A DNA stretch of 64,000 nucleotides from Tricholoma matsutake (taxonomy: Eukaryota > Basidiomycota > Agaricomycetes > Agaricales > Tricholomataceae), in assembly GCA_026075535.2 (NCBI GenBank), contig AP026542.1, positions 2,356,001-2,420,000 of the forward strand, read 5' to 3'. The translations under genes were made by a program, and so were the position numbers. The number at the start of each line of letters is the position of its first letter. Position 1 is the stretch's first letter. Of the stretch, positions 1-64,000 are shown one piece after another. The notes under the pieces were generated by a model. It ran no database searches and was not told the DNA's origin. It was given only the letters and a program-made list of their open reading frames with translations.

Positions 1-240
1 ACCTGCCCAAACACCCCAAACACCTGCACCCAGGATGACAAAGGCAACCCAGCACCCACCCCCACTGCTGTGAGCAACTGCTCGCAGGGTGGATTGTGGG
101 TGCTACAGATGATGATGAAGACCCAGCACCCCCACTGCTGCATGCAACTGCTCACAGGGTGGACCATGGGTGTTACAGACAACAATGATGAGGGCAACCC
201 AGCATGCATCACCCCCTCCCCCACACAAAATGTGGGGGTG

Positions 241-352
241 GTTTCTTTTAGTTTAGTTATTTGTGTATTACATTATATCAATTTAGTTATTTGTGTATTA
301 CATTATATCAATTTAGTTATTTGTGTATTACATTATATCAATTTAGTTTTTT
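241..352. repeat. Tandem repeat, about 30-bp unit, 3-4 copies
   Basis: Units of the form TTTAGTTATTTGTGTATTAC followed by ATTATATCAA are repeated at about 30-bp spacing, three nearly identical and a fourth diverged. There is no coding signal. Confidence 0.85.
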
Positions 353-451
353 GTGAACTACATTATATATATAGAACTGGCACCCTTGTGCAAGATGCAA
401 AAAAAATGTATTGAAATATGTAATAAGTAGCATTAATAACACAATATAATA

Positions 452-531
452 CTGCCCAGTTGGCAGAGTGGTAGATTGCCAATTGGTCATGTGACCATAA
501 TCCTGAGGTCTTGGGTTCAAACCCTTTCTTT
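452..531 (+). repeat. tRNA-derived (SINE-like) segment
   Basis: An A-box-like TGGCAGAGTGG and a B-box-like GGGTTCAAACCC lie about 50 bp apart, the spacing of an RNA polymerase III internal promoter. I cannot fold a convincing acceptor stem, so I call it tRNA-derived rather than a tRNA gene. Related segments occur at 30604-30690, 32700-32775 and 40128-40205. Confidence 0.5.
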
Positions 532-778
532 GATATTCAAATTTTGATCACACTTTATTCCATAAAAATTACTAAGTCATTCACTACTCAGAATCTGTCT
601 GGATTCCCTCAGACTATACTCAGACTATACTCAGACTGGAATTTACTCAGAATACTCTCAGAAACCTCCCACATCAATCCTGGAGCAACAGTCTGACCGC
701 AGTCGGACAAGTCGGACTCCACTTGGACTCCACTCAGACAACTCAGAGTCCTATAGGATTAGGTGGGTGAGTGCAAAG

Positions 779-957
779 TAGACTGAGGTGAATGAATCTA
801 TCTACCCTGTGTATATATATGTGAGTCCAGCTACATAAAGAACGTAAGTAACAAAGGAGACAAAGGGATCTATGAAACAACGCATCAAAGGGATAAGCTA
901 ATAATAGTACACGCATCAAAGATGCGATCGTGTACGCTCACAGTGTGACTCTCAACA
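779..957. mobile_element. Diverged copia-type LTR remnant
   Basis: The segment runs from GACTGAGGT through a TATATATAT stretch, GCATCAAAG motifs and a CACAGTGTGACTCTCAACA end. This order resembles the LTRs at 25858-26197 and 33798-34137, which end GGTGTxGATCTCAACA. No partner LTR or internal region adjoins it, so it is probably a solo or truncated LTR. Confidence 0.4.
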
Positions 958-1591
958 AACGAGTGCTCCAAGACCACGTCGACTCGTCCATTTGAGAAGC
1001 AATGAGGACCTTGCAAGGAACAGTAGAGATCCACACATATACAAACTTATCGAGCTTATGGGGTACTGAAATCATTCGCAACGTTGTGGAACCATGCATT
1101 GAACCTATTTTTAGCGCAGTTAGCAAGATACCCTCTGCGGCTGATTTAAAACAGTTTCCGTGCACATCCCGCGCTCATCTTCATGGTAAATAAGGCCTAA
1201 GGTCCTGAAGAGAAATGATGGACTCAGTGACCTTCTTGATGGACAGTTGCAACTTGCCAGGGTTAGGAGACGCTCCAGGCAGTCTCTTCAAAATCATAAG
1301 CCCACGGCGCGTAGATTGTAACAACCCTTGAAGCGTCGATCAGAGGATAGGATCCCTTGCTAAAAAAAAATAAGTCTTGAGAACAAAAGATTTCATCTCG
1401 CGATCTTTTTCTTTTAGAGGTCGAAGTGGTCTCAGCGGTTTGCAAAACGACAGTTGGTTGGATGATTTATGGCTTTGTTTAATAAAGTCAGTGACAGCAG
1501 TTTTTTATATCGATAGCTGCCGCTTTGCATCGACGCAGGGGCCCAGACCTAGTAATTAAAATCCTCGGGCACGGCATACTAGATCGAATTC
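958..1591. other. No intact gene; short sequence repeated near 3.65 kb
   Basis: On the minus strand this stretch contains a GGTATCTTGCTAACTGC-like and a GTTGCGAATGAT-like block that recur in the same order at about 3640-3740, on the other side of the aldo/keto reductase gene. They may be two remnants of one exon or a repeat flanking the gene. I do not recognise a protein. Confidence 0.3.
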
Positions 1592-3385
1592 TCAGTGGCC
1601 AATAATATCTCGCGGTTTATACGGTTCCTCGAGGAACTTGATATCTTCGTCTGAGAGCTTTACGTGAATCGCACCTGTACAGTGGTGATGATAAGTGCGT
1701 GTTGATATTCTCGATTTCATGACATTTACCAATGATGTCTTCCAAATTTTTAGCACTCGTTGTGCCAACAATGGGAGCAGTTACGCCTATGCCAACATTC
1801 AGTTCAATAAGAGTCAGAATAAGCGTTGACCTACCTTCTTTGGACAAAATCCAAGCGACTGCGACCTGAGCCATGCTGATGTTCATCTTCTTTGCGACAC
1901 TTTCGACACTGGAGCAATTAAAGTGTTATGGTGGAAAGCTAAGACCGGTAAAGAATAGATATACGAACCGTCTGATAATCTCTGGCGTCGCTTCAGCGTT
2001 GAAGTATCCTTTCAAGAACCTGAAGTGCTGACGTTTCGTGACTTTAGCCTTCCTGCAATTGATATGACTTACCAGTCTGTAGATCCGCGATTGGTTTGTT
2101 CAGTCAGAGGCCGAGTAAGAAGTCCCCGCGCAAGAGGCGACCAAGGTATAGACCCGACCCCAAACAACTGGCGATAACTTATAACAAACTACAAACGAGA
2201 ACCAAGATTTGACTAACCTTCAATGTTGGGAACATCTCGCGTTCTTCTTCACGATAGACGAGATTGTAATGGTTCTGCATAGATATGAAAGGAGTGAGGT
2301 TATTGGCAATAGCGTAATCTTTGCATGGTAAACTTTCTTTCGGCATGAAGATTATGGAACACTTACTCTGCATCGCGTGAACTAGACATGAGATAATGAG
2401 AACGGTATCTTGCTTATGAGAAGCATAATCACATACACTGCCAAGCCCAGCACGAACTGAATCCGATATGACGGACATAGCCCGCTTTGACGACGTCATG
2501 GAGGGCCTGCATCTGTAGTCAACTCGAGCATTAACATATGTGACAATTTATACACCATTAATCTGCACCGTTTCCGCAATGGGAGTGTCAGGGTCAAACC
2601 TATGGCCTGGAAGACGGTCAGAGTATTCAGATTCCAGTCCAACGCAAGCATAGGTGCCTACATTGCAAAAGATCGACATAATCAAGCTGTAAACGTTCCA
2701 AGCTAGCTTTCACGGATTCAAAGATATGCTAAAAACGTGTCATTCAGCCGAAGAGTATCAAGAGATTGGAAAACTCAGACCTTGCGACTGAGGCCGTGCT
2801 GGTTGACGTAACCAATCTCATCAGATGATTGGGTACGATTTATCAGATATGTGCTATACGTGCGACCAACTGTAAAGAACAACTGTATGCGTAGGAGATA
2901 AGTGTATAGATGTATTGATGAAGCGGGTAGTGGTAAACACCTTGGTCATAACCACAATTTCGTGTCGAGGGAGTTCGAGCTGTTTGATGGCTTTCCCTAG
3001 GATGACTTCTGAAAGGCCGTTGGAATATACCTAACAGACACGATAAGACGCAGTCGGGACAGAGCGCAAAGCACGTACATTGGCAGTGTCGAAAGTCTGA
3101 ATGCCTGCGTCATACCTGCAGGTTACAAAACATCAGGTCGCATTACAAAGGAACGATCGTAATAGAAGCTGACGCGATCTGGATGTGCTGGATTGCTTCT
3201 TCCTCGCCAAGCAGCCATTCTTTCCAACCCTTGTCGCCGTATTGCATAGTCCCCAGGATTATTTTCGAGACTTTGAGGCCGGAGTTTCCCAGTCGAACTA
3301 TGGTTAGGAATAAAAATCGATACTCCCAAGATACTCCAAACCAATGAGCAAGCTCACCGTATTGCATTTTCTTCTTGGCGTGCAT
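1592..3385 (-). CDS. Aldo/keto reductase, 15 exons, apparently intact
   Basis: NAD(P)H-dependent oxidoreductase of the aldo/keto reductase superfamily (TIM barrel, predicted cytosolic) that reduces aldehydes or ketones; the substrate cannot be told. Splicing fifteen short exons gives a continuous protein from MHAKKKMQY to a C-terminus ending in DIIGH. Visible family marks are RLGNSGLKVSKIILGTMQYG at the N-terminus, the catalytic tetrad Asp (in DTAN), Tyr (VYSNG), Lys (VMTK) and His (LLQCHRFDPD), and GVTAPIVGTTSAKNLEDIIG near the C-terminus. All introns read GT-AG and are about 40-110 bp. Exon 3 lies at 3079-3115 and exon 4 at 2941-3030. One exon encodes only about five residues (FHAMQ). I chose the ATG at 3385; an in-frame ATG six codons later (MQY) is also possible. 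The gene shows no stops or frameshifts, unlike nearly everything else in the window. Confidence 0.9.
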
Positions 3386-4489
3386 TGTTGGTCCACGGGT
3401 TTACGCAGGCAAGAGTTAATGGAAGTATGATTCAATAACACAATGCATGTGCATTATATACAACTCGCTTCTTCAGTATGACGCGTCGACGGCAGCCCAG
3501 CCCTCCTACCAATGACAGAGAATTGCTCACGATAACACGGACACAACCATTGTCAGCATGCTATGTGGACAGGTGTTCCGACTACGTCGTTCGTTTTACT
3601 ACCACCTGGTATCGATCACAAGCTTCTTAATCCTTGGGGCAACAGAATCATTCGCAACCGTGTTGTCTTGCTAAGTCACGAAGGTTAGATATCTCACAGC
3701 CATCTCTAGTTGCAGTCAACAAGATACCTTTCGATACTATGAAGACGGTCATGAGACTGTACCAAGATTTATCAGCCATAGTACGCTGAATCCTAATGAG
3801 ATCAATCGATAAGCACAAATGAGTCGCTTGAATCACCCGACAGCCCGGATTGCACGACCGCAATATCATCGGGTTGTATCTTGAAGAATCATTCCAGTTC
3901 AACACCCTTTCAGCAATGCAATAGGTGAGAATAAATATTCTGATGTAGATGAGCATCCATACCAAATCCCCTGATGGTGAAGTTCAACTACCACCTCGTT
4001 GCCTATGGATGACGAAGCGGAAAGTCGACCAGGTAATTGTACCCTTCAAAATTTCTTGGTGAGACATTGCCGAGACAAGGAGTTTAAACCAGTGAGCAGC
4101 CTACCGTGCCTGCTGGGTCGTCCGCCGGTCGGCTCGCGTAGAAGTTTAAGCGACGACGCGTGATCTATGACTTGATCCGAGGCATCATGACTACCCGACG
4201 CGTGCACTCGCGTGCATGTCTCGAAAGGTCTCGAAAAGTTGTCGAAAAGCACAAGCACGAGAATCACGAATTGATCCGGATGATATCAAGTTGCTATCAA
4301 GTCTGCACTGCACTAGCTTGATAAATTCTCAGTACCTCCAACGTTGTCTTCCTAGCACGAGCCTTGGCGACGGATCCATCCACCCTGACAGTTATCAAAC
4401 ATCAAGATATCGGAGGAAAAAATATTCGGGCGGGGGGTCCAAAGTGTTCGACGGGTTCTGAAAATCCTGTGACCTGTCGAGAATAGTTA
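3386..4489. other. Intergenic, no supported gene
   Basis: Upstream region of the reductase gene (minus) and of the transporter remnant (plus). It contains the repeated block matching 958-1200 and, at about 4080-4270, a more GC-rich tract with CGACG/CTCGAAA motifs that could hold promoter elements for the plus-strand gene. I see no TATA box or open frame that I would defend. Confidence 0.4.
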
Positions 4490-4637
4490 TCACGTGACAG
4501 AACGCGTCTTTCCCTTCAGTGTCCTCCCAATCCGACGATCTCTCCTCAAAAACCACTCTTGCTCTCATTTCATATCATCGTTGATTTGCAATCTCTGTCC
4601 CTCCTTCTCCAACGGCGGACTACCTGCCCAGGAACAG

Positions 4638-6100
4638 ATGACCAGATCATCGTCAATGTCGTCCTCCGCGTCAGGCCGAGCAGCCTCGAGAAAGGGACAC
4701 AAACACAAACACTTTAGTGGGAGTGGAATAATACACACCCGACGCCATACCCGTGTCTCCGTGATCACCCATGTCTGGGTTCCCGACATCTACTAGGCCC
4801 AGGTGTTCGGGTCTGGTTGAACATCAAGATGGCTAAGGACAGAGTTGGCGCCAAGTCTGGTTAGTATAGGTGGTGAGGATGGTGATAAGGACGGGGACGG
4901 GGTAGGGGTGTTGCGGCTGGGGTGTATTGCAGCTTGTGCTGGCGGCGTGGCTTTGGATGTGTGGACAGCGGATTGGGTCGTTGTCTGTTACGGACCTTGG
5001 GCACTGGGTCGTGTTTGTTCCTACAGCTGAAGGTGCTTCGGAAAGGAAGATACCGACGCGGAGACCGTGATTTGGTTTGGTTGCGACTCGGAGCTTAATG
5101 CTTATGCTTCATGTAGGAACGCCCCACTGGAAACATTGCTGATGTTCGCACAGGTGGCATACCTGATATTTTCGTTGGTGTACATTGTAAAAAAAAACAG
5201 TGAAGCAGTGCGTGTTGAGTAATGGCGGCGAGGCGGGACACCCACCGCCACCATTATGGGGACGAGTGTAGTCGGGTACGTGATTGTCGATCAGGTCCTG
5301 TTTATGTAGGATTTTTGACATATGTGCGTGTGTCCAGAATCGAGTTGCCGATTGCGTTGGCATTCGTCAGCCTGATCTCACTGATTGGAACTTACCCTTG
5401 TATATGATAACCACGCCAAGCTCATCAGCTGTATGTGTCCCCCTCTTCTCCTCTCTCTCTATCACGACTAAACCACAACCTTATAAAAAGTGACAGGTAC
5501 CAGAATTCCTGCCCTATGCACCACCATCCGATCGTTATCCTCCGCATCCTCGGGCAACATGATCAACCACCAACCTCCCCGCTCGGAATCATGATGTCAA
5601 ACCCATTCACTTCAAGTCCTGTGTTTATTTTATGTTGCTATTTTGTTCCCCGCGCTTGGTGTCCCTGAGTGCGTGTACTTCTGCTACGTTTATATTCACC
5701 TACATCGTTACGCACCCCACTAATCACAGACCCCACTACCGAACCTCGGATCTCCTCGTCGCAGCCCTCATCACGGTATCTCCCTTCCACATTGCTTATC
5801 ATGCAAGTGTAGCCCAGATCCGCCCCCTTGCGCGTCCTGTGGGAGATAACTAATTCTGATCCTAATCCTGACAATAGACTAAACGCTAGCCATCAGTCGC
5901 CCACCTTGCGCCGCATATATGGCAGCTTCTGTTTGCGCCTACGCCTTCATGTTATTCGTTTCTTGCATAGGGGCCGCCGCCTCGCGCGCATGTTCGAAAG
6001 GGCGGTGAGATGATAGGGAAAGATGCGGGTATGGGTAGACAAGGGGAACGGGAACGATCTGGAACTTATAGTTGGGTTTGTGAGGGGGTAGATTCGGAGG
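4638..6100 (+). pseudogene. CDF-family zinc transporter (Zrg17-like), decayed or partial
   Basis: Cation diffusion facilitators of the Zrg17 type are multi-pass proteins that move zinc into the secretory pathway. Exon-like pieces follow one another in the order expected for this fungal family: a basic start MTRSSSMSSSASG...HKHKH (4638), RVWLNIKMAKDRVGAKS (about 4810-4860), LVLAAWLWMCGQRIGSLSVT then DLGHWVVF (4930-5020), the hydrophobic APLETLLMFAQVAYLIFSLV segment (5117-5180), a His-rich THRHHYGDE loop (about 5240-5270), IELPIALAFVSLISLIGT plus VYDNHAKLIS (5340-5430), SNPFTSSPVFILCC (about 5597) and LLVAALITVSPFHIAYHASV (5755-5815). The pieces are in different frames and joining them needs frameshifts as well as introns. 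The first transmembrane helices are not evident, so I call it a pseudogene. The family call rests on remembered motif order; an intact gene with exons I have misplaced is possible. Confidence 0.5.
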
Positions 6101-7110
6101 TTCGAATTATGATAGGCAGTACAGATGTATGAGTTGTGTTTGATGCTTATTTTTTTCGTTCTTTTGGTATATTCATTCTCTGTTTTGGTTAGTTTTTCAG
6201 CGATTATTGAGTTATTGATGCATACTTGGCAAGGATTGGATGGACATAGGTTTCCACTACTTATAACGGAGTTCTTGCGCTGGCCTTGACTCGGATATGA
6301 TCGACATCGATCGACGTCAATCTTGGCGCAGGCAAACGTCGTATCTACTCAAAGTAACGCAGTCCAGCACATCACGCCGAGGAGTCGACGATTCGGTGGA
6401 GACGTTGGTGAGCCAGCATTCAGAATGGGCATGTTACTTGTGATAATTGCACTGGAGGTTCAAAAAACAGACATGAACTTGAACGTATATTAGGAGCACT
6501 TGGGGCATCATGCATGTGATCTCCAGGATTTGAACATCCGATCATCGATTATCGATCGCAACAGCATTCTCTCTTCCTGACTCCCATCTTGCTTCTCCCT
6601 ATTCAACGTCAACATGGCAAGTGGTCTTAAAATATTGAAGAATGCACCCCTGACGGTATCGAGGTTCACTATAGCCAGACAATCCCGACTTGGATGATGT
6701 AAGAACTCTCATGTTTCACGGTAGAGTTGAACCAACTGGGATTATCATAGGAATTCTGTGATGCGTTTGTGCGTTATCTGATGGAGTAGCTGATGACTTG
6801 TTGACTAATAGTCGGGTTTGCATGTTCCCTCAGACAGTACGTGGTCTCGTCAAGCATGGAAGAGGATCATGTAAATTGTATTGTGATGCTTTCGCAACTG
6901 ACAGGAAGTTCGTGATCCGATTGAACTGGATTAGTGTCTTGCTAATGGTGCTGTGGTGTATGCGTACCTTCAGGATGATGTACGTGGCCTGTTGGGTGTT
7001 GAAATACAAACATGCTGATGGTCTCACAATGTCGATAACTTGTAGTGGGTATGTGATGTGGCTGAGCATTTTAAGCACCCATATTGCTCACATCGAAACA
7101 TTGTTGTGTT
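6101..7110. other. No supported gene
   Basis: Mostly AT-rich sequence downstream of the transporter remnant. A short open frame at 6614 (MASGLKILKNAPLTVSRFTI...) stops after 27 codons just before a GTAAG, so a first exon cannot be supported. Diverged copies of the 67-bp unit described next may already begin near 6820. Confidence 0.35.
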
Positions 7111-7118
7111 CTCAGACT

Positions 7119-7855
7119 GTAAGATCTCTTTACATATCTGACTGAAGTTGTGGTGTCATCAATGTACCCTCAGTTTGTATGTGATCTTGTTGAGTATGTG
7201 AATGTGGCACTCTGCTGATATCGTGGGTTCAATGTGCCCTCAGTTTGTATGTGATCTTGTCGACTATTTGAATGTACTCTGCTGATGTTGTGGTTTCAAT
7301 GTGCCCTCAGCAAGTATGTGACCTTGTTGAGTATCTGAATGCACTCTGCTGATATCATGGGTTCAATGTGCCCTCAGTGGCTATGTGATCTTGTTGACTA
7401 TTTGAATGCATTCTGCTGATGTTGTGGTGTGAATGTGCCCACAGCAAGTATGTGATCTTGTTGAGGATCTGAATGTACTCTGCTGATGTTGTCTTGTCAA
7501 TGTGCCCTCAGCAAGTATGTGATCTTGTTGAGTATTTGAATGTACTCTGCTGATTTTGTTGTATCAATGTGCCCACAGCAAGTATGTGATCTTGTTGAGT
7601 ATTTGAATGTACTCTGCTGATGTTGTGGTGTCAATGTGCCCTCAGATTGTATGTGATCTTGTTGAGTATTTGAATGTACTCTGCTGATGTTGTCATTTCA
7701 ATGTGCCCTCAGCAAGTATGTGATCTTGTTGAGTATTTGAATGTACTCTGCTGATGTTGTCATTTCAATGTGCCCTCAGCAAGTATGTGATCTTGTTGAG
7801 TATTTGAATATACTATGCTGATGCTGTGGTGTCAATATGCCATCAGAATGTATGT
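7119..7855 (+). repeat. Tandem array of about ten 67-bp intron-like units
   Basis: GTATGT (one copy CTATGT) begins at 7177, 7247, 7314, 7381, 7448, 7515, 7582, 7649, 7716, 7783 and 7850: the first interval is 70 bp and all others are exactly 67 bp. Every unit runs GTATGTGATCTTGTTGA..., a CTGAT box, then CCCTCAG or a close variant. It is therefore shaped like a 64-nt GT-AG intron with a CTRAY branch site, followed by only three bases (CAA, TTT, ATT or AAT) before the next GT. A more diverged GTAAGA...CTGAC...CCCTCAG unit precedes it at 7119-7173. The array ends about 190 bp before the HET gene. Confidence 0.85.
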
Positions 7856-8040
7856 AATTGTCCCACATGTTGCAGTTTTAATCCTAGTCCCACTCACTTG
7901 TTCATCCAGCACCGCTTGTGTGAGTATGTTGTACTGTTTCTGCCTTTATTATTCATCTGTTTATGAACCAGTGGTGGATAACACTGTTGATACTTACATT
8001 CACAATACTCTTCTGATATATCTGCTATATTTGCCAGATA

Positions 8041-10905
8041 TGAGGCTGGTGCATAGGAGTGCTGTCAAGCAGTTCCTTCAACCAGACATCCAAAGGATGG
8101 TCAACAACTACCCAGACTTCAGGAGGAGTCACAAAGACATAGAGGCACCAATTATACAGATGGTAAAAGACCAGACTGCATATGCTATATTTTCTCATCA
8201 GTGGCTAGACAAAAGGGAGCTAACTTTTCAGGACCTGTTGAAATTAGAATCTATTAGTGCAGCAGGTTTTAACCAACTGATGCAATCACCCAAGGAGTTG
8301 ATGCTATGGGATAGTACTGCACTTTTGGATCAGGCTCAGGTCCTTAGTGCCAACACAGATGCTAAACAAGATCACCATGACATTTTTGAGCAGATGGAGA
8401 AAATCTGCAATTCCATGTCAAGCTGGAACCATGCTGCTGGCTTTGTCAAACTAGTCAAATTTTGCAAGGCAGCAAGGCAGTACCAGTGCAAATATGTGTG
8501 GTTGGACACTGGATGTATCAACAAGCAGAGCAGCACAGACCTTGAGGAGTCAATACAGTCTATGTTTGCCTGGTACCAAAACTCTCAGATATGCATTGTA
8601 CACCTTGCTGGGACTATCAAACTACAGGATATGAAACTTGATGCCCAGTGAAAAATCCGTAAGGGAGAATACCTGAAAATCCCTCGAGGGATTCTCAGGT
8701 ATACGGAGGGGTAGTCGAGGTATTTTGTCACAATAGGGGACTTTAATCCCTGGCAAATCCCCAAAAAGCCCTTGAGAACCCTTGCCATACCTTTCTGTGG
8801 AACACGGAATGGACAGGGATTCGGGGGGATTTTGTGGGTTTCAGAGGTATAGCATGGTGTTTAGTTCCCTTCCCATCCCTTGCAATACCACAAAAAACTT
8901 TTGTATTCCTCTAAATACCTACATTTCCCTATGAAAATAATCTATGCTCCGATGCTCCTCTATCTTTGCCAATGCCGCCCAACCCCTGCCAATACCCTGC
9001 CCACCCTTTCCTTCCCCCTTATCAAGCCTTTTCCACTCTTGAACCCTTGCTTGAAGCCCATATTGAAAGAGATAAGTATGAAACAAAAGAAATTCAGAGT
9101 CGAAACAGATCTGACCTGCATTGACCATGTTGCATGTGTATTCATTCCTGGTTCTGCGAGTTGGAGAAGCAGGATTAGTCACAGAATTGGCGCGCAAGGG
9201 ACAGCATGTACCATGTCCGTTTGAGCGTCGTTCAACCACTGCCAAGATCGTCTTGTTATTCCACTGCATCTGCAACTCGACCACCATACTAGAGAGAAGA
9301 GAAACACATCTCAATGGCCAAAACAGAAATAGGAATCCTAGCTACGTACCAGTAGTTGTATTGTCACCGATTTGGTTGTTTCTTCACACATAATTGTTTG
9401 GGTTAGGGAACAACTTGCGGTGAGAATGAAGATATGAACATACCAATTATGCCCCTAGTTCACAAAAAAGGCATGTTGAAAGTCATTTTTATGTCAGTGG
9501 CATGCATATAGTCGCATAGGAACACCATGCACCTGAGAGAATGCATTGATCTTTCTCCATTCCTTCAGGTGATTGATTTCGTGAGCAAATCAGGGAAGCA
9601 AAGATGGAGTACATTGAGTGAGATGGACATAAGTGCGAGGGGTTGGTGATGGTGGTAGTAGAGAAAGTCAGGGGGAAGGAGGGGATCGCACGAGGTGACA
9701 ACTTCAAGTGCCTAAATTAGTAAATAAATATCATCAAACTCCACTGGAAAATGGGAGGATGGAGAACAGTTTGAAGATGTCATGCCAACCCAAGTTACCC
9801 AATGGCATTTGGTGGTCTTGAACTCAAAAAAAATCTTGAATGCGCTGGCCGATGATGAAAACATTTGATTAGGTAAAGTTTTTGCTCACCCAGTTAGGGA
9901 TCAAAAGGGATCAAAAGGGATGTGAAGGGTTTTGGCGGAATTTAGAGGGATATCCAGGTGCAGACTTTTGACTGGGCTTGATGTATGGTTCACAAGAGGT
10001 TGGACCCTGCAGGAACTTTTGGCCCCAAAAGCAGTCAAATTTTTTACCCAATCATGGAAGCCCTTAACAGCAGCACCCAATGACAAAATCTCAAATGATA
10101 GATCAGGCATCACTCTTTGGAAAACCATCTCTAACATAACCCAAATTCCAAACGATCAGCTGCTTAATTTTCAACCTGGAACAATCAATGTCAGAGAAAA
10201 GTTGGCCTGGGTGTCCACGAGAAAAACCACCCATATTGAAGATATGGCATATTGCCTTATTGGCATATTTAACATTCCCCTTTCCATTGCATATGGGGAG
10301 GGACAGATGGCTTTTTATAGGTTGCAGACTGCAATTGTGCAACACAGTCATGATCATGGATTATTTGCCTGGAGTGGTTTGCCATCCTCCCAAAACAGCA
10401 TGTTTGCTGCAGGTCCAGAAGGTTTCTTCCTTTCTGAGAGTTCTCTGCTTACAGCAGGAGAGGAAGTAGCTAGCTTAGCAGATCCAACTCATGCACTCAC
10501 AAACCATGGATTATGCATACCACTATTGATTTATGATGTGCAATACATCAAGGCAGATGGGAAGGAGAAGGGTAAAGAATGGATCATGCATAACTTGCAA
10601 GTGCTGGATTGGGAGCCAATCCCAGTGGAATTCAAGTCTCTAATTAAAGATGTAAAGCTCACCATTGGCATTCTGGGAAACATTGCACATGGCAAATCCA
10701 TAGCCATTGTTCTAATTTCCTCTGAAATTGGCTCCCAAGTATACAAGAGGATGACCACAAAAAATGCCATCCAACTGCCATCCAAGAAGTGGAAAGAGCC
10801 AAAAGTGATCTTCCTTGAGTAACAATTGATGTTGATCAGATATATAGTCCTGGAGAATTAGCAGAGAGGTTAGTGAACTTGAAATATATATTCCTTGGTC
10901 TCTGA
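8041..10905 (+). pseudogene. HET-domain protein gene, split by a hAT-like insertion
   Basis: HET-domain proteins act in non-self recognition and cell death in filamentous fungi. The reading frame runs from MRLVHRSAVKQFLQPDIQRM at 8041 through the HET signatures YAIFSHQWL, FVKLVKFCKAARQYQCKYVW, LDTGCINK and SMFAWYQNSQICIVHLA, then breaks at 8643. It resumes at 9984 with VWFTRGWTLQELLAPK, REKLAWVSTRKTTHIEDMAY, CLIGIFNIPLSIAYGEG and HDHGLFAWSG. The break is exactly the 7-bp target duplication of the element at 8644-9976, and the frame is the same on both sides if the element and one duplication are ignored. The frame stops at 10822, but a second frame carries a plausible C-terminus (IDVDQIYSPGELAERL...) to 10905, so a further small frameshift or intron sits near 10815. 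No NACHT, ankyrin or WD partner domain is visible. The true start could lie upstream across the 67-bp array. Confidence 0.75.
8644..9976. mobile_element. Non-autonomous hAT-like element inside the HET gene
   Basis: The ends are CCCAGTGAAAA on the left and TTTGACTGGG on the right (inverted, imperfect). The flanks are CTTGATG at 8637-8643 and 9977-9983; a longer 8-bp duplication would have one mismatch (A/G). Just inside the left end, 8667-8704 is a nearly perfect palindrome centred on CCCTCGAGGG, and GGGATT motifs are frequent in the subterminal DNA. No transposase frame is present. The superfamily call rests on duplication length and end structure only. Confidence 0.7.
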
Positions 10906-11350
10906 TCAATTCTTCTCTTTTTACTGTAGTCAGACTCTGTTTCAACTGAAATGTCACTGCTTTTCATTCCTCTTGCTCTATTTGCTATTATCTTTCTGCT
11001 TGTTCCCAAAATTTTGTCAGCACCTATGCATTTTCAGTTTTGTTCTATGAGACCCAGCTTGAAGTTTGTTATCTGTTCCATTTGGACCATGCCCATTTCA
11101 TTTGTACTCATTCATCTTCATTGACTATGTGTTATTACTTAGTTCAGGCAAGGCCTGGCTTTTTTAGCTACTTGTTGATTTTACTTGTCTGTTGGTAGTG
11201 ATGATATCAATATTGTGAAGAGCAATGAGGTCTTTATACTCAATATTCCTATCAGACTCCTAGGAATCCTACCATATTCTGATAGGAATTTTTGCCAGCC
11301 AATTTGACATGAAATAGCAGATTCCAAGGTTTTTTACTCCTAGTCAACCT
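10906..11350. other. No supported gene
   Basis: T-rich sequence downstream of the HET gene. A short TCCTAGGAATCCTA-type inverted motif lies near 11255-11275. I see nothing else. Confidence 0.4.
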
Positions 11351-12110
11351 CATTGGCCACACCTATTGGGTTGCTGAATGGCATGCCAACCCCATTTGTA
11401 GGTCATACTACAACCATTGAATTATTGCATCATTGCCCATAGGCCATACATGTGATGGCAATGCCAAAGCTGAGCCTGATGCCAATGCCAGATGCTGATG
11501 CTGCTGCTGCTGCTGCTGCCTGTATTGTGTTGCTGAATGGCATGCCAACCCCAATTTGTAGGTCTGCATTCTATAACAAATGCATGATTGCATAAACAAG
11601 GTTCATACATGTCACTGTACAACTTTCAGCATTGGGAAAAGTTCGGAGGTGGAATTGGCCACATTGGACACACCTGTTGGGTTGCTGACTCACATGCCAA
11701 TCCCATTTTGTAGGTCTGCACACTATAGCAAATGAATTATTTCATAAATGAGGATTTTACTGAATCAATCATACATGCCACTGTACAACTTTCAGCATCA
11801 GGAAAATTCCTTCAGCATAATTGGTGGCATTGGCCACACCTATTGGGTTGCCAACTGGCATGCCAACCCCATTTTGTAGGTCTGAACACTACAACAAATG
11901 AATTATTGCAGAAATGAGGTTTTAGTGAATCTATCATACATGTGACTGTACAACTTTTGGCATCGGGAAAATTCCTTAGGTGGCATTGGCCACACCTATT
12001 GGGTTGCTGACTAGCATGCCAATCCCATTTTATAGGTCTACACACTACCACAAATGAATTATTGCATTGTTGCCCATAGGCCATATATATGATGGCGATG
12101 CCAAGGCTGT
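11351..12110 (+). repeat. Five tandem copies of an about 155-bp unit
   Basis: The block CATTGGCCACACCTATTGGG, followed by a GCATGCCAA(C/T)CCC box, a TTTGTAGGTC box and AAATGAATTATT, recurs at about 155-165 bp intervals from 11351 to about 12060, with one copy lacking its first part. GCTGCTGCT (about 11495-11520) and GATGCCGATGCTGATG (12115-12175) microsatellite tracts lie within and just after the array. The boxes GAATTATTGCATCATTGCCC and AGGCCATA recur at about 49245-49285. Confidence 0.7.
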
Positions 12111-12289
12111 GCCTGATGCCAATGCCAGATGATGATGCCGATGCTGATGCTGATGCCACTGCTGATGCCACTGCCTGTGTCTGCTATTTCATAGGTTACC
12201 AATGTTTATATTACATGCTCAATTCACATCTACTGTACAGTACAGCAAGTGTTCTATTAGTGCATTCATTGGTCACTATAGTAGGTACA

Positions 12290-12410
12290 TATATGGGGAG
12301 TGTTTGACAGTGTCCACTGAACCCATATCACTCCATACAATATATGTGTTTGATAGGTTGTATCATTCGATACACTGTAGCTTACCTATGTGCAATTTGG
12401 GAGGACATGT
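12290..12410 (-). mobile_element. End fragment shared with 41.15-41.24 kb
   Basis: This stretch, including ATACACTGTAGCTTACCTAT, is similar to the reverse complement of about 41145-41240 with several mismatches. Together with the boxes shared between 12.0-12.1 kb and 49.2 kb, it suggests that 11.3-12.4 kb is a small relative of the element at 41.3-49.2 kb. Confidence 0.4.
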
Positions 12411-12688
12411 CAGAAAAAATCCAGTGTGCACAACATCACGAATAAAAATGTAAAATGTATATCAACTGCTTCCCAACATTTTGGACAAAGTCCCAGTAGC
12501 TGGACCTACTCAAAATGTATAACAGGTAGTGCCATTAATCACTTGCAGACACATGCTTTTCATCTGACTCTTACACTGGCCAACAGCCCACTGTTTGATA
12601 GTAATATTTTTGCAAAAACAATATGTGCATGTGATCAAAACATACCATATATAGCAGGAGGGGGTCTGAGAGCTAACACCTGCAGTAT

Positions 12689-12725
12689 GTTAGGGCGACA
12701 CCCACTATCTGCTAGCTAAGACCGT
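12689..12725 (-). mobile_element. Truncated gypsy LTR, cut by the next LTR
   Basis: The 37 bases from TGTTAGGGCGACACCCACTA to GACCGT match the end of the gypsy LTRs at 13257, 16838, 50695 and 58346. The match stops exactly where the TGTAAGAG LTR begins, and ACCGT at 12721-12725 would be the left target duplication. The other part of this LTR is not in the window. Confidence 0.6.
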
Positions 12726-12906
12726 TGTAAGAGTACTCATACTCTTACCTGATGCTTAGTAACATACATGATCACCTGACCTAACCAAGAGTATATATAC
12801 ATACATTCATGTGTATCACATCAGTATCTCATACCCTCACAAAATATAACTTGTTCCATTTTACTTCTTGGTTACCTTTAGTGTTGGATGTACATACATC
12901 CTTCCA
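12726..12906 (+). mobile_element. LTR of the TGTAAGAG retrotransposon family
   Basis: It begins TGTAAGAGTACTC and ends ACATCCTTCCA, followed by CTTTTTTTTAAAATTGAAC. The LTRs at 45118-45302 and 48071-48255 have the same start, the same TTTAGTGTTGGA box, the same CTTCCA end, and (for the 5' one) the same CTTTTTTTTAA leader. This is therefore the 5' LTR of another member. Its gag appears to be the minus-strand frame at 49291-50293, displaced by the gypsy insertion and the inversion. Confidence 0.65.
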
Positions 12907-13256
12907 CTTTTTTTTAAAATTGAACAAGTCGCTGTCAATCTCTCCCTTTTTTTCTTTTCACCATGTTCTCACTGACACCTCTGTGTTATTGCCGAACCCC
13001 CCCTTATCACAATCAAACCCACTTATCAGATGCACCACCTATATCGACCATACAAGTAAACCTGAGCTCAGGATATGGGGAGCTAGAAAGGGCAACTCGC
13101 TGCAAGACCCACGCAGCACACTTCTAAACACCTACCAGCCCTGCCACTACATCCAACAGCTTCTACCTGCCCCACTGAACGTTCATTAAAGAACCACCGT
13201 TCTTCAGACTGAAAATACACAGAAACAGCCTGCCAGAGGGTATATCATCCCCCACC
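12907..13256 (+). mobile_element. Leader of the TGTAAGAG-family element
   Basis: Non-coding, pyrimidine-rich sequence after the LTR. It ends with CCACC (13252-13256), the left target duplication of gypsy copy L. Re-inverting the central block places it directly before the sequence at 50293 (read on the minus strand), which leads into gag. Confidence 0.55.
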
Positions 13257-13655
13257 TGTTAGGGCGACACCCACTATCTGCTAGCTAAGACTGTGCAGGT
13301 TCTCTCTACAAGAAGGGGGCAGAATCTGCGCTCGTGATGGGGGAATTGATGGTTTTGATGTGAGGGGTTATTAATAGATGAGTTGGTTGAGAAAGACCTT
13401 TGACACCAAAAATGTAGAATACCTAAGAGAACACAACTGGGGTCCCCTAGGCATATATTTAGGGTTTATATACTATGTTACATATATTGTACATTGTTGT
13501 TACCGATGCACTCATACATGCACATACATTTTGATGTGTGCAAAATAAAATTCTCATGCTATCAAAATGTAGCATCATTTAGTGTCATGTAGCGTAATTC
13601 AACATAATAAAATAAAAATGAAATTTTATTAGGTAATGGGGTGGTTTCCTAACAT
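13257..13655 (-). mobile_element. 3' LTR of gypsy copy L (399 bp)
   Basis: On the minus strand it starts TGTTAGGAAACCACCCC and ends GGGTGTCGCCCTAACA. The purine tract AAAAGGGGGG abuts it on the internal side, so it is a 3' LTR. It is flanked outside by CCACC; the matching GGTGG (its reverse complement) is at 50289-50293, next to the 5' LTR of the other half. Confidence 0.9.
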
Positions 13656-14966
13656 TACCCCCCTTTTATGCCTCGACTTCCAGGTGATAAAATATTGTAT
13701 CTGTCCCCTCTGTGAAATGTTGATAAGGCTGGAATTTCATCCCCTCATACACCATTCTCGCAATGTGATGCGGAGCATTCAGATTATGTTTAAAGAATTG
13801 GGTGATCGCGTTATGCACTCGCTTACAATTCTCTTCAGGTTCCCACAAATTATTTTTGTCGGTATAGTTTTTCCACTTTATTAAGAACTCTAATTTGTTC
13901 CATCGAAGATGTGAGTCTAGAATTTCTTCAACTATGTATTCTGGAGCACCTTCTACTATTATCAGAGGTTGCAGAGTAGTTTGTTGCCCAGGAATAGTGG
14001 GTGGGCAGTAAGGGCATAGGCAGGATATGTTAATCTTGGGATCAATCTTGAATGATCAGGGTAATTTTAGCACTACTGCATTAGGTGAGATTACTTTAGA
14101 GATCGCATATGGGCCAACTTGTTTCTCCATAAGTTTCCTTGAAGGTTGTGGAATATTTAGGTCCTTGGTACTTAGCCACACCAAGTCACCAACTTTGTAC
14201 TCTGGAGTGCGTGCTCAAGTATGATCCACGTGTTGCATCATGTCATCACATGCTTTCTTCAATGCCGCCTCTGCTTCCTCTTGTACCTTTTGCATCTTAG
14301 ATACAAAGTCTTCTACCGATTGTACTTTGACTTCCCTTCTGGGTTCTACTCCCATGTGAGGATGATATCCATAATTCGCAAAAAAGGGTGACATACGAGT
14401 AGCCAAATGGAATTTGTTATTGTGGGAAAATTCAGCAATTGCCAACCATTTGGGCCAGTTGGTTTGTCAGTAGTTGACAAACATACGTAGGTACTGCTCC
14501 AACTCCTGGTTCATTCTCTCTGTCTGCCCATCAGTCTGCGGGTGATATGCCATAGATAGTTTAGTTTGAATTCCCAATATGTTGTTCAGTTCTCACATAA
14601 ATGCGGAAGCAAATTGTGGTCCACGATCGGAGATAACGGTATCGGGTAACCCATGTAACCGCCATACCTGATTTAGATAAAGGCGCACCAAGCCCAATGA
14701 TGAGGTTTCTGTAGTAGTAGGAATAATATGGACCTCCTTTGTGAAGCAGTCGCATACTATGAATATTGCATCATACCCTTGAGCTTTGGGTAATCCGGTA
14801 ATAAAATCCACAGATATATCTCGCCACGGTGCTTTAGGTATAGGGTTCGGCATTCATTTTCCTGCAGGTTTTTCTGGAAATTTCTTCCCCCTCATGCACG
14901 TATCACATCCATCCACATACCCCAACACATACTTCGAAATTCCAGGCCACCAATAATTTCTCATTA
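13656..14966 (-). pseudogene. Gypsy copy L, 3' half of pol: integrase and chromodomain
   Basis: The minus strand carries part of the integrase zinc region, the core (DFITGLPKAQGYDAIFIVCD, then DRGPQFASAF at about 14593-14640), the C-terminal region (MAIAEFSHNNKFHLATRMSP near 14445) and a chromodomain (WEPEENCKRVHNAITQFF, near 13850). This places the element among the chromoviruses (Metaviridae). Several in-frame stops, mostly TGA, break it. The frame begins abruptly at 14966, where the sequence turns into the opposite-strand copy at a TA. The remaining 5' part of this element is at 50294-54742 in the other orientation. Confidence 0.85.
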
Positions 14967-16436
14967 ATATCAAAGGAGATGAATGGGCTGAAGAACAAGG
15001 GTTGGTGTTGTTTCGAGGAAAAGTGTATGTACCGAAGGATCAGGATTTGCAAAGGGAGATCATCCGGTTACATCATAATACACCGACTGCTGGACACCCA
15101 GGAAGATGGAAGATGTTGGAATTAGTAATGAGAAATTATTGGTGGCCTGGAATTTCAAAGTATGTATTAGGGTATGTGGATGGATGTGATATGTGCATGA
15201 GGGGGAAGAAATTTCCAGAGAAACCTGCAGGAAACTAATGCTGAACCCTATACCTCAAGCGCCGTGGTGAGATATATCTGTGGATTTTATTACCGGATTA
15301 CCCAAAGCTCAAGGGTACGATGCAATATTCGTAGTATGTGACTGCTTCACAAAGGAGGTCCATATTATTCCTACTACTACAGAAACCTCATCATTGGGCT
15401 TGGCATGCCTCTATCTAAATCAGGTATGGCAGTTACATGGGTTACCTGATACCGTTATCTCTGATCGCAGACCACAATTTGCTTCTGCATTTATGTGAGA
15501 ACTGAACAACATATTGGGGATTCAAACTAAATTATCTACAGCATATCACCCACAGACTGATGGGCAGACAGAGAGAATGAACCAGGAGTTGGAGCAGTAC
15601 CTACGTATGTTTGTCAACTACTGACAAACCGACTGGCCCAAATGGCTGGCAATTGCCGAATTTTCCCACAATAACAAATTCCATTTGGCTACTCATATCT
15701 CACCCTTTTTCGCGAACTATGGATATCATCCTCGCATGGGAGTAGAACCCAGAAGGGAAGTCAAAGTACAGTCGGTAGAAGATTTTGTATCTAAGATGCA
15801 AAAGGTACAAGAGGAAGCAGAGGCAGCATTGAAGAAAGCACATGATGACATGATGTGACATGTGGATCGTACTTGAGCACGCGCTCCAGAGTACAAAGTT
15901 GGTGACTTGGTGTGGCTAAGTACCAAGGACCTAAATATTCCACGACCTTTGAGGAAACTTACAGAGAAACAAGTTGGCCCATATGCAATCTCTAAAGTGA
16001 TCTCGCCTAATGCAGTAGTGCTAAAATTACCCCAATCATTCAAGATTGATCCCAAGATTAACATATCCCACCTATGCCCTTACCGCCCGCCCACTATTCC
16101 AGGCCAACAAACTACTCAACAACCTCCAATAATAGTAGAAGGTGCTCCAGAATACATAGTTGAAGAAATTCTAGACTCACGTCTTTGACAGAACAAATTG
16201 GAGTTCTTAATAAAGTGGAAAAACTGTACTGACAAAAATAATTTGTGGGAACCCGAAGACAATTGTAAGCAAGTACATAATGTGATCGCCCAATTCTTTA
16301 AATGTAATCTGAATGCTCCGCATTGCATTGCGAGAATGGTGTATGAGGGGATGAAATTCTGGCCTTACCAAAATTTCACAGAGGGGACAGACGTAATGTT
16401 TTCTTGCCTGGAAGTTGAGGCATAAAAGGGGGGTAA
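14965..16436 (+). pseudogene. Gypsy copy R, 3' half of pol: integrase and chromodomain
   Basis: The plus strand encodes the HHCC zinc region (LHHNTPTAGHPG ... CDMCMRGK, 15085-15210), the core (MDFITGLPKAQGYDAIFVVC at 15280; DRRPQFASAF at 15465), a [15 protein letters not shown] stretch and a chromodomain (EFLIKWKNCTDKNNLWEPED, 16200-16260). TGA interrupts it at several points, for example within WRDISVD near 15270. It starts at the TA inversion junction. Its 5' half is on the minus strand at 54741-58747. Confidence 0.85.
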
Positions 16437-16838
16437 TGTTAGGAAACCACCCCATTACCTAATAAAATTTCATTTTTATTTTATTATGTCGAATTATGCT
16501 ACATGACGCCAAATGATGCTACACTTTGATAGCATGAGAATTTTATTTCGCATGCATCAAAATCTATGCGCATGTACAAGTGCGTCAGTAACAACAATGT
16601 ACAATATATGTAACATAGTATATAAACCCTAAATATATGCCTAGGGGACCCCAGTTGTGTTCTCTTAGGTATTCCACCTATGCTTTCGGTGTGAAAGGTC
16701 TTTCTCAACCAACTCATCTATTAATAACCCCTCGCATCAAAACCATCAGTTCCCTCATCACAAGCACAGATCCCGCCCCCTTCTTGTAGAGAGAACCCAC
16801 ATGGTCTTAGCTAGCAGATAGTGGGTGTCGCCCTAACA
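16437..16838 (+). mobile_element. 3' LTR of gypsy copy R (402 bp)
   Basis: It follows the purine tract AAAAGGGGGGTAA, starts TGTTAGGAAACC and ends CGCCCTAACA. The next five bases, ACTTT (16839-16843), are the reverse complement of AAAGT at 58748-58752, which follows the other LTR of the same element. Confidence 0.9.
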
Positions 16839-17232
16839 ACTTTGGCCTTGACAGCCACCTGCCGAGCCTCCCTCTCCTCCTCTCTCTTCCTCTCTTCCTC
16901 TCTCTTCCTCGAATACTCTGCAAAAAGATACTTCCCACCCCATGAAACCCAATCCTTGCGAGCGAATGGTGCAAAGAGGCTGATTGCCTCATCCAACGTC
17001 GCCTGCACACGTTTGTCGCATGCCTCATCGAACAACCTGATCAGGTCATCATATTCAGCCTATCGAACGAGGTTAGGAAGCAGATAAACAAAAGAAAAAC
17101 GAAAAAACACACCATCTTCTCAAAAAAACTTTGACCCCAGATTTTGAAGTCCAACTCTTCGGGCTTTGCCAGCCTCGGGCATCAATTTTGGTGATCGAGG
17201 ATGGGAAGAGCAAGCTCAGTGAGGATGGACAT
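16839..17232 (-). pseudogene. N-terminal part of a split coiled-coil/Cys-rich gene
   Basis: Minus-strand gene starting MSILTELALPILDHQN at 17232. An intron lies at about 17060-17112, and exon 2 reads AEYDDLIRLFDEACDKR, a Trp-containing segment (DWVSWGGKYLFAEYSRKREE) and a Glu/Arg coiled coil ending REARQVAVKAK. One in-frame TGA occurs after DHQN and could derive from CGA. The frame stops at the gypsy target site, and its continuation (VKRIEERQDVLVEARRSFLA...) is on the plus strand from 58748. The two parts join in frame once the gypsy element and the inversion are undone. I do not recognise a named family; the build (coiled coil, then a Cys-rich cluster) resembles multicopy uncharacterised basidiomycete proteins. 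Confidence 0.65.
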
Positions 17233-17290
17233 GTTGTCGAGGAGATTGGAGGAGTTCGAATGGAAAGAGAAAAGTTCGAACCATGATGCA

Positions 17291-18437
17291 TCTTAAATCA
17301 GCGATCAACAATGTCACATGACCTGGTTATTTTGGCTCGACTGACTGGGATGGTCAGAATTTCAGTAAGGGGGAGGATGATAGGTTGTCTCCTTGGCTCA
17401 AAGGCCGATACGTCATTCTAACCACATTCTAATCACATTGGCTAACTCCTACGAGGTCCCAGATGCAGCGCAACCCAGTCTATCGATCGCAATATCATAT
17501 CGACCATGTCGAAACATCACCAGCAACATTGATCGTATCAAGAGCCCACATCGCACAACCTTAGGACTACCCCAAAAGCCCCTAAAACCCCTTCTAAACG
17601 ACCATCGAACATCCCTGATCATCTTCGAACAAACTGCGACCGCGATCAAACATCGTCGACCATTGTCGAGCATCATCAATCGATATTGAGAGACTATGAG
17701 CGACATCGGGCACTGCATTCATTATCTATATGGTGGAAGACCATGCACTAGAACATATTTCAACTCATGCTCAAACCTGCTGATCATAGGTCAGCCTCAT
17801 TTCAAGTCCCTATCGCATACAGAACCCGCTGGATGGATTATTGCAACACTTAGCGCAGTTTATACACAAAGGACAGTCTCTTTTTAATTCTTTCCCTTTA
17901 TTACTCCTTCATCATATGATACATCTCTTTCTTCTTCAGATTCCAGTCTCCTTTTTGGCCTTGTGCCTTAACTCATATCTTTTGCCTCATGTTCTACACA
18001 TGTTTCTCATTCCATTTTAGGAAGTTCCTTCAAAACATATAAAACTCTGTAGTATCTACTGGAAAAATACAAGAAATTGTCTTCACCTATCATCTCGTAT
18101 ACAGTTCTAAGCATCTGATCAATCTTCTAAAAACAATCTAAGTCTCTACAAGTTTCCTCGATCGATGAGAAAGCTCTGCGATCATTGTCATCCTCAATCT
18201 TCCTATGATCCTCTGATCATTATCACTAGCAACCATTTCAACACGTCCTAGCCATCGGCTATATACTTCATATACTTTTGACCTATCGAAAGGTCCTCGG
18301 AATTTGCACTTTGACCATCGACGATAGAACTCGTTTGCCATCGATCTTGTTGATTGTCCTCAATATCGATTGATACTCGATTGGACCATGCCAAACACCT
18401 TCGTCTCCCATAGCACTACCTTTACAACTAGTACCAA
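17291..18437. other. No supported gene
   Basis: AT-rich sequence with many ATCGA/TCGAT words and only short, unrelated open frames on both strands. I see no repeat structure or splice-joined frame that I would defend. Confidence 0.4.
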
Positions 18438-20409
18438 CTAGTTATCTACCCATAGGTTGGACCACAAACATTTGGAATGACTCGCACCCTTCCTCGGACT
18501 TGTCACAATTATCATCGATTGCCTCATTGGCAGTTTAGGTGGTTTTCCCGGGTTGAGCATCATCAATGAGTCTTTCAGGGTGTGATCACAAAGTTGATGG
18601 TCTCCTGAGACACAGTGGGTGAAAGGCCAGGAAGAGATGGTTGGATGGTCCAGATGTAGGTGGTAATTGCGAGACTGGAGGCATTGACAAGCTAGCTTGT
18701 GAGGGGGTTGGAGGGGGTTGACGAGCAACAAAAACACTGTGGGCAGTGTCTGAGGGTCCAGCCTGAGGGATGGTGATGGAAGAGTCATTGTCCAAGTGTG
18801 ACATGTGAATACTATTGCCAAGACTCTGATGCTCTCTTCCTTCATCTAAGGCTCGGAAGTGGGATTGTGCTTTGAGTGGGCTAATACTTTGCAGAGCTCA
18901 GCAGTGCTGGTGGTGATAGTGAGAGCATGAGCACAAGTCAAAATCATCAGAGTTGAATTCTGACATCCATTGATAGCATTGAGGTTTGTGTCATCGGGGG
19001 CCTTGTCATTCTAGAAGTCTGAGGATCTGAAGTTCATTTTTGGCTCTGTCTGCATGCTGTGCTTCATGAAGTACTCAGTCATGGAGGGCATCAGTACATG
19101 CATGGAGCTCCCAAAGCTCAAGTTGAGTAGCAGCCAGTTGGTTCAGTTGAACACTTTGCGACATGCGACGATCATCATGATCACGAATATTGGCAGGATC
19201 AAAGGTGCTAGTGATCTTGTTGAGAGCTTCTGCAGCTGTGGCATTACATGGCTTTTGTATGTCAGCTAATGGGTGTTCAACCCGATAAGCTTTAGCCATG
19301 ACACCACCTTTCTTCACATTACTCTTCGATGCCTTAGCATTCTCCTTTTCATCATCAGTAATCTCAATGACGGATTCATCACCCCCACTCCCAGAACCTT
19401 CACCCACTTCACTATAATCAGGGTCATCCAGCATCAATGTTCCAGATTTCACTGGGATCTTTTCCTCAATAACAAGCACCTTCTTCAGAGGATGATCATC
19501 ACCACATTCTGCATCTCCAGTGGGCTTCTCTTTGGCATCTCAAAGAAGCTATAAAGATGATATGTGAATGTTTACACATCAGAAACTTGAGAAACTGATG
19601 AACAGAGTCAAATTTGTTTTGAATTGACTGTTGATTATGCTCTGGGTATTGCCCCGCTTTTGCCCATGCATTGTACTTCTCCGTAACTATGTCCCATCCT
19701 TTGGCATCCATAGGAAGATGTACATTTACATGGCAAAGCAGCCTGTGAATCTCAGGTGCAGTGAAGTTGCAAAAGCCTGTAGCATGGCCTTTTGATGACT
19801 TCCCTTTGGTTTCTGTCTCGACCTTTGCTTTACTTGTGCCAGCTTTATTATTCAATGCACAACTGGCCTTTGAGGAAGCATGTTTGACTAGCTTGGAATC
19901 TTCTTCCTCTTCATCGCTATCCCTAGCAATGTTTGGTTTCTGACATGCTTTTCCCCTCTGATCAACATGTGGATCATCAACTACTTTACGTTTGCTGACC
20001 CTCTTGGTGCTGGGGCACAAAATGTTGCTGACTTCAGGGAGATCAGAATCAGAATTTGCAGAGGCAGGAGTATGATGGGGATGATGGGGATGAATAGGCA
20101 CATGCATTGAGCTGGGAAACAGTGGTGGAAGCATATTAGTACTACTTAGTAGCAGTAGGGGTCTGTCTAAGAGGTTGGGGGCGAGGTCGAGACTAGTGTT
20201 TTAAGGTTCGGTTTGGTCCAGTTTTTCAACCTCTAAGAGGGTTAACCGTAACCGTGACTGGTCTAGACCAGCACCCCAAGTCAGTTGGACCATAACTGAA
20301 CTGATTGAGACCAGTCCTATTGGTTCGGTTACAGTCCAAAAAACTGGTTTTGACCAGTTTTCCCCCTGTTTTTTCACACTAACTAAATTTAATTATGTAT
20401 ACAAAATAA

Positions 20410-21130
20410 AATAAACACCCTGCAAGCAGTTGCTCGCAGCGGTGCAGTGTAGCTACTTAGACAACAAAAAAAAAGAGAACAAAAAAATAAAAGAAAAAAG
20501 AACAGCCCCACCATCTTGTGTTTGTAGCAAGGGTGGGGTCTTGCTGCCATTCATTGGCCTGTCTGTTCATTGTTCCCTGCCATTCATCACCTGTGCTGTT
20601 TGTCTTCATTCCCCACCATTCATCACCTGTGCTGTTTGTCTTCATTGTGCGCCATTCGTCACCCATGCTGTTCGTCTTCTTTCCCTGCCATTCATCACCT
20701 GTGTTCATCTTCATTCCCCATTTGTCTTTGTTCCCTGCCATTTGTTGTTCCCCACCATCATTGTTCCCAGCCATTTGTCATCTGTCGTTCATTGGCCTGG
20801 CCCTATTTGTTGTTCCCTGCTATCCACCATCCATGCCACCCATCATTGTCAGCACCTTCATATCCCCCTACGAGCAGTGGCTCGCAGGCGGGGTGGTGGC
20901 GCTGTGTGATGTGGCATCTCCATGTTGTTGTTGTCCAGAAATGGGGCACATTGCGACCCTGTGAGCAGGGGCTCACAGCAGTGGCATAGGGCACAAATGG
21001 GGGTCGTTATTAACAGGCAAGAAACTAAAAATAACAAATAGTAGTTAGTTCATTAGTAAAAGAAAGAAATCAAATAAAAGGAACATACCCAGAGGGCCCA
21101 AACGACGAATTAACATTGTTTGGGCCCCTG
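20410..21130 (-). repeat. Dyad and GGGCCC-hairpin module, copy in the hAT element
   Basis: Dyads of the type GCAAGCAGTTGCTCGCAG occur near 20422, 20868 and 20957. A GGGCCCAAACGACG / CATTGTTTGGGCCC hairpin lies at 21094-21127, followed on the minus strand by GTATGTTCC, a good 5' splice site. The sequence between is made of CATTCATCACCTGTGCTG-type repeats. The same components recur at 31.0-32.5 kb. There is no protein I would defend. Confidence 0.6.
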
Positions 21131-21366
21131 CTTTGTGTTTGTTGGAAGTTTGTGGTCATGGTGATGCAGCATCTCACAAATGGTGCCACTTGGTGTAAAC
21201 AAACACGTCAACATGTGATGCAAAGAACATGTATGTGTTTGTTTACTGCAAACAAACATGTACAACTACTACAACATATATAAACCCCACCAATTCGCAT
21301 GGCATCTCCCCTCATAGTTAGCTTATTATATATCATATGTACATTAGTTTATCATTTTATAGGCTA

Positions 21367-23973
21367 CAGTTGACACCCTCTTAACCCATACCCCTGGTAA
21401 CCCATACTCCCTCATACCCCATAGAATTTTTGAGCTACCAAGTCGGTAGGCAGGGAAATGGAACCCATAACCCATACTCTCTAATACCCAATAACCCATA
21501 CCCTTTACGAGGCAAAACCCATACATTTTATTACTATATGTGTAATAGTGCATATGAACTATGAACTATGATGCACCACAAATCCTAAGTAACTTTTTTT
21601 GACACTCGAATCTCACCTGCTCTGGCTGCTCATGACATTAAAGGCTCTTGAGGTCCTGAAAAAGGGGCTGAAAATCTTGCAGGCCCAGGTTAAAGCTAAG
21701 AAAGAGAAACTCCAGGCTCAACTGCATGAGAGGAAATCAATCTCTTCACATGACAAAAAATGGCTGGACAACAAAGCTAATTTGGTTGATGAGCAACAGG
21801 TTTTGGATGCTCTGGAGAATGCTTCTGATTATGAGAGAGGTTTGGAAAGACTTGATGATGTGCAGAAGGGTGTTGTCAAAAGATTATGGGAGGTGGCAGG
21901 TGACCTAAGCAAGGTGGTAGGCAAGAAGCGAAAATGTACGTTAATGAATTGCAACTTCAGTATCCATTGAAGTAACAGACCAACCTGAAGGATCTGAAAC
22001 TAAAGCTAAGGAACCCAGCGAGAAGAAGCAAAGTAGCTCCACTGCACCTGTGTTCACCAAGAAGGAGAATGCAACACTCTCCCAGTGCATTGAAATTCTG
22101 GATTGGTATCATGACAATGGCAAGAATCAGTCAAAAACTGCAAAGCACTTTGATTCCATCTATCCAAACCTGAAAATGAAGCAACCTCTGGTCTCTGCAT
22201 GGGTAAAGGATGAAGCAAAATGGCAAGAGGAATGGGCGCATAGCAATGGTGGACACAAAGCAAAATGGGCTCGTCAAACACAGCATCCAGAAGTCATGGA
22301 AATGATGGAGTTATGGGTGTCAAAGGCAATGCAAAACAACCTTCTTCTCACCGGTGAAGTCTTATGCCAGAAGTGGACAAAATTTGCAGACCTAGCAGGT
22401 GTCCCAGATGACGAGTGTCTCAGTTTGAGTGAGGGGTGGTTGGCTCGTTTCAAGGTCCAGAATGGTTTGAAGCAATTCAAGCATCATGGCAATGCTGCAT
22501 CAGCAGATCTGGAGACCATGAAGACTGAGCAAAAATGCATCCAGGAGCTTATTGATAAGTATGGTTATGAGCTACGGGATATCTTTAACATGGACGAGAC
22601 TGGGTTGTTCTATGGGCATGTACCATACCTATTCTTTGGTTAAAATACTCATTTCAGAATAGGATGCCTCCAGATCGAGGGTTAGCAAATAAGAAACATT
22701 TGGGAGTGAAAGGCAGCAAGGTCCGACTCACCTATGCATTTACATCAAATGCGGATGGATCTGAGAAACTGCAGCCCATCATTATTGGAAGGGCACATAA
22801 ACCTCGAGCGTTCCAAAAGAAGACAGGCACACAGCTGGGTTTTTACTACCAGAACAATGCAAAGGCTTGGATGACTTTGGCACTGTATCAGGAGTGGATT
22901 CAGCAATGGGATCGGGAACTACAGACAAAAAACTGCAAGGTCCTTCTCCTACAAGATAATTTCTCTGGTCACATTGTTCCAGATGGTCTTCGGAACATAT
23001 GCGTCAAGAATTTCGAGCCAAACCTCACTGCACATGTCCAACCAATGGATCAGGGTATCATCCGATGCTTCAAAGCTCATTACCATGCAAAGTATATACA
23101 ACATGCGATCGATCATTATGATGCAGGCGTCACTCCATCCGAAATCTATGACATTGATCAACTCGAAGCAATGCAGCTTGGCATGAAGTGGACACAACTA
23201 CAATCAGGAACTGCTGGAAGAAAGCTGCTATTCTTCCATCATCCTCTCTGCCAGTTTTGAATCCAAGCATCCCTGTTTCATCACTCCTTAATGTTAACGA
23301 CACTCATGGTCTTGAAGATCCTGTCACAATTGCTGAGAAGCACTCTTGACAAGTTGGTATCAACTGGGGCACTTCAGGCAAGCAACAGAATGGATATCGA
23401 AGGACTACTCAATTCGGCAGACAAGTCACATGTCATAGATGAGACAATGGATGAAGAAATATGCCAGGCTGTGTTGGACGCACAAAAAGCTCAGGAAGAG
23501 GGGCCGATCAATGGTGGGGACAATGATATTGATGATGATGCACCTGTTGAGCCTTGTCCCACATGTCGCGAAGTGCTTCAGGCAGCCTCAGTTATCAACA
23601 AGTACATTGATAGTGTTGATGATCCTGTTGCATGCAAACTTGAGGGGATTCTGGCCTCTTTCAAACATCAAATGCGGTTGGAGATGTCCTTCTCCATGAA
23701 CTCTACTCAACTTACTGATTACTTTCATCGTATATAATCTTACTAGTAGTATATAATACCCCCTAGAGACAAATAGTTGATTTAGCTGTAGATACTTTAC
23801 CTTCTTGGTTGTAAATAGTTATACTGTACTTCAGAAATTTAAAGCCAAATTTTTTAGAATTTTATTGGATTTTTTGGACCTATTTTTAGCACTATCCTCG
23901 AACCCCATACTCCCTCATAACCCATAGCCCTGAGTGTCCATGGAAGGGGTATGGGTTATGAGGGTGTCGACTG
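21367..23973 (+). mobile_element. Pogo/Fot-type Tc1-mariner element, 2.6 kb, TA duplication
   Basis: The inverted ends are CAGTTGACACCCTCTTAACC on the left and the reverse complement of CAGTCGACACCCTCATAACC on the right, with ACCCATACCCC-type subterminal repeats. TA flanks both sides (21365-21366 and 23974-23975). It encodes a DDE transposase in the plus orientation and sits wholly inside the hAT element. Confidence 0.9.
21599..23737 (+). pseudogene. Pogo-type DDE transposase (CENP-B-like), frameshifted
   Basis: Cut-and-paste transposase that binds the element ends in the nucleus. Exons joined by two short introns (21936-21978 and 22620-22657) give a Lys-rich coiled-coil N-terminus, then a CENP-B-type helix-turn-helix DNA-binding region (KENATLSQCIEILDWYHDNG, QNNLLLTGEVLCQKWTKFAD) and the DDE_1 catalytic core. 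The three acidic residues are visible in FNMDETGLFYG, LLLQDNFSGH and HVQPMDQGIIRCFK. After MKWTQ the frame shifts: TIRNCWKKAAILPSS is in another frame. A second shift near 23340 leads to STLDKLVSTGALQASNRMDI and an acidic tail ending at 23737. Two frameshifts make this copy probably inactive even though its catalytic residues remain. The ATG at 21599 is the first in frame. Confidence 0.8.
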
Positions 23974-24270
23974 TATGTAATCTAAGTGTACAAAGACCAG
24001 TTACAACCGGTTCAAACCGGTTTTCTGATGGTTATCGAATGGTTTTGAAATAAGTTAACCAGTAACTGAACCGCAGTTTGGTTACTCACTATTTTCAGAA
24101 AGTTTAACTGGACCAAAGCATGGACCACGGTTTGGTCCGGTTCAGTCTTCGGTTCAATGGACTGAACCTTCAAACACTAGTCAAGACAGACTGCTTGGAG
24201 GATGAGGTTCTGGTAAGGAATGGGATTGTGGTGGGAGTTCATGACTGGGATATCTACCGTCCCCAGGCCA

Positions 24271-25315
24271 GATTGTTGGGGGCAGCATTTTGATTTACCG
24301 GGTAAGGACTGTGAGTTCTCTAAGAACACTACATTTCAGTGATTTAATCCAGGGAAGAATATGACATACATCTTGCTGAATGGGGGTATGAATATAGGGA
24401 GCAGGAGAGAAATGGAATGGTCGATTCTGTAGTAAAGAAATATTCCCAGCACTGCTGGGCTGACTGGAGTATAGTTCCATTAGGAGTATCACTTGGTAGA
24501 GGACTTGGACTGGTAATATTTTTTGAGTGTGGGCTTTCTTCATGATGGTCTTCCATTTCAGTGACAGATGAAAGGGGATGATTAGATTGGGGGGGAGGAG
24601 GAAATTGTAACCATCATACCAGACCTTGTATACCCAACAGGGTATGTGAGTGTGAATCAAACAGATCCCATCAGCCCAATGACTCAAAAATCATTTAGAA
24701 CATACTACAGAGGGGTAAGGAGGCCTCTGCAGAACATGATATCTACAGAGGTCAGTTTTCAGGAACAGGATCAAATTGTTCCAAATATGGATTTGGCATC
24801 TCAGCTGATGGAAATTTACATTGGCTAAACTCTGGTAAATTGCTGTAGACCCTTATGGGAAGTCACCCAATATTTGGCATGCTCTCATATGAATCTATTG
24901 CCTGGTAACTTTTTCCCAAAAAAAGGAAAGTCACATGACTTTCTACAAAAGGAAATTTTTAAAATTAAGAATGATATATATAACATTGCTCTGTGACAAT
25001 TGTTACATTGTTTATATTAAACAAATAAGGCCAAATATAAACAAATATGCTGGTGAGTCTCCCCTCTTACATATATTCCATTTCCAAGTCAATTGCTCAA
25101 GTTATTATGAAAATATACCTGAATTATTGAGTAATTACTATATATGGCAATAGGAAGAAGTCACATGACCAGACAAACAGCATTTTTGAACTCAGCTTGA
25201 AAAATGGGTCAGATTGATATATAACATCACTAGTTCATACACACTTTTACCTTATTCCTATTTTGGAAATACTTTGCTGTGGTCCAAATTATCAATGAAT
25301 CAATGAAAAAAGTCA
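24271..25315. other. No firm gene; AT-rich element DNA
   Basis: Ser/Pro-rich open frames on the minus strand at 24295-24687 could be upstream exons of the DUF6818-like gene, but I cannot join them. From about 24900 the sequence is AT-rich and resembles the spacer repeats of the TA-flanked element at 35462-38122. Confidence 0.35.
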
Positions 25316-25330
25316 CTAAGTTCTGGATTG

Positions 25331-25362
25331 ATAAAGAATGAGTCTTACTTCGTAAGGACTCG
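25331..25362. mobile_element. Right end of a second TA-flanked hairpin-ended element
   Basis: GAATGAGTCTTACTTCGTAA followed by GGACTCG and TA (25363-25364) matches the right end at 38094-38122 (GAGTCTTAAC...GTTAAGGACTCG, then TA). In both places it abruptly ends the coding sequence of the same large gene. The left end of this copy was not found and may be deleted. Confidence 0.55.
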
Positions 25363-25857
25363 TAATTCCCTTGACATTGAAGTATGTGTGACTATATCCT
25401 GCTGCTTTTGCTTTCAGGTCTGAGGTCAATGCACAGAGAACGACTTCACAAAGTTTGACATGGAGTTTTGGGATCAAGTCAAGCATGCAAAAATCCTTGA
25501 TAATCTGACAAGCTTCTCCAAAAACATGTCCACATGCCTTGCTTGAGTGAAGCCATGGCAAAAGAGGAAACCAGCCAGTAACATGGTCTCGATGGATGAT
25601 GACCAATGCAATGAGCCCCTCGATGATAATCTGTGCAATGTCAACCGCCTCACAGGATAGGAAGTATTGTGATTTCTTGTATTTGGACTGATTCAAGAAA
25701 GATTCCCATGCATTGATGAAGTACCGTGCATGCAATACAAGTTTCAGGCGCTCGAGATGAGATATCGAGTGATTCTGGTAAGCGTTGATAAGTTCACTGA
25801 AAACAAACAGATAGACAATTTCTCCAATGTATTCTGGGTGGTGGTCAGAAAGATACT

Positions 25858-26197
25858 TATAGAGATCCAACCTAGATAATACACAAATAAACTCAGTCTG
25901 TGTATGACAGACTATATTTGGTTATCACTGTACCTAGATAATACACAAATAAACTATAACTAGTACAGTAAGTAATTGAGTCAATGTAAGTGTTAGAGTG
26001 TCTGCTCACCTCAGTCTGTGTATGATGGACTGAGGTGTCTGTATCTATCTTGTAAGATATATATACGAGTATGACAATAGAAAAGGTGATAAAGGAACTG
26101 TAAGAAAGGAATATGGACAAGGGGAAATACGCATCACTTTGTGTGCTATAATTAGCATGCTGCATCAAAGGGTGTATTCACGGTGTAGATCTCAACA
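25858..26197 (-). repeat. 3' LTR of the copia element (340 bp)
   Basis: Near-identical to 33798-34137, with a handful of substitutions. It is preceded internally by the purine tract GGTGAGGAGGAG (minus strand). Confidence 0.92.
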
Positions 26198-29100
26198 CTC
26201 CTCCTCACCGTGAATACTCCTCCTCACATGGAATTGGCGTATTTTGCTGAAGACCTAAGAAGCCACATAAGCGTACAAATTGTTTGACATCGAGAGCCTT
26301 GGTGAAGATGTCAGCAATATTATCCTTGGTATTGACATAGGATACAGTGAGTTCCTGAGATTGGGCACGTTCACAAAGGAAGTGGAATTTAATGTCGATG
26401 TGTTTAACTCTGGAGTGAAGGAGAGGGTCCTCTGAAATGCTAATTGAAGCAGTGTTATCACATAACATTGGAGTCGGTGTATCAGGCGAATGACCGATAG
26501 TGGTAAGTAGGGTACAAATCCAAATGCACTCTTTTGCAGTCTTGAAAGTGGCAATGTACTCAGCTTTGCATGATGATGCTGCAACTGTTTTTTGTTTGTG
26601 AGCAGTCCATGAAATGGCTCCAGACCCAAGTGAACACATGTAACCACCGACACTGCGCCTAGTATCTAGGCAACTAGCCCAGTCAGAATCGGTATAGGCC
26701 AATAATGAGATAGGATTATCTCCACCCAGGTAGAGTTTAAGGTCCCATGTTCCCTTGAGGTAGCGAACAAGATGTAGAGCAGTGCATCAATGCTCAAAAG
26801 AATAAGAATCCAAGAATTGTGAAAGTTGTTGGACAGCAAATGAGATATCTGGACATGTTGAGATGGCCAAGTATAATAAGCATCTGACCAAGGAATGATA
26901 AGGTAAGTTTAAGAGTTTAGCTTGTTCATCAGCGGGAAGCATGGTGCAGTTGAAACAACATAGTTTCTGTTTTGCTTCCATCGGGGCAGATAGGGGTAAT
27001 GCATTGGATTGACCGAATTGGGATACAATTTTGTCAATTAAAGCCCTTTGCAATAGCGCGACGGTTCGATGTATCCTATCCCAGGTAATTGCAATGCCAA
27101 CAATGAACCGCGCTGTTCCCAGATCTGAAATCATCCAGACTTTTTGCATCTGGTCTTTGAACCTTTTGTTCTCTTCCTTCTGGCTCGCGATGGATAAGTA
27201 ATCATCGACATGGACTGCCGCTACAATGGTACCTGTGTCAGCCTTTCTGTAGTAGATACATGACTCGCATGAAAGTCTTGTAAAACCCCAAGAAATCATT
27301 TGTGCATTTAGCATCTGATTCCAGATGCTTCCACTCTGTTTCATACTGTAAAGTCCTCGTTGTAATTCCCATACCCAATCCTCTTTTCCAACCTCTGCAA
27401 AACTGGCTGGTTGTTCCATATACTGAATTTCATCGGCCGGTAAGAGTCCATAGAGAAAGGCGGTCTTGACATCAATCTGTTGGGCATCCCAACCAAGCAA
27501 GGCGGCAATGTGCAAAAGGATCCGCCAAGATTCCATGCATGCAGTAGGTGAGGTAGTTTTTGTGTAATCTTTGCCATAAATCTGTTCAAACCCTTTGAAA
27601 ACAAGGCGTACCTTCCAACACACTGGAGTGCCATCTTCATTTTGTTTGATGTGAAAGACTGGGCGACCCTTACATATGTGGTGCCCCTGTGGTACGTTAG
27701 CCCATGGAACCAATTTGTAGACTTGCATGTCTTTCAAGGACTTGAGTTCCTCGCAATATCCTTCCTCCCAACGCTTAGAGTCTGCTGAATTCTGGGCTTC
27801 CTCCCAGGTGCATGGGTCATCTTCGAATTGAAGTGATTCAGGATCTATATCAGACATCTCCAAGATCAGGGTGTATAATTGATGTGCCTGATCGCCAAGT
27901 GTAGGGTCCTCAATAAATTGTGGTTCGGCTCAATCATGATCGGCAGATGTAGGTGCAATGACATCACGGAGCCCTTCCAAGATTCGTTTCCGTTCTGTAT
28001 GTTGTTCCTTTATATGCTCTGCAGATTCTTGTGAATTACGGACAGCTCGATCTAGTCTAGTAGTGGTCGTGCCTCCGTTTGGATGTTTGTCAGTAGGAAT
28101 TGGCACTCTGGTAGATCTGCGTGGCTCCAAGGTGGCTGGTTCGGGAGTGTTCATTGTGACAGGCTCATCTATGGGTAGGTCATTGATGGGTCCTGTGTCA
28201 GGTGGGGAGATGTTGTCATCATTGATGTCAAAGGGGATGAGAGTCGACAGAGGAACTTCTTCTGTTTGGATGGGTGCATCATGCATTGGAGACAACGGTA
28301 CATGACCATTATGGCTTTCAACAAACCTGACATGATATGAACTATATACCTTGTGGGTTTTTCGATCGTAGCAGCAGTACGCCTTCAATTTGAGTTTGTA
28401 GCTGATGAGTACACATTCGATCGAACATTCATAGATTTTTGGGTTGTTTTTGTTTTGGATGAAAACATATGCTTTACAGCCGATCTCCCTCATGTAAGAA
28501 TAATCAGGTTGCCGTTTGTGCCATTTCTCCCAAGGGGTAGAGCCTTTGAGTGAACTTGTTGTAGTCTTGGCATGTAGGAGAGAAGCCATTAAGTAAAATT
28601 TGTCCCAAAGATAAGGTGGTAAGTTCGCATAAATGCGCATGGTACGTGCCTTCCCCATCAGCATCCTGTGCATATGCTCAACATGGCCAATGTGAGCTGA
28701 AGTATAAGGTGCAGTGAATTTGTGATCGGTCCCTCTCATCTTTAGCCAGGCTTTGATTTCGTGTGATTTGAGTTCGCCATTGTCTGTGATGTACATCCCC
28801 ACTTGCAGTCCAGTCTCCTTTTCTCATGCTAGCTCCCATGCCTTGAGTTCTTGGAATGCATTGTTCTTATGCTTAAGTGGTATGGACCATGGGTGTGAGG
28901 TACAATCATCCACAATGTTCATGATATACAAATTCCCGGAATGCAACTTTACATCATGCGGTCCCAAAAGATCCACCCAAACTTTCTCTAATTTCTGTGT
29001 AGCCCTATGTCCTTCCCCCTCTGCACACTTCTTAGGAACAGGTTAATGAGTCTGTTTTCCAAGGATGCAAGATTCACATTTTGGGGGTTTGAAAGAGGAT

Positions 29101-30603
29101 TGTGCAGGCATACCAGCAATAGTCCCTTTTTGTGCCATGTCTTGCAAAGCTTGATAATTTGCATGCCCTAGACAATGATGCCAGGTGACAATATTGGGAG
29201 CTGAGTGGACGGCAAAGACATATTCAGCAGAGGCAGAGTGTAGTGAGAGGGAGTAAAGTTTCTTGTTGGGTGACAAGATGCCTTGGGCTATATGGGCACC
29301 AGTGGATTTATTTGTGATCCAGCACAATGACTCATCAAAATGTGCTACAGCATTTGAGTCCTTTGTGAGCAAGCTAACTGAGATCAGGCACACTGCCACA
29401 TTTGGAACATAGAGTGCATCACGTAAAATGATTGATGCGCCTCTGGCAATGCAGAGTTTGATGTCCCCCATACTGATCGTGGAGATTGAAGAACCCCCAA
29501 TGCCTCAGACTGAGCGTGGGGTAATAGCACAAATTGTGATGAAGTCTGACTGATCAGGAGAAATATGGACAGTGGCGCCAGTGTTGACATAGAATGGGTG
29601 GTCATGGATGGAGATAGGAGTACGTTGGGTTTGATTGAGTGGGGCGACTGTAAAAGTGTCCATGGTTACTGGTGCAGAATTTTCGGTCCAATTGACCGAG
29701 GTATGAAACTCTTCCTCAGTTGCAAGCCAACCCTCGTACTTGACCTCCTCAATAGTCGCCTGAGGAAGGGGATTGCTAGCCAAACCAGTGAATTCACCCG
29801 GAATTGTATCAGCTATGTTTAAGGCAGTAGGATCGATCATGACAGTGAATGCACAACCAGTGTTGTCCTTCACAGTAATGGGAACCTTTGTGGTAGACTT
29901 GGGAGATCCAGCCTTGGATGTCCGTTTGTCATATGCCTGCCTCCTCGCTGTTTTTGATTCCTCAATTGTCTTTCCTTCCATACTGCCGCCTTTGGAGATG
30001 CAATACTCTGTAGTATGTTGGGGGCATTTACAGTTGCTGCAGATCGGATTCCCAGAGGACTTACCTGGTTTGGAAGTCGCAGCAAGAGCAAGGGAAGGGG
30101 AAGTATCAGTGTGTCGGTTGGTGTTTTGGAGGGACTGTTCGTTCTCCAGGAAAAAATGAATATTCTTGGATGTGTATGGTGCAGACGGCATAGACACAGC
30201 AATGTCACAGGAAATAATTGAATGTGCATGGGGAAAATGTGAGCTAAGGGAATTTAAAAGTGCGATACAGCACAGGAGATCAGGAGTGATATCCCCCATA
30301 GTGAATGCACGCTCAATAAGCATACAAATCCATTTGGCAGTTTTGGGGAGGGGTGTATCTGGTCTGAACTTTACACTGCCCCACATAGTCCTGGAGGAAT
30401 CCTGGTAGTCCTACCAGGAAGACCAGAAATCCTCCAGAAATCCAGTAGGACTCACCAGGACTCACCAGGACTCACCAGGAATCCAGTGCTCAGTACCCTA
30501 AAGTCATACCATAATGGAAAGTCAATTTGAGATATCTTACAAGTTTCAAGTGCTTCGGACTTCATGAATTTCACAAAGTACCTACAAAATAAACTTGTTC
30601 AGA

Positions 30604-30690
30604 GCAGGGATTGAACTCTAGAACTCATGATCAAGAATCACATGACAAACCAAACAAGTGATTAACCAGTTGAGCCACAGGAGAATTATT
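30604..30690 (-). repeat. tRNA-derived segment, left side of the element
   Basis: On the minus strand it has the A box TGGCTCAACTGG and the B box GAGTTCAATCCC at normal spacing. It points towards the left end of the element and is followed by the TCCTGGTGAG repeats. Confidence 0.6.
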
Positions 30691-30787
30691 AGCTGCAATG
30701 TAAAAGTGTATTTATACCCTCAAACTCAAACTTAGCTATTTCTCTCTCGAAGCTCACAATTAAGATCAAATAAAATTTATTAGCTAC

Positions 30788-31040
30788 ATCCCTCGCATTG
30801 GATGCGAGGGATACACCATTGATTACATAATAAAAAAACCTCCCCCACACAAGGTGCGAGGGGGAGTCCTACAAATATATACATATAAAACTAATCTCCC
30901 CTCGCGTCAAACATGAGGGGAGCACTACAATTATAAAGAAAAAGAAAGAAAAACCCCTCACCCACATAAAATGCGGGCGAGGGGGAAGGTATTACCATAA
31001 ATAAAAAATGAAAAAAACCACCCCACACAAAATGCAGGGG
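30788..31040. repeat. Five hairpins in a row, spaced 51-67 bp
   Basis: Stem-loops at 30788-30812 (ATCCCTCGCAT/ATGCGAGGGAT), 30839-30866 (CTCCCCC/GGGGGAG), 30896-30922 (CTCCCCT/AGGGGAG), 30954-30984 (CCCCTC/GAGGGG with extra pairing) and 31021-31040 (CCCC...GGGG). Loops read CACAnAAnnTG or similar. The stems keep pairing while their bases differ. A sixth relative, CCCCCACACAAAATGTGGGGG, is near 222-240. Confidence 0.75.
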
Positions 31041-31229
31041 CAGCCTGGTGAGTCGTGCCTGTCGTCCTGTCCCCGTCGTCCTGGGTGCCAGGCCTTTGTT
31101 GTTGCTGTCCTCGTTGTTGCCATCCTGGGTGTCGTTTCCATGCTGCTCCTGGTTGCTGTGCCCTTCCTGGTCATCGTTGCCATCCTGGCCATCTCATGCT
31201 GTGTGGTGGTGGCCGTCATCGCCATTCCA

Positions 31230-32465
31230 CCCCATGAGCAGTGGCTCATGGGGCTGGAGGTGGGTGGTGTGTTGTTGGCCCTGTTGTCATCATCTGTCGT
31301 GGTTGGCAGCCATGCTTTGCCTTCTTGGGGTTCTGGTGCTGGTAGGCAGTGGCATTGTCATTGTCATCGACTGCACACACTCACGATCCACCCTATGAGC
31401 AGAGGCTCACAGGCGTAGGGTGTGTTGGGTTGTCTCATGTCCGGCCATCGTTACCAGTAGAGTAGAACCTATAAAACAAAAGAAATGAGTTAGTTAGTTT
31501 ATAAAAACAAAAAGCAAACAAAAAAAAATTACATAGGGCCCAAATGATGTGATCTGCATCATTTGGGCCCGTGTTCCATCCAGTGGAGTCGTAGTCAGTA
31601 GCTAGTACTTAAAAAGTTTTGTCAGTGACCAAAAACATAAGAGAAAAAAAACTTACTTATGGCCCAAGAGACATCATCAACATCTCTTGGGCATTCCCTG
31701 GTGCTGGTGTCCTGTTGTCATTGTGTGTTTGTCTCCATCCTTGCACCTGTTTGTCATCCTGGCTTTGCTGTCACTGTCCTGGCCATGTTGCGTTTCCTGG
31801 TGCTGGTGTCCTGTCATCATTGCGTGGTCATCTCCATCCTTGCACCCCTCCTTCCACCCTGCAAGCAGTTGCTCGCAGCAGCGGTGCTGGGTGCTGGGTT
31901 GTGCTTGTCGTCCGTTGTCCTCCCTGTCCCGTCATTTTCATGGTTGTCCATTGTCCTCCCATCCTTGTCTTGCCACCCTGCTGCTCTCGTCGTTTTGGGC
32001 CTTGCCACCCCGCTGCTCTCGTCGTTTGCGGCTCCTCATCTCCGTCTCCATGGTCCTCATTGTCGCTCCCCATTTCCACCCTGTGAGCAGCTGCTCATGG
32101 CAGTGGAGGGTGTGGTGGTGGTGGTGGGTCACATCATACAACAAGAAACTATAAAAATTCAAAAGAAAACTAATATTAATCAAAAAAGAATGAAACGAAC
32201 AAACAAAAAAACTTACCTGGGGCCCAAACGACGATGTACGTTATTTGGGCCCATTTCCTCATTTGTTGTTTGTTGTTTGTTGTTTGTTGTTTGTTGTCTG
32301 TTGTCTGTCGCTCACGTGTCATTCTTCATTTGTTGTTTGGTGTTGTCTTGTTGTCATGATATAGTTAGAACCTAAAGAAGGAAAGAAAATATTAGTTAAT
32401 TCAATAAAAAAAAAGTAAAAAACATTACCTGGGCCCCAAACGACATCTGTTGTCATTTGGGCCTG
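31230..32465 (-). repeat. Dyad / GGGCCC-hairpin / splice-like modules
   Basis: Dyads CCCCATGAGCAGTGGCTCAT-type near 31231, 31390, 31858 and 32080, and GGGCCCAAAyGA...TCnTTTGGGCCC hairpins at 31536-31570, 31661-31692, 32218-32252 and 32433-32463. On the minus strand three hairpins run directly into a GTAAGT- or GTAAT-type 5' splice site followed by T-rich DNA. One such stretch contains CTAACTAACT and ends TTTTGTTTTATAG, a complete intron signature (about 31465-31530). The exon-like parts between are low-complexity and I cannot assign a protein. Confidence 0.65.
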
Positions 32466-32699
32466 AGGTGGTTCAAATGCGGCCGTTGGCGGCGTTAGAC
32501 GAGGTGGTGGTGGCCATAGGAGCAGTGGTGACAGGTATTGATGGAGGGGAGGCAGTAGAAGGGAGGTGGCATCATTGTCAAGAGTGCTGATGATGGGTGG
32601 ATGATGAGCTGGCAATGTTGATATGTGGCTGTGTGCTTTGTCATGCACAGCTGCCCCAATGGTACCTAGAGCAGTAAGTGGACATACCTCATAAGTCTA

Positions 32700-32775
32700 T
32701 GTGGTGTAGTGGTTATATTTGCTATGCTAAAATGTTGTTGTCTCATGCCTAGGGTTCAATTCCAGCTCATGTTAT
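32700..32775 (+). repeat. tRNA-derived segment, right side of the element
   Basis: A box TGGTGTAGTGG and B box GGGTTCAATTCC at tRNA-like spacing. It is followed by a short AT-rich stretch and the TCCTGGTGAC/TCCTGGTGAG repeats (32808-32950). Confidence 0.6.
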
Positions 32776-33779
32776 TTATTTTATTACTTAGTAGTAGTAG
32801 TAAGGACTCCTGGTTCAATCCTACTGGATTCCTGGTGACTCCTGGTGACTCCTGGTGAGTCCTGGTGAGTCCTGGTGAGTCCTGGTTCAATCCTACTGGA
32901 TTCCTTGTGAGTCCTTGTGAGTCCTGATGAGTCCTACAGTGTCCTGGTTACTCTTATAGAGTCCTACAGGATTTCTGGTCAGTCCCCCCAGATTCCTGAG
33001 AGTCCAAGTCCTGGGGAATTCCTGGAATAGTACCAGGAAGAGCCTGATTTACCAGGAATATACCAGGACTGAACCAGGAATCCCACTGGAGGAAAAACAG
33101 CCAGGAATGCAACATTTGGTGAACAATGGCTGTGGCAGGGATAACCAGGAATATGTGGGGCAGTGTAAAGAGCTCTATCTGATGTACACTGGATAGCAAG
33201 CACCTGTTGTAACAAAGTGACTTGCCTAACTGGTCCTTCCTTCTGATGATGGTCACGCAGGGTCTCCCAGTTCATCTTCGGAGATTTCGAAGATTCTAAG
33301 AATGCATGTTTGGATGACGCCAATCCGGAGGCAATGAAAGTGTATGCAAGGCAGGAATTAGCCTTCCAATTAGATAGGGCACGAGGTTCAGCAGAAGTGG
33401 GCTCTGGTACGTCACCAGTGATGTATTCGAAAAGTCCGTTGAGAGATAGAGCAATGCCGATATCCTCACTCCATTCTTTGTAGTTGGACTTGAGCTTATC
33501 AAGCTTGTCCCCAGAGTATTGAGTGGAAAGCCATATAAGAGAAATAGATGGGGGATGAGGTTCCATAGGTGCAGTCATTTTGGCAGGTAAAAAAAAAAAT
33601 GAGAGGGTAGACAAGAGTGAGGTTTAATTCGAGGAGGACACAAAGAGATCTAACACGTGTGGTATGACACGTTCTGATAAGATAAGATATTGATTGGATA
33701 ATTTTGATCGAAGAAACACACGACAAGGCACAGGGTGGTCGAGTGGTTTTGGCAAGATATCTATCATCACTATGCATGA

Positions 33780-33797
33780 CAGAAGTGGCCCATAACC
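33780..33797 (-). other. Primer-binding site of the copia element
   Basis: Directly after the 5' LTR the minus strand reads GGTTATGGGCCACTTC. This resembles the complement of the anticodon stem-loop region of initiator methionine tRNA, the half-tRNA primer used by many copia elements. Confidence 0.6.
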
Positions 33798-34137
33798 TAT
33801 AGAGATCCAACCTAGATAATACACAAATAAACTCAGTCTGTGTATGATGGACTATATTTGGTTATCACTGTACCTAGATAATACACAAATAAACTATAAA
33901 TAGTACAGTAAGTAATCAAGTCAATGTAAGTGTTAGAGTGTCTGCTCACCTCAGTCTGTGTATGATGGACTGAGGTGTCTGTATCTATCTTGTAAGATAT
34001 ATATACGAGTATGACAATAGAAAAGGTGATAAAGGAACTGTAAGAAAGGAATATGGACAAGGGGAAATACGCATCACTTTGTGTGCTATAATTAGCATGC
34101 TGCATCAAAGGGCATATTCACGGTGTCGATCTCAACA
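33798..34137 (-). repeat. 5' LTR of the copia element (340 bp)
   Basis: Near-identical to 25858-26197. It is flanked on the outside by ATACT (34138-34142). Confidence 0.92.
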
Positions 34138-36300
34138 ATACTTGAGCACATCAGCTGAAAATAATTGTGCAGCAGCGTTGTCATCTTGTCAATCCAAATT
34201 TTTGACATCACAGTGATACAGTGGACTGCTGTCCTCCCATGCCATTTCAGCAATGTGACAATGCATGGCAGTATAGCTGCCCAGTGTCAGAAGTCGAGCT
34301 CCAGAGAAAAGATTGTTCTGAAATGTTTTAAGTGCGTGTTTGGAGTCTTGGATCATGCACATTGCCTGTCCATGATAAACTGCAATTGTAATGTTCACAG
34401 ATAGTTTCAGTGCTTTACATCCATATCCAAGGCTGTTCAAGTTCTCACCTAAAACTTTGCTCACTTCACATTGGAAAATGAACACTCAAAGAATGAAAGG
34501 CATGGGGACTGTGAATTTTGAGAACATGACACATCTCATCCCAAGCTGGAGCATAGTGGAAATTCTGGCTTCTGACACCACACTCATCGCAATCAAACTT
34601 GCTGACCATGGCTTCCATTAGACCATCAAATACTTTGTTGTTGTACTTTCCATTGAGAGCCCCTTGGGCATACTGAATACATGGTGTACTTTTAGCATCC
34701 TGTAAATGCCTCAACAATCTCTTTTAGTCCTGTGCTTTGCACATATATCTGCCATAACACTGGATCTTGGAATTGATGGTTCATGTAGATGAAATTCTTG
34801 TCCTCTGGGATAGGTTTTTGCAAGGCTGCCTTAAATCCCTTGCTTTGAAGCACAGTGTTGCAGGCTATACAAGGTAACAAGCGCTCAGGTGCTCGATTAG
34901 CCACAACTTGTTTACACTTGGTTGAAAAGACATGCATGTTTGCATGGTCGTTTCACCATTTACGTTCATGGGTCTGTGTATCAACAACCTCCTTCTTGGC
35001 CTCCCCCCCCAGTTTGCTGAACATCTTCCCAAATCGCTCAGGAGCAATGACAGTAATGGATCATGCCCCCCCACCCAATACCCCAGTTCTCTGCAGGTAC
35101 TTCAGGACATTCCTCTGTTATGCCAGGACAGGGTTGAGTTGTTACAGGTTGTTTTCGGCTGGTGGTCTTGTCAGTGTTTGATGATTTCTTGTCCCAGCAC
35201 ATCTTCACAAATGTTGCCATTCCAGCACTCATGTTCTTGTTTCTAAACTTCAGGTTTTTTTCACATTTCTTGACATGGGCTCTCCATCATGTAGTGTTGT
35301 AGTGGTCTTTCATGAGTACAATTCTGCCACATGCAGAATGGCGAGCTGCACAAAGGTTGGAATGATCAAACTCGGCATGAGGATCAGTCACGAGAACCTT
35401 TTCCTTCCATGTCTCATACTTTTCTTCATCACTTGGGGGTGAGGGCCAATTCTGGCAGGTACAAGTCCTTATATCTTGTGATCTATAATCAAATAATGCT
35501 AAATACCTGACAATATTTGGTAATAAAAAACCCAATAGTATGCAAAGAAATAAAAAATATTAAATCAGCTCAAGAAGCTGATCAGAATGATATATAAAAC
35601 ATAAAATACAGGATATAAACTTGATACTTAGCCCTAATAAATAATACCAAATAGTGGAAACCATTATGTTAATGATGCATCAATGATATTCTGTTCTATT
35701 ACAAGTTAAACATTAAGGAAGATATAGCTTATTTTCATTAATAACAAATCATAACATATATATAATAATATCTTTTGATTCTGTTTCAGCAATGTGGATT
35801 TTAGTTGGACTTCCAACCATTTTCCACCAAGGTCACCTAGTAATGATTGGCATAGCATTAGTATTTTAAATATAGTTTCCATTCCTACAATACCTCCACT
35901 ACTCTGTTCTCCACTGGTCTCTGACCTAACTCTGCTCTTGAGTATTTAACCTATTTACTTCTGTTTGTATTCTTCAGTTCATAAAGCAACCAAGTTTACC
36001 CATCTCAATCTCTAGTCTCCTCTCCTGTCTCGGACTTCCTCTCAAACTCTGATATTCTTACATTTACCTTTGTCTTGAAATTAGACACTGACAAGGTGAA
36101 GGGCACAATTTCTTATAAGTTGAAGCCAAGTCCTCTCTGATACACCATCCAATATGAGTCTGACAGATTTCCACCCTCAAGTTCAGCACTTAACAAGGAT
36201 GGTCTAATAGTATGCAACATTGTTTATATAAGAACTGACTGAAATAATAAATTGAAACCATACAAACAAAGCCAAATAATTCCAAATGAGATTTCAACAA

Positions 36301-37700
36301 TGGGCCAACAATATATCTTTTTATTTCAAGTTAAATAAAACAAATGGGACAAGAATTGAGTGAGATACAGCATTTTTGATGATTTAATAACAAATATAAA
36401 CAACCTTTGTTAGCACACCTAAATCAGATAATGTACAAACAGTATATATTTTCTTTTCAGGTTAAATCAGTTGGATTAAAGAAGAACTAACTGAGATACC
36501 ACAAACAATGCCAAACAATACCAAATATGATCTCAATGAATGGGCCAATAATGTATCTTCTTATTCCAAGTTAAATAAAACAAATTGGCCAAGAATTGAC
36601 CAAGATACAGCATTTTGATAATTTAACAAATAAAGATAAACAATTTTGTCAATATAAAATGCCCAAGCTACATACCCTTCTACAAAGTTAAACTCAATTG
36701 AATCAGAACTGGCTCTGATATAGTCTTTTTGATGTGCTTGATATATTAACAAATAATAGCAAATATCCTTTAAGGATAGACCAACAGTATCTTTTTGTTA
36801 AATCATCCAAAATGGATGAAAACTAAAAGAGATACCATATTTAGGCATGACAACAATGTCAAACAATACCAAATACCCTTCTGATGATTGGCCAATGATG
36901 GGCCAATGGTGTATCTTCTTATTCCAAGTTAAATAAAACAAATCAGCCAAGAAATGGGCAAGATACAGTATTTTGATGATTTAACAATTAAAGATAAACA
37001 ACCTTTGTCAGTGTAAAGTGCCCAAGCTACACCCTTCTACAAGTTAAATAAACTCAATTGAGTTAAAACCAGCTCTGACATCATCTTTTTGATTTTTTGA
37101 TATATGAACAAATAATGCCAAATATTTGTAAGTATCTTTTAATAATAGACCAACCATATACTTTTTATCTTGCAAGTTAAATCATCCAAAATGGATGAAA
37201 ACTGAAGGAGATACTATATTTAGCCATGACAACAATGCCAAACAATGCCAAATACCCTCCCAATGATTGGCCAATAATGTATCTTCTCATTCCAAATTAA
37301 ATAAAAGAAATCAGCCAAGAATTGAGCAAGATACAGTATTTTGATAATCTAACAAACAAATATAAACAACTTTTGTCAGCACAGGGTAAAGTGTCCAAGT
37401 TACATACCCTTCCACAAGTTAAATAAACTCAATTGAGTAAAAACTGGCTCTGATATAGTTATTTTGATCTATAAACAAACAATCCCAAATACCTGTAAAT
37501 ATTTCCCAATGATAGACCAACAGCATACTTTTCATTTGCAAGTTAAATCGTGCAAATTGGATGAAAACTGAAGGAGATACTATATTTAGCCATACCAAAC
37601 AATGCCAAGTACTCTCCCGATGACTGGCCAATGATGTACTTTCCCATCTGTAGTTAAATGAACCTAATCGGACAAGAAATGAGTGAGATACAAGACTTTC
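36301..37700. repeat. Degenerate tandem repeat, period about 360 bp
   Basis: The box GGCCAAT(A/G)ATGTATCTTCT, ATTCCAAGTTAAATAAA and AGATACAGnATTTTGAT recurs near 36541, 36901, 37267 and (diverged) 37625, with a shorter unit from 36301. Within each unit follow GTGCCCAAGCTACA, AAACTCAATTGAGT and CATCCAAAATGGATGAAAAC in the same order. Units are diverged by substitutions and small indels. Confidence 0.75.
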
Positions 37701-37726
37701 ATTGTAGATGTGCTAAAAAAAGCATA

Positions 37727-37801
37727 CCCTAAAGTGATCACGTGCGCCAAATATCGACATCGGAGAGAAGTCGATATTTGGCGCACGTGATAACTTTAGG
37801 G
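37727..37801. repeat. 75-bp hairpin with 32-bp arms, one mismatch
   Basis: The left arm (37727-37758) starts CCCTAAAGTGATCACGTGCG and the right arm (37770-37801) is its reverse complement except for one G/T position, around an 11-base loop ATCGGAGAGAA. It contains CACGTG and CGTGCGCC words unlike the AT-rich surroundings. It could be a tiny foldback element or two element ends brought together by deletion. Confidence 0.85.
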
Positions 37802-39999
37802 CCCCCGAAGTATCAAAATTTCAATACAAGTTTGTAACTGATCAATAATAGTTTGAAATAAAACTATCAATAATGGATTGTATTGAAGTCAATTACTGTA
37901 GGTTACTGGCAATTTAGATAGCCAGATGAAAAATTTCCTTTTATACTCAAAATCCACATCTCGGCTAATTTTTCAGTCCCACGGTTAGTAAAGTCAGTAA
38001 TTTTTGTAATGGTTGCACAGAACTTACTGACCATGGGGAAAAAGGAAATGTTTTTCTTATACCACTGAATTTTTCCTTGATTCCCGGTATGAAGAATGAG
38101 TCTTAACTTTGTTAAGGACTCGTAAACCTCCAGCTTGCCTCATCTCATCTTCTCCCTGTTTGCCAGTGATGCCTTCGCTGATCTACTTTTTCCTTCAGAT
38201 TTTTGCAACTTGCCAGCTCTCCTATGATAATTATCACTTTCTGAGTCACTTTTGTATGAATCGCTGGTTCTACAGCATTTCAGAGCAGTGATGGCATTCT
38301 TCTTTGGCTTGTCATTGCATGATTTGTTGGCACCTGGTTTATGCTGGAAAAATGACAACAATGTGGCTGACTTCTCCTTTTCTGGAATGCCCTCAGTACC
38401 TGCATTATCCATGTCCATCTGACCATCAGTAGGTGAGAACCACTCTGAACCTGGAGATCCATCTGATTGGGCATGGATTGGACCTCAGGTGACAACTGTG
38501 ATAGTGACACTTTTGAAGTTGCTGCTTGGACTGATTCGAATGCAGCAAGTGTATACTGCTTTAAGTCTGGGAAGTTGTGGTCTCCCATGGCAATTGATAT
38601 ACTCAGAGATGAGTTGGATTTGAGTAACGATTCAGATTCAGGTGTAATCCATGATTCATCTGTTTTCTGGTCATTATTTGTAAGTCTGTGAGGAGTCCTA
38701 GTCATGACTTGTCCATCTATGCTCACCTTGTCTTTCACTGGGTTTCCATGTCTTGTTCCACCTCAAACTAGCCGCACAAACCACTTCACCCTCTCCAGAA
38801 TGCTATGCTTTGGTTCCCACACCTTGGCACCTGTGGCTGCATAATCAACAGTATTTGTTGTGATCATACCACAGGAAAATGAATCACTTTGAACTCCATG
38901 CAGCATGCTGCATGCAGTCCCCTTTGTTGATGAAATCCTTCCCAAACTCACTGTGCAACCACTTTTGGAGCAAGCAGAGAAACTGTGTTGGTGGGGGAAA
39001 GTATTTTGCAAGCAAGTCACCTGAACATTGGCTCATCAATGTCTTGTACATCACAGAGCACTCTAATACTTACCATAACCAATAGTACCATCTTTAAAGT
39101 TGATGAAGGCTGCTATCCAATGATTGTCGTTTATGTGGACCAGAAAATACAACCACCCAAGGTCATTTCCTTTAACATGCTCAGTGTAGCAGCAGAGGAG
39201 TGGTGCATTTCATTTCGTGTATTTCTTCTTATAATTGGCTGATTTGATTGCACTTGAAAAGGCTAGGAGTGTGATGACACATTTTGCAGCCAACTTGGGA
39301 TCAGTGGCAATCTGTGTGGCCAGCTGCTCCATCATCATATCAATGTGATCATCTGTAAGCTACACAGTACTGAGGAGCGCAGATAAGGTCAAGGTTGTCA
39401 CTAGCCCACAACAGTATATCAGTGGTATGTTCCATCCCATCATGCTCAGCTCAGCCTGTGCCATGTGAATCTCTGTGTTTGTGAGTTCATCCTGAGTTGT
39501 CCTTGCCTCCATGTCCAACCATTTTATGCTTCTCCTCCAAACTGCCTGTTTGTCAGCAATGTCTGCAATCCTCTGCCAAAAGGTGATAACCCACAATGGA
39601 AAGTGTTCAGTACCACTGTTGAACCTCTGATCTACCACAGAGTTAGCTCCATCAAACAATGCTTGACCGAATGACTTCTCGAGAATGCTGAGGAACTGCT
39701 TCGATGGGATTGGCCAGCTCATGAGAGAAGCAATATCTGTTGTTGGGTTATCTGGGCTGAACTGTGCCTGAGCTTTTGTTGAAATTAACCCAGATGATTG
39801 CTGAGGGTACTGTAATGCCAGAAACTTTGTGATTGGAAGACTAGGTGCAGGGAGGAAGCTTTCAAACTCCTGAGGGATAGAAAGTTTGTCCAACCTTGCC
39901 CAGTGAACAGGCAGTGGGGGGTCCTTGGGGTATTGCTTGCCCACCTGGATCCATTCACTCTCAATAAATGGTTTGGTGCCATCATTGATGTCCTTCATG

Positions 40000-41278
40000 A
40001 TTTTAGAGAGTTTTGAGAGTCAAACAGAAGTTATGAAGGATCTTGACCAATATTGATTAGAAATTTTGTGCCTAGTACAATTTGAAATTGCTCTGGTAGA
40101 CAGAAATATAGGACAAAAACAATGAACCCCCCCCAGGAATTGAACCCACAACAACACTATGACTTATGGATGACCACACAATATACCATTACACCATCAC
40201 AGCACATGTCTGGACAGGGATACGGCCTCTCATCAAGTTGCTGTACCATGTCCAGACAATGCACCCAGCTGTTTCATCAAAACCCCCTGATCTTGTCCAG
40301 AACTGAGCTGGCCGTCAGGCCTCAAAACCCAAATTTTTGTCTGGAAAGGGATCAGGGGTCTACCAAGATAAGTCAGGGTCCTATGGTGAACTACTACCAA
40401 GTTGCATTTCAACAGTGGGCAGAATAACTCCAACCCTTCCCTGCTCTAAAGATAGGACACTCAATGGCACCAAGCGGTCACTAGGCCTCAGGTCTCAGGC
40501 ACAAAGTGCATCCACATCAAGAAGCTATCTACACTCTCCAATATGTTTCAGCATATAACATCAGCACACTCTTATTTTGTCATTGAAGGAGGAGCAGGAG
40601 GAGGTATTACCAGTGCAGGTCATCAGAGTGCTCCCCTGGTGAATCCACGCCCACTGAACAGGAGAATCAAAATCAAAAAAATGAAGACTGCCCCTTCCAT
40701 TTCTGCATGGCTTGGTTAAGCAGTTGCTTATGCTGATAGAATAGATCCCATGCATGCTCGGCACCGCTGTGTCTTGTGGAGTAAGGTGAAACCTAGATGT
40801 TATAGTCACAGCTATTTGTTACCTGCATATGCACAATAGTTTGTAATTCTCCAGTAAGCACATATCAATAAAATGATGGAAATGCACGGAGTACATAACA
40901 GGCATGGGACACACCTGAGTTGCCCATCAATGTGAAGAACATTGTGTGCAAAGAAAATTTTGCATCCTGGTAGTGAGGACAACAGGTTCAGAGTTCAGCT
41001 AAATTGACACAACGAAGCATATTTTATTTTTCTGAATTGTGATTCAGTACGTGTTCCTCAGATGAAAAGCGAAGCAATATGTGTTCCTCAGATGAAAGAT
41101 GTCACTCTCAAGAAAGTGGCATAGTTTCATATATTCTGCTTTACAGATAGGTAAGCTACAATGTACCAAATAATATGGTCTATCGAATGCATACAGTGTA
41201 TCAAATGATACGGGTTTGGTGGATGCCATCAAATGCTCTCATAGTATGTATAACATGCCCTAGTATCAAATGAATACA
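40000..41278. other. No gene; tRNA-derived segment at 40128-40205
   Basis: The minus strand at 40128-40205 has the A-box-like TGGTGTAATGG and the B box GGGTTCAATTCC at tRNA-like spacing, a fourth tRNA-derived segment. The rest has only short frames. Near 41145-41240 lies the block similar to 12.3-12.4 kb. Confidence 0.5.
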
Positions 41279-41359
41279 CTTTTACAATTCTTGCCTGTGA
41301 TACACCAATGCGATGCCGATGCCGATGCCGACTCCAGTCACAAAAATTTTGCCTCTCTG

Positions 41360-42935
41360 ATGGCCACCCCTGCACAATCATTTCTGGACACATATCATGA
41401 TCAAGTCACTGAACTGAAGCAAAACTTTATGAGTTATATCAAGGGTTTATGCCCATCACACCTGGCTTCAAGGTCAGCAATGCAACATAACACAACACTA
41501 ACCCGATTAACAATGACTAGCAATGGCTTCTCAATCCTTCCCACACCATGGAAAGGATCACAATTCAAAAAAAAAAGAGCTGGAAGAATGGTTTATGTTG
41601 TATGTTGGCCAGCATTACAGTATGTTGACTTCCTATTCCACAAACCATTACTTATCTCCTGCAGAACTACCAAACAATGGTCATAGTCACCATATCCCAT
41701 TCAAAGCAATTGCAGATCAGTCTGGAATATCTCCCACCTAGGTTCAAATTTAGAGACCCACAGAACATGCACAAGAGTGTCATAGAAGACTTCTTTGACC
41801 ATCTTTGACCATGTTCTGCAGCAACAAATAGTGCAGGGCCCTGAAAGAGCATTCCAGTTCAAAGCGATCAAAGCCAGGGACAGGTGTGGCTCCTGCACAC
41901 TATCTGAATGATTTGACTAACCCTTCACCTTCCCGACACATTTCCAAATGCAGCCGAAGAAATGACAATGCCAATCCTCATAGCGGCACCGAGCTGGGGG
42001 CTGTTGCTGATGCCGAACCGCCTTCTGCAAACTGCAGGGGCCAAAGAAATGACGATGCTGATGCTGATCCTCAACCCAGCACTGAACTGGAGGCCATTGC
42101 TGCTGCCGAACCACCTGCTGCATCAAGAGGCAGAAAAGTTGTCAAAGGCAAACCCAAGCACAAGGAAGCTTGCTGAATATCAACAGCAGGACAGACCCCA
42201 AATTCTGATACAACTGAGTTACAATATGTCCAAGTCGATCAAATGACAATGGACAGCCTCTGCATGGTTGGTGTCACTCAACCACAGCCAATTAATGGTC
42301 CTAGTGACAGTGAACCAGAATATCTTGTTCCTCGATACATTTACATGAGATACATCACACCTGGATCAGCCAGAAACACCATTGTAAATGATCCCCCATG
42401 CCCAATTGATCCATTTCTGTTGGATATACCTCAAGAGAGCTCACAACACCCTAAGCCTCAACCACTTTTATGGCAAAATCAGACAGAGCATCCTATTGCA
42501 AGGGCAAGGGCAAGGGCAAGGGCTTTAGCAGCATTAGTGGGATCAGGAACAGCAGCAGTGGGATCAGCAATGGCAACACCAATATCGACAATGGCACCAG
42601 TAGGATCAGCAATGGCAACACCAATATTGGCAATGGCAACACCAATATTGGCAATGGCACCAGTAGGATTGGCAACAGCAACACCAATATCAGCAATGGC
42701 AACAGTGGGATCGGCAATGGCAACACCAGGATCGGCAGCAGCTGGTGCCTACCATATCCCCCCTGCACTGGATGTATTTCAACAGATGACTCCACCATCA
42801 TCTCAAAATCCATTGGCCTCACCATGGGCATGACCTATCCAAAGGACAGCTGATGACCTTGCACAGCAGGAAGCCATTTCAACCCAGGCTGTTGGGAGGA
42901 GACAGAGAATTAAAAAAGTGAAATTTGCAGAGTAG
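41360..42935 (+). CDS. Unrecognised protein A with Met/Ala/Pro repeats
   Basis: I do not recognise a named domain. The start MATPAQSFLDTYHDQVTELK at 41360 is followed, in changing frames, by FKKKELEEWFMLYVGQHYS, IPFKAIADQSGISP, a low-complexity acidic/Ala segment with DADADPQPSTELEAIA, then YLVPRYIYMRYITPGSARNT (about 42330). A tandem region near 42520-42750 has repeated MATPI and MAPVGSA units, and the end is IKKVKFAE (stop 42933-42935). Several introns or frameshifts must separate the pieces, so exon borders are unsure and this may be a pseudogene. The basic tail suggests a nuclear or nucleic-acid-binding protein. It converges on gene B with only about 40 bp between them. Confidence 0.45.
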
Positions 42936-42974
42936 ATTTACAAATAAAACACAAAACAAAAAATAGTCCAACTT

Positions 42975-44817
42975 TTATATACATGCCGAATCACATCTAT
43001 TCTTTTTGCCTTGCTTCATCTCCCCTCTGTCCTCAGATGTTCCTGCTCTCTTCCTTGGGTTTGGCTGAGGGGTGGAACGTAGTCCAGATGGACCAGGGGT
43101 CAGCCTGTGTGGGGATTGGCACAGCTGTGCAGGGGGAGGGGAGGGCCAGGGTGAGGTGATTACATTGACTGCTGATGCTGGTGGGTTAAGTGCCAATGCT
43201 GGGGCGGCAGCCTCAGGCTTGGTGAGCGAAGTTGGGGGGAAGAGGAGAGGGAGTAGTGAGGCCATCGATGTTGTGGGCTGTACCATTTCTTGAGAATCCT
43301 GTGGTGTGGTGGGAATAATTTGGATGGGGGGGGGTGTCAGCCAAGGATGCTTCCCCTGCAACCTCTTCAGGCACAGCCAGTCCCTCCTCACCATGCTCAG
43401 GTTCAGCGTTAGCACCCTCAATGAATCCCCCCTCCTCAACCAGTTCTGCCATCTGTTCATCTTTGTCGCTGGCAGCGGCAGCAGCAATGGGAATGGGAGT
43501 GGGAACAGGAGTGGGAGCTGGAGTGGGAGGGGGAGCTGGAGCTGGAGTGGGAGTGGGAGTGGGAGTGGGAGCAGGACCAGGAGCAGGGGTGGGAGCAGGA
43601 CCAGGACCAGGACCAGGACCAGGACCAGGACCAGGACTGGGACCAGGAGCGGCATTGACTTCCTTGGCATCCATCATTCCTTCCCAATCTGCCTCTGCCC
43701 TCCTGCTTGGAGTCCTCTCGAGGTGAACCACCTGCCCAGCCATGTAACCATTGTACAATGCAATGGGTTGTGCACTGGCCTGCAACCCAAAGTATGCTTC
43801 AATATTGTTCACCCTGTTTTGAAGCAAGTTGACCGCATCCCAGAGTTCTCATACATGGAGTCGGGACTCTCTGCTCCATCCTGGGATTGGCACCAGCATT
43901 GCTCTCTGTCTCCTTGTCAAGATCCTCATCTGATCCCCTGTTACTCTGCACCTCTTGCAGTCTGGGTCTCACTGTGATTGCTGGCAGCATTGGTTGCTGG
44001 GCTGGGGCTGGAAGTCTGGATCCTGATGCTGCTGGTTGGGCCTGCATCTTGGCCGGTGCTGGTGCTGCTTCTATCCTTGTTGGCATTGGTGTTGCTGCTG
44101 CTGTTGCCACTGCTGCTCCTGGTGCCTTTGCCACTGCCATTCCTCCTTTCTTTGCTGCTGCTGTCCCTGCTGTCTTGGCCGCTGCCATTCCCACTTTCTT
44201 GGCTGCTGTCATTCCCATTCCCATTCCCACTGCTGTTCCCATTCCCACTGCTGTTCCCATTCCCACTGCTGTTCCCATTCCCACTGCTGTTCCCATTCCC
44301 ACTGCCATTCTCATTCCCACTGCCATTCCTGTTCCCACTGCCATTCTCATTCCCACTGCCATTCCCATTCCCACTGCCATTCCCATTCCTGCTGCAGTGG
44401 CTGTTCCAGCTGCTGCTGCCACTGCCATTGCCGATGCGGTTGGTCCAGCCAATGTGGACACAGGTCCTGTTATGCCCTTTTTCTCATCAAAGGTCTTCAT
44501 TGCCCTTAGTTGACCTTCAATAAACTTCTGGTCCCCTGTCCTGTCTGACTTTGACCATGCTACCACAAATCCCCACAAAAAGGCATCGGCCTGGAAGATG
44601 GCCTGCACATCCTCTGTGAGAACCTCTCTTTGCCAGGCAAATAACATTTTCTACAATTTGTAAGTGCATCATTGATCTGATAGCATGCCAATCCACTCAC
44701 AAGGGCTGATTTTCTTTCCTTCATCATGGCCTTGATACTTTGCTCCCAAAGTCCATTGTGGATGGCTTGCTCAATCTTGCTGATCTGGCCAAGCACTTGT
44801 TGGTGTGTAACATTCAT
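42975..44817 (-). CDS. Unrecognised protein B with simple-sequence repeats
   Basis: It starts MNVTHQQVLGQISKIEQAIH at 44817, continues AMMKERKSALVSGLACYQIN, an intron near 44640-44660, then AWQREVLTEDVQAIFQADAF and WSKSDRTGDQKFIEGQLRAM. A long (MGMAVG)n-type hexapeptide repeat (44200-44400) is followed by NRVNNIEAYFGLQASAQPIA, which is in another frame. Next come a Pro-Gly/Pro-Thr dipeptide tract (about 43480-43660) and a basic tail NPRKRAGTSEDRGEMKQGKK. The first 150 residues look like a folded helical domain; the rest is low complexity. I do not recognise the family. One frame change near 43820 may be an intron or a break. Confidence 0.5.
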
Positions 44818-45117
44818 GATTGATGAGTCGGCTGCGGCAGTGGGGTTGATGTTGAGATGAAAAAGAGTGAAACACTGAAAATCAACAATCACGTGTTGTT
44901 GATTGATATACAATTGATATATACAAACAAATAATGTCCTGATTAAACAGTGTCTGGTAGTATCACTTGTTATCATATGTGTTATCTATACCATGAGCAA
45001 TCAGCAAACCAACACTTGTATTCCTGATGGATATGTTGTTATCTGAGGTGACAATGGGCAGCACTATCTAGTGCCCCATTTTATGATTCCAGCTACCCAC
45101 CAGGCAATGGAGGCCTA

Positions 45118-45302
45118 TGTAAGAGTGCCTCTTACATCATCATTACATTATCACATGCCACTCAGTTATCACATGTTATTCTGATAGTATATAGTCTATA
45201 CTTCGAGTACTTGTACTGTATTCTAGAATCCCCCCTTGAAATATATTAAGTTCCTTATAGTTCTCAGTCCCCTTTAGTGTTGGAAGCTCCGGCTTTCTTC
45301 CA
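45118..45302 (+). repeat. 5' LTR of the P450-bearing element
   Basis: 185 bp, direct copy of 48071-48255. It is followed by CTTTTTTTTAATAATGAAC, as is the related LTR at 12726-12906. Confidence 0.88.
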
Positions 45303-45611
45303 CTTTTTTTTAATAATGAACTTACTATCAACACTCTATTCTCTCTCTCACACCCTCTTTTCCCGAAACCAGGCCGACCCTGGAATTTCCAAAAACAGTC
45401 TAATTTTTTCTTGCTGAACACTGTACCTTGACAATGCTAAGCTACCTGCTCACTCGATGCTCACTGCCCCTGCACCAAGGGGACCTCCCTAGAATTTGTT
45501 TGAATCCTCCTTCTTTCCTTCCCCCACTATCCCCCGGTTCTCCTTCTCCGAGCAACCTCACAGCGACCCTGGTTCTTGCCAACCCATTAAATCCTGGTTT
45601 CTCATTACACA

Positions 45612-46451
45612 ATGGCTTCTACAATCTCCTTATCTGTCTCTTGCTTTTCTCACAACATCGTCTTCATCACAGCTTCTGTCACCTTCACCTACATCCTCTT
45701 TTGGGCCATCTACAACCTCTTCTTGTCTCCTCTTAGTGTGATCCCTGGCCCCTGGTATGCGGCCGTCTCTGATTTCTGGATCACAGCACACGTTCTATGC
45801 CTCCGCCAATGCAAGGTCGTCCAAGAGCTTCTCAACACCTATGGCCTGGTAGTGCAAATCACCCCAAACAAGGTAGTCTTTCGCGACCTGTCCACCATGC
45901 GCAGCATCTACACTGTGCACAAGTTCGACAAAAGCTCATATTATGAGGGCCTCCACATCAATGACAACGAGCATGCAATGACATCTCTTGATCATGCTAC
46001 TCATTCTATGCACCGAAAAGGCTATGCACCGAATTACACCCCTACCAATATTTCTCATTTTGAGCCCAAAATGCATGAGGTTATCCTTGAGCTTGTCAAC
46101 ACTCTCAGGAACTCTGCCAGCAAGGGTCCTTTGGATTGCTTGGCTATTTTTTGTCACACAATGGTTGATGCAGTTGTTCACTTCTCCTATGGTTATCACC
46201 TCGGCGCGGTGAGCAAATTTGCCTTGGATGTCAAAGACCCTCTTTCCATGGCAATAAACAATTTCCCTAAGTGTGGAATTTTGCAATGTACTATCCCCAG
46301 ATGGGCCTGGAACCTTGTTAGCCAGATTCCCAACAATCGATGGAGGCAGATGTGCGATTCCAATAAGATCATGGCTGAGTGGGCAAATCTGAAAAAGTAT
46401 GAGGTGTTTGCTCGATGGAACAATCCTGCCAGCCTCACCACCCCCAAATGA
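45612..46451 (+). CDS. Cytochrome P450, N-terminal half only, intron-free
   Basis: P450 mono-oxygenases are haem enzymes anchored in the ER membrane. The 279-codon frame starts at 45612 with a hydrophobic anchor (FITASVTFTYILFWAIYNLF), the Pro-rich hinge SVIPGPWYAAVSD, then TYGLVVQITPNKVVFRDLST, YTVHKFDKSSYYEGL, the helix C region HSMHRKGYAPNYTPTNIS, and continues to about helix F/G (VDAVVHFSYGYHLG, MAEWANLKKYE). It then runs out into unrelated sequence. The I helix, ExxR and haem-binding Cys motif are missing, so it cannot be a working P450. It has no intron in 840 bp, whereas fungal P450 genes usually have several, and it lies in the sense direction of the LTRs: both fit capture of a spliced transcript. 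The subfamily is not assigned. Confidence 0.85.
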   Translation: MASTISLSVSCFSHNIVFITASVTFTYILFWAIYNLFLSPLSVIPGPWYAAVSDFWITAHVLCLRQCKVVQELLNTYGLVVQITPNKVVFRDLSTMRSIYTVHKFDKSSYYEGLHINDNEHAMTSLDHATHSMHRKGYAPNYTPTNISHFEPKMHEVILELVNTLRNSASKGPLDCLAIFCHTMVDAVVHFSYGYHLGAVSKFALDVKDPLSMAINNFPKCGILQCTIPRWAWNLVSQIPNNRWRQMCDSNKIMAEWANLKKYEVFARWNNPASLTTPK

Positions 46452-48070
46452 TGACCTGTGCCCCTGTTATCCTCCCAGTTCCCCCGCGCCCCTGTTATCC
46501 ACCACAAGCCCAGAACAGCACCCACAACATCAAGAACCACCACCACCACCCCTCCCCTTCCCACAAACCAGTCCCAAACAGCTCAAAAATGATGCCACAC
46601 CCTGCCTGGCCAACATACAGCCCTACTACAGACTCCCCAGCCCCTCATCTCGAGCCCTGAGCCTCACTGTCCCTCTGCCACATCACAGCCACCAATGGCT
46701 GCAACACCTGTTACAACCACCTCGGAAACAGCACCTAGGGCTGTATCCAGCACCCAGACAGTGGGTACCTCCCCAGAGAACACTCACCAAGCCCCAAGCG
46801 ATGTACAATGAATGTCCACAATCTGGCAAAACCAGTCGCAGGCATACGTGCCCACGTGTTTGTCAAAACATGTTGCCCACTTGATGACACCACCCTGTCC
46901 ACCCCAGCTTGGCTCCCTGACCCCGGTTTGACACCTTCAGCCATGCAACGCAACTGCCATGTCATACTCAATTACCCTGGTTCACCCACTCCCAGCACTT
47001 TCAGAATGAGACTCAGCACCTGCAAAATGACAAAGCATGGACGTAAACCATCCAGATCACCCACACAGCCCATCCCAACCCTTCAGCTCACCCCAGAAAC
47101 GAGTCACCTCTCCATCGCCTGTATCCTATGTCATACACGACGGTTTACGCACCCACTATGTCACAGGCCCCTGGAACGACTCTGCCAAGCCCCAACAATG
47201 ACCTGTACCACTGCCCCGGCTCCTCTGCTCCCCCCAGCCTGTGCCCCTGCTCCCTGTCCCACACCTCGCATGACCCAACATGACTGCCCGTCATTGTCGA
47301 CACGTCCATTGACGACAGCTGAATCACCTGCTCCACACCATGTAGGACTGCCAGCCTCTATGGCCCCTCGTCTCGTGTCCAGAACCGCCCGTTGCCACCA
47401 CCACATCGTTTTCAACAATGGCAATGAATTTGGCTGCAACTACCCCCACAACAACAACCTGGGCAACATCTGGCACTCATACAACTGCTACCATCCCAGA
47501 AATACATTGTTAGGCCCTAGACAACATACAGAAACAGTCTACTACAGCCCAGCAGGCCAATTCGCAGGACGACGAGCAAACATGTTTGTCAAAATGCATC
47601 GTCTACTCAACAGAATGACTCTGGTCTGCCCTGAACCCCAAACGAAGGTCCCAAACCCCCAGTCCCTGTCCCAAAATCTCAGCTTGCCACAGGCAGACTG
47701 TGGATGCACCATTCCGCCAGGACCTGCATCCTATACCCCTGCCATGTCACTAACGACGCCGTCTCAATGCCTGATGACACACCGTCTATGCCCATGTTTC
47801 CATCCATGCCCCCATCCATGTCACTAGCACCGTCCACAGCACCAGCCCCATCCATGTCACTGGCCCTGTCCCCATCCACATCACCTGTCCCACCTGGTCA
47901 CCAGCCCCATTCATTTTCACCAGCCCTGCACCTGTCATGTCCCCTGCACTGCACCTGTCCAACTCTGACTCAGTGTTCTTGTGAACATGTAAAGTTATTT
48001 TTGGTTACCATGACCACATTTACCTTGCCACCTGCCCCCCCCCAGTCATTTTTTTTGGAGTATGAGAGAG
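46452..48070 (+). other. Pro/Thr-rich tract of unknown origin in the LTR element
   Basis: Low-complexity C-rich DNA with broken open frames in all plus frames. A block near 46810-46870 (containing CATGTTTGTCAAAA-type text) recurs with changes near 47550-47610, so it contains an internal duplication. CCATCCATGTCACTAGC-type short repeats lie at 47800-47890. I cannot assign a function. Confidence 0.5.
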
Positions 48071-48255
48071 TGTAAGAGTGCCTCTTACATTGTCATTACA
48101 TTATCACATGCCACTCAGTTATCACATGTTATTCTGATAGTATATAGTCTATACTTCGAGTACTTGTACTGTATTCTAGAATCCCCCCTTGAAATATATT
48201 AAGTTCCTTATAGTTCTCAGTCCCCTTTAGTGTTGGAAGCTCCAGCTTCCTTCCA
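48071..48255 (+). repeat. 3' LTR of the P450-bearing element
   Basis: 185 bp, direct copy of 45118-45302, followed by the target duplication GCCTA. Confidence 0.88.
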
Positions 48256-48861
48256 GCCTATTGCAAGAAGGTTGAATTCAATGTACACATGGCACATGGA
48301 GGGGTAAGATTTCCTTCTTTTCAAAGTCTTGTTGCTGCCAGCCTAGCCATCCTTGGGCTGATGTCATCCTGTTGGCCAATGCTGTGTCTTAGCCGATGCT
48401 GTGTCTTGGCCGATGCCGTGTCTTGTTTGGCTTGTCTATCCTCTCACTGATGACTTTGCAGTCTGGAAACATGACTGATACACCATACTACTATGCATTG
48501 GCCCACAACCAGCTAATGCTACCTGCTGATCCAGTAAGTGCCTTGTCCTCGTTTGTATGACTGTTAGTTCATCCTGTTGCAGAAATTGACAGACAGGCAG
48601 CTGTTGAGCTGCCATGCCAAAGTGAAAGCCCTGCAAAACAACCTTGGCACCTCATACAAGGATGCCAGTCATCATCTCTACATGGCTGAGGTTGAGAAGC
48701 TGGAACAGCAAGATGTCACATTGAAGACATATGCAACCTTGAAGGAAAGGATGGAATACAATCTGAAATCATTCAAATGCAGGTTCTCAGACATTCCAAT
48801 CAGATCATTGTCCCATGATGACAACATGGCCGATCCCACCAATTTTTTCACAATTAGCTAG

Positions 48862-49290
48862 TACCAACATTGTTATTTTAGCTAGGATGAACACTGCTGT
48901 TTTGTTGATTTTGTTCATTCATACTCCCTGTGCCCATTGTGCATCTGGTTTGCTAATGCCCATTGCTGATGCTTTTGGTATATAGATTTCCACCCCAAAG
49001 TATCTGTCTGCTGCTACCAATGTTGATGTTGATGTAGATTTCTGTGCTGACGTGTCTGCTGATGCCGATGCTGATGGCTGTGACTATGTCATCAATGGTA
49101 TTAGATTCTTACTGCACATCTATGCCAATGCCGAGTACCATGTCCAATGCTATCTCATAGGTCACTGATCGGTCTATTAACATTCTTCATAGTGTATCAC
49201 AAGCAAGAATTGTAAAAGACCTGTTTGGTAGGTCTGCACTACATAGAATGAATTATTGCATCATTGCCCATTGCTAGGCCATACAGTCTC
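48862..49290. other. No gene; GATGCC tract and element end
   Basis: Downstream of gene C. It holds GCTGATGCCGATGCTGATG-type tracts near 49045-49080, the inverted block at 49190-49213, and a block like the 155-bp repeats of 11.4-12.1 kb (TTTGGTAGGTCTGC, GAATTATTGCATCATTGCCC). Confidence 0.45.
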
Positions 49291-50293
49291 CTATACACAT
49301 CTATACCAAGCATTGTAATTCACTATAGTACACACAGCTAGGTTGTATGAGGCCGCATTTGCAGTGGATCTGGCAGATGGTGCGGTGTAGGCATTGGAAG
49401 AGCGAATGTTGGTCTGAGCCTTAGCTGCATTCTTGGCAGCATTCGCCATGCTGGTACTGATTTGTTTCTGGTGGGTGGCGAGCTGAATGTCGAGGATTAT
49501 AATATGATGAATCCAGGTTTCAATGTCTTCAATAGCATTGAGCTCTTTCTTTGTGGCCCGATAAGCAAGGCAGAGTGCAGGGTTGAGGTGTGCAACAAGA
49601 TGAGCATGGAAGTGCTTGGCAGGAATGTGTTGTAAGGAACCTGCAGCCTCGAGTTCATTGTTAACTTTGCGAATGGAGACAGACCACTCATAAAACTCAT
49701 GGTCCCCCTGAGGGGCAATGAGCTCCTGGATCAGTTTGTCCTCCCAATCTGAAGGCAACCATTTCTGCTTGACTTCCAGCATGAACTTGCCAAAGGAGAG
49801 ACCAATCAGCCTTTCACTGTCAGATTTGATCCACGATTGCATGAAATCTGATTCAAATGAGTAGATGATGCAGCCAACCTGATCCTCAGGGTGATCTCTT
49901 TGTATGCAAAGAAGCATTTGCACGCATAGTCAAATCTGTGTAGATTTGTGACAGTGATGGAACCAGCTGACAAGAGAGGTGGTTGGCTAGTGGCAGTCTG
50001 GAGAACAGTAGCTGCCGCATAAGGCATATTGGCGATGACAGGGTCGACAAGATGCATATTGGGCAGTGAGAGGCAGGGCGTTAAGTCAGAGTCTGAGGAG
50101 TCAGAACATGGTCAACAGTTGTGAGGTAGATCGATCTGTGTTGGCTGAGGGCCCAAGTTGGGTGAGGGCATTAGAGGTGGAAGCAGCGAAGACAGCAGGG
50201 AGAGTGATGGAAGATCCAGGGTTTAGAGGCTGTGAATGCAGGTTGGGTGGACAAGGGGGGAATGTAACCTTCTGGGAACGAGGTACAGGGTGG
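49291..50293 (-). pseudogene. Gag-like gene of an LTR retrotransposon
   Basis: Minus-strand frames carry SITVTNLHRFDYACKCFFAY (about 49930-49990), then after a frameshift QVGCIIYSFESDFMQSWIKS, LIGLSFGKFMLEVKQKWLPS, GDHEFYEWSVSIRKVNNELE and HFHAHLVAHLNPALCLAYRA. This is the arrangement of a capsid/gag protein of gypsy-type fungal elements. The pol that should follow is absent: the frame ends in an alanine-rich tail at 49291. After the central inversion is undone, this gag lies behind the LTR and leader at 12726-13256, so it probably belongs to the TGTAAGAG LTR family that also supplied the P450-bearing element. Confidence 0.6.
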
Positions 50294-50695
50294 TGTTAGG
50301 AAACCACCCCATTACCTAATAAAATTTCATTTTTATTTTATTATGTCGAATTACGCTACATGACGCTAAATGATGCTACATTTTGATAGCATGAGAATTT
50401 TATTTTGCACGCATCAAAATGTATGTGCATATACAAGTGCGTCAGTAACAACAATGTACAATATATGTAACATAGTATATAAACCCTAAATATATGCCTA
50501 GGGGACCCCAGTTGTGTTCTCTTAGGTATTCCACCTATGTTTTCAGTGTGAAAGGCCTTTCTCAACCAACTCATCTATTAATAACCCCTTGCATCAAAAC
50601 CATCAATTCCCCCATCACAAGTGCGGATCCTGCCCCCTTCTTGTAGAGAGAACCTGCACGGTCTTAGCTAGCAGATAGTGGGTGTTGCCCTAACA
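50294..50695 (+). mobile_element. 5' LTR of gypsy copy L (402 bp)
   Basis: TGTTAGGAAACC ... TTGCCCTAACA. It is preceded by GGTGG (50289-50293), which matches CCACC at 13252-13256 when the interval is re-inverted. Confidence 0.9.
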
Positions 50696-51181
50696 GAAGA
50701 ACACAACTTCCCATATCAGTGCGCCTTCTCTTACTTGCGCATACATCATTGTTTCACCACGCCACATCCGATTACTCATCCTTTTGGCACGAGCCGGAAG
50801 TACTTGTACATATGTAATCTACCTTTTCTTTTGTAAGCCGACACCAGGCCTCGCCTTACATTGCGACTGCCAGTGATTGAGAGGCAGCACTCATCATTAG
50901 GACAGCTGCAACCAGACAACCGATTGGATCTGGTTTAGTTATGATTTACATCACTCTATTCAGATGACTATTTTAGTTACAAGCTGAATTCAGTGTTATC
51001 TCTGAGATCAGGCACTGTTGGAAGGGTTATTGATCTGAAGTGTCAAATTAGGCACCTGACGATCAACAAACAATTGACGAACAATTGATGAACCAACATG
51101 TGACCCGTAAACATTTGGAGAGGTCCCAAAGAACCAATCTTGAATTTGTCAAAGAAGTGATTCATCACAGATTCTACAACT

Positions 51182-52279
51182 ATGTCCAAACCTTCAACTT
51201 CTAATCCCAGTCCTAATCCTGTTCCCACACCAGCACTAGAGGTGAAAATTGATGCGCTTACAGTGCAAATGTCCCAATTAGTGTCAGTGTTGGCAGCATC
51301 ACAGCCCAGGCAAGTGGAAGTACAGCCAGAGACAACAGGAGAAAGAGATGATGAGATGGAGGAGATGGTGGAGTGGATGTCACAGGAGGATGAGACAGCA
51401 GAGAAATCCGGAAATGGAAAAGTGCACTTACCTAAGTACGTGCCCCTGCAAATCTTTGATGGTACCATGGAGAATACAAAATCCTTCATCAGCTCTATAG
51501 TATTGTACATCCATGGGAGGAAGCCATGAGTTTTGTACAGCCGAGTCTAGGATTATGTTTGCTATCTCGTACATCCAGGGGGGAAAGCACAGTTCTGGAG
51601 AAATGAGGCTATTAATCAAATTGCCATGGGAAATAAACCATTTGCAACCTTCAAGGAATTTCTGGAGAGATTGGAGGCACAGTTTGGAGACCCTAATCCA
51701 AAGGCGACAGCCAATGCTAAATTAAAGACCATGCGCCAAGGTTCCCTAACGGCGGATGAATTTATTTTGCAGTTCAAAGCAGAAGCTTTGCAAACGGACA
51801 TGGGAGAAGCCGCATTGGTAGAGTTTTTAAAAGCAGGATTAAATCCCTCTTTATTCAAGTCTATCTACCAACTACCTTCTATGCCAGAGAAGTTGGACAA
51901 GTGGTATAATTGGGCAATGCGCCTTGACCGGCAATATTGGCAGCAACAGGCAGAGTCAAAGTTGATGTATGGAAGTAGTAAATTTGGAAAGTCATCTGGA
52001 GGAAAGTCTGAGAAAAGAAAGGCACCTCAGGCACAAGCTCCAAGGGCACAGCCACCAGTCATGGCAGTGACACCTATAGTTATGGAGTCAGCAGCACCAG
52101 CAGAGGCAATGGAGGTTGATCAAGCAGGAAGACAAGCCCCACTTAAATGTTTTAACTGTGGGCAGTTAGGACACATTTCTAGGAATTGTAGGCAGAAAAG
52201 AAAGATTAGGGAAGCTACAATCAAGGAAGTGAAGCCAGAGGAAGGCAAGCAGAAGAATTTTGTGGAAGAGTCCCAGTGA
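51182..52279 (+). pseudogene. Gypsy copy L Gag with zinc knuckle, frameshifted
   Basis: Capsid/nucleocapsid protein of the chromovirus. It starts MSKPSTSNPSPNPVPTPALE at 51182, continues to IFDGTMENTKSFISSIVLYI, stops at 51529, and continues in another frame: NKPFATFKEFLERLEAQFGD, AEALQTDMGEAALVEFLKAG, the Lys-rich linker and the CCHC knuckle CFNCGQLGHISRNC (about 52147-52190), ending at 52279. The leader 50696-51181 holds no gene. Confidence 0.85.
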
Positions 52280-54742
52280 AGGTTTCCCCATTGGTGACCC
52301 AGAATTGTTACAATGTATTAGTATCCGAGGAAACCCAGAGCAAATCAGAAAAGGAAATCGAGGAGGAGTATAACCATTCTGAATCACGTGACAATTTTCA
52401 CGCGTCATTTCTGAAAACCCCTAAATTCTTTATTCACTCTGCGCAAATAGAACCCGAAATCACCTTGACTGTGGGACTGAAGACAGTGGACATGCATGCA
52501 GCAATTGATGTGGAAGCATTGCTTGATAGTGGTGCTACAGAATTATTTATTAATTGATCCTTAATTACCAGAAACGGTATTAACACATGCAAGCTGGCGC
52601 AACCTATAATGGTGTACAATATTGACAGAACAGTCAATCATGGAGGAACTATCAAGGAGGAGGTGACTATGGTACTCAGGTATCAGGAGCATCAGGAGCA
52701 AGCCATATTCAAAGTGTGCAATCTTGGGAAAACCAATCTAATAATAGGATGTCCATGGTTACAGAAGCATAATCCCAAAATTGATTGGAAAACTGGGAAA
52801 GTACAAATGACTCATTGTCCTAAAGAATGTAATGTGTATGGAAGGAAGATGAAGAAGGAAAAAAGGAAAAAGAAAGAGAAAGAACGTCTGAGAAAGTATT
52901 ATGTTACGATGGAGGAAGTGGAGGATGAGGAAATGCCAAATGAGGAAGTTCCGGTCATGATTGAGAAAGAAGAGCAGAAGCAAACCTTTAGAGCAATTCA
53001 TGGAGGACAGTCATGGGACAAGAATATCATGAAGGTGGAGAAGCCAGTGGAGGAATGGGTGCCAAAAGTGTATCATGAACATCTGTCAGTGTTCCAGAAG
53101 GAGTCTGAGTGAATGCTGGTGCGGAAGCCATGGGATCATGTGATTGAGATGAAGCCAGGGTTTGTGCTAAAGAAGTCAAAGGTATATCCATTATCTCCAA
53201 TGGAACAAGAAGAAGTGGATGCATTCCGGAAGGAGCAATTGCACAAAGGATACATACGACCTTCGAAATCACCACAGATGTCACCAATATTCTTCGTGCC
53301 AAAGAAAGACCAAAGGAAGAGGATGTGTACAGATTATAGGTATCTGAATGAGTGGACAGTGAAGAACGCATACCCCCTGCCGTTGATCTCAGAAATAATT
53401 GACAAAGTGGGAAAGGCCAAGGTCTTTACAAAATTGGATTTATGATGAGGATACAACAATGTACGAATAAAGAAAGGAGATGAGTGGAAGGCTGCATTTG
53501 CCACGTGTCGAGGATCCTTTGAGCCGCTTGTCATGTTTTTTGGGATGACTAATAGGCCCCGACCTTTCAAAATATGATGAACAACATTTTCAAGGATGTA
53601 ATAGACAAAGGTGTGGTAATAATATTTATTGACAACATTCTGATATTCATGGAGGATGAAGTGAATCATGAGGCGATAGTGCAGGAGGTGTTATGGAGGT
53701 TGGCGGAGAATGATCTATTTTTGAAACCAGAGAAGTGTGTGTTTGGGGCAAGCGAGATTGAGTTCCTAGGATTATTGATCGGCCCTGATGGGATCAAAAT
53801 GGATCTGATCAAGGTACAGGCAATCACAGATTGGCCTGTGCCCACCCGTGTCAAGGAGGTTCAAGCCTTCTTGGGACTCACAAATTATTATCATCACTTT
53901 GTGCACAATTTTTCTAAAATTGCCACACCCTTACATAACCTTACGTGAAAGGGAGTAGTGTGGAGGTGGGGAGAGCAGCAGCAGACAGCATTTGAGGAGT
54001 TGAAGAGGAAGTTTGTGGAGGGACCAATATTAGCCCCAGTAGATTTCACATGCCCTTTGCGAGTGGAATCCGATGCATCCAATTTTGCTACTGGAGCAGT
54101 ATTATCAATGTTGTGTGAAGATGACATATGGCATCCTTGTGCATATTTGTCCTGAGGATTGAATGATGTGGAGAGGAATTATGATGTGCATGACAAAGAG
54201 ATGTTGGGGATAATATGAGCATTGGAGGCATGGAGACATTATTTGGAGGGATGTATGCATCAGATTGAGATCTGGACGGATCATCACAATCTGCAATACT
54301 TCATGTCCACTAAAAAGCTTAATCGCTGGCAAGCGCGTTGGGCACTATTCCTATCATGTTTCAATTTTCACTTGGTCCACAAAGTGGGAAGCTTAATGAG
54401 GAAAGCAGATGCATTATTCAGACGTATTGATCATAAAAGGGGGGTGGAGGAGGACAATAAGAATGTTACCTTGCTCAAACCCAAATACTTTCGCATTTGT
54501 GCTATGCATCAAGGGCATCTATTAATAGATAGCTTGGAAACGGAAATGTTGTCTACAATTAGACAATAGAGAAGAAAGGTAATATTAAAGGAGATGAATG
54601 GGCTGAGGAACAAGGGTTGGTGTTGTTTTGAGGAAAAGTGTATGTACCGAAGAATCAGGATTTGTGAAGGGAGATCATCCGGTTACATCATAATACACCG
54701 ACTGCCGGACACCCAGGAAGATGGAAGACGTTGGAATTAGTA
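52276..54742 (+). pseudogene. Gypsy copy L pol 5' part: protease, RT, RNase H
   Basis: The aspartic protease site is LLDSGATELFIN (about 52525-52554), followed by TGA where the other copy has Arg. A Lys/Glu-rich segment follows, then RT blocks ([20 protein letters not shown], 53285-53340; the KLDL motif interrupted by two TGA at 53443-53448) and the active-site region VVIIFIDNILIF (about 53610-53650), where the second Asp of the FxDD box is Asn. RNase H-like text follows (APVDFTCPLRVESDASNFAT; DVHDKEMLGII then TGA). The frame ends at a TA (54741-54742) and turns into the opposite-strand copy. Confidence 0.88.
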
Positions 54743-56770
54743 CCTTTCTTCTCTCCCTTCAGAGCTTTCATGGCTTCCACTACTTCATTGTCCATTTCCA
54801 AACATCTCTTTGTCATGCACATCATAATGCCTTTCCACATCATTCAACCCTCAGGACAAATATGCACAAGGATGCCATTTGTCATCTTCACACAGCATTG
54901 ATAATACCACTCCAGTAGCAAAGTCAGATGCATCGGATTCCACTCGCAAAGGGTGTGTGAAATCTACTGGGGCTAATATTGGTCCCTCCACAAACTTCCT
55001 CTTCAACTCCTCAAATGCTGTCTGCTGCTACTCTCCCCACCTCCATACTACTCCCTTTCACGTAAGGTTATGTAAGGGTGTGGCAATTTTAGAAAAATTG
55101 TGCACAAAGTGACAATAATAATTTGCGAGTCCCAAGAAGGCTTGAACCTCCTTGACATGGGTGGGTGCAGGCCAATCTGTGATCGCCTGTACCTTGATCG
55201 GATCCATTTCGATCCTGTCAGGGCCAATCAATAATCCTAGGAACTCAATCTCGCTTGCCCCAAACACACACTTCTCTGGTTTCAAAAATAGATCATTCTC
55301 CGCCAACCTCCATAACACCTCCTGCACTATCGCCTCATGATTCACTTCATCCTCCATGAATATCAGAATGTTGTCAATAAATATTACTACCATGCCTTTG
55401 TCTATTATGTCCTTGAAAATGTCGTTCATCATATTTTGAAAGGTCGGGGGACTATTAGTCATCCCAAAAAACATGACAAGCGGCTCGCAAGATCCTCGAT
55501 GCGTGGCAAATGCAGCCTTCCACTCATCTCCTTTCTTTATTTGTACATTGTTGTATCCCCATCATAAATCCAATTTTGTAAAGACCTTGGCTTTTCCCAC
55601 CTTGTCAATTATTTCTGAGATCAACGGCAGGGGGTACGCGTTCTTCACTGTCCACTCATTCAGATACCTATAATCTGTACACATCCTCTTCCTTTGGTCT
55701 TTCTTTGGCATGAAGAATATTGGTGATGTCTGTAGTGATTTCGAAGGTCATATGTATCCTTTGTGCAATTGCTCCTTCAGGAATGCATCCACTTCTTCTT
55801 GTTCCATCGGAGATAATGGATATACCTTTGACTTCTTTAGCACAAACCCTGGCTTCATCTCAATCACATGATCCCATGGCTTCCGCACCGGCATTCCCTC
55901 AGACTCCTTCTGGCACACTGACAGATGTTCATGATACACTTTTGGCACCCATTCCTCCACTGGCTTCTCCACCTTCATGATATTCTTGTCCCACAACTGT
56001 TTTCCACGAATTTCTCTAAAGGTTTGCTTCTGCTCTTCTTTCTCAATCATGACTGGAACTTCCTCATTTGGCATTTCCTCATCCTCCACTTCCTCCATCG
56101 TAACATAATACTTTCTCAGACGTTCTTTCTCTTTCTTTTTCCTTTTTTCCTTCTTCATCTTCCTCCCATACACATTACATTCCTTAGGACAATGAGTCAT
56201 TTGTACTTTCCCCGTTTTCCAATCAATTTCAGGATTATGGTTCCATAACCACGGACATCCTATTATTAGATTGGTTTTCCCAAGATCGCACACTTCGAAT
56301 ACAGCTTGCTCCTGATGCTCCTGATACTTTAGGATCATAGTCACCTCCTCCTTGATAGTTCCTCCACGATTGACTGTTCTGTCAATATTGTACACCATTA
56401 TAGGTTGCACCAGCTTGCATGTGTTAATACCATTTCCAGTAATTAAGGACCGATTAATAAATAATCCTGTAGCACCACTATCAAGCAACGCTTCCACATC
56501 AATCACTGCATGCATGTCCACTGTCTTCAGTCCCACAGTCAAGGTAATTTTGGGTTCTATTCACACAGAGCGAATAAAGAATTTAGGGGTTTTCAGAAAT
56601 GATGCGTGACAATTTTCTTTGTCACGTGATTGACAACAGTTGTACTCCTTTTTGTCACATGATTCAGAATGGTTGTACTCCTCCTCGATTTCCTTTTCTG
56701 ATTTGCTCTGGGTTTCCTTGGATACTAATACATTGTAACAATTCTGGGTCACCAATGGGGAAACCTTCAC
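54741..56770 (-). pseudogene. Gypsy copy R pol 5' part: protease, RT, RNase H start
   Basis: Same order on the minus strand as copy L: LLDSGATGLFINRSLITGNG (protease, 56440-56490), a Lys-rich linker, [22 protein letters not shown] blocks, [20 protein letters not shown] and GMVVIFIDNILIFMEDEVNH. The same Asp-to-Asn change is present at the RT active site. At the far end (about 54740-54830) the RNase H sequence has been replaced by a short unrelated stretch (after DVHDKEM) before GAGAAGAAAGG and the TA junction. A local insertion or gene-conversion patch with a 30-bp difference precedes the protease (KEYNCCQSRDKENC). Confidence 0.85.
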
Positions 56771-57866
56771 TGGGACTCTTCCACAAAATTCTTCTGCTTG
56801 CCTTCCTCCGGCTTCACTTCCTTGATTGTAGCTTCCCTAATCTTTCTTTTCTGCCTACAATTCCTAGAAATGTGTCCTAACTGCCCACAGTTAAAACATT
56901 TAAGTGGGGCTTGTCTTCCTGCTTGATCAACCTCCATTGCCTCTGCTGGTGCTGCTGACTCCATAACTATAGGTGTCACTGCCATGACTGGTGGCTGTGC
57001 CCTTGGAGCTTGCGCCTGAGGCGCCTTTCCTTTCTCAGACTTTCCTCCTGATGACTTTCCAAATTTACTACTTCCATACATCAACTTTGACTCTGCCTGT
57101 TGCTGCCAATATTGCCGGTCAAGGCGCATTGCCCAATTATACCACTTGTCCAACTTCTCTGGCATAGAATGTAGTTGGTAGATAGACTTGAATAAAGAGG
57201 GATTTAATCCTGCTTTCAAAAACTCTACCAACACGGCTTCTCCCATGTCCATTTGCAAAGCCTTCTGCTTTGAACTGCAAAATAAATTCATCCACCATTA
57301 GGGAACCTTGGCGCATGGTCTTTAATTTAGCATTGGCTGTCGCCTTTGGATTAGGGTCTCCAAACTGTGCCTCCAATCTCTCCAGAAATTCCTTGAAGGT
57401 TGCAAATGGTTTATTTCCTGTGGCAATTTGATTAATAGCCTTGTTTCTCCAGAACTGTGCTTTCCCCCCCCTGGATGTATGAGAGAGCAAACATAATCCT
57501 AGACTCGGCTGTACAAAAATCTGGCTTCCTCCCATGGATGTACAATACTATAGAGCTGATGAAGGATTTTGTATTCTCCATGGTACTGTCAAAGATTTGC
57601 GGGGGCGTGTACTTAGGTAAGCATGCTTTTCCATTTCCGGATTTCTCCACCATCTCATCCTCCTGCAATATCCACTCCACCATCTCCTCCATCTCATCAT
57701 CTCTTTCTCCTGTCATCTCTGGCTGTACTTCCGCTTGTCTGGGCTGTGATGCTGCCAACACTGACACTAATTGGGACATTTGCCCTGTAAGCGCATCAAT
57801 TTTTGCCTCTAGTGCTGGTGTGGGAACAGGATTAGGGCCGGGATTAGAAGTTGAAGGTTCGGACAT
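56767..57866 (-). pseudogene. Gypsy copy R Gag with zinc knuckle
   Basis: It starts MSEPSTSNPGPNPVPTPALE at 57866 and follows copy L closely. A frameshift near 57440-57535 separates the N-terminal part from NKPFATFKEFLERLEAQFGD, another near 57270 precedes MDMGEAVLVEFLKAGLNPSL, and the knuckle CFNCGQLGHISRNC is intact. The leader 57867-58345 holds no gene. Confidence 0.85.
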
Positions 57867-58345
57867 AATTGTAGAATCTGTGATGAATCACTTCTTCAAC
57901 AAATTCAGGATTTGTTCTTCGAGACCTCTCCAAACATTTACGGGTCACGTGATGGTTCATCAATCATTCGTCGATCGTTCGTCGGGCGCCTAATTTGACA
58001 CTTTGGATCAATAACCCTTCCAACAGTGCCTGATCTCGGAGATAACACTGAATTTGGCTTGTAACTAAAATAGTTGTCCGAATAGAGTGATGTAAATCAT
58101 AACTAAACCAGATCCAATTGGTTGTCTGGTTGCAGCTGTCCTAATGACGAGTGCTGCCTCTCAATCACTGGCAGTCGCAATGTAAGGCGAGGCCTGGCAT
58201 TGGCTTACAAAAGAAAAGGTAGATTATGTATATACAAGTACTTCCAGCTTGTGCCAAAAGGGTGAGTAATTGGATGTGGTGCAGTGAAACAATGATGTAT
58301 GTGCAAGTAAGAGAAGGTGCACTGATATGGGAAGTTGTGTTCTTC

Positions 58346-58747
58346 TGTTAGGGTGACACCCACTATCTGCTAGCTAAGACCATGTGGGTTCTCTCTACAA
58401 GAAGGGGGTGGGATCCATGCTTGTGATGGGGGAACTGATGGTTTTGATGTGAGGGGTTATTAATAGATGAGTTGGTTGAGAAAGGCCTTTCACACTGAAA
58501 GCATAGGTGGAATACCTAAGGGAACACAACTGGGGTCCCCTAGGCATATATTTAGGGTTTATATACTATGTTACATATATTGTACATTGTTGTTACCAAC
58601 ACACTTGTACATGCGCATACATTTTGATGCATGCGAAATAAAATTCTCACGCTATCAAAGTGTAGTGTCATTTGGCGTCATGTAGCGTAATTCGACATAA
58701 TAAAATAAAAATGAAATTTTATTAGGTAATGGGGTGGTTTCCTAACA
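58346..58747 (-). mobile_element. 5' LTR of gypsy copy R (402 bp)
   Basis: Minus strand TGTTAGGAAACC ... GGTGTCACCCTAACA. AAAGT at 58748-58752 outside it is the reverse complement of ACTTT at 16839-16843, beside the 3' LTR of the same element. Confidence 0.9.
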
Positions 58748-59740
58748 AAAGTCAAGAGGATCGAGGAACGACAAGATGTGCTGGTCGAGGCACGTCGATC
58801 ATTCTTGGCCAAAGTCTGGGCCAAAACAGTTTTGAAGGAAGACTTTTGTGATCGGACCGCCACGCTCGAGCTCATGTGCCTCTCGATCAATCAGGATGAA
58901 GCCACGGACAAAGACGAACCTCTGGTCGGTGACCAGTAGGTTGTTGAGCAAATCATCGAGAAGAGGAAGGCCAATGAGTTGGACAAGGAGGAGGAGGGTG
59001 AGGACAAGCTCAATGAGGAACCTGTGGTCACAAAGCAGGTGCAGCTAGAGGAAAGTGATTTGATCACCATGGGCCGGTAAGTGGTCGTTCTATGTCAAGA
59101 TCGTTAAGACTAATTACGCTCTTGATATTGCTTTAGTGTGATCATTGCACTGGGCTGAAGACGTCTCCGGAATGCATCGTCAAGGAGGGTGCCCCAAAGT
59201 GCAAGAAATGCACTCAGAGGCTGCAGGGGTGCTACTGGGAGGGAGTATTGAGGCGAGGACTCCGTCGAGGCGAGTCGAGAAAAACAGTGGGCTCCAAGCA
59301 AGCAACACACAGTACTGTGGAGTTGACGGAAGTGTCAACTCCAAGACATAGTAAGTGATCCTTTTTGATAACAAGTACGATCACTAATCTGTGTGATTAC
59401 TTAGGTATATGCATTCGGGCTATCCAGCCCATCCAAAACACAGAGGCTGGGCCCTCGACAGTTGACAAGCACCCAAAACAAACGATAAAGGTGAAACCAA
59501 AGTTGGCTGAGAAGGACAAGGGGAAGGGGAAGGAGCAAGCGAGAGTGCGAGAAGTCGAACCCAAGGTCGTGGGTATGGTCAAGGGGGCATCGATGGCAGT
59601 GGAGGATGAGATGATGCAGCAAGACTCCATTGTTGGTATCTTGCAGAAGTGCTGGTGCGGAAGAAACTGGAGGTGGAAGTTTTGATGGAGGAAATAGAGG
59701 TGTTGGAGAGGAAGTGGGAGGAATCCCAGTAGAAGTTTGT
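58748..59740 (+). pseudogene. C-terminal part of the split coiled-coil/Cys-rich gene
   Basis: Plus-strand frame VKRIEERQDVLVEARRSFLA from 58748, then KEDFCDRTATLELMCLSINQ and a Glu/Lys-rich coiled coil. An intron near 59075-59135 is followed by a Cys-rich cluster (CDHCTGLKTSPECIVKEGAP, then CKKCTQRLQGCYWEG), possibly zinc-binding, and a Lys/Glu-rich tail after another intron near 59345-59405. It carries on the frame that ends at 16839 on the minus strand. Frame changes after 59280 could be introns or decay. No named family is recognised. Confidence 0.6.
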
Positions 59741-60056
59741 TTTATTGTTTTAATTTTATCGTTTTTTGTGTGTCTGAGCGAGATAAGTTTGAAATGAGAA
59801 ATATTGCATGTGATCAAAGCCAGGAAATGTAAGATATATGCGAAAAAACATAGGAGAGAAAAAGAAGAAGAAAGTAAGATGGATGATTCATCAAACAAGA
59901 CATAGGGGAAAGGCTCAGAACTCCTTCATAGCCGAAAAACCCCATCGAGCTTGCGCAAACACATTTTGAATGATATCGTGACTTGTAATAGTACACTGTT
60001 ATAAGATTGAGAGTTTGTTTTAATATTGCAAGTAAGAAAAAGAAAAGGAAAATGCT
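59741..60056. other. No supported gene
   Basis: AT-rich sequence between the split gene and the third gypsy element. It should contain the 3' end of that element, but I could not identify an LTR without its partner. Confidence 0.4.
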
Positions 60057-63000
60057 CTATTCATCTTCATCGAGGTTAGGAATGCCTTCATCAATGTCTC
60101 TGTCGATGTCCGATGTTGTTTGAAGTTGTTTGAGCCGACAATCATCGATGTTGAAGAAGTTTGGAGGAAGGGGAATCGATTTCTGTGCTAGATAGGGTAG
60201 AACTCAGAAGGCAGCTACTGGTCAATGAAGAACTGAGCCATTGAGCTCGCAAAGAATATAAGTGCCACTGTAGTTTTGTGCGATGACAATGAGTGGGCCA
60301 AGATATCGAGCTCGCATTTTTCGATTAAGCACTTTCTTGATCTGTGTGTTTCACATGAGTACGAGGTCACCTTTTTTGAAATTGTAGTCTCAAATTGTTC
60401 GCTTGTGAACTTCTTCAAAGTGTCTTGCAGCTTCTCGTCGAGCAGTGTAGACTCTAGAGTAGAGTACTTTGAGATCAATCAAGCATTTCTGTAGTGCAAT
60501 AGCGCATTGGGTGATAAGATCGGTGGAGGAGAGTATTGAATTGGGTGGCGGCTGTAGATATGTTGCTTCTGAGATGTTGAGAGGTATGAGTGGATGAGAA
60601 CCTGTGATTGCAAAATAGGGTGAACAGCCCATTTGTTTTCGAACTGTTACCTGTTCTGCCCAAAACACTGAGTAGGTCCCCACCAACCATTGAGTTTGAT
60701 TGCCATCGACAGCCTTGTAGAGTGATTGCCATCAACAGCCTTGTAGAGTGATTGTCGTACGTCGAAGTGGGCTTGTTCGACGAGGCCGTTGGCACAAGAA
60801 TTGTAGCCACTTATCTGAATGTGATTGATATGATATTGCTTCAACAAATACTCAAGAGCAGAAAGAAATGCTGCACCGTTGTCAGTAACGATCTCATAAA
60901 GCGAGCCCCAACGACAAATGATTTCTTTGAAGATCCAATCACTGATGGTGTTTGTTGTTTCATTGCAAAGCATCCTGAACTCTGGCCAGTACAATATCAA
61001 ACATTGACCTTGTACTATATAGTGATATCCACCAGAAGGTGGCATGTGCATTGTGTCAATGTAGACTTTTCCGAATAGAGGAGCGGGTGTCACGATGATT
61101 GGTGGGATAAGAAGATTTCGAGTTTGTCGCAACTGACAGTAGTGGCATGTTCGGATGTACCATGCAATATTGGCTTTCAGGTTGGGCCACCAGAATCGTA
61201 GTGCGACGTGAGATTTCGTGGCAAAGATCATTTTGTGGCCAATATGGTCGTGTGATGACTGGATAATGTTGATGCGACATTCTGGAATTGTGACAATCTT
61301 ATGTTCTCCATGACGATCTTTTCACCATAGTTTTCCAGAATCTATGAAGAACTCGGTGCAATATCACACAAAGGTAGCATACTCAGTGTCTGATAGATTT
61401 GGGGGTCGCACCATATCATCTAACCATCTATGAATGAGCAGTAATCGTTTGTCTTCTTTCTTTGCTTTGTCCAATCAAGGTATGTCTTGGTATGCAACAT
61501 CCTCCCCCTTACTGAAATCTGAGGCTTGGGCAAAAGTCAGATATGTCACGTGAGTGGGGAAAGGTCAAATCAAAACTGGGTTGATTTGGTGAACGAAACC
61601 ATGTAATTTGTCGATCCAGTCACTGAATTCTTCTTCTACTTCGACATCAACATCTTCGGTTTGTCAAGGATGTCACGAAAGACTGTCCAGCCCATGGTGC
61701 ATACCTGCGACATGAACTAGCATGAAGTGGAACATTAGAATGGAAACTATCCATCAGTTGATGCTAGCACTAGGTGTGATATCGGGATTTGAGAGCATGC
61801 CTTTGATATACCTCGCATCGACCTCGACGATAAGGTTTTGTACCCCTATCAAATATAAACAAAGTGCCCCAAGGGCTTGATATAGACCATAAAGTTCGAG
61901 TTTTGGTTGCAAAAACCGGGATTCACAGTCGTTAAGTGTGATCAAGCCAAATCGACTGTAGTATCGCTTTCGAGGGTTATTGTGGTTGCATTGCGCTAGG
62001 AAATAGCCAATGGCGATGCTTGATGTGTCGACTGCAAGGATTACTGGGGCGTTTGAGGTATAGTCAATGGCTCGAATTGCTGGCAAGTTTAGGAGTGCAT
62101 GCTTGAGATCCTCTTGTGCTGCTACCTGAGATGGGCCAAATTCAAAGGGCACATCTTTTCGAGTAAGATTGATTAGCACAGCTGCTCGATGTGCGAAACT
62201 CTGAATAAAAATTTGACAAACTCTGATTGTTCCTAAGAACACCTTAACCTCTGTGAGCATATGACACGGACCCCACTTCTGAATCTTATCAATGCGCATT
62301 GGGTCAGCCATTTGACCTTGAATATTGCATTGATCATTCAATATTCTGATTTCGGACCCATCACTGGTGTGTCATCAATATAAGGGATCGTGATGTGAGG
62401 GACCTTGGGTTGTAGGATGAAAGTGACGTTGTCATGTAGGATTGGAACTGAGTTTGTCCAACCCATCAGTAGGGTGACAATTCGAAGTGCGCCGAATGGG
62501 GTCTGGAAAGTCATTAGATCTCAAGAGGATTCAGATATGAGCCTTTCATCAAATGCAACATATAAATGCAACATTCCACCACAAGCACGCCCTCCAAACT
62601 GTTCAGCTAAATGCTCAGGGATTGGGATGACACCTGAGTGCTGAATCATAACTTGGTTTAGTGGCTCGAGACTGTGGACTATTTGGAGCAATTTTGCATC
62701 CTTCTTCACAATGCAAAACCATCGTGATCGGTATGATGAGTTTGATGATTTGTAGACTCCTGCTTCGATCTTCTTTTTCAGCATCTCGCAAATCTGTTCA
62801 TACAAACCTGGCAGTATGGGGATATTGTGTTTGACCCAAGGAGTGTGAGGGATGACTGGGAACTCGATAGGGGGAAGAAATCTGTTCGAAACCTTCCTCG
62901 TTCATTTTCTGTCCATGCAAACCCTGTTTGCTGGTTTTGAATGAAGTCATGCATGAGGTCTTGTTATTGAGGCCATAGAAAATTGCCTGGATGATTTCGA

Positions 63001-64000
63001 TCAATGATGTTTTTGCGTTCGAGGTTATATTGGGGAGTTGGTTTGAATATCAGAGGATGGGGATTTAGTGGAGGCATGTCTTTGAGGGGATTGCCCTCAA
63101 TGTGTCAAATAATTCGAAACTGATCGGGTAGTCCAGCCACAATTGATTGGACCTTCTGTGCAACGGGTTTATACTTCTTCTTCATCGATAAATGACTAGA
63201 ATGACAATTGTTGGAAATAACTGAGGAAGGGGAAACATATGATGAAGAAGTTTGCATAGGTATAAACACCATCAAGGCATTTCGAGGAACATGGAACTTG
63301 TCGCATGCAGATAAATATAGGTCAGAAAGTGTTGTGGATAATTCTTCAGAGGAGTCGATTTCGGGGATATTTGCAGTGCGCTCAATAAATATAGAGGAGT
63401 TAGAAGAGTCAAACGAGATGATGAAAGCACACTGTTCCAAAATTTCATTCTCTAACACTGAAAATCCTCTCGAACTACTTTTCGACGACGGTGCGATTGA
63501 GGTATCGAGGGAATGGTAGCAGTCTGAGTTGAGTTCAGATCGCATATCATGATAGTTTGGGCTTTGTTCTGATAGTTTCTAATGACGCTTTCCATTAAGA
63601 CATCGAAAGGTCGTCTGAGTAGAATATTGTAAGCTGGGTCCTGAATAATATGTATCTGCATGTATAAGGTGATTCCACTGAGATCACAGGGCACATTGCG
63701 TGCTAAGCTGAGTGTTTCGTCCACAGTCCCATTAGCAGACTGCATTGGAAGCCTAATCAAGGAGTCGTATGCTAGACTGAGTTCATGGCAAACATCTTCA
63801 GCCATCGATATGATTGAGGAACTGGGATTGATGACACTTTCTACCTGGTTGCTACCATGGACATCCATAATAACTGATCTAATCAATGAAGTTTCTTTAG
63901 CGATGACAAAAGGCTGAGGGATTTCACTGGGTTGGAGACTGCTAATATAGGTCTCATATGGGTCAGGCACAATGATCGCGTCGGGACTAAACATGTTTGT
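60057..64000 (-). pseudogene. Third gypsy element (different family), pol, runs off the window
   Basis: The minus strand, read from the right edge, encodes a retropepsin-like domain (about 63680-63840, INPSSSIISMAEDVCHELSL, where family members have Asp for the Asn; then YNILLRRPFDVLMES), reverse transcriptase fragments (CEMLKKKIEAGVYKSSNSSY, RSRWFCIVKKD, 62680-62790; HLYVAFDERL), RNase H (VILAVDTSSIAIGYFLAQCN, about 62010-62060) and integrase. The integrase has a zinc finger (IRTCHYCQLRQTRN), core Asp (KVYIDTMHMP), TDNGAAFLSALEY and the Glu in GLVEQAHFDVRQ. The C-terminal part reads GCSPYFAITGSHPLIPLNIS and ends NLDEDE at 60057. Several stops and frameshifts are present. Near 60703-60755 a 26-bp block is tandemly duplicated and disturbs the integrase frame. 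It shares no LTR with copies L and R, and its 5' end is beyond 64000. Confidence 0.8.

Follow-up and report, generated by a model that had tools for sequence, protein, structure and literature searches.

A 39.8-kb segment of chromosome 5 of Tricholoma matsutake (positions 14965–54742 of the window, the whole stretch of 64,000 nucleotides that was analysed) has probably been inverted. Two copies of one retrotransposon family were first inserted in the same orientation; each would then have been broken once, and end joining would have closed the DNA between the breaks in reverse.

Reciprocal joins within two chromovirus copies

Both elements are Ty3/gypsy chromoviruses, as judged from an integrase followed by a chromodomain and from gag, reverse transcriptase (RT) and RNase H of the gypsy type. 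The open reading frames of copy L010 match Chromo (1.2e-15), rve, H2C2, RVT_1, RNase H and gag, and one from the interrupted elements (half b, below) also matches Chromo (4.3e-09). The element is about 6.2 kb long, has many copies in the genome, and its copies here carry long terminal repeats (LTRs) of 402 bp. It shares its host species, gypsy type, size and high copy number with the marY1 retrotransposon of T. matsutake (AB028236), which is described as about 6 kb long with an LTR of 426 bp (PMC10211490, PMC10627285). The LTR here, at 402 bp, differs from this published length.

The first-pass annotation had noticed a head-to-head meeting of two chromovirus 3' halves at 14965 and a join of two 5' halves at 54741. 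Self-BLAST together with intact copies elsewhere confirmed both joins and put the end of the segment at 54742. At the first junction, half a, the 3' half of element 1 (13257–14966, minus strand), runs from the 3' LTR to TA|ATGAG. It meets half b, the 3' half of element 2 (14965–16838, plus strand), which runs from AAAGG|TA to the 3' LTR and holds SH3 and chromodomain reading frames; 15123–16838 is an inverted copy of 13257–14969 (92.4%). At the second junction, half c, the 5' half of element 1 (50294–54742, plus strand), extends from the 5' LTR to GGAATTAG|TA and holds a gag and zinc-knuckle reading frame, and half d, the 5' half of element 2 (54741–58747, minus strand), extends from the 5' LTR to AAAGG|TA and holds an RT reading frame; 54798–58747 is an inverted copy of 50294–54208 (93.3%). 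Halves b and c both include a 163-bp piece, M, which lies in the same orientation at 14965–15127 and at 54580–54742 (plus strand; 95.1% by self-BLAST); at the latter place it is the spacer between the arms of the second palindrome. Intact copies elsewhere show the half 13257–14966 continuing directly into M and beyond.

On the coordinates of copy L010, the last base of half a is 3167 and that of half c 3166, while half b begins at 3328. The cuts are therefore reciprocal with a 2-bp TA overlap, and the distance between them, first put at about 160 bp, is 161 bp. Given both elements, two cuts this close in one family are expected by chance in 5.5% of cases, a proximity that independent random breaks leave unexplained. 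The TA is common to both sides of each junction (14965–14966 and 54741–54742), and either end of the inverted segment can be moved by these 2 bp. The self-complementary TA had been singled out earlier, but 6.5% of all distinct random inversions, and 16% of random cut pairs, should show an ambiguity of at least 2 bp, so that the overlap is insignificant by itself. For each junction 40 candidates were scored and none repeated it, and a recurrent flip was rejected for want of such a second occurrence.

Beyond the TA overlap no bases were lost or duplicated at the two joins. The earlier statement that nothing was lost or duplicated thus holds for the joins but not for the adjoining arms, since half c lacks 49 bp and half d 365 bp. 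Likewise, re-inversion does restore two elements from LTR to LTR with matching target duplications, but each has an internal deletion. The target duplications are those first described: CCACC (13252–13256) and its reverse GGTGG (50289–50293) for element 1, and ACTTT (16839–16843) and its reverse AAAGT (58748–58752) for element 2.

Uninterrupted insertion sites and the older order

The order of the segment before the event can be read independently of the element halves, from relatives of the two insertion sites that carry no element; all these comparisons, and those between copies, were drawn from the T. matsutake genome itself. The host flanks of halves a and c, placed in the un-inverted order, were found uninterrupted elsewhere in the genome in 7 rows out of 49, the best of them reaching 93% over 1000/1000, and those of halves b and d in 40 of 40. 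The flanks as joined in the present order were found in 0/40 and 0/40 rows, with 40 candidates scored out of 251 for one join and out of 239 for the other. Host sequence that borders element 1 on its inner side (48289–50293, 95.9%) runs on into 11677–13256 in an uninterrupted relative on contig C1. The stretch further inside (45300–48400, 3.1 kb) has no match near this relative, where another repeat lies. A host repeat that borders element 2 inwardly (16839–18565) runs on into 58748–60728 in uninterrupted relatives. The flanks overlap by 3–6 bases in loci L029–L039, by exactly 5 in 7 of the 11, and in the uninterrupted locus L039 those of element 1 overlap by the 5 bp of CCACC. The uninterrupted un-inverted flanks, together with the negative controls for the present order, show that the un-inverted order came before the present one, as had been proposed, and that both elements were inserted before the 39.8-kb segment was turned.

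Homologous recombination between inverted repeats is a commonly cited route from transposons to inversions, and ectopic recombination gives inversions only where the copies lie in inverted orientation. Here the older order has both elements the same way round, which upholds the earlier argument that crossing-over between them could not have produced the inversion. Furthermore, crossing-over would leave a continuous element at each junction, whereas the halves joined here are both 3' at one junction and both 5' at the other, and this route is scarcely conceivable.

The first-pass annotation had left the choice between a real double-break inversion and an assembly error. The sequence now favours a real inversion, and base-exact reciprocity in HiFi contigs speaks against error. 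The un-inverted order, being older, could still be the sole real one, with the contig wrongly turned between 14965 and 54742, and the read N50 of 10–11 kb does not greatly exceed the 8.45 kb of the second palindrome. Such an error would however need chimeric sequence at both joins, cutting both elements at the same bases. The palindrome arms are 92–93% alike and not perfect fold-backs, and elements in the same orientation should give an assembler no misleading inverted overlap. The window, from chromosome 5 of the T2T assembly, contains zero N, and chromosome 5 is listed as a single contig in both sporocarp assemblies, A10 and B4. An assembly error is accordingly considered improbable.

Deletions beside the cuts and likeness of the arms

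The 49 bp missing from half c (deletion point 54567–54568, plus strand) lie 12 bp before the AAAGG|TA site, and the 365 bp missing from half d (54797–54801, minus strand; TGTT microhomology, located to within 4 bp) start about 60 bp from it. The two deletions abut at one element coordinate next to the cut site, an arrangement expected in 0.2% of random placements. They are absent from the other copies examined, and a 17-base string spanning the deletion in half d occurred in 0 of 28 loci searched.

A staggered-break inversion, in which element 2 gave the duplicate of M, element 1 lost its own and the piece at the second junction flipped later, could account for the abutting deletions by one further event. 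The loss in one element would however have to comprise exactly what was duplicated in the other. There is no inverted duplication at the ends; the M copies share one orientation, each completes its own element, they differ at 5%, and both have nearer relatives among the other copies, which makes this history very improbable. An excised circle reinserted backwards was rejected by reasoning, since a circle supplies one M only.

The abutting deletions also bear on a refinement of the preferred double-break inversion, whose odds overlap with those of the latter: the elements may have paired during ectopic repair, and a joint molecule cut at both edges of M (161 bp) may have been end-joined the wrong way round. 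This is in keeping with cuts so close together in homologous elements, with the coincidence of the two deletions, and with a 481-bp patch (51850–52330 in arm c, plus strand, against 56716–57196 in arm d) in which the arms are 99% alike and reciprocally best among the candidates scored in the genome. The patch hints at conversion, either before or after the inversion; it is a hint only, since it was chosen after the windowed similarities had been seen and another window has d only in the 12th row. The longest identical run between c and d is not exceptional, ranking 6th of 136 pairs. Against such pairing, all three of its supporting points are post hoc, and the M copies of b and c are not specially alike (95.0%, with 4 of 40 comparisons equally high), each being closer to a copy elsewhere (98% and 96%). 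The arms of the first palindrome, a and b, show no excess likeness either: at 92.5% they are at or below background and have not been homogenised. Nothing in these arms thus shows that the palindrome persisted in vivo, and gene conversion between them as proof of an old palindrome was rejected. Homology-guided pairing is therefore conceivable, if unlikely.

Ranked by identity among 40 other LTRs, the closest to LTR a is c, to b is d and to d is b, which speaks for the double-break explanation. The closest to LTR c is that of L025, with its predicted partner a merely fourth, which counts against the double-break explanation. Seven "rare" variants shared by LTRs a and b proved an artefact, as only the other 3' LTRs had been cut back to 402 bp, in contrast to those of a and b; identity ranking alone was used.

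Proposed history and relation to known inversions

In the most probable history, the two copies were inserted about 33.5 kb apart, each would later have suffered one break at its RNase H–integrase border, and the segment would have been rejoined in reverse through lossless joins with the TA overlap. Two double-strand breaks repaired by end joining agree with the shared orientation of the elements, the lack of duplication at the ends and the microhomology of 2 bp. They would have left the two interrupted palindromes, with arms of 1.7 kb and about 4 kb. The abutting deletions lie near the middle of the second, one in each arm, and may have arisen before, during or after the inversion.

Galileo-type inversions involve inverted transposon copies, whereas the copies here were direct. 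The part of the Galileo literature drawn on describes ectopic recombination between transposon copies (PMC2775673), and one family's copies lie at both ends there as here. Alternative-transposition inversions of maize (PMC8225341), to the extent of the description used, likewise have transposons at their ends, whereas no element terminus lies at the present joins and the cuts are internal to the elements. A closer match is the 'cut-and-paste' inversion of Drosophila, in which clean double-strand breaks are closed by end joining (PMC7584159, citing Wesley and Eanes 1994). Our case agrees with the passages drawn on in having no end duplication, lossless joins and little microhomology, at a level not above chance, and differs from them in that a single retrotransposon family, in two copies of the same orientation, took both breaks. 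It is probably a cut-and-paste inversion, a kind already known, and what is unusual is that the breaks fall within homologous elements at places separated by 161 bp.

The segment would be a clean record of a chromosome breaking in a fungus rich in repeats; target duplications and uninterrupted sites establish which order is older and in what succession the events took place, with no need of an outgroup genome. Applied to other genomes rich in repeats, the same test could give counts of inversions and show whether breaks between direct repeats cluster at homologous positions. We consider it rather unlikely that direct repeats can seed inversions, being paired in repair and both cut within a short common tract before end joining turns the intervening segment; if they do, the pair of elements would carry a matched footprint, with 161 bp between the cuts, deletions that abut at one element coordinate, and a patch converted from arm to arm. 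Multiple inversions have been reported between T. matsutake and T. bakamatsutake in the portion of the comparison drawn on (PMC10627285), and the present one would be a small, base-exact example of a possible route to them.

Architecture of the elements and the two cuts

The repeats that hold both ends of the inverted segment (14965–54742) are copies of a chromovirus with LTRs of 402 bp, which may be marY1. Another copy, L010, carries ORFs with Chromo, rve, H2C2, RVT_1, RNase H and gag domains. In coding direction an intact element comprises Y (5' LTR to the RNase H–integrase border), M (161 bp) and X (the remaining integrase, SH3, chromodomain and 3' LTR), and intact copies read Y-M-X. Self-BLAST of the window showed X of half a reversed (minus strand) followed by M and X of half b forward (plus strand) at 13257–16838, and, 33.5 kb further on at 50294–58747, Y of half c and M forward (plus strand) followed by Y of half d reversed (minus strand).

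The M|X cut lies within the match to H2C2, the integrase zinc finger, and the Y|M cut 161 bp ahead of it. In L010 coordinates the ends of halves a and c fall at 3167 and 3166 and the start of half b at 3328, and the start of M adjoins the end of d in other copies. The cuts are therefore reciprocal, except for a TA that can be assigned to either side. This agrees with the first-pass annotation, which had placed reciprocal cuts about 160 bp apart; alignment to L010 gives 161 bp.

Order of the host sequence before the inversion

As the same annotation had proposed, the target duplications match across the inversion and pair once the segment is turned back, CCACC with GGTGG and ACTTT with AAAGT. 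An uninterrupted insertion site is a stronger test, and is independent of the elements themselves. We searched the genome with 500 bp of host flank from each side, joined in the un-inverted order with the duplication kept once. With the flanks of b and d, all 40 rows crossed the join at 81–86% identity (40 of 355 candidates scored). With those of a and c, 7 of 49 rows crossed it (40 of 88 candidates scored); two of the 49 were the window's own halves and the remaining non-crossing rows covered one side only. The top a+c match among those scored, C1:2369777–2370768, was 93% identical over positions 1–1000. The flanks overlapped by 3–6 bases in the fetched loci L029–L038 (b+d) and L039 (a+c), and by exactly 5 in 7 of these 11. 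L039 is collinear with 11677–13256 at 92.6% and with 50293–48289 at 95.9%. Among a+c loci of lower identity, the flanks meet within 1 base in L042, about 90–140 bases on the c side are unaligned by BLAST in L043, L044, L045 and L047, and a single side aligned in L046 and L048. For the present order, queries made of 250 bp from each flank gave 0 of 40 rows across the join at one junction and 0 of 40 at the other (scored candidates: 40 of 251 and 40 of 239). Together, the uninterrupted un-inverted sites and the negative present-order joins show that each element inserted into one continuous host sequence and that the present order arose later.

Element 2 (halves b and d) lies inside a host repeat (16839–18565 and 58748–60728), and at least 40 places match its 1,000-bp joined flank at 81–86%. 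A lone LTR tip at 12688–12723, about 530 bp outside element 1 (halves a and c), matches the LTR end at 16803–16838 over 36 identical bp. The inverted segment holds a Copia-type element (25855–34137) with 343-bp terminal direct repeats 97.4% alike and RVT_2, SH3 and copia gag ORFs on the minus strand, and an ORF with a Tc5-type transposase DNA-binding domain (21948–22640). At 45118–48255, 185-bp direct repeats, 97.8% alike and about 3 kb apart, perhaps mark another small LTR element, pieces of which recur on many contigs. Just right of the region, minus-strand integrase H2C2 and RNase H ORFs (60647–62368) represent a further retrotransposon remnant. Tandem repeats of an approximately 70-bp unit (7137–7858) lie just ahead of an ORF with a heterokaryon incompatibility (HET) domain (7800–8648).

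Assembly, arm similarity and abutting deletions

The older order alone is also compatible with an error of assembly. The window is C5:2356001–2420000 in a 161,040,721-bp genome of 13 contigs, where C5 is chromosome 5 (12,860,286 bp), and it contains no N. According to the telomere-to-telomere genome paper PMC10211490, contigs were built with hifiasm from HiFi reads (N50 10–11 kb) for each of two sporocarps separately, repeats make up 71.6% of the genome, and joining with Ns affects A3, A4 and A9, that is, chromosome 1. The second palindrome, at 8.45 kb, is long for reads of 10–11 kb, and this calls for caution. Against an error, both elements are cut at the same bases in joins that lie 40 kb from each other, copies in the same orientation offer an assembler no inverted overlap, the arms are only 92–93% alike and thus do not stem from fold-back reads, and PMC10211490 lists chromosome 5 as one contig per sample (A10 and B4).

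Among 41 LTRs (four of the window and 37 others), the nearest neighbour of a is c, that of b is d and that of d is b; the nearest to c is one of L025, another copy, and a ranks fourth. LTR identity is 94.5% for a–c and 95.8% for b–d by alignment (93.2% and 95.8% by BLAST), and 15 control pairs span 93.5–97.3%. In age, both elements are ordinary for this sample. The X arms a and b are 92.5% identical, which does not exceed background (93.2 and 92.7% on average; 19 copies). The Y arms c and d, at 94.6%, are more alike than c or d is to any of 15 copies (maxima 93.8 and 93.9%). This excess is patchy, and certain windows are the least alike of all. For the best patch, 51850–52330, arm d was the top other match (40 of 1307 first-look candidates scored) and the reciprocal search returned arm c on top (40 of 1306 scored); in a second window d appeared only in row 12. 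The pattern suggests that conversion took place between the two elements, whether earlier or later than the inversion.

The claim that nothing was lost holds at the joins, where TA overlaps, but not in the arms. A 49-bp block, R, ending 12 bp before the cut site AAAGG|TA, is missing from half c, and the 365 bp directly upstream of R are missing from half d. The latter deletion is joined at TGTT, which leaves a 4-bp uncertainty in its near end; within this margin the deletions of the two halves abut at GACAAT|GTT. Of 20 fetched copies, 18 have an R of 49 bp, the exceptions being L014 (47) and L017 (29). The interval shortened to 46 in d is 391–412 in 19 of the 20 and was not found in L012. A match to R stands beside the cut in 38 of 39 other copies, a count that leans to R-bearing copies since the query itself contained R; in that search the d deletion was crossed by none but the window's own row. 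When only gaps of at least 10 bp that recur in comparison with 3 or more of 13 copies are counted, c has a single deletion (the 49-bp loss) and a and b have none. Half d shows a 12-bp gap relative to 3 copies and a 33-bp insertion relative to 8, and its 365-bp deletion shows up here as alignments that end at 54796–54798. With random placement, 2 of 10,000 trials put both deletions no further than 61 bp from the spacer, and 0.2% had them abutting within 4 bp; both figures are post hoc. The hairpin extruded by a real palindrome may have been severed across the stem and then trimmed, or the paired elements may have been processed jointly as the inversion arose. The abutment is in element coordinates, so it would hold without an inversion too and is no proof by itself.

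Route to the inversion

Crossing-over is unable to invert repeats of the same orientation, as the first-pass annotation had argued, and the uninterrupted sites show the un-inverted order to be older. The usual staggered-break footprint is opposed by the absence of an inverted end duplication. TA is present at the joins, as had been reported, but a 2-bp overlap lies in the range that chance allows.

Neither the titles and abstract openings of the open-access papers listed nor the outlines and abstracts of PMC12368964, PMC6861252 and PMC4465146 showed an inversion with both ends in same-orientation copies of one retrotransposon, which is weak evidence of absence.

The simplest account is two double-strand breaks sealed by end joining. 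It leaves unexplained why both breaks lie 161 bp apart in homologous copies. The chance of such proximity is 5.5% given both elements and less before that conditioning, with no fair denominator, as an inversion whose ends lay in unique DNA would escape notice. The proposed route is the same as the "cut-and-paste" mode of inversion described in PMC7584159, and it agrees with the report in PMC4465146 that Cas9-made inversions require the end-joining ligase LIG4.
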